From Rubrivivax sp. (lineage in GTDB: Bacteria > Pseudomonadota > Gammaproteobacteria > Burkholderiales > Burkholderiaceae_C), in assembly GCA_026125665.1 (NCBI GenBank), contig JAHCKS010000064.1:1-32018 (forward strand): DNA of 32,018 bases, written 5' to 3'. Positions 1 through 32,018 of this stretch are shown one piece after another. The position numbers and the translations under genes were made by a program. Position 1 is the first letter of the stretch, and every line of letters starts with the position of its first letter. Under the pieces are notes generated by a model. That model saw only the letters and a list, made by a program, of their open reading frames with translations. It was not told where the DNA came from and did no database searches.

Positions 1-1332
1 GCCGCTGCGCAGGCGCTTGCGCCGCCGACCCTCGAGCAGCGGTTCGAGCGCTGGGCGGCGGCCGCCTGGCGTGATGGCGAAGGCGAGCCGCCGGCGCGCG
101 TGCTGCTCGTCGCCTCCGAGGGCGGCGGCGTGCGCGCGGCCTACTGGACGGCGCGTGTGCTCGCCGAGTTGCGGCGCACGCTGCCGCAGTTCGAGCGGCA
201 GCTGCTCGTGCTCTCGGGCGTTTCGGGCGGCGCGGTCGGCGAGGCCGTCTTCGCCGCCTGCCCGCGCGACGGGCTCGATGCCTGCGTGCAAGGCTTCGGC
301 CAGGCCGACCTGCTGACGCCGCTGGTCGGCGCCTGGATGTTCGAGGACGTGCTGGCCCGCGTGCTGCCCACCTCGCTGCCGCACAACCGCTGGTTCAACC
401 GCTACTGCCTGCAGCCGGGCTGCGGCTTCCTCTCGCGCGGCCTGTGGTTCGAGCAGGCGATGGAGCGGTCCGTGCCCGGGCTGAAGCGCGGCATCACCGC
501 CGCCGGGGCCGAGGGGCCGTGGCTGCTGCTCAACGCCACGTGGGTGGAGACGGGCGACCGCGCCATCGCCTCGGGCGTCGAGGTGGAGTGGCAGGGCGAC
601 CGCTTCGCCAACGCACGCGACCAGCTCGCCTTCGTCTCGCGCGAGGGGCGCGCCGGCGTGGACATGCCGTTGTCCGCCGCGGCGCACAACGCGGCGCGCT
701 TTCCGTTCGTCAACGCCATCGGCCGCCTGCGCGACGGGCGCGGCACGCAGGCGCACCTGGCCGACGGCGGCTACTTCGACAACGCCGGTGCGCAAGGCGC
801 GATCGACGTGCTGGCGCGACTGCGCCGCTGGATCGCCGAGCAGCCCGCCTGCGCCGAAGGCGACGCGCGCTGCCAGCGGCAGCAGGCCTGGCTGCGCAGG
901 CTGAAGCCGCTGGTCATCGTGGTGCAGAACGGCGTGCCCGACACCTGCAGCACGGGCACCCCGGGCGAGCAACTCGATTGCCTGCAGCGCATCTGGCAGC
1001 GCCGCGCGCAGACCGCACCGGACGCCTACGAACCTGCGGCGCCGGCGCAGGCCGGGCGGTGGACGCTCTTCGTCGACGCGCTCGGGCCGCTGGTCACGCT
1101 GGCCAACGTCGCCGGCACGGGCAGCAACGGCCGGCGCGCCGAGGCGCTGCTGAAGCGCGAGTGCCAGCGTTTCGGCGCCGGCAACGACGGCTGCGTGCTG
1201 CGCATCGCGCAGCGCAGCGATGGCGGGGTGCTGTATCCGCTGGGGTGGTACCTGTCGCCGACGGCCAGGCGGGCGCTCGACCGGCAGGCGCAGGAGCGGG
1301 TGGCGCAGGCGGTGCAGGCGCTGCAGCGCTGA
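1..1332 (+). CDS. Patatin-like phospholipase domain protein, 5'-truncated by the window
   Basis: The frame is open from the first base and ends at a TGA at 1330-1332, so about 443 residues are visible and the true start lies upstream. The patatin signatures are in order: a glycine-rich oxyanion motif GGGVR at visible residues 41-45, the nucleophile elbow GVSGG (Ser75) and the catalytic-Asp motif DGGYFDN near residue 255. Patatin-family enzymes are Ser/Asp-dyad lipid acyl hydrolases. The region after the Asp motif is rich in Cys and has no domain I recognise. The N-terminus is missing, so a membrane anchor or signal peptide cannot be assessed. The gene converges on the minus-strand operon across a 161-bp repeat whose left arm begins on its stop codon. 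The patatin assignment is secure; the substrate and role are unknown. Confidence 0.82.
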   Translation, partial: AAAQALAPPTLEQRFERWAAAAWRDGEGEPPARVLLVASEGGGVRAAYWTARVLAELRRTLPQFERQLLVLSGVSGGAVGEAVFAACPRDGLDACVQGFGQADLLTPLVGAWMFEDVLARVLPTSLPHNRWFNRYCLQPGCGFLSRGLWFEQAMERSVPGLKRGITAAGAEGPWLLLNATWVETGDRAIASGVEVEWQGDRFANARDQLAFVSREGRAGVDMPLSAAAHNAARFPFVNAIGRLRDGRGTQAHLADGGYFDNAGAQGAIDVLARLRRWIAEQPACAEGDARCQRQQAWLRRLKPLVIVVQNGVPDTCSTGTPGEQLDCLQRIWQRRAQTAPDAYEPAAPAQAGRWTLFVDALGPLVTLANVAGTGSNGRRAEALLKRECQRFGAGNDGCVLRIAQRSDGGVLYPLGWYLSPTARRALDRQAQERVAQAVQALQR

Positions 1333-1492
1333 GAAGCTGTGAACGAACCCTCCACGCCCGCTCGTCACGCCAAACGACGCCCGCTCGTCGTTGCAAATGC
1401 TCGCCATAGCCCGAGCTATGGCTGCGCTTTGCGCCTAGATCGGGCGCCGTTTGGCGTGCCGCTCGGGCGCGGCCGGTTCATTCACAGCTTCT
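1332..1492 (-). repeat. 161-bp quasi-palindromic repeat, copy A
   Basis: The outer arms 1332-1349 and 1475-1492 are complementary at 17 of 18 positions. The inner arms around 1354-1382 and 1440-1469 also pair, including CACGCCAAACGACGCCCG against CGGGCGCCGTTTGGCGTG. A central hairpin GCCATAGC-CCGA-GCTATGGC lies at 1403-1422. The core matches, in reverse orientation, a second element at 21531-21691 of exactly the same length. Both sit between convergent genes and touch a stop codon. I see no coding capacity. Likely roles are a bidirectional terminator or a REP/MITE-like dispersed element. Confidence 0.8.
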
Positions 1493-1546
1493 GAGCGCGC
1501 ATGGGGCGGGCGCGGCCCGCCGCATGCACGGGCGGAGCGCCGGCCG

Positions 1547-2470
1547 CTACACGCAGCGCCGGTGCCGCTCGATGCAGGTGTCCAGCACCTCGCCGCCTTC
1601 GCGCTGCCACCAGTGGCGGCGCGAGAAGATCTCCACCTCGCTGTAGCCGGCGAAACCTGCGGCCTCGACCCAGCCACGCAGGCGCGGCAGCTCGATGACG
1701 CCGTCGCCGGGCATGCCGCGGTCCTCGAGCAGGTCGGTGGTGGGCACGAGCCAGTCGCACACGTGGAAGGCGAGCAGGCGGTTCGCGCCGCGGCCGCGGC
1801 CGCTGTCGCCGTCGCTACCGCCGCCGGCGCGCGCGATCTGCGATTCGAGATCGGGGTCCCACCAGACGTGGTAGGCGTCGACGGCGACGCCGAGGGCTGC
1901 GGCCTCGCCCGCGGGGGCCGGGTCGAGCGCCTCGCACAGGTCCAGCGCCTGCGCCAGCGTGTTGACGCAGGCGCGGTCGGCCGCGTACATCGGGTGCAGC
2001 GGCTCGATGGCCAGCGGCATGCGCCGCGCACGCGCCTGCTCCAGCAGCCAGGCGATGCCTTCGCCGACCTGCGTGCGCGCGAGCGCGATGTCCTTGTGCG
2101 CCACCTTGCCGGCCAGCGCGCCGGGCAGCGCGCCGACGACGAGCACGAGGCAGGGTGCGCCGAGCGTGCACGCCTCGTCGAGCGCGCGCAGGTTGTCGTC
2201 GCGCACGGCCTGCTTCGACGCGGCGTCGGTGTAGGTGAACAGCCCGCCGCGGCAGTAGCCCGACAGCTCGAGCTCGAGCGCTTTCAGCTGCGCCGCAGTG
2301 GCTGCCAGGCCGGCGGCGGCCACCTGGTCGCGCCACGGCGAGACGGCGCGGATGCCGCGCGCCGCGCAGGCGTCGAGGATCTTCGGCAGCGGCCACGGTT
2401 CGCCGTGCTGCATGCGCACGGTGGCCGTGTTGATCGAGAGCCAGCGGTGGTCGGTGTGGAAGTCGCGCAT
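1547..2470 (-). CDS. Sugar phosphate isomerase/epimerase family protein (AP endonuclease 2 / xylose isomerase-like TIM barrel)
   Basis: A 307-residue protein starting at the ATG at 2470 (MRDFHTDHRW). The much longer open frame upstream of this is antisense-type noise over the next gene. Metal-ligand positions typical of this TIM-barrel family are visible: Glu156 in AIEPLHP, Asp198 and His201 in VDAYHVWWD, His236 in FHVCDW and Glu280 in EVEIFSRRHW. Family members isomerise, epimerise or dehydrate sugars, inositols and keto-acids using a divalent metal. It is the last gene of the four-gene minus-strand operon, 65 bp after the DUF993 gene. A low-complexity Gly/Ser/Asp loop at about residues 216-228 interrupts the barrel. 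The family is certain; the substrate is unknown. A second, divergent paralogue lies at 22533-23447 beside the tct genes. Confidence 0.85.
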   Translation of the reverse strand: MRDFHTDHRWLSINTATVRMQHGEPWPLPKILDACAARGIRAVSPWRDQVAAAGLAATAAQLKALELELSGYCRGGLFTYTDAASKQAVRDDNLRALDEACTLGAPCLVLVVGALPGALAGKVAHKDIALARTQVGEGIAWLLEQARARRMPLAIEPLHPMYAADRACVNTLAQALDLCEALDPAPAGEAAALGVAVDAYHVWWDPDLESQIARAGGGSDGDSGRGRGANRLLAFHVCDWLVPTTDLLEDRGMPGDGVIELPRLRGWVEAAGFAGYSEVEIFSRRHWWQREGGEVLDTCIERHRRCV

Positions 2471-2535
2471 GTCGGTCGTCGGCGCCGTCGGGGATGTGGC
2501 CCAGGTTCGTGGCGCGGCCGGCCGCGACGCCTTGC

Positions 2536-3720
2536 TCAGTGCACCCCGTGCAGCGCGAGCAGCGTCCTCATGCGCGCCACCGCGAGATCGGGCTGCTCGA
2601 TCAGCCCGGCGGCATCGGCCAGCCGGAACAGCTGCGCGAAGTGCGGCAGCGAGCGCGTGCTCTGCTGGCCGCCGACCATCACGAAGTGCTCCTGGTGGCC
2701 GTTGAGCCAGGCCATGAAGACGACACCGGTCTTGTAGAAGCGCGTCGGGGCACGGAAGATGTGGCGCGACAACGGCACGGTCGGTGCCAGGATGGCGTGG
2801 AAACGCGCCGTGTCGCCGGCGGCGAGCGCGGCCCGCGCCGCGCTCGCCGCCGGCGCGATGGCGTCGAAGATGCCGAGCAGCGCGTCGCTCTGGCGCCGGT
2901 TCGGATGTTCGCCGACGCCGTCGCCGGCGATCAGCTCGGCGTAGTTGAAGTCGTCGCCGGTGTACATGCGCACGTTCGGCGGCAGCCGGCGCCGCATCTC
3001 GATCTCGCGGTCCTTGTCCAGCAGCGAGATCTTGATGCCGTCCACCTTGCGGGGGTGCGCGGCGATCACCCCGAGCGCGGTGTCCATCGCGCGGCCGACG
3101 TCGGCGCTGCCCCAGTAACCAGCCAGCGCCGGGTCGAACATGTCGCCCAGCCAGTGCAGGATCACCGGCTCGCGGGCCTGCGTCAGCACGTGGTCGTAGA
3201 CACGTTCGTAGTCGGCCGGTCCCCTGGCGACGCGGGCCAGCGCGCGGCTGGCCATCACGATGAGCCGGCCGCCGAGCTTCTCGATGGCTTCCATCTGCTC
3301 GCCGTAGGCGCGGATCACGTCGTCGAGCGAGCGCGCGGCTTCCGGCGCGAGGTGATCGGTGCCGCAGCCGCTGGCGATCAGCGCGCCGGGGTGGTCGCGC
3401 GCCGCGTCGAGGCTGCGGCGGATGAGCTCGAGCGACGTCGGCCAGTCGAGCCCCATGCCGCGCTGTGCCGTGTCCATCGCCTCGGCGACGCCGAGGCCGA
3501 GTTTCCACAGCCGCTGGCGGTAGGCGATCGTGGCGTCCCAGTCCACGGCGCACTGCAGCCAAGGGTCGATGGCGGCGCGCGCGTCGGCCACCACGTGCGC
3601 GGCCGAGTAGGCGATGCGGTCGAAGCGCGTGCCCGGCGTCGCCGGGGTGAATGCACCGGGGCCGCGCAGCGTGTACGGGGCGAGCGAGCGGCCGTCGGGC
3701 GAGGGCAGGGTGATCTGCAT
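2536..3720 (-). CDS. DUF993 family protein (dihydrodipicolinate synthase-like TIM barrel)
   Basis: A 394-residue protein from the ATG at 3720 (MQITLPSP). It resembles DUF993, a family related to the class I aldolase DapA/N-acetylneuraminate lyase fold. The likely Schiff-base lysine is Lys230 in VDGIKIS. Downstream, MYTGDDFNY (residues 252-260) parallels the YTGNDD motif of the DHDPS-like protein at 10161-11225. The gene lies 20 bp after the oxidoreductase gene, so the two are almost certainly cotranscribed. By its family it may cleave or condense a keto-acid or keto-sugar made by the neighbouring dehydrogenase, but that is inference. No reaction is established for DUF993 to my knowledge. The open frame continues upstream on the same strand across the oxidoreductase gene; that extension is a shadow. 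Confidence 0.82.
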   Translation of the reverse strand: MQITLPSPDGRSLAPYTLRGPGAFTPATPGTRFDRIAYSAAHVVADARAAIDPWLQCAVDWDATIAYRQRLWKLGLGVAEAMDTAQRGMGLDWPTSLELIRRSLDAARDHPGALIASGCGTDHLAPEAARSLDDVIRAYGEQMEAIEKLGGRLIVMASRALARVARGPADYERVYDHVLTQAREPVILHWLGDMFDPALAGYWGSADVGRAMDTALGVIAAHPRKVDGIKISLLDKDREIEMRRRLPPNVRMYTGDDFNYAELIAGDGVGEHPNRRQSDALLGIFDAIAPAASAARAALAAGDTARFHAILAPTVPLSRHIFRAPTRFYKTGVVFMAWLNGHQEHFVMVGGQQSTRSLPHFAQLFRLADAAGLIEQPDLAVARMRTLLALHGVH

Positions 3721-3740
3721 GCGGCTGACCCTGCGCGGCC

Positions 3741-4916
3741 TCAGAGATCCAGGGCCGGCACGTCCACCCAGCGCCGTTCCTTCCAGCTCTGCAGCGCCGC
3801 CTCGACCAGCTGCACGCCCTTGGCGCCTTCGGCCAGCGTCCACTTGTACGGCGCGCCCTCGGCCGTATCGTCGAACACGTGGCGGATGAACGCTTCCCAC
3901 TGGAGCTTGAAGCCGTTGTCGTAGGTGTCGGTGTCGGGCACCTCCTGCCACTGCTCGAAGAAGTTCATCGCCTGTTTCACGTCGGGGTTCCACACCGGGC
4001 GCGGCGTCGTCACGCGCGCCTGCGCGCGGCAGCTCTGCAGGCCGGCCACCGCCGAGCCGTGCGTGCCGTCGACGTGGAAGGTGACGAGGTCGTCGCGGCG
4101 CACGCGCGTGGCCCACGACATGCTGAGCTGTGCGACCACCGGCTCGCCTCCATGGCCGACGAGCTGCGCCGTGGCGTAGGCGGCGTCGTCGGCCGTCGCC
4201 TGGTACCTGCGGCCGGCTTCGTCCCAGCGCTCGGGGATGTGCGTCGTGCCCAGGCACGAGATCGACTTCACCTCGCCGAACAGGTTGTCGAGCACGTAGC
4301 GCCAGTGGCACATCATGTCGAGGATCATGCCGCCGCCGTCCTCGGCACGGTAGTTCCAGCTCGGGCGCTGGATCGGCTGCAGGTCGCCCTCGAAGACCCA
4401 GTAGCCGAAGTCGATGCGCACGGCGAGCATGCGGCCGAAGAAGCCGGCGCGGCGCAGCATGTCGAGCTTGCGCAGCCCGGGCAGGAACAGCTTGTCCTGC
4501 ACGGCGCCGTGCTTGAGGCCGCTGCTTGCCGCCGCCCGCGCGATCTCGATCGCCTCGGCGAGGTTGGTGGCGACCGGCTTCTCGCAATAGACGTGCTTGC
4601 CGGCGGCAAGCGCCTGCGCCAGCAGCCGCGGCCGCATCTGCGTCGTGCCGGCGTCGAAGAAGACGGTGTCGTCCTTGTTCGCCAGCGCCGCGTCGAGGTT
4701 GGTGCCGAAGCGCGCGATGCCGTGCGCCTTCGCCAGCGCCTCGATCTTCTCGGCGTTGCGCCCGATGAGCACGGGGTCGGGCATCACGCGGTCGCCGTTG
4801 GCCAGCGCCACGCCGCCCTGGGCGCGGATGGCGACGATCGAGCGCACGAGGTGCTGGTTCATGCCCATGCGCCCGGTGACGCCGTGCATGATGAGGCCGA
4901 GTCGTTTCGTGGCCAT
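3741..4916 (-). CDS. Gfo/Idh/MocA family NAD(P)-dependent oxidoreductase
   Basis: A 391-residue protein starting at ATG 4916. The N-terminal Rossmann domain carries a glycine-rich loop (HGVTGRMG, residues 11-18). The family's EKP motif is at residues 112-114 (VYCEKPVAT), whose Lys binds cofactor and substrate. The C-terminal alpha/beta domain follows. The family oxidises hydroxyls of sugars, inositols and glycosides, or reduces the matching ketones. The N-terminus is atypical: between the first glycine loop and IGRN (51-54) there is an insertion, including RAQGGVALANGDRV, longer than usual for the family. It is the second gene of the minus operon, 35 bp after the dioxygenase gene. It probably performs the redox step of the pathway. 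The substrate cannot be read from the sequence. Confidence 0.88.
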   Translation of the reverse strand: MATKRLGLIMHGVTGRMGMNQHLVRSIVAIRAQGGVALANGDRVMPDPVLIGRNAEKIEALAKAHGIARFGTNLDAALANKDDTVFFDAGTTQMRPRLLAQALAAGKHVYCEKPVATNLAEAIEIARAAASSGLKHGAVQDKLFLPGLRKLDMLRRAGFFGRMLAVRIDFGYWVFEGDLQPIQRPSWNYRAEDGGGMILDMMCHWRYVLDNLFGEVKSISCLGTTHIPERWDEAGRRYQATADDAAYATAQLVGHGGEPVVAQLSMSWATRVRRDDLVTFHVDGTHGSAVAGLQSCRAQARVTTPRPVWNPDVKQAMNFFEQWQEVPDTDTYDNGFKLQWEAFIRHVFDDTAEGAPYKWTLAEGAKGVQLVEAALQSWKERRWVDVPALDL

Positions 4917-4951
4917 GGTGGTCTCGATGTCCTGGTCGGGGCGCGCCCTGC

Positions 4952-5740
4952 TCAGCTGACGCGCAGGCGCAGCGTCTCGTCGTAGGGCAGGGCCGGTTGC
5001 ACGAAACGCGTGCCGGCGTTGACGTAGTGCAGCGCGATGGCACGGCGCCAGTGCGCCGAGTGGTTCGGCCCCGACTGGTGGAACGTGTTGCCGTGGTGGA
5101 ACGACACGCCGCCGCGCGGCACCGGCGCCGGCGTCATCGGCTGCGCGGCCAGCACGTCGGCCGCCAGCTGCAGGTTGAAGGGTTCGTCCGCCGGCGCGAC
5201 ATGCGCGTGCACGGGCCCGCGGTTCGTGCCTTCGCCGAAGAAGAGGCAGCCGTTGTCGACCGTGGCGTCGTCCAGCGCCACCCAGGCGGTGACGAGGCCT
5301 TCGCGATCGTTCGGGCCGAAGTAGAAGTTGTCCTGGTGCGCCGGCTTCGGGCCGCCGCCCTCCGGCGGCTTGAAGAAGACCTGGCTGAAGTAGACCGACA
5401 GGCCGCCGCCGATGATCGACTCGACCCACCGCACGAGGGCGGGATGCGCGGCCAGTGCCTGCACCGAGGGCACGTGGCGGTGCGGGTTGTCGAGCTTGCG
5501 CAGCACGTCGCGGGCCTTGACGCCTCCGTCCACGTACCAGGCGCGCTGGGCCGGCGGCAGGTCGGCGAGGAAACGCTCGCCCCAGGCGTGGATGTTGGCC
5601 ACGAGCTGCGCGCACTCGGCGGGCGTCAACAGGCCGGGCACGGTGAGGTGGCCGCGGTCGCGGAACAGCGCCAGCTGCGCCGGCGACAGGGCGCCGGCCA
5701 CGGCAGGTGAAGAGGCGGATGCGGCGGAGACAGCGGGCAC
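4952..5740 (-). CDS. Phytanoyl-CoA dioxygenase family protein (Fe(II)/2-oxoglutarate oxygenase)
   Basis: A 262-residue protein with a GTG start at 5740, first gene of the minus operon. The 2-His-1-carboxylate iron site is clear: His135 and Asp137 in AHQDNFYFG, and the distal His221 in FHQSGPNHS. An Arg in the following WRRAIALHY segment (232-233) is placed to bind 2-oxoglutarate. PhyH-family bacterial enzymes hydroxylate small molecules, and some demethylate or open them. The start is supported by the promoter: a TTGACG/TACATT pair at 5793-5765 predicts transcription starting about 18 nt upstream of this GTG. No strong Shine-Dalgarno is visible, and the leader would be very short. An 18-bp operator-like palindrome covers the start region. 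Likely role: an oxygenation step of the locus. The substrate is unknown. Confidence 0.86.
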   Translation of the reverse strand: MPAVSAASASSPAVAGALSPAQLALFRDRGHLTVPGLLTPAECAQLVANIHAWGERFLADLPPAQRAWYVDGGVKARDVLRKLDNPHRHVPSVQALAAHPALVRWVESIIGGGLSVYFSQVFFKPPEGGGPKPAHQDNFYFGPNDREGLVTAWVALDDATVDNGCLFFGEGTNRGPVHAHVAPADEPFNLQLAADVLAAQPMTPAPVPRGGVSFHHGNTFHQSGPNHSAHWRRAIALHYVNAGTRFVQPALPYDETLRLRVS

Positions 5741-5745
5741 GGCGG

Positions 5746-5763
5746 ATTACCCGAATGGTGAAT
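5746..5763 (-). promoter_or_regulatory. Operator site 1 of the ATTCACC-N4-GGTGAAT palindrome
   Basis: On the plus strand the site reads ATTACCC-GAAT-GGTGAAT. The right half matches the consensus perfectly and the left half is degenerate. It lies directly downstream of the -10 of the dioxygenase promoter and covers the predicted start of transcription, which suits a repressor. Confidence 0.55.
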
Positions 5764-5764
5764 T

Positions 5765-5793
5765 AATGTAGGCGCGCCGCACCGGGTCGTCAA
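5765..5793 (-). promoter_or_regulatory. Sigma-70-type promoter of the dioxygenase operon
   Basis: On the minus strand, TTGACG (5793-5788) and TACATT (5770-5765) are separated by exactly 17 bp. Transcription would begin near 5758, inside operator site 1 and about 18 nt before the GTG start at 5740. Confidence 0.6.
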
Positions 5794-5846
5794 GGAGCGG
5801 GCGCGGGCCGCGGCGTTCATTGCCGCAGGCACGGGGGCCTCCGCGG

Positions 5847-5875
5847 TTGACCCGGTCCGGCCGTCTGCCTACGAT
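5847..5875 (+). promoter_or_regulatory. Sigma-70-type promoter of the MetE-like operon
   Basis: TTGACC (5847-5852) and TACGAT (5870-5875) are separated by 17 bp. The predicted start, near 5882, lies inside operator site 2. The architecture mirrors the divergent promoter on the other strand about 80 bp away. Confidence 0.6.
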
Positions 5876-5879
5876 GCCG

Positions 5880-5897
5880 CATCACCAGGCGGTGAAT
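5880..5897 (+). promoter_or_regulatory. Operator site 2 of the ATTCACC-N4-GGTGAAT palindrome
   Basis: The site reads CATCACC-AGGC-GGTGAAT. The inner TCACC-N4-GGTGA is perfectly symmetric. It covers the predicted transcription start of the MetE-like operon, 4 bp downstream of the -10 hexamer. Confidence 0.6.
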
Positions 5898-5959
5898 CGC
5901 CGTCGCCGCGCACCGCCCGGCGCTTCCTCCTTCACTCCTTGTTTCCTCCGCCACGCTTC

Positions 5960-6982
5960 ATGCCAGCAGCCTCCCGCATCCAGACCACCGTCGTCGGCTC
6001 CTACCCCGTGCCCGACTGGCTCGTCGCCGCGCCGTCCGAGCAGGCGCTGGCCGATGCCACGCGCGTCGTCATCGGCATCCAGGAACAGGCGGGCATCGAC
6101 GTCGTCTGCGACGGCGAGCTGTACCGCTTCGACATCAACCACCCCGAGACGAACGGGATGATCGAGTACTTCGTGCGGCCGATGGACGGCATCACGCAGC
6201 GCTTCTCGTTCGATGACCTCATCGCCTGGCGCGGCAAGAGCGGCATGAAGTTCCGCACCCGGCCGCCGGGCACGGTGGTGGGCCCCGTCGGCCACGGCAG
6301 CCTGGACCTGCCGCTCGCCTGCGCGCGCGCCAAGGCGCTGGCGCGGCACCGCTTCAAGTTCACCGTCACCGGGCCGCACATGCTGGCCAAGACGCTGATC
6401 GACAAGCACTACGGCAACCTGCCCGACCTCGCGAATGCCATCGCCGACGCGCTGGCGGCGCAGGTGAAGCATCTCGATGCCGACGTCGTGCAGCTCGACG
6501 AGGCGAACCTGCCCGGCCACGCCGACGAGTGGCCCTGGGCCGCCGCGGCCATCAACCGCGTGCTCGACGCGGTGAAGGGCGCCGGCGCCGTGCCGGCCGT
6601 GCACCTGTGCTTCGGCAACTACGGCGGGCAGACGATCCAGAAGGGCACCTGGGGCCAGCTCGTCGACTACCTCAATGCGCTGCACGCCGACCACGTGGTG
6701 CTGGAGTGCGCGCACCGGCCGCCCCAGGAGCTGGAGGTGCTGCGTGGCCTGAGGCCGGAGATCGGCCTGGGGCTGGGCGTGGTGGACATCAAGGCCACCG
6801 ACGTCGAGAGCGCCGACGCGGTGGCGCGCGCCATCGAGCGCGCCGAGAAGCTGCTCGGCGCCGGGCGCGTGCGCTACATCCACCCCGACTGCGGCTTCTG
6901 GATGCTCAAGCGCGGCATCGCCGACGCGAAGATGCGCGCGCTGAAGGCCGGGCGCGACCTGTTCGAGGGGATCGGGCGATGA
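5960..6982 (+). CDS. Stand-alone MetE-like (cobalamin-independent methionine synthase C-terminal type) zinc methyltransferase
   Basis: A 340-residue protein from ATG 5960; a TTG at 5939 would add seven unlikely residues. All four zinc ligands of the MetE catalytic domain are present: His215 and Cys217 in HLCFGN, Glu249 in LECAHR and Cys311 in HPDCGFW. The N-terminal TTVVGSYP motif is also typical. The folate-binding N-terminal half of true MetE (about 750 residues in total) is absent, so this is the short, core-only form. Such proteins activate a thiol on zinc and move methyl or related groups, and many have no assigned substrate. It is the first gene of a plus-strand operon and overlaps the next gene by ATGA. 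Given its catabolic neighbours, a demethylation or C-S/C-O transfer step is possible, but this is inference. Confidence 0.85.
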   Translation: MPAASRIQTTVVGSYPVPDWLVAAPSEQALADATRVVIGIQEQAGIDVVCDGELYRFDINHPETNGMIEYFVRPMDGITQRFSFDDLIAWRGKSGMKFRTRPPGTVVGPVGHGSLDLPLACARAKALARHRFKFTVTGPHMLAKTLIDKHYGNLPDLANAIADALAAQVKHLDADVVQLDEANLPGHADEWPWAAAAINRVLDAVKGAGAVPAVHLCFGNYGGQTIQKGTWGQLVDYLNALHADHVVLECAHRPPQELEVLRGLRPEIGLGLGVVDIKATDVESADAVARAIERAEKLLGAGRVRYIHPDCGFWMLKRGIADAKMRALKAGRDLFEGIGR

Positions 6983-8019
6983 AGCCGCTGCCGGCGCGCT
7001 TCGAGGACGTGGCCCAGCTCGAGGAGGTGATGACCGAGCCGAGCCCGGCGCTCGTCGCCGACCTCGCGTCGATCGACGGCGACATCCTCGTGCTCGGCGT
7101 CGGCGGCAAGATGGGGCCGACGCTGGCGCGCATGGCAAGGCGTGCCGCGCCGGGCAAGCGCGTGTTCGGCGTGGCGCGCTTCAGCGACAAGGCGGTGAAG
7201 CGCTCGCTCGAGCCGCACGGCATCGAGTGCATCGAGTGCAACCTGCTCGACCGCGCCGCCATCGCACGGCTGCCCAACGTCGGCGCCGGCGTCAGGAACC
7301 TCGTCTTCATGGCCGGGCACAAGTTCGGCGCATCCGACGACGTGTCGTTCACGTGGATGATGAACGCCGGCGTGCCGCAGATGGTGGCCGACGTCTTCCG
7401 CGGCACGCGCACGGTGGTGTTCTCCACCGCCTGCGTGTACCCGTTCGTGCCCGTGGACGGCCCCGGCGCGAGCGAGGCGACACCGGCGACGCCGCCGCCC
7501 GGCGACTACGCCAACTCGTGCGTCGGCCGCGAGCGCATGTTCGAGTACGGCTCGCGGCGCTTCGGTACGCCGGGGCGGCTGGTGCGCCTGTCGTACGCCA
7601 TCGACATGCGCTACGGCGTGCTGCACGACGTGGCGAGCGCCGTGTTCGAAGGGCGCCCGCTCGACCTGACGATGGGCCATGCCGACGTGATCTGGCAGGG
7701 CGACGCGAACGAACAGGCGCTGCGGCTGCTCGCGCACTGCACGAGCCCGACGACGCCGATCAACGTCACCGGGCCGGCTCACACCTCGGTGCGCTGGCTC
7801 GCCGGCGAGTTCGGCAAGCGCTTCGGCCGCACACCCGTGCTGGCCGGCACCGAGGCGAAGACCGCCTGGCTGCTCGATACCACCGAGGCGCAACGCCTCT
7901 TCGGGCCACCGAGGGTCGGCATCGAGACGATGATCGACTGGATGGCCGACTGGGTGCAGCGCGGCGGCCCGAGTCTCGGCAAGCCAACGCACTTCTCGAC
8001 GCGTGACGGCAAGTACTGA
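6979..8019 (+). CDS. NAD-dependent epimerase/dehydratase-like protein (extended SDR fold)
   Basis: A 346-residue protein whose ATG at 6979 overlaps the previous stop (ATGA), indicating translational coupling. The N-terminal nucleotide-binding loop is GVGGKMG (residues 40-46), preceded by a beta strand DILVL. A FSTACVYPF segment (148-156) matches the S-x-x-x-VY region of extended SDRs. The usual catalytic YxxxK appears as Y177-A-N-S-C181, so the canonical Lys is missing, and the nearest basic residues are Arg184 and Arg186. It may still bind NAD(P) but use altered chemistry, or act as a reductase or dehydratase of a different type. Its placement between the MetE-like and GNAT genes suggests a role in the same pathway. 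The fold is sure; the reaction is not. Confidence 0.8.
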   Translation: MKPLPARFEDVAQLEEVMTEPSPALVADLASIDGDILVLGVGGKMGPTLARMARRAAPGKRVFGVARFSDKAVKRSLEPHGIECIECNLLDRAAIARLPNVGAGVRNLVFMAGHKFGASDDVSFTWMMNAGVPQMVADVFRGTRTVVFSTACVYPFVPVDGPGASEATPATPPPGDYANSCVGRERMFEYGSRRFGTPGRLVRLSYAIDMRYGVLHDVASAVFEGRPLDLTMGHADVIWQGDANEQALRLLAHCTSPTTPINVTGPAHTSVRWLAGEFGKRFGRTPVLAGTEAKTAWLLDTTEAQRLFGPPRVGIETMIDWMADWVQRGGPSLGKPTHFSTRDGKY

Positions 8020-8962
8020 CCGCTGGGCGGGTGCCGCCCGGCCGCAGCGGGTGGCGCTCACCGACGCCTCGCCGGCGGAGCTCCTGGCGCTTTCGGACGC
8101 CGCGCACTGGAACCAGACCGAGGAGGATTGGCGCGCGATGCTGGCCATCTCGCAGGGCCTGGCCTGGGGCGTGCGCGTGCGCGATGCGGCCACCGGCGGC
8201 ACCGTGCTGGCCGCCTCGACGCTCGTGCTGCCCTACCAGCCGGGTGAGGCGAACCAGCCGCCGTTCGCCTGGATCAGCATGGTGCTGGTGCTGCCGCCCT
8301 GGCGCGGCCACGGCTTCGCGGGCGCGCTGCTGCGCCGCGCCCTCGACGAGCTCGCGGCGCGGCGGCTCAGGCCGGTGCTCGATGCCACGCCGGCGGGCCG
8401 CCCGGTCTACCTGAGGCAGGGGTTCGTCGATGGCTGGGGGTTCACGCGGTGGCGAAGAAAGGCCGTGGCCGGCGCGGTGGTGGCAGCGCCGCCGGTGCGC
8501 GGGCCGATGGCCGGCATCCGGCCGCGTCGTGCGGCCGACTGGCCGGCCATCGAGGCGCTCGACCGGCCGGCCTTCGGTGCCAACCGGGTGCCGCTGCTGC
8601 GGTTGATGTCTCGGCGCCTGCCGCAGGCCGCCTGGGTGGCCGAGAAGGACGGGGCGCTGCGCGGCTACCTGCTCGGCCGCGATGGCCGCACCGCCTTGCA
8701 GCTGGGCCCGCTGGTCGCCGACGACGACCGCACGGCGCTGGCCCTGCTGCAGGCGGGGCTGCCCGCGGTGGGGGCGACGGCCGCCGCTTCGGGGCGCGAC
8801 GTGATCGTCGACCTGCGCGACGCCTGCCGCGGCATCGCCGCCTGGCTGCAGGGCACGGGTTTCGTCGCCGAGCGGCCCTTCACGCGCATGGTGCACGGCC
8901 GCGGCGGACCGCCGGGCGACGCGGCGCGGCAGGTGCTGATGGCGGGCCCAGAGCTGGGGTAG
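8003..8962 (+). CDS. Tandem GNAT-domain N-acetyltransferase
   Basis: A 319-residue protein with a GTG start at 8003, overlapping the preceding gene by 17 nt. The first GNAT domain (about residues 20-145) shows the acetyl-CoA pyrophosphate-binding pattern PPWRGHGFAGALLRRAL, followed by the Y-L-R-Q-G-F element. The second domain (about 165-300), starting at GIRPRRAADWPAIEALD, is weaker in the CoA loop and may be a degenerate partner domain that supplies substrate binding. It is the third gene of the plus-strand operon. GNAT enzymes acetylate amines, antibiotics or peptides; no substrate can be deduced here. The start is uncertain, as there is no in-frame ATG near the domain start. Confidence 0.75.
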   Translation: MTASTDRWAGAARPQRVALTDASPAELLALSDAAHWNQTEEDWRAMLAISQGLAWGVRVRDAATGGTVLAASTLVLPYQPGEANQPPFAWISMVLVLPPWRGHGFAGALLRRALDELAARRLRPVLDATPAGRPVYLRQGFVDGWGFTRWRRKAVAGAVVAAPPVRGPMAGIRPRRAADWPAIEALDRPAFGANRVPLLRLMSRRLPQAAWVAEKDGALRGYLLGRDGRTALQLGPLVADDDRTALALLQAGLPAVGATAAASGRDVIVDLRDACRGIAAWLQGTGFVAERPFTRMVHGRGGPPGDAARQVLMAGPELG

Positions 8963-8969
8963 CGGCGGT

Positions 8970-8981
8970 GCCCGCGCGGGC
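8970..8981. terminator. Small GC hairpin between convergent genes
   Basis: GCCCGCGCGGGC is a perfect 12-bp palindrome in the 20-bp gap between the GNAT gene and the end of the minus-strand binding-protein gene. It could help terminate transcription in both directions. There is no T tract, so the call is weak. Confidence 0.25.
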
Positions 8982-8982
8982 C

Positions 8983-9990
8983 CTACTTCGTCATGCGGAT
9001 CGAGCGGTCGAGGAACTCGTTGGTGTAGGTGGTGCGCACGTCGAACGGCTTGTCGATGCCGATGTACTCGCGCACCAGCTCGTAGTCGGCCTTCATGCGC
9101 GCGTCGTCGTGGATGCCGAGCGCCACCTCGCGCGAGAACTTGTCGCTCATCAGCTGCTCGACGAGCGCCCAGTTCTGCATCTCGTTGTCGAACTTGAGCG
9201 CGCCGTTGGCGTCCACCAGCGCCTGCACGCAGGGCCTGGCGTCCTTCACGCAGGCCGCGAAGGCCCGCTGCGTGACCTTGACGAACTTGTCGACGAGGCC
9301 CTTGTTCGCCTCCAGGAACTTGGCGTTGACGATGACCGAGTTGCCGTACGGGTTCAGGCCGGCGTCGCGCCAGGCGAGGAAGCCCATGTCGTCGCCGAGC
9401 TCGCGCTGGAAGATGTGGTGGATGTTGAAGAACGACGTCGTGACGTCGATCGACTTGGCCTTCAGCGCCGCCAGCTTGGCGTTGGCGTCGATGTTGACCC
9501 ACGTGACGGCCTTCGGGTCGACGCCGTTGGCCTTGGCGAGCGCCGGCCACATGACGCGCGCGCCGTCGGCGGCGGGGTTGCCGATCTTCTTGCCGACGAA
9601 GTCCTTCACGCCCTTGATGCCCGAGCTCTTCAGCCAGTACATGCCCTGTGGCGAGTTGGCGTAGACGTTGAACACCGCCACCGTGTCGGCACCCTTGCCC
9701 TTGGCGACGAGCACGCCGCCCATGTCCGCCAGGCCGATCGGCGTGGCGCCGGCGCCCACGCGCTGCGTGGCCAGCGCCGAGCCCTTGCCGGGCTCCAGCT
9801 GCAGGTCGATGCCTTCCTTGGCGTACCAGCCCTGCGCCTTGGCGTAGTAGTACGGCGCGTGGTCGCCGCCGGGCACCCAGTTGAGGATGAAGTCGACCTT
9901 GGTCTGCGCCTGCGCGGGCAGCATCGCCGAAGCAGCGGCCAGCACGAACGAAGCCAGCGCGGCACCGGGGGTGAGCGGCTTGAACATCAT
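8983..9990 (-). CDS. ABC transporter substrate-binding protein, NMT1/THI5-like (copy 1)
   Basis: A 335-residue protein. The ATG at 9990 (followed by a second ATG at 9987) is preceded by AGGAG at good spacing; the longer upstream frame has no such support. The N-terminus is a Sec signal peptide of about 28 residues ending near AQAQ. The mature protein begins with the family motif LNWVPGGDHAPYYYA, then GWYAKEGID, the ligand-binding start seen in ThiY-like proteins. These periplasmic proteins bind small aromatic, pyrimidine or sulfonate-like ligands. It is paralogous to the protein at 15100-16107 and identical in length. It is transcribed divergently from the aldolase/ABC operon, and an operator-like palindrome sits between them. 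It probably feeds the permeases encoded on the plus strand. Confidence 0.88.
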   Translation of the reverse strand: MMFKPLTPGAALASFVLAAASAMLPAQAQTKVDFILNWVPGGDHAPYYYAKAQGWYAKEGIDLQLEPGKGSALATQRVGAGATPIGLADMGGVLVAKGKGADTVAVFNVYANSPQGMYWLKSSGIKGVKDFVGKKIGNPAADGARVMWPALAKANGVDPKAVTWVNIDANAKLAALKAKSIDVTTSFFNIHHIFQRELGDDMGFLAWRDAGLNPYGNSVIVNAKFLEANKGLVDKFVKVTQRAFAACVKDARPCVQALVDANGALKFDNEMQNWALVEQLMSDKFSREVALGIHDDARMKADYELVREYIGIDKPFDVRTTYTNEFLDRSIRMTK

Positions 9991-10005
9991 GGGGTGCTCC
10001 TGTAA

Positions 10006-10023
10006 ATTCACCAGATGGTGATT
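10006..10023. promoter_or_regulatory. Operator site 3 of the ATTCACC-N4-GGTGAAT palindrome
   Basis: ATTCACC-AGAT-GGTGATT is the best site, with one mismatch from the perfect palindrome. It lies between divergent genes. Next to it, AGTATAAG (10033-10040) offers TATAAG as a plus-strand -10 and TATACT as a minus-strand -10. No clear -35 is seen for either, and the site would cover the plus-strand -35 region and the minus-strand start. Confidence 0.65.
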
Positions 10024-10160
10024 TGCGGCGCCAGTATAAGAGTGGGTTCGATGCACCGGTGCCGGCGCCCGGAGTGCCGGCCGTCCTGAATTACCCTGAT
10101 GCCGGCCCGTCCGCACCGCACCACGTTCCCCTGGCAGCATCCGAACCCGCCGCGAATCGC

Positions 10161-11225
10161 ATGCACTGGTCCGAGCTGAACGCCGACGTCCTCGCGCTGC
10201 TGCGCCGCGGCACGGTGATTCCTGCGCACCCGCTGGCGCTCGACGCCGCGCGGCGCTTCGACGCGCGCCGCCAGCGTGCGCTGACCCGCTACTACCTCGA
10301 CGCCGGCGCCGGTGGCCTGGCCGTGGGAGTGCACAGCACGCAGTTCGCGATCCGCGAACGGGGCCTGTACCAGCCGGTGCTGCGCGCCGCGGCCGAGACG
10401 GCGCGCGCGTGGTGCGCCCCGAACCGGCCGCTCGTGATGATCGCCGGCACCGCCGGCCGCACGGCGCAGGCCGTGGCCGAGGCGCAGGTGGCGCGCGCGG
10501 AGGGCTATCACGCGGCGATGCTGTCGCTGGCGGCGATGAAGGGCGCCTCGATCGACGAGCTCGTCGCGCACTGCCGGGCCGTCGCCGACGTGATGCCGCT
10601 CGTCGGCTTCTACCTGCAGCCGGCGGTGGGCGGCATCGCGCTGCCCGCGGAGTTCTGGCGCCGCTTCGCCGAGATCGACAACGTCGTGGCGATCAAGATC
10701 GCGCCGTTCGACCGCTACAAGACGCTCGACGTCGTGCGCGGCGTCGCCGCGGCGCGCGCCGAGCAGCGCGTGACGCTGTACACCGGCAACGACGACCACA
10801 TCGTGCTCGACCTGCTGCAGCCGTTCGTGGTGAAGCGCGGCGAAGAAGCGGTCACCGTGCGCATCCGCGGCGGCCTGCTCGGCCACTGGAGCGTGTGGAC
10901 GCAGTCGGCCGTGGCACTCTTCGAACGGGTGCGCGCCGCGGCGGCCGCCGGCGCCGTCGATGCCGAACTGCTTGCGCTCGACTCGCGCGTCACCGACTGC
11001 AACAGCGCCTTCTTCGACGTGGCCAACGCCTTCGCCGGCTGCATCCCCGGCTGCCACGAGGTGCTGCGGCGCCAGGGGCTGCTCGAGGGCATCTGGTGCC
11101 TCGACCCGGCCGAGACGCTGTCGCCCGGGCAGGCCGAGGAGATCACGCGCGTGTGCCGCGAGCACGCCGACCTCGCCGACGACACCTTCGTCGCCGCGAA
11201 CCTCGAACGCTGGCTGGCCGACTGA
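10161..11225 (+). CDS. Dihydrodipicolinate synthase / N-acetylneuraminate lyase family aldolase
   Basis: A 354-residue protein from ATG 10161 ([10 protein letters not shown]); a GTG at 10023 lies in the operator/promoter region and is rejected. It has the class I aldolase TIM barrel of the DapA/NanA family. The Schiff-base lysine is Lys179 in VVAIKIAP, the likely catalytic Tyr is Tyr151 in GFYLQP, and the YTGNDD motif follows. At 354 residues it is longer than DapA (about 290) because of a C-terminal extension. Family members make or break C-C bonds next to a pyruvate-type carbonyl. The gene heads a six-gene operon whose members overlap or nearly touch: it ends in a TGATG overlap with permease 1. 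It is probably a catabolic lyase, not lysine-biosynthetic DapA. It shares the IKI and YTGxDD signatures with the DUF993 protein. Confidence 0.87.
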
Positions 11226-12016
11226 TGGACAGCGCCAAGGAGGGCGGCAAGTCGGGCGTCGAGTCGCGCCTGGCGCAGTACTCGCTGGGCGTGGCGGCGC
11301 ACCTGCTGCTGCTGCTCGCCTGGTACCTCTTCGTGCGCCTGGGCGACGTGCCCAAGTTCGTCATGCCGTCGCCGGCGGCGACCTTCGGCGCACTGCTCGT
11401 GCAGGACTACGGCTGGTGGAGCAACACGCTCGTCACCGCCACCGAGATCTTCGGCGGCTACGCGCTGGCGCTCGGCGTGGGCGTGCTGCTGGCGCTGCTG
11501 TTCACGTGGTCGAAGCTGCTCGAGGCGCTGGTGCTGCCGCTGCTCGTGACGCTGAACATGATCCCGAAGGTGGCGCTCGGGCCGCTCATCATCGTCTGGT
11601 TCAAGTACGGCGTGTTCCCGAACACGCTGATGGCGTTCTCGATCGCGGTCTTTCCCATCCTGCTGACCACGGCGCGCGGCCTGCGCGAGATCGAGCCGGA
11701 CCTGCTCGACCTCGTGCGCTCGCTGCGCGGCTCGCGCTGGCAGCTCTTCACGAAGATCCAGCTGCCCGGTGCGCTGCCCTACGTCTTCTCGGGCATGAAG
11801 GTGGCGGCGATCCTCGCCGTCGCCGGGGCCATCGTCGGCGAGTTCCTCGGCTCCGACCGCGGCCTCGGCTACCTGATGCTGCAGGTGCAGGTGACGCTCG
11901 ACACGCCGGCCATGTTCATGGCCGTCATCCTCATCACGCTGATCGGCGTGGTGCTCTACGGCCTGGTGCTGGCGCTGGAGCGCTGGCTGGTGCCCAAGGA
12001 CGCACGCGTCGCATGA
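11225..12016 (+). CDS. ABC transporter permease (copy 1), SsuC/TauC type
   Basis: A 263-residue inner-membrane protein. The ATG at 11225 overlaps the aldolase stop as TGATG. About six hydrophobic segments are visible, with the FVMPSP sequence after the first, typical of this permease class. The cytoplasmic EAA loop is seen around [17 protein letters not shown] and contacts the ATPase. It belongs to the nitrate/sulfonate/taurine/pyrimidine-precursor permease family that pairs with NMT1 binding proteins. Its stop overlaps the ATPase start by ATGA. The paralogous permease at 14233-15036 may form a heterodimer with it. Confidence 0.9.
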
Positions 12017-12792
12017 CGACCCCTGTGAACACCGAACCGTTCATCCACCTCGCCGGCGTGCGCAAGACCTACCGGCGCGGGCGCCAGGAGCACCTGGCGA
12101 TCTCGGACGCGACCTTCGACGTGATGCCCGGCGAGCTGGTGTCGCTGGTCGGCCCTTCGGGCTGCGGCAAGAGCACGCTGCTGAAGGTGCTGGCCGGCCT
12201 GCACCCGCACGACGCCGGCGAGGTGCGCATCGGCTCGCCGACGCACCCGTTTGCGCCCGAACGCGACATCGGCATGGTCTTCCAGGCGCCGCTGCTGCTG
12301 AAGTGGCGGCGCATCCTCGAGAACATCCTGCTGCCGGCCGAGTTGCTGGGCCTGCCGATGCGCGAGGCGCGCGAGCGCGGGCGCGAGCTGATGGCGATGG
12401 TCGGGCTGGCCGGCAACGAGCAGAAGTACCCCTACGAACTTTCGGGCGGCATGCAGCAGCGCGCCGCCATCGCGCGCGCGCTGATCCACGACCCGAAGCT
12501 CGTGCTGATGGACGAGCCGTTCGGCGCGCTCGATGCGCTGACGCGCGAGAAGATGAACCTCGAGCTGCTGCGCATCTGGAAGGAGAGCGGCAAGACGATC
12601 GTCTTCGTCACGCACGGCATCAGCGAGGCGGTGTTCCTCGGCTCGCGCGTCGTCGTGCTCACCGCCGGCCCGGCGCGCATGGCCGACAACTTCGCCATCG
12701 AGCTGCCGCACCCGCGCACGCTGGACATGAAGACGCACGAGACCTTCGGCGTCTACACGCGGCGAATCTACAAGCTGCTCGGCATGGAGTGA
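12013..12792 (+). CDS. ABC transporter ATP-binding protein, SsuB/TauB type
   Basis: A 259-residue ATPase. Walker A is GPSGCGKST (residues 47-55), the Q-loop is VFQAP, the signature is LSGGMQQR (143-150) and Walker B is LVLMDEPF (163-170), followed by the D-loop and the His of VTHGISEA. All motifs are intact. It starts in an ATGA overlap with permease 1 and is followed 4 bp later by the enolase-superfamily gene. It is the only ATPase in the locus, so it presumably energises both permeases. This is the importer class for sulfonates, nitrate and thiamine precursors; sequence alone does not fix the ligand. Confidence 0.93.
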
Positions 12793-12796
12793 GCCG

Positions 12797-14236
12797 ATGC
12801 CCGCGACGGCGCCGAGGTTCGAGATCGAGTTCATCCGGTTCTTCGAGCGCGACGTGCGGCTGCGCATGCCGTTCCGCTTCGGCGTCGTCACGCTCACCGA
12901 GGCGCCCCAGGCCTTCGTGCACGTCGGCGTGCGGTTGCCCGGCGGGGGCGTGGGGGAGGGCATGTCGGCCGAGCTGCTGGCGCCGAAGTGGTTCGACAAG
13001 AACCCGGCCCTCAGCAACGAGGACAACTTCGACCAGCTGCGCCGGGCGCTGGCGCTGGCCCGCGGGCTGTACCTCGACGGCACCGCGCGCAGCGCCTTCG
13101 GGCACTTCGCCGCCCACCACCGCGCGCAGGTCGAGCGGGGCGCCGCCGGCGGCCTGAACCCGCTCGTTGCGAGCTACGGGCCGGCGCTGGTCGACAAGGC
13201 CGTGCTCGACGCGCTCGGCCGCGTGCTCGGCCGGCCGTTCCACGAGCTCGTGGCCGGCAATCTCGTCGGCGTGGCGGCGCCGGAGGTGGAACCGCTCTGC
13301 CCCGACCTCGCCGGCTTCGACCTCGATGCTTTCCTGGCGACGCTGACGCCGGCCCGCAGCCTGGCGGCGCGGCACACCGTGGGGCTCGTCGACCCGATCG
13401 TCGCCGCCGACCAGCCGGCGGGGTCGCGGGTGGGCGACGGCCTGCCCGAGACGCTGGAGGAGGTGGTCGCCACCTACGGCCAGCGCTGGTTCAAGCTGAA
13501 GGTGGGCGGCGATGTCGAGGCCGACGTGGCGCGGCTCGTGCGCATCGCCGGCGTGCTCGGGCGCATCTCGGGCGAGTGGCATTGCACGCTCGACGGCAAC
13601 GAGCAGTACGACAGCGTCGAGGGGGTGCTGCGCCTGTGGCGGCGCATCGCGGCCGAGCCGCGCCTGGCGGCGCTGCGCGAGCGCGTGGTCTTCATCGAGC
13701 AGCCGGTCAAGCGCCAGGCGGCGCTGGCCGAGGACGTGCATGCGCTCGCGGCGCTGAAGCCGGTGATCATCGACGAGAGCGACGACTCGCTCGACGCGTT
13801 CGTGCGGGCGCGCGCACGCGGCTACGGCGGCGTGTCCTCGAAGACCTGCAAGGGCCTGTACAAGTCGCTGCTCAACCGCGCCCGCTGCGAGACGTGGAAC
13901 GCGCAAGCGCCCGGCCGCTACCTGATGAGCGGCGAGGACCTGACGATCCAGCCGGGCCTCGCGCTGCAGCAGGACCTGGCGCTCGTCGGCCTGCTCGGCA
14001 TCACGCACGTCGAGCGCAACGGCCACCACTACGTGAACGGCATGGCCGACCTGCCCGCCAGCGAGCAGCAGGCCTTCCTCGCCGCCCACCCCGACCTCTA
14101 CGAACACAGCCACGGCGCCGTGCGGCTGCGCATCACCGACGGGCAGATCGAGATGGCCTCGCTGGCCGCGCCGCCCGGCTTCGCCAGCGGCGCCTGGCCC
14201 GAGCCAGGCACGCTGCGGCCGATGGCCACGCCATGA
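12797..14236 (+). CDS. Enolase-superfamily (mandelate racemase/muconate lactonizing-like) protein
   Basis: A 479-residue protein from ATG 12797. Enolase-superfamily active-site positions are visible: a KxK general-base pair (Lys233, Lys235) in WFKLKVGG, metal ligands Asp266 in TLDGNEQY, Glu301 in FIEQPVK and Asp326/Glu327 in IIDESDDS, and Lys349 in VSSKTCKG. At 479 residues it is clearly longer than the usual 350-400; the extra length falls mostly in the N-terminal domain and at the C-terminus. Superfamily members abstract a proton alpha to a carboxylate and then eliminate water or ammonia, racemise or cycloisomerise. It sits inside an ABC operon between the ATPase and permease 2, which strongly suggests that it acts on the imported ligand, so a carboxylate is plausible. 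Its stop overlaps permease 2 by ATGA. Confidence 0.82.
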   Translation: MPATAPRFEIEFIRFFERDVRLRMPFRFGVVTLTEAPQAFVHVGVRLPGGGVGEGMSAELLAPKWFDKNPALSNEDNFDQLRRALALARGLYLDGTARSAFGHFAAHHRAQVERGAAGGLNPLVASYGPALVDKAVLDALGRVLGRPFHELVAGNLVGVAAPEVEPLCPDLAGFDLDAFLATLTPARSLAARHTVGLVDPIVAADQPAGSRVGDGLPETLEEVVATYGQRWFKLKVGGDVEADVARLVRIAGVLGRISGEWHCTLDGNEQYDSVEGVLRLWRRIAAEPRLAALRERVVFIEQPVKRQAALAEDVHALAALKPVIIDESDDSLDAFVRARARGYGGVSSKTCKGLYKSLLNRARCETWNAQAPGRYLMSGEDLTIQPGLALQQDLALVGLLGITHVERNGHHYVNGMADLPASEQQAFLAAHPDLYEHSHGAVRLRITDGQIEMASLAAPPGFASGAWPEPGTLRPMATP

Positions 14237-15036
14237 ACACGCCCGTGCGCGAGTCGGCGGTGCAGCGCTGGGTGGCCGGCATCGGCTACTACGTGCCGAG
14301 CGTGCTGGTGATGATCGGCCTGCTCGTGCTGTGGCAGCTGGCGGTGGTGATGCTCGGCATCAAGGAGTTCATCCTGCCCTCGCCGTGGGCGGCGATGAAG
14401 GCGCTGGCCAACCCGAACTACCAGTGGATGGCCAACCTGCTGACGACGCTGTACGCGGTGCTCGGCGCGTTCGCCCTCTCGGCGGTGCTCGGCGTGCTGC
14501 TGGCCGTGGTCATCGTCTGGAACGACCTGCTGCTGCGCACCGTGATGCCGGTGCTGGTGCTGTTCAACACGCTGCCGAAGATCGCGCTGGCGCCGCTCTT
14601 CGTCGTCTGGCTGGGCTACGGCGTGTGGCCGAACATCCTCATCGGCACGACCATCGCCTTCTTCCCGATGGTCGTGAACACCGCGGTGGGGCTGGCCAAC
14701 GCCGAGCCGGAGATGCTCGACCTCGTGCGCACGCTCAAGGCCAGCCGCTGGCAGGTGCTGCGCAAGATCCGCTTCCCGAACGCGTTGCCGTACATCTTCG
14801 TCGGGCTGAAGCTGAACGCGACGATGAGCGTCATCGGCGCCATCGTCGGCGAGTTCGTGGCCTCCGAGCGCGGCCTCGGATCGCTCATCGTGACCAGCGG
14901 CGTGACGATGGAGACGGCGCCGATCTTCGCCTCGCTGGCGCTGATCTCGGCGCTCGGCCTGGCGCTGTACGGCGTGGTCGTGCTCGCCGAACGCATCGTC
15001 GCGCCGTGGGCCCACCCCGACGACCGCACCGATTGA
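14233..15036 (+). CDS. ABC transporter permease (copy 2), SsuC/TauC type
   Basis: A 267-residue inner-membrane protein whose ATG at 14233 overlaps the previous stop (ATGA). About six membrane segments are visible, with FILPSP after the first and an EAA loop near EPEMLDLVRTLKASRWQ. It is clearly paralogous to permease 1 along its whole length. No second ATPase follows; the next gene is a binding protein. A heterodimeric permease sharing one ATPase is the simplest reading, and two alternative homodimers are also possible. Confidence 0.9.
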   Translation: MNTPVRESAVQRWVAGIGYYVPSVLVMIGLLVLWQLAVVMLGIKEFILPSPWAAMKALANPNYQWMANLLTTLYAVLGAFALSAVLGVLLAVVIVWNDLLLRTVMPVLVLFNTLPKIALAPLFVVWLGYGVWPNILIGTTIAFFPMVVNTAVGLANAEPEMLDLVRTLKASRWQVLRKIRFPNALPYIFVGLKLNATMSVIGAIVGEFVASERGLGSLIVTSGVTMETAPIFASLALISALGLALYGVVVLAERIVAPWAHPDDRTD

Positions 15037-15099
15037 CCTGTGGAGCGAAGATCAAGAAAACGACGAGGCCCCGATTCACGACGTCTGAAGGAGACACAA

Positions 15100-16107
15100 G
15101 TGCAACGTTCGATCCTCCCCGGCCTGCGCCTCGCCGCGCGGGCACTCGCCACGCTGGCCGCCTGCGCCGGCGCCGCCACCGCCTGGGCGCAGGACAAGGT
15201 GCAGCTGCAGCTGAACTGGTTCCATCTCGCCGACCACTCGCCGATCTACCTGGCCCTGAAGAAGGGCTACTACAAGGAAGAGGGCATCGACCTCACGGTG
15301 CTGCGCGGCAGCGGCAGTGCCGACAGCGCGAAGAAGATCGAGCTCGGCCAGGCCGACATCGGCATCTCCGACGCACCCACCGTGCTCACGGCCATCGGCA
15401 AGGGCGCCAACCTGAAGATGGTGGCCGTGGTCTACGACAAGGCCGGCAACAACGTCTTCTTCCGCAAGGGCGCCAACATCCGCAGCCCGAAGGACCTCGT
15501 GGGCAAGAAGATCGCCGTGCCGCCGGCCGATTCGCACCGCGTGCTGTGGCCGGCCTTCGCCGCGCTGCACGGCATCGCGCCCGACGCGGTGACGCTGGTC
15601 AACGTCAAGCCCGAGGGCAAGCAGGCCATCGTCGCGGCGGGCGAGGTGGACGCGTCCTTCGACCTCTACACGAGCTACGCCATCTGGGAGAAGGTGCTGG
15701 GCAAGGGCGATGTCGGCCACCTGCTGTGGGCCGACTTCGGCCTGCCGATCTACGGCCACACCTACTTCGTCAACAACGACCTCATCCGCAAGAACCCGAA
15801 GCTGATCGAGCGCTTCCTGCGCGCCACGCACAAGGGCTGGCGCGACGCCAAGGCCAGCCCCGCGGCGTCGATCGACGCGATGGTCGAGGTCGTGCCCGGC
15901 CTGGACCGCAACACGCTGCTGGCGACGATGCCGCAGATCCTGGACCTGTGCGTCACCGAACGCTCGGCCAAGCACGGCCTGGGCTGGATCGAGCCCGAGC
16001 TGATGCAGAAGACGATGGACATCGCCTTCGCGACCAACAAGCCGGAGAAGCCGTTTGCGGTGGCCGATGCGTTCACCAACCAGTTCAGCAGCAAGATCAA
16101 GCCCTGA
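15100..16107 (+). CDS. ABC transporter substrate-binding protein, NMT1/THI5-like (copy 2)
   Basis: A 335-residue protein from the GTG at 15100, preceded by AAGGAG at about 7 nt. The open frame upstream of this (from 15040) lacks signal-peptide character. The signal peptide is about 31 residues, ending at AWAQ. The mature sequence opens with LQLNWFHLADHSPIYLA and GYYKEEGID, the same pattern as copy 1, and the two share the GVKDFVGKKI/SPKDLVGKKI region and the H-R-V-L/A-R-V-M-WPA stretch. It is the last gene of the plus-strand operon, 63 bp after permease 2. It is probably periplasmic and may offer a second ligand specificity to the same membrane complex. Confidence 0.9.
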   Translation: MQRSILPGLRLAARALATLAACAGAATAWAQDKVQLQLNWFHLADHSPIYLALKKGYYKEEGIDLTVLRGSGSADSAKKIELGQADIGISDAPTVLTAIGKGANLKMVAVVYDKAGNNVFFRKGANIRSPKDLVGKKIAVPPADSHRVLWPAFAALHGIAPDAVTLVNVKPEGKQAIVAAGEVDASFDLYTSYAIWEKVLGKGDVGHLLWADFGLPIYGHTYFVNNDLIRKNPKLIERFLRATHKGWRDAKASPAASIDAMVEVVPGLDRNTLLATMPQILDLCVTERSAKHGLGWIEPELMQKTMDIAFATNKPEKPFAVADAFTNQFSSKIKP

Positions 16108-16198
16108 TGAGGGGCGGGCTGCGGTGAGCGGCGCGCTGGCGGCGAGGACCTGATCGCGGCCCGGAAACCTGCCCGGCCGGCCGGTGCCTCCCCGCAAG

Positions 16199-17089
16199 TC
16201 AGCCGCGCGGGGTGCGCTCGCAGCGCGCCCGCAGCCACGCCACGATGTCGGCTATGACCTGCTCGCGGTTCGTCTCGTTCAGGATCTCGTGGCGCGCGCC
16301 CGGGTACAGCGTGACGGTCACGTCGGCCAGGCCGGCTTCGCGGTAGCGCTGCCCGAGCAGTTGCAGCAGCGCCCCGCCGCCGGCCAGCGGGTCCGCATCG
16401 CCAGAGGCGATGAGCAGCGGCAGGCCGCTGCGAATGCCGGCCAGCGCCGCCGGGTCGGCCAGCCGGGCGGCGGGCGCGAACAGCATCGGGATCACGTCGT
16501 CGGGCACGGGCCAGCCGCACCAGGGGTCGGCCACGTAGGCATCGACCTCGGCCGCGTCGCGAGACAGCCACTCGTAGCCGGTGCGGTGTTCGAAGCCGGC
16601 GTTGAAGGCCTCCAGCCCCGCCGGCCCGTCGGCGGGCGCCTGCGCCATCGCCGCGACAAAGGCGTCCAGCGCCGTGGAGCCGGAAAGCACCGCGCCCGAC
16701 CACGTGGCCGAGTGCTCCAGCAGCGCCGCCTGCGCCGCGAACGAGCCCATCGAATGCCCGAACAGGAACAGCGGCAGCGCGCCGTGCTGTGCACGCAGCG
16801 CCGCGCCGAACTGCACGACGTCGGCGATGAGGCCGCTGAAGCCCGGCGCCCCGAAGCGGCCCAGCTCACCCCGGGCCGTGCGGCCATGGCCGCGGTGGTC
16901 GACGGCATGCACCACAAAGCCGGCGGCGTTGAGCGCATTCGCGAAGCGGGCGTAGCGCTGGCCATGCTCGGCCAGGCCATGGGCGAGCTGCACGACGCCC
17001 AGGGGCCGGGCCGGGACGGCGGTCCAGGCGTAGGTGGTGATCTCGGTGCCGTCGGCGGCGGAGGGGAAGGAGGAGGTGGTGGGGGTCAT
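16199..17089 (-). CDS. Alpha/beta hydrolase, monoacylglycerol-lipase-like (Hydrolase_4)
   Basis: A 296-residue protein from ATG 17089 (MTPTTSSFPS); earlier in-frame codons are unsupported. HGLAEH (residues 38-43) is the HG oxyanion motif typical of monoglyceride-lipase-like hydrolases. The nucleophile is Ser113 in GHSMGS, the acid is probably Asp231 or Asp233 in SGDADPL, and the base is His267 in GARHEIL. There is no signal peptide, so it is likely cytosolic. Its end converges on the binding-protein gene across 91 bp containing GC-rich palindromic sequence but no clear terminator. It stands alone, with no operator palindrome upstream, so it may not belong to the catabolic regulon. Confidence 0.88.
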   Translation of the reverse strand: MTPTTSSFPSAADGTEITTYAWTAVPARPLGVVQLAHGLAEHGQRYARFANALNAAGFVVHAVDHRGHGRTARGELGRFGAPGFSGLIADVVQFGAALRAQHGALPLFLFGHSMGSFAAQAALLEHSATWSGAVLSGSTALDAFVAAMAQAPADGPAGLEAFNAGFEHRTGYEWLSRDAAEVDAYVADPWCGWPVPDDVIPMLFAPAARLADPAALAGIRSGLPLLIASGDADPLAGGGALLQLLGQRYREAGLADVTVTLYPGARHEILNETNREQVIADIVAWLRARCERTPRG

Positions 17090-17311
17090 CGGGCCATGTT
17101 GGCACAGGGGCGGAGGGGCCGCGGTTGGGAAATCGAAGGGAGTTCGAGTGCTGATGCGAGGCAGGCAGGTTCGGACTGGTTGCGGTCGTTCGCCGACCAA
17201 CAGGTGGGCGACACGTCTTTAGTTCGGGGAGTACCCGACGTTGCGCCTGAGTCGCGCTGGGCAGCATCTCCGTCGAAAGAACGGTCATTCTTTAGCCGGC
17301 CCTATCCGACA

Positions 17312-19813
17312 TCAGACAGCGATCTGGATGGCCTGTGCCGTCTCAACCTTGAGCTGCACGGCCGCATAGAGGTCGGCCTCCACTTCGGGCGCCTCGATCG
17401 AAACGAGCAGCGCATACCGCGCGGTTCGCTCGGCACGGCCAAGCACCGGGCGGTTGCGCCACCAGCCCATCGCCGGATAGATCGCGATCTGGCCGCGCTG
17501 CGCGAGTTCGGCGGTCGACCCGCTCCAGGTGTCGCTGAGCAACGATCCGCGGCGCCGCAAGCGATCGCCGATGAACCACTGCGGATCCCCGGGGCCCTGT
17601 GCCGGAAGACCCACCTCTTCGTCGCGCGCGCGGGCGTTGACGCGCGCCCTGAATGCAGCTTCGGTCTCTAGCGGCCGGCGCACTGCAAAGCGCAGAGCGT
17701 GGGACTGATAGGCGTACTTGTCGGCCAGCCCGCGCTCGCCCGGATTGGGCTCGATGAAGTACGACAGCGTGACCCGCAGCGTCACCGGCGTTTCGCCGAG
17801 ACTCTCGAGTACTTCGATCGGCCAGGGCAACGCGTGCAGGTGCATGTCTCGCGTCTTTATGCCCTTGTCGGTTCGTTCGTAGGGCTGCAGTCGGTCCTGA
17901 ACCAGCAGCGTGAGCGAGTTCGACGCGCTCGCGAGCGCACGCCTGGGGTCGGGCACGCCATAGCCGCAGTGCCGCAGCAGTTGGGTCAGGCTGATGCGCG
18001 TCTTCTGTGGGCCGAGGTAGTCCTCAAGCATGCGGGGTGTCCAACGTGCCGAATGAACCAGGAGACCGCGCACCGTCTCGGGCCACAACGTCGGATAGGC
18101 GGCCCAAATCTCGGCGGCCAACTTGGAGGCCAGCGCGGTAGCAGCACTCGTGGCGCGCGAGGTCGTGAAGCTCCTAACCTGCGGCTGATGATCCGTTGTC
18201 AGCAGCGATAGGCTGGGCATCGTGCAAGCGAAGCCGCCAGAGTCAATGGCGGCATTGCCACCCTCCATCACGATGTCGGGTTTGAAGGGCCAGTCCCTGG
18301 ACCAGGTGGCCGAGGTGGTCGTGAAGGGGCTCAAACCGTCGACGGGGGCCACCGGCCTAAAGTCGTCGGTGTCGGGCTCGGTGATGTTGGTGAGCTGGGA
18401 AAACGCACCAACCGTGATCGCGTTCCACGCCTGGGCCGGATCGTGGGCGCTGTTGGTGGTCAGGCTGGCGGGGTAGTTGGACCAGGCATGGTTGTCCGGC
18501 GTATTGCCCGCCGACAGCAGAAACAGCCGCGGTGCGGCACCCTCGTCGTCAAAGTCAGCCGCCAAGCGATCGATCGCGGACGACCACGAAGAGGGACGTC
18601 CGCGGTCGCGCCCATCGGTGGCGGTGACGGACATGCTGAAGACGCGGCGTCGATCGATCGCGGTGACCTCGACACGCGCCACGGCCTCGCTGGTCAGGTC
18701 TCCGTACGACTCGCCCTTGTTGCCGCCGGGTTGCTCGAGGATCTTCACCGACTCGAGGCGGTGCCCAACGAGCAAGTCGCTGTCGTCGGCGAGGGCTAGG
18801 GTCAGATCACCCAACAGCGCCAAGCCGGCGAGCTCAGTGCCATGCCCATTGTGGTCGTCGACCTGCCACGCCGGCTCGAGCGTATGCAGATCGGCATCAC
18901 CGACAAAGGACGCAAGCAGCGGGTGGGCGTTGTTCACGCCGGTGTCCATCAACGTGACATAGGGGCAGTCGCCGTCCTGCGCGACGCCGACGAGGCGATC
19001 GGCCAACTCGTCGGCCCACCTTTGCTGTTCATCGGCGGCCATTGCATCGAAGAAGTCGGCGGTGTCCTTGGCACGACGCAACTCCGCGATGGCGTTCAGG
19101 ACGAGCGGCGCCTGCAGGAGCTGCGCGCGCGAGCCGTGCAGCAGGACGATCGAGCGTTCGGGAAAGTGCAATGCGCGTTCGCGGGTCTGCAGGCCCGCGA
19201 GTTCGGCTAAGCGCCGAAAGTCGTCGATGGCTTGTTGGCGGTGCGCACCAGCGGGCAGCCAGGCCTCCCACCAGATCGCGGCGCCGTCCTCTGCAGGCAG
19301 GACCGCTGGATCGTCGGTCCAAATCGAGTCGAAGGTGGCCACCCGAACCGCACGCACGGCATCGACCAGGCGTTGGTTGTCGCGCGGATGGCCGCGGCTG
19401 TCCTTGCGCTCAGCGACATAGTCCTCGAGTAGGCGCTCGAAGTGGGTCAACTTACCCTCTGGCACGAAGACTGTAGCCAGCACTTGGCCACCAGCGGCGC
19501 GGACGTTCATCAGCTCGATGCCGCTGCGGTCGCGGGCAAGGCGCTCAGCGGCCAGCTCGACACCGGGCATGCTCTCGAACTCGATCTGTACACCGATCGC
19601 GGTTTGCACGTTGGCCTGCCGCTGCTCGGCCACCCGAGCGACCTGGGTCTGCGCCACCTGCACAAACTGCGCCCTCAACGCGGCGGCATGCCGCGCCCGG
19701 TCCTGCGCTGGTACTGCCGTCTTGATGCCGCCACCGGCAGACGGGGAGGTGAAGGGTTCGGTGGTGCGGGTGTTGCCCAGGACCAGATGCGGCCGCGACG
19801 ATGGATCGGGCAT
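17312..19813 (-). CDS. ietS: IetS-like subtilisin-type (S8) serine protease
   Basis: An 833-residue protein from ATG 19813, 18 bp after the AAA+ ATPase gene. The S8 catalytic residues are visible: Asp290 in LMDTGVN, His324 in NGHGTELAG, the oxyanion Asn437 in SAGN and Ser556 in SRATSAATA. The Ser motif is ATSAA in place of the common GTSMA. A roughly 270-residue N-terminal region with a charged helical segment (about 35-70) precedes the protease domain, and a roughly 230-residue C-terminal domain follows. There is no signal peptide, so it should act in the cytoplasm. Pairing with an adjacent AAA+ ATPase is the hallmark of IetAS, described as a plasmid-stability system on an Agrobacterium Ti plasmid and later reported to protect against phage. 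GC content is visibly lower than in flanking genes, which suggests transfer. Confidence 0.85.
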   Translation of the reverse strand: MPDPSSRPHLVLGNTRTTEPFTSPSAGGGIKTAVPAQDRARHAAALRAQFVQVAQTQVARVAEQRQANVQTAIGVQIEFESMPGVELAAERLARDRSGIELMNVRAAGGQVLATVFVPEGKLTHFERLLEDYVAERKDSRGHPRDNQRLVDAVRAVRVATFDSIWTDDPAVLPAEDGAAIWWEAWLPAGAHRQQAIDDFRRLAELAGLQTRERALHFPERSIVLLHGSRAQLLQAPLVLNAIAELRRAKDTADFFDAMAADEQQRWADELADRLVGVAQDGDCPYVTLMDTGVNNAHPLLASFVGDADLHTLEPAWQVDDHNGHGTELAGLALLGDLTLALADDSDLLVGHRLESVKILEQPGGNKGESYGDLTSEAVARVEVTAIDRRRVFSMSVTATDGRDRGRPSSWSSAIDRLAADFDDEGAAPRLFLLSAGNTPDNHAWSNYPASLTTNSAHDPAQAWNAITVGAFSQLTNITEPDTDDFRPVAPVDGLSPFTTTSATWSRDWPFKPDIVMEGGNAAIDSGGFACTMPSLSLLTTDHQPQVRSFTTSRATSAATALASKLAAEIWAAYPTLWPETVRGLLVHSARWTPRMLEDYLGPQKTRISLTQLLRHCGYGVPDPRRALASASNSLTLLVQDRLQPYERTDKGIKTRDMHLHALPWPIEVLESLGETPVTLRVTLSYFIEPNPGERGLADKYAYQSHALRFAVRRPLETEAAFRARVNARARDEEVGLPAQGPGDPQWFIGDRLRRRGSLLSDTWSGSTAELAQRGQIAIYPAMGWWRNRPVLGRAERTARYALLVSIEAPEVEADLYAAVQLKVETAQAIQIAV

Positions 19814-19831
19814 GCGTGGGCCGGGCGCTGT

Positions 19832-20833
19832 TTACGGTCGCGTGGCGCTAGGCGTGCGCTGCCTGACTTGCTGGCGCTGGGCGAGCAACTCGATCAGCAC
19901 CTCAGGCGCGACCGTGTCCTGGTCAGCCATCACCGCGTCCTTGATGCAATCACTGATCGCCCGCGTGATCTCAGCGTGGCTCAGGCCAGTGGCTGCGCTC
20001 ACCAGCTCATCCATGCGCTTGGCTGGGCGAATGTACTTGCCCAAGCGCACCCGGAACAGCTCGCGGATCTCTTCGCTACTAGGCACGTGGTACTCGATGA
20101 CGTCATCGAAGCGCCTAAAGAGTGCCTGATCAAGGATCTCAGGGTGATTGGTCGCAGCCACGATCACGCTGTTGGAGTCGTCCTGTTCGATCATCAGCAG
20201 GAAGCTGTTGAGGATGCGACGGATTTCGCCAACGTCATTCGACAGGCCGCGGTGGCCGCCGATGGCGTCGAACTCGTCGAAGAAGTACACGCCGCGCGTG
20301 AGCTTCACGGCGTCGAATACCTGTCGCAGCTTGGCCGCCGTCTCGCCCATGAACTTGGTGATCAGCGCATCCAGCCGGACGACGAACAGCGCGATGCCCA
20401 GTTCGCCGGCGAGCGCGGCTGCAGTCATGGTCTTGCCGGTGCCCGAGGGGCCGACAAGCAAGAGCTTGCGCCGCGGATGAAGTCCGTGACCCTGCAGCTT
20501 GCTGATGTGGCGTTGCTCCTTGAGCACGCGCTGCAGACTTTTTGCCACGGCGGGCGCCAACACCATCTGACCCAGACGCTGGCTCGGGTACGACACGCTC
20601 AACAAACCAGCCAGATCGCCCTTGGGCCGGATTAGCGGGATCGGCGCGGCCGAGCCATTGGCTGGGCGGCGAGCCTTGGCCGCATCGATCAGCTCCCGCA
20701 ACTCCTCGGCGAGGCGGCCGTGGCCTTGCTTGGCCTCGTGGGCAGCCATCTGCATCGCCACGGCGAAGAAGTGGCGATCGTCGCCTTCCGCGTGGGATCG
20801 CAGCAGCGCCTTCAGTTGCTCAGCGGTGGCCAT
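19832..20833 (-). CDS. ietA: IetA-like AAA+ ATPase
   Basis: A 333-residue protein from ATG 20833 (MATAEQLKAL); an alternative ATG at 20872 adds 13 residues that do not look like this family. An N-terminal helical region (1-60) precedes the AAA module. Walker A is GPSGTGKT (128-135), Walker B is VYFFDEFD (182-189), sensor 1 is in ATN (227-229), and the arginine fingers are in FRRFD (240-241). All catalytic elements are intact. It belongs to the FtsH/CDC48-related central AAA type. It is transcribed first, with the protease gene 18 bp downstream. The ATPase probably unfolds or presents proteins to the protease, or restrains it; that is inference. A hand count of 20161-20220 gives 33 of 60 G/C, against 46 of 60 at 24841-24900. 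Confidence 0.86.
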   Translation of the reverse strand: MATAEQLKALLRSHAEGDDRHFFAVAMQMAAHEAKQGHGRLAEELRELIDAAKARRPANGSAAPIPLIRPKGDLAGLLSVSYPSQRLGQMVLAPAVAKSLQRVLKEQRHISKLQGHGLHPRRKLLLVGPSGTGKTMTAAALAGELGIALFVVRLDALITKFMGETAAKLRQVFDAVKLTRGVYFFDEFDAIGGHRGLSNDVGEIRRILNSFLLMIEQDDSNSVIVAATNHPEILDQALFRRFDDVIEYHVPSSEEIRELFRVRLGKYIRPAKRMDELVSAATGLSHAEITRAISDCIKDAVMADQDTVAPEVLIELLAQRQQVRQRTPSATRP

Positions 20834-21192
20834 GATTAGTCTATTGTCCAGCACCGCGCCGCAGTTCGCCATGTCGCTGGCCCAAGGTAGGTCGAGAACT
20901 CATGTGACAAGCCGACTTCTCCAGATGGTCGCCATGAATGCTGGCGATGTCCGTCACTTGTGAGGTCTTGCCGACGCGCGGCGATTGGTGAATTGCCGGT
21001 GCGGGCCGCATCACCGACGTTCGGTCGGCCAACCTCCATTGTTCCCTTGTGGCCGGTCGTGTGACTCCGGTCGTCGGCAGCGAATGCCCGCTACCGCTGC
21101 AGTGCCGACCCCCCAACGCGCCTCAGCGCCCACCACAAGTGCCTCGGCCCATGCAGCCCAGTGGTCGCCCGCGCCTCGCTAGCATGCACCCC
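20834..21192. other. Intergenic region upstream of ietA and the thioredoxin gene
   Basis: About 360 bp with no convincing gene. The open frames here (for example on the minus strand at 20841-21116) have no recognisable product and conflict in frame. A small hairpin, CCGAC-GTTCG-GTCGG, lies near 21014-21028. The region should hold the ietA promoter (minus strand), but I could not find a clear -35/-10 pair. Its composition is intermediate between the island and the host, so it may contain the island's right edge. Confidence 0.4.
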
Positions 21193-21522
21193 ATGTCCAC
21201 CCCTTTCGAGACCACCGAGCCAACCCGCGCCGACATCGACGCCCGCCGCGGCCCCCTGTTGCTGGAGTTCGGCAGCCCTACCTGCGGCTACTGCCGTCGC
21301 GCGCAGCCGCTGGTGGAGGAGGCGCTGGCCGCGTCGCCCGGCGTGCCGCACGTCAAGGTGGCCGACGGGCCCGGGCAGCCGCTCGGCCGCTCGTTCCGCG
21401 TGACGCTGTGGCCGACGCTCGTGTTCCTGCGCGACGGCGTCGAGCAGGCGCGGGCCGTGCGGCCGCAGTCGGTGGGCGAGATCGCCGAGGGGCTGCGGCG
21501 CGCGCTCGGCGCGCCGGCGTAG
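21193..21522 (+). CDS. Thioredoxin-family protein
   Basis: A 109-residue cytoplasmic thioredoxin-fold protein. The redox site is Cys31-Gly-Tyr-Cys34 in SPTCGYCRR; true thioredoxins have CGPC, and CGYC is closer to glutaredoxin/disulfide-reductase types. The cis-Pro follows in LWPTLVF. The start is uncertain: ATGs lie at 21184 and 21193 and neither has a Shine-Dalgarno. A TAGCAT hexamer at 21180-21185 could be a -10 that would place the transcript start at the 21193 ATG, making a leaderless mRNA. The gene converges on cutA across the second 161-bp repeat. Confidence 0.85.
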   Translation: MSTPFETTEPTRADIDARRGPLLLEFGSPTCGYCRRAQPLVEEALAASPGVPHVKVADGPGQPLGRSFRVTLWPTLVFLRDGVEQARAVRPQSVGEIAEGLRRALGAPA

Positions 21523-21530
21523 CGCGCGTC

Positions 21531-21691
21531 AGGGGCTGAGAGTTTTTCGAGCGTGCCCGAGCAGCGCGCCAGAAGGCGCCCGATCTAGGCGCAAATGCGA
21601 GCCATAGCGGGGCCTATGGCGAGCATTTGCAACGACGAGCGGGCGTCTTCTGGCGTGATGAGCGGGCATGATCGAAAGACTCTCAGCCCCT
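21531..21691 (+). repeat. 161-bp quasi-palindromic repeat, copy B
   Basis: The outer arms 21531-21551 and 21671-21691 are complementary at 19 of 21 positions. The inner arms also pair, around ACGCCAGAAGACGCCCG and CGGGCGTCTTCTGGCGTG. A central hairpin is built on GCCATAG/CTATGGC at 21601-21620. The core, including GAGCATTTGCAACGACGAGC, is identical to the reverse complement of copy A over that stretch. The arms have a different sequence from copy A but remain self-complementary. The right end touches the cutA stop codon, as copy A's left end touches the patatin-like gene's stop. Confidence 0.8.
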
Positions 21692-22008
21692 CAGCCCGCG
21701 GTTTCGCGCAGCACCCAGTCGCGGTAGGCGTTGCTCGCCTCGGCCACCTGCAGCGTCCACAGCGCCGGAAGGTCGTAGGGGTGCAGCTCGAGGATCAACG
21801 CGCGCAGCGCCGGCGCTGCGGCTTCGCTCGTCTTGAAGGTCAGGCGGCGCTCGGCCTCGTGCTGCACGGCGCCTTGCCAGCGGTAGACGCTCGCGATCAT
21901 CTCGATGTGCACGCAGGCGGCGAGCCGCCGCTCGACCGCCGCATCGGCCAGGCGCCGCGCGTCGGCCTCCTCGGCGACGGTGGTGCACACGGCGAGCAGC
22001 TTCGCCAT
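21691..22008 (-). CDS. cutA: CutA1 divalent-cation tolerance protein
   Basis: A 105-residue protein from ATG 22008 (MAKLLAVCTT). It shows the CutA1 hallmarks: an AEARRLA-like N-terminal helix (EEADARRLADAAVERRLAACV), the W of VYRWQG, the FKTS strand and HPYDLPAL near the C-terminus. CutA1 is a trimeric ferredoxin-like protein associated with copper and divalent-ion tolerance; its molecular function is still debated. The length is normal. It lies 8 bp after the VOC gene, so the two are probably cotranscribed. A longer open frame upstream of this start covers the VOC and isomerase genes and is a shadow. Confidence 0.95.
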   Translation of the reverse strand: MAKLLAVCTTVAEEADARRLADAAVERRLAACVHIEMIASVYRWQGAVQHEAERRLTFKTSEAAAPALRALILELHPYDLPALWTLQVAEASNAYRDWVLRETAG

Positions 22009-22016
22009 CGCGTGCG

Positions 22017-22388
22017 TCAGACGTGCTGGTCGAAGAGGATCGGGTTGCCGTCGGGGTCGGTGACGACGAAGTGCGCCGGCCCGCTGCCCGCTTCGTCGGC
22101 GGGCGTGGCCGGCACGATGCCCTGTGCCTTCAGCCGGCGCTGCAGCTCGCGCACGTCGGTGAACTGCGCCAGCTTGTTGCACTCGGCATCCCAGCCCGGG
22201 TTGAAGGTCAGCATGTTCTTCTCGAACATGCCCTGGAACAGGCCGAGGGTGGTGCCGGCGTTGCGCATGATCAGGTAGTTGTGCGCCGGGTCGCCGCCGT
22301 AGACGGTGAAGCCGAGTGCCTCGTAGAAGCGGCGCGAGGCGGCGAGGTCCTTGACGGCGAGGCTGAGCGAGAAGGTGCCGAGTTCCAT
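22017..22388 (-). CDS. VOC-family (glyoxalase/bleomycin-resistance fold) protein
   Basis: A 123-residue protein from ATG 22388 ([25 protein letters not shown]), the standard first beta-alpha unit of a single-domain VOC protein. The second half shows [15 protein letters not shown], the usual C-terminal strand pair. The metal-site positions are not all obvious, because the first strand carries Ser where many enzymes have His. It may be an enzyme or a binding protein, and no substrate can be given. A longer N-terminal extension from an upstream ATG is possible but looks like low-complexity intergenic translation. It is followed by cutA after 8 bp. Confidence 0.87.
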
Positions 22389-22532
22389 GGGCGAAGGGGC
22401 GTGGGTGATGGGAAGGGCGGGAAGGGCGCGGCGTCGGTTCGCGCAGCGGCGTGGCGCGGGTCGCTTGCACCGCGGCCTGTGAACGATCGGCCGCACGGCG
22501 CGGCTTGTCAATCGCGCGTCGCCCGGGGCGCC

Positions 22533-23447
22533 TCAGCCGCCTGCCGCGCCGCCCTCTTCGAGCAGGCCTTGCACGTACGCGGCGGCCCACGCCGCGCAAC
22601 CCGGGCCGTCGGGCCGGTAGTCGAACGGCTCCATCGCCAGCCAGCCCGCGTAGCCCTGGCGCTGCAGCGCGGCCAGGATGGGCCCGAAGCGCATCGCGCC
22701 CTGGCCGGGGGCGCGGCGGTTCGGGTCGTTGAGCTGCACGTGGGCGAGCAGCCCGCTCGGCCACCAGCGGTCGATCAGCGCCGGCAGCGGCTCGCTCTCG
22801 GTGGCGCCGGCGGAGCAGGTGTCGAGCATCGTGCGCAGGCCCGGCAATGCCGCGGCGCGCACGATCGCCGCGGCTTCGGCGACGGTGTTGACGACGCTCG
22901 TCTGGTCGTGCGAGAGGGGCTCGATGCAGTAGACGAGGCCGCGCGTGCCGGCGCGTTCGCCGGCGCGCGCCCAGGCCGCCGTGGCGCGCGCCAGCGCGTC
23001 GGCGTGCGGCTGGCCCGGCTGCGGGTTGCGCTGCGCCGGCGAGCCGTGCACGAGGTAGCGGCCGCCCATCGCCGCGCACAGGTCGACGAGCCGCGCCAGC
23101 ACGTCGGCCGTGCGCGCCTGCACCGCGGCGTCGGGGTGGCTGATCGAGAGCCCCTTGGGCGCCACCAGCAGCCAGTGCAGCCCGGTGACGGCGAGGCCGT
23201 GGTCGGCGGCGATGGCGGCGAAGCGCCGCGCGTCGGCCTCGCCGAGCTGCGTCGGGTCTTCGGCGAGCGTGAAGGGCGCCACTTCGAGGCCACGGTAGCC
23301 GAGCGCTGCGGCGTAGGCACACTGCCGCTCGAACGGCCAGGGCGCCAGCACCTCGTTGCACAGCGCCAGGCGGGTGGCCATGGGCGTGCTGGCGCCGGTG
23401 CTGCCTGCAAGGCCGCCACTCGCCGCCGGCATCGTGTCGCCGCTCAC
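22533..23447 (-). CDS. Sugar phosphate isomerase/epimerase family TIM barrel, coupled to tctA
   Basis: A 304-residue protein. The GTG start at 23447 overlaps the tctA stop as GTGA and has GGGGAG 7 nt upstream, which favours it over the ATGs at 23432 and 23381, although homology-like sequence begins only at the latter (MATRLALCNE). Metal-ligand positions are visible: Glu176 in CIEPLSH, Asp209 in MLDTCSA, His236 in HVQLNDPN and Glu273 in AMEPFDY. It belongs to the same superfamily as the protein at 1547-2470 but is a distant paralogue. Its coupling to a tripartite carboxylate transporter suggests that it acts on the transported compound or its product. It is probably cytoplasmic and metal-dependent. 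Confidence 0.85.
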   Translation of the reverse strand: MSGDTMPAASGGLAGSTGASTPMATRLALCNEVLAPWPFERQCAYAAALGYRGLEVAPFTLAEDPTQLGEADARRFAAIAADHGLAVTGLHWLLVAPKGLSISHPDAAVQARTADVLARLVDLCAAMGGRYLVHGSPAQRNPQPGQPHADALARATAAWARAGERAGTRGLVYCIEPLSHDQTSVVNTVAEAAAIVRAAALPGLRTMLDTCSAGATESEPLPALIDRWWPSGLLAHVQLNDPNRRAPGQGAMRFGPILAALQRQGYAGWLAMEPFDYRPDGPGCAAWAAAYVQGLLEEGGAAGG

Positions 23448-24952
23448 ACCGCAGCTCCCCGGCGCACCCGCTGCCTCGCCCACCAGCGGCGCACGAACGG
23501 CACCTGCGAGAGCAGCATCAACGCCACCAGCAGCGCCAGCACGGCGCTGATCGGCCGCGTGAAGAACGGCAGCAAGCTGCCGTCGGAAAGCACGAGGCCG
23601 CGGCGCAGCGACTTGTCGACGATCTCGCCGAGCACAAGCCCCAGCACGAACGGCGCCACCGGGTAGCCCTGGCGGCGCAGCAGGAAACAGACGAGACCGG
23701 TGCCGAGCATCACCCACACGTCGAAGAGGCGCTGCGCGATCGACCACGCGCCGAGCACGCAGAGCACGAAGATGATGGGCATGATGATCTCGCGCGGCAC
23801 CGCCAGCACGCGCAGCAGCGGCCGCACGAGCACGAGGCCGTAGACGAGGATGGCCAGCGTGGCGACGATGGTGATGCCGACCACGGTGTAGACGAACTGC
23901 GGCTGCGTCGTCATCAGCATCGGCCCGGGCTGCGCGCCGTGGATGATCATCGCCGCCATCAGCACCGCCGCCGGCGCCGAGCCGGGGATGCCGAGCGCGA
24001 GCGCCGGGATCAGCGCGCCAGGAATCGCGGCGTTGTCACCGGTCTCGGCGGCGATGAGGCCTTCCACCGAGCCCTGGCCGAACTGCTCCTTCTCGCGGCT
24101 GGCGCGGCGCGCGGCGGCATACGACGACCACGCCGCCATGTCCTCGCCCACACCGGGCAGCACGCCCATGGAGACGCCGATGAAACCCGAGCGCAGCATC
24201 GTGCGCCAGTAGCGCGCCAGGTCGGCCAGGCGCGGCAGCACCGAGTCGACCGAGGCGCGCACGGCGGCGCGCCGCGGCTGGCTCATCACGGTCAGCACCT
24301 CGGCGAAGCCGAAGGCGCCGACGAGCGCCGGAATGAGCGCGATGCCGCCGGTGAGCGCGTTCTCGCCGAACGTGAACCGCGGGTGTGCGTGGATCGGGTC
24401 CAGGCCGATGGTGGCCGTGAAGATGCCGAGCAGGCCCATCAGCCAGCCCTTCAGCGGCTCGCTGCCGGTGAGCGTGCCCGACAGCATCACGCCGACCATG
24501 CCGAGCCAGAAGAACTCGAAGGCGCCGAAACGCAGCGCCGTCTCCGCCAAGAGCGGCGTGAACATCGCCAGGCACAACACGCCGAAGAGCGAGCCGGCGA
24601 CCGAGCCGGTGGTGGCGATGCCCATCGCGCGGCCGGCCTGGCCCTTGCGCGCGAGCATGTGGCCGTCCAGGCAGGCGGCGGCGTTGGCCGCGGTGCCCGG
24701 GATGTTCAGCAGGATCGCCGTGCGGCTGCCGCCGTAGATGGCGCCGACGTAGACGCACACGAGCACGAGGATGGCGTCGGTGGGCGCCATCTTGATGGTG
24801 AGCGTGGTGAAGAGCGCGACGCCGAGCGTGGCCGAAAGCCCGGGCAGCAGGCCGATGAGGATGCCGGCGAGCGTGGCGCCGAGCGCGTAGGCGAGCTGCC
24901 ACGGCCCGGCGAGGCCGGCCAGCGCGGCGGCGAGGTGGCCGAGGCCTTCCAT
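23444..24952 (-). CDS. tctA: Tripartite tricarboxylate transporter permease, TctA family
   Basis: A 502-residue inner-membrane protein from ATG 24952 with about 11-12 hydrophobic segments. Family motifs include GLLPGLSATLGVALF and the ILLNIPGTAANAAACLDG region near residues 80-96, and a second internal copy appears as GVLPGVGEDMAAW and ALALGIPGSAPAA. TctA is the large channel-like subunit that works with TctB and a periplasmic TctC/Bug protein, importing carboxylates with a cation gradient. It lies 3 bp after tctB and overlaps the isomerase gene by GTGA. The length is normal and it looks complete. Confidence 0.94.
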   Translation of the reverse strand: MEGLGHLAAALAGLAGPWQLAYALGATLAGILIGLLPGLSATLGVALFTTLTIKMAPTDAILVLVCVYVGAIYGGSRTAILLNIPGTAANAAACLDGHMLARKGQAGRAMGIATTGSVAGSLFGVLCLAMFTPLLAETALRFGAFEFFWLGMVGVMLSGTLTGSEPLKGWLMGLLGIFTATIGLDPIHAHPRFTFGENALTGGIALIPALVGAFGFAEVLTVMSQPRRAAVRASVDSVLPRLADLARYWRTMLRSGFIGVSMGVLPGVGEDMAAWSSYAAARRASREKEQFGQGSVEGLIAAETGDNAAIPGALIPALALGIPGSAPAAVLMAAMIIHGAQPGPMLMTTQPQFVYTVVGITIVATLAILVYGLVLVRPLLRVLAVPREIIMPIIFVLCVLGAWSIAQRLFDVWVMLGTGLVCFLLRRQGYPVAPFVLGLVLGEIVDKSLRRGLVLSDGSLLPFFTRPISAVLALLVALMLLSQVPFVRRWWARQRVRRGAAV

Positions 24953-24955
24953 CGA

Positions 24956-25447
24956 TCAGGGCAGCCGCACGAGGAAGACCTGCTCGAAGAGCGCGCCGAT
25001 GCCGAAGGCGGCCACGACCGCGACCGCGAGCGCCGTGGCCACGCCGCGCGCCACCCGCCCTTGCGCACGCCAGGTCGCCGCGCCGAAGGCGGCGGTGAAG
25101 ACGAAGACGAAGACCGCCGCTTCGAGCTGGAACGGCCAGCCGCGCCCGAGCGCGAGCCCGGCGAAGGCGAAACACAGCACCGCGGCGAGCGCGCTCGCTC
25201 GGAGGTGGCCTGCGGCGGGCTGGGGCTGCGCCCGCGCGCCGCTGCGCAGCCGCAGGGCGAGCGCCACCGCCAGCATCACCATCAGCACGCCGACGAAGCC
25301 CGGCAACACGCCGGGCGCCGACCAGGGTGCGATGCCGAGGTGATCCAGCCGGTCCATGCGCCAGGCCGCCACCGCGATGGCCGTGCCGAGCGCAGCCCAG
25401 AAGGCCACGGCGAGCCATTCGCCGTGGCGCGCCTTGCCCTCCATCAC
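24956..25447 (-). CDS. tctB: Tripartite tricarboxylate transporter small permease, TctB family
   Basis: A 163-residue membrane protein from ATG 25447, with about four hydrophobic segments and the family's GPGxxP-like loop seen here as APGVLPGFVG. It is the small membrane subunit partnering TctA. It lies 82 bp after the binding-protein gene and 3 bp before tctA, so the order tctC-tctB-tctA is the usual one. It is poorly conserved in sequence, so the call rests on context plus topology. Confidence 0.9.
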   Translation of the reverse strand: MMEGKARHGEWLAVAFWAALGTAIAVAAWRMDRLDHLGIAPWSAPGVLPGFVGVLMVMLAVALALRLRSGARAQPQPAAGHLRASALAAVLCFAFAGLALGRGWPFQLEAAVFVFVFTAAFGAATWRAQGRVARGVATALAVAVVAAFGIGALFEQVFLVRLP

Positions 25448-25529
25448 GTCGTGGCCCGCATGGGTCGAATGGCCGCCGATCAGGCCATCGATGGGGCCGC
25501 CGCCGAAGTCGCTGCCGAAGCCGCCGCCT

Positions 25530-26585
25530 TCAGCGCCTGATGCCCAGCGACTCCGGTGACACCTTCGCCAGGCCCGCCTCCTGCAGCAGGTAGGCGTCGG
25601 TGACGACGGTCGGCCACACCGCGTCGTAGGCCGCCTTGCCGTACAGCGGCGTGAACAGCGCGCCGCGGTCGGCGGCGTACTTCCTGATCTTCTCGGAGGT
25701 GACGACCTTCTCCGCCCACAGCTTCTCGACCGTGGCCACGACCTCGGCCGGCACGCCCTTCGGGATGAAGATGCCGAAGCCGGTGGTGACCTTCGGGAAG
25801 TTGGCGACGAACTGCGTGATCGGCGGGATCGTGCCGACGCCTTCGATCGTCAGCGGCTGGTCGCCGACCACCGCCAGCGCGCGCAGCCGCTTGCCTTTCA
25901 GCATCTCGGCCTGCTCGGGTGCGAGCTGCGTCGTCACGGGCGTCTCGCCGGCCACCGTGGCCACCACGGCCGGGTTGCCGCCGTCGTAGGTGACGTGCCG
26001 GTACTTCGCGCCGGTGGCCTTGGCGATGGCTTCCATCGCGAAGTGGCCCGAGCTGCTGTTGCCGGCCGTGGCCACCGGCACCGGCGCGGCCTTCATCGCG
26101 TCGAGCAGCTGCGGCATCGTCTGGTACGGCGAGCCCGGGTTGACGCTGACGATGGAGACGTTGGTCACCGCCAGGAAGAGGTGGAAGTCGTCGAGCTTGC
26201 TCTGGATCATGCCGAGCACCGGGTAGGTGCCCAGTTGCTTGGCCGCGCCGGCGGTCCAGGTGTAGCCGTCCTTCGGCGCGTCCATCGTCGCCTTCGTGCC
26301 GATGGAGCCGGCGCCGCCCGGCTGGTTGACGACGACGATCTTCTGGCCGAGCCCGGCCTCGATCTCGGCGGCAGCCAGGCGCGTGACCTGGTCGGTGGCA
26401 CCGCCGGCGGCCCACGGCACGATGATCGTCACCGGCTTCGTCGGTTTCCACTGCGCCTGCGCGACGCCGGCGGCCAGCAGCGCGGCTCCGAGCAGTGCGG
26501 CCTGCGTGATGCGCCGGCGCAGCGGCATGCGGAAGGGTGGGCGCAGCGGTGCGCGCTGCGGTGTCTGGCGCGGGGGCAGGGTCAT
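25530..26585 (-). CDS. tctC: Tripartite tricarboxylate transporter substrate-binding protein (Bug/TctC family)
   Basis: A 351-residue protein from ATG 26585, with GAGGAG upstream at good spacing; the longer open frame to 26744 is not supported. The N-terminus is an Arg-rich region plus a hydrophobic signal core (starting at MPLRRRITQAALL) cleaved near AQAQ. The Bug-family ligand loop is visible: IIVPWAAGGATDQ, then VVNQPGGAGSIG and DGYT. Bug proteins bind carboxylates such as citrate, amino acids, nicotinate or phthalate. An operator-like palindrome lies about 80 bp upstream. It is the first gene of the tctCBA-isomerase operon. Confidence 0.92.
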   Translation of the reverse strand: MTLPPRQTPQRAPLRPPFRMPLRRRITQAALLGAALLAAGVAQAQWKPTKPVTIIVPWAAGGATDQVTRLAAAEIEAGLGQKIVVVNQPGGAGSIGTKATMDAPKDGYTWTAGAAKQLGTYPVLGMIQSKLDDFHLFLAVTNVSIVSVNPGSPYQTMPQLLDAMKAAPVPVATAGNSSSGHFAMEAIAKATGAKYRHVTYDGGNPAVVATVAGETPVTTQLAPEQAEMLKGKRLRALAVVGDQPLTIEGVGTIPPITQFVANFPKVTTGFGIFIPKGVPAEVVATVEKLWAEKVVTSEKIRKYAADRGALFTPLYGKAAYDAVWPTVVTDAYLLQEAGLAKVSPESLGIRR

Positions 26586-26663
26586 GGCGGGCTCCTCTGG
26601 AAAGCGCCCGGGGGCGCGCGGGTCCGGTCTGCAGGGTCCGGTCGATGTGGGCCGGCGGCGCGA

Positions 26664-26681
26664 GTTAACCGTCCGGTGAAT
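26664..26681 (-). promoter_or_regulatory. Operator site 4 of the ATTCACC-N4-GGTGAAT palindrome
   Basis: On the minus strand the site reads ATTCACC-GGAC-GGTTAAC. One half is perfect and the other has two mismatches. It lies 79 bp upstream of the tctC start. No convincing -35/-10 pair was found next to it. Confidence 0.5.
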
Positions 26682-26781
26682 CCGACGTGAGCGCATTGTT
26701 GGGCGCCCGCCGGCGCTTGGGCATCCGGGGCCACCCGGGGGCAAGGATCGACAGGCGGCCGCGTGCTCCCCGGCGCGGCCC

Positions 26782-27447
26782 TCAGTCGCGCACCAGGTAG
26801 CCGAGCACGAGGTCGGTCATGTGGCTCAGCCGCTCGACCTTGGCCTTGGTGGCCAGCAGGTCGCGCGCGAACACCGCCGAGAGGGTATGGCAGTTGCCGA
26901 GGTAGAAGTAGGCGAGGCCGGCGATCGAGATGTACAGCTGCACGGGGTCGACGCCGGCGCGGAAGATGCCCGCCTTGTGGCCGCGCTCCAGCACCTCGGC
27001 CAGCATCTGCACCAGCGGCGAGTTCATGCTGGCGATGCCGGCGCTCTTCTTCAGGTGGCGGGCGCGGTGCAGGTTCTCGCTGTTGAGCAGCGTCAGGAAC
27101 TCCGGATGCGCGAGGTAGTAGTTCCAGGTGAAGGCGATGAGCCGGCGGATGGCCTCGATCGGGTCGACCTCGCTCATGTTGAGCCGGCGCTCCTCGCCGC
27201 GGATGCCCTCGTAGGCGCGCTCGAGCACGGCGCGGAAGAGGTCTTCCTTGTTGCCGAAGTAGTAGTAGATGAGGCGCTTGTTGACGCCGGCGCGCTCGGC
27301 GATGCGGTCGACGCGCGCGCCGCCCAGGCCGAAGGCGGCGAACTCGGCCGTCGCGGCGTCGAGGATCTCGCCTTGCGAGCGGTCGGCGTCGCGCGGGCGC
27401 GGCTCGGGGGCGGGGGGTGCCCGGCGCGGGGCTTTCCTGGTGGGCAT
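26782..27447 (-). CDS. TetR/AcrR family transcriptional regulator
   Basis: A 221-residue protein from ATG 27447. The basic N-terminal tail is followed by the TetR helix-turn-helix at about residues 26-72: ILDAATAEFAAFGLGGARV, then the recognition region AGVNKRLIYYYFGNKEDLF. The C-terminal ligand/dimer domain contains the HPEFLTLLNSENLH stretch, resembling RutR/NicS-like regulators. TetR proteins usually repress and bind palindromes of about this size. An ATTCACC half-site lies 8 bp upstream of its start codon, suggesting autoregulation, and the same palindrome recurs at four other places in the window. I infer that it is the regulator of both catabolic blocks. Confidence 0.93.
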   Translation of the reverse strand: MPTRKAPRRAPPAPEPRPRDADRSQGEILDAATAEFAAFGLGGARVDRIAERAGVNKRLIYYYFGNKEDLFRAVLERAYEGIRGEERRLNMSEVDPIEAIRRLIAFTWNYYLAHPEFLTLLNSENLHRARHLKKSAGIASMNSPLVQMLAEVLERGHKAGIFRAGVDPVQLYISIAGLAYFYLGNCHTLSAVFARDLLATKAKVERLSHMTDLVLGYLVRD

Positions 27448-27454
27448 GCGCTCA

Positions 27455-27472
27455 ATTCACCGGTTGCCGAGT
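27455..27472 (-). promoter_or_regulatory. Weak operator site 5, upstream of the TetR gene
   Basis: ATTCACC-GGTT-GCCGAGT has one perfect half-site, and the other half matches the consensus at four of seven positions. A GATACT hexamer on the minus strand (27475-27470) could be the -10, placing the transcript start inside this site. Confidence 0.4.
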
Positions 27473-27555
27473 ATCACCTGCCGGGGGGAGGCGCCGCGTC
27501 GGTGACTTCGCGAGGGCCCTGGCGGAGCTTGGGGGGTCGGCGGGCGCGCCGCGCC

Positions 27556-27585
27556 TTTACACCGTGGCTCGGGCCGCCCTAGCAT
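27556..27585 (+). promoter_or_regulatory. Promoter of the TIR-STAND operon
   Basis: TTTACA (27556-27561) and TAGCAT (27580-27585) are separated by 18 bp. The predicted start, near 27592, is about 3 nt before the GTG start, so the mRNA would be nearly leaderless. No Shine-Dalgarno is visible. Confidence 0.45.
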
Positions 27586-27594
27586 GACAGCGCC

Positions 27595-28785
27595 GTGATC
27601 AATACGCTCGAAGGCAGCCGCTACACCGCGTTCATCAGCTATGCGCACGCCGATGACGTGCGCTGCCACAGCTGGGTCACGTTCTTCGCCGCCGAGCTGC
27701 AGCGCGGCCTGGAAGCGACGATGCGCGGCGTGAAGCTGCCGCCGGTGCACCTGTCGGGCGAAAACGGGCCGGTGGCCGGCGTGCTCGGGCCCGAGCTGCG
27801 CGAGCGCATCGACCGGTCCTTCGCGATGGTCGTCGTGGTGCACGACAACTACGTGCTCTCGCAATGGTGCCGCGCCGAGCTGGAGTACTTCCGCGAGCGC
27901 TTCGGCGAGGCCGGCTGCCGCGAGCGGCTGTACGTCGTGGCCTTGTCCGAGCCGGCGATGCAGAAGGTGACGGCCGGCGATGCCTGGCAGCGCATGCTGC
28001 CGAGCGGGCAGCTGTGGATGCCGTTCTTCGACGAGCTCAAGCGCGACGAGCCGGTGGACATCTACATGGCGCCGCAGCTCGTGACGCGCGCCTTCAAGGA
28101 GCCGTTCAACCGCCTGCGCGAGGACTTCGTCGCCAGGCTGCGCGCCGCGCAGGCCGGGCAGCAGCTGCCCATCGCCGTGGCCGTACCCGCGGGCGGTCCA
28201 GCCGCGGGTGCCGGCGCCGCGATCACGCCCGCGCCGCCGCGGCCGCTGGAGGCGCCGGTGGCCGGCGACGTGCGCATCTACATCGAGAGCAACCGGCACG
28301 AGCTGAACCTGTGGCAGCCGCTGGGCGAACAGATGCGAAGGCGCTGGGCACGCCTGACCGCGGCGCCGGCCACCACCGCCGTGCCGACCGCCGCGCCGGC
28401 GCTGCGCCTGAAGGCGCGCGGCCTGCCGGTGGAGCAGATCGACCAGTTCCCGTGCCTGGACGACGCCGACGGCGTGGTGCTGCTGTGGGGCCGCAAGACA
28501 CCCGACGCGCTGGTGGCGCAGATCAACAAGGTGGAGAACAAGATGAGCCCGGGGCGCGACGCGGCACCCGGTGTCGTCGCCTACCTGATGCCGCCGCAGG
28601 CCTCGGCCGACCCGGTGCCGGCCTGGGGCTGGCAGGTGCTGCGCTTCGACGCCCGCGAGCACGACGAGATCGACGTCGTCGACGACGAGGACGCCGAGCT
28701 CGAGCAGTTCCTCAGGCGCGTGCTCGAGCGCCGCCTGCAACGCGACGCCGCGGCGGCGCCCCCGGCGGCCGGGGCGCCGCGATGA
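27595..28785 (+). CDS. TIR-domain protein of a TIR-STAND pair
   Basis: A 396-residue protein with a GTG start at 27595. The N-terminal TIR domain (about residues 8-150) opens with YTAFISYAHADD and contains W91-C-R-A-E95, the W-x-x-x-E arrangement that holds the catalytic Glu in NAD-cleaving TIR domains. The chain continues with an Ala/Pro-rich linker (about 185-222), then a second alpha/beta domain (about 223-370; VRIYIESNRHELNLWQ, DDADGVVLLWG) that may be a degenerate TIR-like fold. There is no signal peptide. It overlaps the NTPase gene by ATGA, so the two are translationally coupled. TIR effectors coupled to STAND sensors act in bacterial immunity or signalling; whether this one is an NADase is not shown by the sequence alone. 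Confidence 0.85.
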   Translation: MINTLEGSRYTAFISYAHADDVRCHSWVTFFAAELQRGLEATMRGVKLPPVHLSGENGPVAGVLGPELRERIDRSFAMVVVVHDNYVLSQWCRAELEYFRERFGEAGCRERLYVVALSEPAMQKVTAGDAWQRMLPSGQLWMPFFDELKRDEPVDIYMAPQLVTRAFKEPFNRLREDFVARLRAAQAGQQLPIAVAVPAGGPAAGAGAAITPAPPRPLEAPVAGDVRIYIESNRHELNLWQPLGEQMRRRWARLTAAPATTAVPTAAPALRLKARGLPVEQIDQFPCLDDADGVVLLWGRKTPDALVAQINKVENKMSPGRDAAPGVVAYLMPPQASADPVPAWGWQVLRFDAREHDEIDVVDDEDAELEQFLRRVLERRLQRDAAAAPPAAGAPR

Positions 28786-31700
28786 GCGAGCGCCCGCCGC
28801 TGCTGGATGCCAGCGGCCTGCGCCTGCCGCGCGAGCCCTACCCGGGCCTGCGCCCCTTCCTCGACTTCGAGGCGGCGCTGCTGTTCGGCCGCCAGCGGCA
28901 GGTGCGCGAGATCATCGAGCGGCTGGCGGCCACGCAGTTCGTCGCCGTGCTCGGTGGCTCGGGCTCGGGCAAGAGCTCGCTGATCCATGCCGGCGTGACG
29001 CCGGAGCTGCGCAGCTACGGCATCCCCGGTGCCGGCGACCTGTGGCTGACGATGGTGTGCACACCCGGCACCAACGTCGGCGCCGAGGACCGCGCGGCGC
29101 GGCGCCATTCGCCGGTGACGCGCCTCGTGCGGCGCTTCGCGCGGCTGCTCAGGAGCCGCGGCAGCGACGAGGCCGACGAGGCGCGCCTGGCGCAGATGGC
29201 CGACGTCTTCCGCCAGGAAGGCGGGCTGGCGCGCCTGCTCGATGCCTACTGCCACGAGCTCGACGTGCCGCCCGGCCCCGATCCGGCCGACGCGCGCGTG
29301 CTCTTCGTCATCGACCAGTTCGAGGAGGTCTTCCATCCGACGAACCGGGCGCCGCCGGGCGAGCCGAACGAGGCGGCGGTGCTGGTCGAGCGGCTGCTCG
29401 ACCACTTCTTCCGGCCGCATCCGCGCTGCTACGTCGTGATGACGATGCGCAGCGAGCACCTGAACGACTGCGCCGCCTACCTGGAGCTGCCCGACGCCAT
29501 CAACAAGAGCAGCTTCCTGGTGCGGCGGCTCGACGCCGACGAGCTGCGCGAGGCCATCGTCGGCCCGGCGCAGCGTTTCCTGCGCCTGATGGCGCGCCAG
29601 CACGCCGGCACGCCGGTGGGCGCGAAGCTGCCGCCGCAGGTCGAGTTCGAGCCGGCGGTGCTGGAGCGGCTGCTGCGCGACGTCACCGCCATCACGCAGG
29701 ACCCGGACCACCTGCCGCTCCTGCAGCACATGCTGGCGCGGCTGTGGCAGGCGGCGCTGGAACGCGACGACGCGATGGACGCGCTGGTGCCGGCGAGCAT
29801 CACGCGCGCCGACCTGGCGCGCGCCGTCAACGCCTCGCGCCTGGGCATCGAGACCGGCATCGACGACAGCGCCGACGCCGTGCTCACCGAGGGCATCAAC
29901 ACGCTGCGCGAGAGCGTGCACAACTGGCCCGAGCGCATCTACCTCGACCACGACGAGGTGAACCGGGCGCGGCTGGACACCCTCCTGCGCCGCCTGGCGC
30001 TGAAGGACCCGAACACCGGCCACTACTCGCAGCAGCGCATCGAGGCGGGGGCGGCCGCGGCGCTGCTCGGCTTCCCTGACCGAAGGGCCGGCCCTGCGGG
30101 GCCGGGTGGCCCCGCCGGCCCGCAGGCGCTGCGCCGCCTGCTTGCCGAAGGTTTCCTCGGCAGCGTGGACTACCTCTTCTGGGACGCCGAGGACCCTGCG
30201 CGCGTGACGATCAAGGTCTCGCACGAGTCGTTCATCCGCGGCTGGCGGCGCTTCAAGGAGCTCATCGACGCGGAGGCCGCGCAGTACGAGCAGTACCTGG
30301 CGCTGCTGCGCCGCTGCGCCGCGTGGGCCGAGCATGGCCGCAAGCCCGAGGACCTGCTCGGCCGCGGTGAGCTGCGCCGCGTCAGTGCCGGCAGCGTGCA
30401 GAAGCGGCGCGAGAAGCGCCAGCCGTTCGACGACTGGCTGCACCTGCTGGCGCTGGACCGCGAGGGGCCGCGCCTGATGCCCTTTGCGAAGGACCTGCCC
30501 GAGTACCTCGACGAGAGCGAACGCGTCGAGCGGCGGCGGCGGCGGCGGCGCGTGCTGTGGCCGGTGCTGCTCGTCTCGATCACCGGCATCACGCTCGGGC
30601 TGGCGCTGCCGACGCTGTTTGCCCTCCTCATCGAGGCGCCGACGATGCGCCGGGCCGAGCTGATGCTCGACGCCTTCGGCAGCACCGAGTCGGCCGAGGT
30701 GAAGCGGCACTACGCCACGCGCGCCGAGGCGCGCGCCGTGCTCGTGCAGCTGCTGGACGCGGCGGCGCGCATCGACAGCGCGCGCTCGGGTGCCGGCACG
30801 ACGTTCGGCCGCCTGTCGGCGCGGCTCATCGACGAGTTGCAGGGCGTGGCGCTGGTGCGCCGCCAGGGCGACTTCCTGCAGGGGCTGCTGTCGCAGAGCG
30901 AGCCGGTCGTCATCGACAAGCTGCGCGAGGTGATCGGCACGAGCCCGCTGCTGCCGGTGCCGCTGCCGGCCGGCCCCGCCGACCCGGCGCCGCGCAGCTT
31001 CGAAGGCGAATGCGGCGTGCCGGAGATCACCGCGCCGACGTCCGGGCGGATCATCGTGGCGGCGGGGCGCGAGGAGGGCGCGCAGGGGGCGCAGGGGCCG
31101 GGGGCCGAGGCCCCGGCCGGCTGGCCGCGCGGTTTCCGCCGCGCCCTCTTCATCCCGCGGCCGGAGAGCGACACGTTGCGCGTCGCCGTGTACGCGGCCA
31201 CATGGAGCCCGGCCGACGGGCTGTGCCGCCAGGGGCCGCTGATGATGGTGCTGGACCCGGAAGGCGAGTCGCACGCCGTCGTCGACAGCACGCTGCGCCA
31301 CCTGGTGGTGCTGGCGGTGCAGCCGGGTGGCGGCGAGGCGGTGGGCAAGGGCCTGGCAGCGGGGCCGGCGCAGGCGCAGGCGCACGACGTCGTGGCGCTG
31401 CTGCAGACGATCACCTGGCGCATCGGCCCGGACGGCGAGCTGCATCGCGCCCAGCGCGGCACGGTGGTCTCGCAGGCCGACCGCGCGCTGGTGGCGCGCG
31501 TGCGCGCCGCAGCGGGGGCCGACCGGCTGCGTGTGCTGCCGACCTGGGTGGTGCCGGCCGGCCGCGTGCTGGACCTCGGCGGCGAGGGGCTGCGCATCGT
31601 CTCGTGGCAGAGCCGCCGGCTGCGCGGCGACCTCGACGCCGCACAGTTCCATGCGGCGGCGCCGGCCGCGCCCGGCACGCCGTGCAGCGCGCTGGCACAT

Positions 31701-32018
31701 CGCATGCCGCCGGTGGAGGGGTGGCGCATGCGCATGCTCGACGCGGGGCCGCTGTGCCTGGCAACTTACCGCGGGCCGCTCCCGCGTGCACTCGAAGACC
31801 CGGGCCCGGCGCTCGACGAGCTCGGCGTCTGGGCCTACCCGCGGCCGCTGCCGGGCACGCTGGCCCGCCTGGCGCAGCGCCCGCTGCTGCCGCTGGCGGC
31901 GGTGAGCCCGTACGCCACCATCGTCGCTGGCCCGGTGCCGCCGGGGGTCGAAGCGACCGGGGGGGCCCCGGCAGCGCCCGCGGGCCCGCCCGAGCCGACG
32001 TGGGCGCTCGGGTTGCGC
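28782..32018 (+). CDS. nSTAND1-type NTPase with a transmembrane segment, 3'-truncated by the window
   Basis: The frame is open from ATG 28782 to the last base: 1079 residues with no stop. The N-terminus reads EPYPGLRPF (18-26) then FGR (35-37), the entry motif of nSTAND1 NTPases. Walker A is GGSGSGKSS (58-66) and Walker B is VLFVIDQFEE (173-182). A winged-helix-like region with VSHESFIRGWRR follows around 475-490. A run of seven Arg (about 582-588) leads straight into one hydrophobic segment (about 589-614), a probable membrane anchor. The remaining 460 or so residues (beta-rich, Pro/Gly-rich) are unlike the WD40 or TPR repeats common in this family and I cannot name them. Its partner TIR gene overlaps by ATGA. 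A Gly/Pro-rich insert lies near residues 435-446. Confidence 0.85.
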   Translation, partial: MSERPPLLDASGLRLPREPYPGLRPFLDFEAALLFGRQRQVREIIERLAATQFVAVLGGSGSGKSSLIHAGVTPELRSYGIPGAGDLWLTMVCTPGTNVGAEDRAARRHSPVTRLVRRFARLLRSRGSDEADEARLAQMADVFRQEGGLARLLDAYCHELDVPPGPDPADARVLFVIDQFEEVFHPTNRAPPGEPNEAAVLVERLLDHFFRPHPRCYVVMTMRSEHLNDCAAYLELPDAINKSSFLVRRLDADELREAIVGPAQRFLRLMARQHAGTPVGAKLPPQVEFEPAVLERLLRDVTAITQDPDHLPLLQHMLARLWQAALERDDAMDALVPASITRADLARAVNASRLGIETGIDDSADAVLTEGINTLRESVHNWPERIYLDHDEVNRARLDTLLRRLALKDPNTGHYSQQRIEAGAAAALLGFPDRRAGPAGPGGPAGPQALRRLLAEGFLGSVDYLFWDAEDPARVTIKVSHESFIRGWRRFKELIDAEAAQYEQYLALLRRCAAWAEHGRKPEDLLGRGELRRVSAGSVQKRREKRQPFDDWLHLLALDREGPRLMPFAKDLPEYLDESERVERRRRRRRVLWPVLLVSITGITLGLALPTLFALLIEAPTMRRAELMLDAFGSTESAEVKRHYATRAEARAVLVQLLDAAARIDSARSGAGTTFGRLSARLIDELQGVALVRRQGDFLQGLLSQSEPVVIDKLREVIGTSPLLPVPLPAGPADPAPRSFEGECGVPEITAPTSGRIIVAAGREEGAQGAQGPGAEAPAGWPRGFRRALFIPRPESDTLRVAVYAATWSPADGLCRQGPLMMVLDPEGESHAVVDSTLRHLVVLAVQPGGGEAVGKGLAAGPAQAQAHDVVALLQTITWRIGPDGELHRAQRGTVVSQADRALVARVRAAAGADRLRVLPTWVVPAGRVLDLGGEGLRIVSWQSRRLRGDLDAAQFHAAAPAAPGTPCSALAHRMPPVEGWRMRMLDAGPLCLATYRGPLPRALEDPGPALDELGVWAYPRPLPGTLARLAQRPLLPLAAVSPYATIVAGPVPPGVEATGGAPAAPAGPPEPTWALGLR

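Follow-up and report, generated by a model that had tools for sequence, protein, structure and literature searches.

Several described catabolic systems share enzyme families with the locus reported here. Hexuronates are degraded oxidatively by the Udh-Gci-KdgD route, and the myo-inositol (iol) and levoglucosan (lgd) pathways use Gfo/Idh/MocA plus AP_endonuc_2 enzymes. In the gud/gar pathway a dehydratase feeds GudL, an aldolase of the DapA family (PMC11775122, accessible part). Arylmalonate decarboxylase loci, many of them from Variovorax, feature mandelate racemase/muconate lactonizing-type genes with a tripartite tricarboxylate (TTT), TRAP or ABC transporter (PMC4996985, accessible part). 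No pathway with the present gene set was found in the open-licence literature, including the accessible part of PMC3454389; in that literature DUF993 gave no match, and the locus tags retrieved only table rows, in the accessible part of PMC12542648. The initial annotation had called the locus an unfamiliar catabolic one, a description sustained by this outcome and by the recurrence of the locus across genomes.

The locus lies in the window, i.e. the whole stretch of 32,018 nucleotides of Rubrivivax sp. that was analysed. We favour, with moderate confidence, a single catabolic regulon under TetR control, with an enolase-superfamily hub at the centre of its two cassettes; the best reading of its role is that it would import and split a carboxylated polyhydroxy compound. 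Gene calling and Pfam (all 14 proteins) place every enzyme and transport family of the initial annotation between 1547 and 16107, in 14 genes rather than the 13 it had counted. By orientation and spacing, its three operons correspond to three multi-gene units, to which one single gene has to be added. Its boundaries were too narrow: five further genes, at 22533-27447 (second isomerase, tripartite tricarboxylate transporter, TetR regulator), belong to the system and have a palindrome in common with it. Genes matching the IetAS defence system sit between the two parts. The genes are as follows, with start codons chosen among candidates:

1547-2470, minus strand: iso, xylose-isomerase-like TIM barrel of the SMc04130/3ju2 family (Pfam AP_endonuc_2)
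2536-3720, minus strand: DUF993 protein (Pfam, 611 bits)
3741-4916, minus strand: Gfo/Idh/MocA NAD(P) dehydrogenase (Pfam)
4952-5740, minus strand: PhyH-type Fe/2-oxoglutarate dioxygenase, optional (Pfam; EvdO2 4xab, E 3.1e-21)
5960-6982, plus strand: stand-alone MetE C-terminal-type zinc enzyme, optional (Pfam Meth_synt_2)
6979-8019, plus strand: extended SDR, YxxxC replacing YxxxK (Pfam Epimerase/SDR, alignment)
8003-8962, plus strand: tandem GNAT acetyltransferase, optional (Pfam Acetyltransf_1 and Acetyltransf_18)
8983-9990, minus strand: NMT1-type periplasmic binding protein, cassette A (Pfam NMT1)
10161-11225, plus strand: DHDPS-family lyase (Pfam DHDPS, alignment)
11225-12016, plus strand: ABC permease (Pfam BPD_transp_1)
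12013-12792, plus strand: ABC ATPase (Pfam ABC_tran)
12797-14236, plus strand: long enolase-superfamily protein, 479 aa, MR_MLE_C (Pfam 33.6, over cut-off 29.4)
14233-15036, plus strand: second ABC permease (Pfam BPD_transp_1)
15100-16107, plus strand: second NMT1-type binding protein (Pfam NMT1)
22533-23381, minus strand: iso2, second TIM-barrel isomerase, D-tagatose/D-psicose 3-epimerase-like (7x7w, E 2.9e-26)
23444-24952, minus strand: TctA permease (Pfam; family in 30/42 loci)
24956-25444, minus strand: TctB small permease (Pfam; family in 30/42 loci)
25530-26528, minus strand: TctC/Bug binding protein (Pfam; family in 33/42 loci)
26782-27447, minus strand: TetR regulator (Pfam TetR_N + TetR_C_29)

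Relatives resolve two cassettes: A, composed of the SDR, the DHDPS-type lyase, the NMT1-type ABC importer and the enolase, and B, composed of Gfo/Idh/MocA, DUF993, the isomerases, TctABC and TetR. Co-occurrence outside this genome, the check proposed by the initial annotation, was found in many other genomes, and the gene association is more than chance. The family sample consisted of 199 genomes, the own one left out, where only strong hits were taken and weak matches counted as absence (23 of 41 genomes for DHDPS, 3 of 22 for SDR). All 17 DHDPS genomes contain the SDR, within 3.1 kb in 16; in G082 the two genes are on different contigs. The closer enolase type (at least 53% identity, a cut set after the gap was seen) is accompanied by DHDPS in 16 out of 18 genomes, and any enolase by DUF993 in 25 out of 29. 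Cassette A is found without DUF993 in 3 of 17 genomes, one of them (G147) a single contig, and 21 of the 46 genomes with DUF993 lack the enolase; A and B are therefore not strictly dependent on each other. Among 42 relatives that extend 8 kb or more on either side, drawn from the best 80 of 193 loci that the window's enolase retrieved and thus leaning to close relatives, both cassettes are present in 19, A only in 9, B only in 7 and neither in 7. Among Beta- and Alphaproteobacteria the enolase is repeatedly associated with Gfo/DUF993 or SDR/DHDPS, and one Rokubacteria locus combines it with DUF993. The SDR+DHDPS pair extends to Actinobacteria, Firmicutes and Planctomycetes, and haloarchaea have the SDR.

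Genes of both cassettes are preceded by a TetR-type palindrome, ATTMACC-N4-GGTKAAT, of which the window holds four sites:

5746-5763, no strand: operator-like palindrome, 1 mismatch
5880-5897, no strand: operator-like palindrome, 2 mismatches
10006-10023, no strand: operator-like palindrome ATTCACCAGATGGTGATT, 1 mismatch
26664-26681, no strand: operator-like palindrome, 1 mismatch, upstream of tctC

Only 0.07 sites are expected in the window, and none of 100 shuffles gave as many as four. A comparison of the gaps in the window brought up the palindrome, whose pattern was fixed on two of the four sites and later refined, so that the counts in the window and in the 106 loci are not independent of its discovery. 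In these 106 loci, 46 of the 47 non-coding sites precede a cassette gene by no more than 300 nt, a position where 60 permuted half-sites had no match; the 46 sites represent 39 different 18-mers in 35 loci, related loci sharing sites by descent. The own genome, which is 88.6% complete, has three sites with at most 1 mismatch, all of them in the window, and 22 with at most 2, of which 4 fall there. In G198, where A and B are 2.5 Mb apart, all four genome sites are at the two cassettes. G147 and G199, in contrast, have no site with at most 1 mismatch near the cassettes; 27 of 45 such sites in 12 chosen cassette genomes lie elsewhere, the other 18 being no more than 10 kb away from a cassette gene, and 6 chosen genomes without cassettes hold 21 sites. 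TetR genes of one and the same sequence cluster stand beside both cassette types, and the product of the window's gene is proposed as the putative repressor of A and B; the substrate or an intermediate would release it from ATTMACC-N4-GGTKAAT.

The initial annotation had judged the key catalytic residues mostly intact, and they are conserved where tested in alignments of relatives. Row counts include near-duplicates and leave out rows shorter than 75% of the window protein. A separate selection used 113/116 rows for the enolase, 58/66 for Gfo, 44/45 for DUF993, 69/72 for iso2 and 18/19 for the MetE-like protein, and SDR rows L032 and L090 and DHDPS row L109 were left out of the alignments made for these two families. 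The NCBIfam scan, which covered 10 proteins and left aside the permeases, the ATPase and the second NMT1 protein, gave a curated name to none of them.

An organic anion would enter, to judge from the transporter families, via TctABC and/or the NMT1-type ABC importer; TctA, TctB and TctC all score over their Pfam cut-offs, as a tripartite tricarboxylate transporter should. Importers differ among relatives (TTT, NMT1 ABC, TRAP, sugar ABC), and the substrate may therefore vary too. In cassette B, the Gfo/Idh/MocA enzyme (K113-P114, D200 and H204 kept in 73/73 rows) would oxidise a hydroxyl with NAD(P), and the metal-dependent TIM-barrel isomerases would shift the carbonyl or invert a neighbouring centre. 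Of the latter, iso keeps E156, D198, H236, E278 and E280 in 45/45 rows, while iso2, whose family is present in 38 of 42 loci, keeps E154, D187, H214 and E251 in 77/77. In the PDB search iso matches 3ju2 (E 6.5e-138), a solved structure from the SMc04130-SMc04140 cluster with function unassigned. DUF993 has a solved relative, 4dnh, labelled 'Uncharacterized protein', which we take to be from the same cluster. Lys230, kept in 57/57 rows, suggests that DUF993 is probably a DHDPS-like lyase, which would form a Schiff base and then split a C-C bond.

The MLE subgroup is marked by a KxK motif, three acidic metal ligands and a sixth-strand Lys; the enolase fits this pattern (KxK...D...E...D...K), with K233, K235, D266, E301, D326 and K349 kept in 124/124 rows, and its lysine pair may remove the proton alpha to a carboxylate, elimination or epimerisation following. 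The predicted model has a pLDDT of 92.8. The score against muconate/chloromuconate cycloisomerase TIGR02534 is 25.2 bits, below the cut-off of 335, and the structure search names only the superfamily (TM by query length at most 0.58): the reaction is not narrowed further, because many members match alike. In cassette A, the DHDPS-type lyase belongs to the DHDPS/NAL superfamily, its Schiff-base Lys179 aligning with the family (45/45 rows); the pyruvate motif GTTGE is replaced, VHSTQ aligning to the G(S/T)TGE stretch, and the enzyme would make a second cleavage. The SDR would be its constant partner. It has an extended Rossmann epimerase fold (AF2 pLDDT 88.4; TerB TM 0.72) and Y177-A-N-S-C181 aligned at the YxxxK of TerB, hence it lacks the motif of classical/extended SDR dehydrogenases. 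The missing Lys reported initially is borne out by all 50 rows: Tyr is present in 50, position 181 being Cys in 48 and Val in 2.

The dioxygenase, the MetE-like enzyme and the GNAT protein are the peripheral part of the initial gene list. PhyH is found in 6 of 119 sources, a count including near-duplicates (e.g. L005/L082, L006/L100, L004/L036) and the window pieces L001 and L002; a TauD-type gene lies near DUF993 in 5 other sources. Of the 42 relatives extending 8 kb or more on either side, 11 carry the MetE-like gene and 9 the GNAT gene.

The substrate is probably acidic and sugar-like; a carboxylated, polyhydroxylated compound is plausible, given the TctABC, TRAP or NMT1 importers, the enolase and the isomerases. 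Among other explanations, a real chance, somewhat short of even, is given to A and B being parallel pathways for two related substrates (e.g. epimers or oxidation states), with a common regulator and sometimes a common enolase. Each cassette holds a Rossmann oxidoreductase, a lysine lyase-fold enzyme and an importer; the cassettes occur singly in 9 (A) and 7 (B) of the 42 loci; and five genomes (G071, G082, G105, G132, G177) have two enolases, one by SDR/DHDPS and one by DUF993. Against this are the same palindrome at both cassettes and the presence of DUF993 in 14 of 17 A genomes, compared to 46 of 199 overall. The enolase tree (quick method; 113 rows, 109 differing) does not separate A from B types. 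It requires 34 label changes versus 58.5 after shuffling (none of 200 shuffles went as low), a number inflated because labels follow the locus content visible, and short loci show less; two sets of identical rows differ in labels, one example being the window and its piece L002.

A remodelled oxidative hexuronate/aldarate route with a tricarboxylate-type importer is unlikely. The SDR would be the uronate dehydrogenase, the enolase a lactone cycloisomerase or dehydratase and the DHDPS protein a KdgD-/GudL-like enzyme. The same superfamilies do occur in the same combination, and a DapA-like aldolase acts in Enterocloster glucarate/galactarate breakdown (PMC11775122, accessible part), but the SDR lacks its catalytic Lys, the DHDPS protein lacks GTTGE and misses by far the curated cut-offs for DapA (18.9 of 206 bits) and KdgD (17.7 of 374), and Gfo, DUF993 and two isomerases are left unexplained.

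An inositol-like cyclitol or cyclitol acid as the substrate appears improbable; in this scheme Gfo would carry out the oxidation, the IolI-like barrel the isomerisation and DUF993 the opening. The nearest relative of iso with a known function is IolI (1i60, E 2.3e-16, PDB search), the best NCBIfam name for Gfo is iolG, inositol 2-dehydrogenase, and in distant loci DUF993+iso are accompanied by CoA-transferase, enoyl-CoA hydratase and glycerate kinase. Yet the iolG score is 55.1 bits versus a cut-off of 355, organic-anion importers dominate, and the families identified in the window locus include no iolB/C/D-type gene.

A methylated substrate, e.g. 4-O-methylglucuronate stripped of its methyl by the dioxygenase or the MetE-like enzyme, is a very doubtful idea. 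Genes for a PhyH or TauD dioxygenase and for a MetE-like enzyme turn up repeatedly, and E181, H215, C217, E249 and C311 are kept in 20/20 MetE-like rows, the last four presumably being the MetE zinc ligands; the match to curated MetE PRK04326 is 138.2 bits, versus a cut-off of 406. However, just 11 of 42 loci have the MetE-like gene, and the 4 GH115 and 3 GH67 glucuronidase genomes of the same 200 are all outside the 30 that carry the enolase; the possible methylation in the initial annotation is thus not borne out, nor is a self-released 4-O-methylglucuronate. Free acid could come from other microbes. Finally, a pyrimidine, thiamine-precursor or sulfonate system, suggested by the NMT1/SsuA family names and by the likeness of the palindrome to the RutR site, TTGACCA-N2-TGGTCAA, is most improbable, as relatives use unrelated importers, the SsuA cut-off is missed (61 vs 163.5 bits) and no Rfam match, such as a TPP riboswitch, was found in the window.

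Under the favoured reading of a single regulon, the common palindrome would tie DUF993, the lysine-less SDR and the unexplained solved families (3ju2, 4dnh) to one process, and offer a direct route to the inducer. The enolase is present in 30 of 200 sampled family genomes, own included, and the SDR-DHDPS pair in several phyla; the compound is therefore probably common in the environment. We tentatively see here a widespread undescribed pathway for an environmental organic acid, with DUF993 as a new lysine-dependent C-C lyase and the Tyr/Cys SDR as a new catalyst.

When compared to known systems, the locus shares with Udh-Gci-KdgD the SDR, enolase-superfamily and DHDPS-superfamily enzymes, but its SDR is lysine-less, its enolase of MLE type and its DHDPS motif changed, and it adds Gfo, DUF993 and two isomerases. 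With the iol and lgd pathways it shares Gfo/Idh/MocA plus AP_endonuc_2 enzymes; these pathways are without enolase or DUF993, and the window protein misses the cut-offs of IolG and of levoglucosan dehydrogenase (42.3 vs 650 bits). The gud/gar pathway with GudL has the same order of dehydratase and DapA-family aldolase; its importers are different, and Gfo, DUF993, SDR and isomerases are absent from the accessible part of PMC11775122. The arylmalonate decarboxylase loci, similar for their mandelate racemase/muconate lactonizing-type genes with TTT, TRAP or ABC, are AMDase-centred, with no match to DUF993, SDR or DHDPS in the accessible part of PMC4996985. In Sinorhizobium meliloti (CP090106), the corresponding locus, probably SMc04130-SMc04140 of strain 1021, differs by a sugar-type ABC importer and has neither the SDR/DHDPS pair nor TTT within 19 kb, yet it unites TetR, Gfo, DUF993, enolase and isomerase in one operon.

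The stretch at 1547-16107 contains 14 genes, as delimited by GC frame analysis and codon scoring, and the families named there in the initial annotation are borne out by Pfam: gene calling and domain searches agree that the locus is real. None of the 10 window proteins scanned reached an NCBIfam curated cut-off, and these ten can therefore be named to superfamily only. The window is one entire contig (C229, 32018 bases) of a host genome of 6.28 Mb, in 268 contigs and 88.6% complete; the nearest relatives of its enolase, among the matches listed (best 80 of 193), are found in Rubrivivax and Burkholderiales MAGs.

Genes called in 118 related loci and in the window were clustered: the commonest neighbours of the enolase include five window genes located beyond 1547-16107. 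They are listed here, along with genes from the segment that divides the locus in two.

17312-20872, minus strand: subtilase and AAA ATPase genes (PADLOC IetS, E 1.1e-32; IetA, E 9.9e-74)
22533-27447: second TIM-barrel isomerase, TctA, TctB, TctC and TetR regulator (Pfam)

The original reading, an unfamiliar catabolic locus, is kept in outline; its extent had been drawn too narrowly and, by taking optional genes (PhyH, MetE-like, GNAT) as core, its gene set too widely. The close relative L036 carries these genes in unchanged order, with one gene separating the halves; L092 has the same genes and order, with five genes in between, and is cut before TetR. A third locus, L034, reproduces the window layout except that the genes found in the window at 16.2-20.9 kb for an alpha/beta hydrolase, a subtilase and an AAA ATPase are missing, the latter two at the corresponding place.

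The genes fall into two cassettes: A, comprising the SDR, the DHDPS-type lyase, the NMT1-type importer and the enolase, and B, comprising Gfo/Idh/MocA, DUF993, the isomerases, TctABC and TetR. Whole genomes of the same family were searched (200, or 199 once the window's own is left out). The SDR is present in all 17 genomes with the DHDPS-type gene and in 18 overall (Fisher p 1e-23), and DUF993, found in 46 of 199, occurs in 25 of the 29 having any enolase (p 2.5e-15); related genomes not being independent, these p values are guides only. SDR and DHDPS-type protein are constant partners in the 199 genomes: their gene starts lie at most 3.1 kb apart in 16 of the 17, the two being on separate contigs in the remaining one (G082). 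Of these 17 genomes, 16 also have a closer-type enolase (at least 53% identity, a threshold chosen after a gap between 49 and 53 was visible), and most enolases sit a few kb from DHDPS, DUF993 or both. Variovorax and Ramlibacter strains are among the relatives carrying A and B together. Elsewhere each cassette is also found as a minimal operon: TetR-SDR-(GNAT)-DHDPS-permease-NMT1-ATPase-enolase for A (L135-L137, the last with two extra genes), TetR-TctC-Gfo-DUF993-iso for B (L143-L146 and L150; in L149 TetR is at the end). The full B form is TetR-(PhyH)-TctC-TctB-TctA-iso2-(enolase)-Gfo-DUF993-iso (L141, L142). Plasmid-borne SDR-DHDPS pairs occur in Tistrella, Sulfitobacter, Nitratireductor, Rhodococcus, Glaciihabitans, Streptomyces, Aquisphaera, Paenibacillus and Mesobacillus, and the SDR also on plasmids of two haloarchaea. 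On the enolase tree, cassette labels are scattered, with 34 changes vs 58.5 in shuffles, the number of changes being overestimated because short loci show fewer neighbours; the scatter is compatible with cassette gain and loss around a conserved enolase.

Comparison of the window intergenic gaps revealed a common inverted repeat. The search pattern ATTNACC-N4-GGTNAAT was drawn from two window sites; with 2 mismatches allowed it matches the window 4 times (0.07 expected; 4 reached in 0 of 100 shuffles). Two of the matches lie in the gap separating PhyH from the MetE-like gene, another falls between NMT1 and DHDPS, and the fourth precedes tctC. Genome-wide, only 3 sites match with no more than 1 mismatch, all of them among these four; of the 22 that match when 2 are allowed, 4 are inside the window. 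Over 106 loci, 47 non-coding sites score 13 or more out of 14, and 46 of them precede a cassette gene by no more than 300 nt, a region where 60 permuted half-sites gave none; these 46 represent 39 different 18-mers across 35 loci and stand before members of both cassettes (tctC 23, SDR 8, TetR 7, MetE-like, DHDPS and NMT1 3 each, Gfo 2, enolase and PhyH 1 each). In 12 cassette genomes, chosen by the analyst, 45 sites have no more than 1 mismatch, and 18 of these are at most 10 kb away from a cassette gene (about 0.4 expected); six genomes without cassettes contain 21 such sites. In G198, whose cassettes are 2.5 Mb apart, all 4 genome sites are at the two cassettes; G147 and G199 have no site at up to 1 mismatch near their own cassettes, which counts against a regulon. 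The regulator genes adjoining A and B types share one cluster, and the palindrome, presumably similar to the RutR site, is a candidate binding site for TetR.

The enolase residues K233xK235, D266, E301, D326 and K349, an arrangement typical of the MLE subgroup, are kept in 124 of 124 aligned rows; its predicted model is confident (pLDDT 92.8), many enolase-superfamily structures matching it about equally. In DUF993 both K230, a candidate Schiff-base lysine, and the GDD motif are invariant (57 of 57 rows), and its sole clear solved relative, 4dnh, bears no named function. The DHDPS protein keeps K179 (45 of 45), likewise a candidate Schiff-base residue, and its GTTGE stretch is replaced, so that the keto partner may be other than pyruvate. 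In the SDR, closest in fold to TerB and NDP-sugar epimerases, the Tyr (Tyr177) is present in 50 of 50 rows, the lysine being replaced by Cys in 48 rows (Cys181 in the window protein) and by Val in the other 2. Metal ligands are kept in both isomerases (iso 45/45, iso2 77/77), whose closest relatives of known function are IolI (iso) and D-tagatose/D-psicose 3-epimerases (iso2). Importers vary among the 42 loci compared: TctA is found in 30, NMT1 genes in 14 and TRAP genes in 10, some of which may belong to neighbours; sugar-type ABC genes occur in S. meliloti, Streptomyces and Glaciihabitans relatives. The gene families identified at the window locus include no kinase. Taken together, enzymes and importers point to a carboxylated polyhydroxy compound as a plausible substrate.

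In four rhizobial loci (L044, L045, L052, L057) a pair of MetE-like genes lies close to two distinct genes of the enolase superfamily, hinting that MetE-like enzymes play a part in some pathway versions. In a more distant group (L153, L154, L117, L156), DUF993 and isomerase lie beside CoA-transferase, 3-ketoacyl reductase and glycerate kinase, and three of these loci additionally encode an acyl-CoA dehydrogenase and an enoyl-CoA hydratase; in this group DUF993 may serve another pathway. In L160, a Streptomyces plasmid, a type I polyketide synthase gene directly follows DUF993.

The PADLOC matches of the subtilase and AAA genes to IetS and IetA indicate a defence system between the two locus halves; these genes sit in a GC-poorer segment (0.66-0.67 at 18-22 kb vs 0.69-0.76 elsewhere in the window). 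At 27595-32018 (plus strand), the gene for a TIR-domain protein is followed by one for an nSTAND1 NTPase (Pfam) that is cut off by the contig end, possibly a defence pair: PADLOC gave a weak ThsB-like match for the former and no name for the latter. Inside the nSTAND1 frame ARAGORN calls a 91-nt tRNA-Gly(gcc), at 31861-31951 (plus strand), probably falsely, since no Rfam family reaches its gathering score anywhere in the window. Two long imperfect hairpins, at 1326-1498 and 21531-21691 (arms of 61 and 55 nt, 84% complementary, 51-nt spacer), one near each end of the cassette-A stretch, have sequence in common on inspection and may both derive from a small repeat element.

Neither this gene set as a described pathway nor a description of the S. 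meliloti cluster came up in searches of an open-licence library. The oxidative hexuronate route and the iol and lgd pathways overlap with the window locus in gene combination, each without several of its parts. Judged by passages of the respective papers, the same applies to arylmalonate decarboxylase loci (PMC4996985) and to the gud/gar route that employs a DapA-like aldolase (PMC11775122). The window proteins do not show those defining features of the compared systems that were tested. The locus is a predicted sugar-acid-type catabolic regulon, to which the S. meliloti cluster is nearest by gene content.
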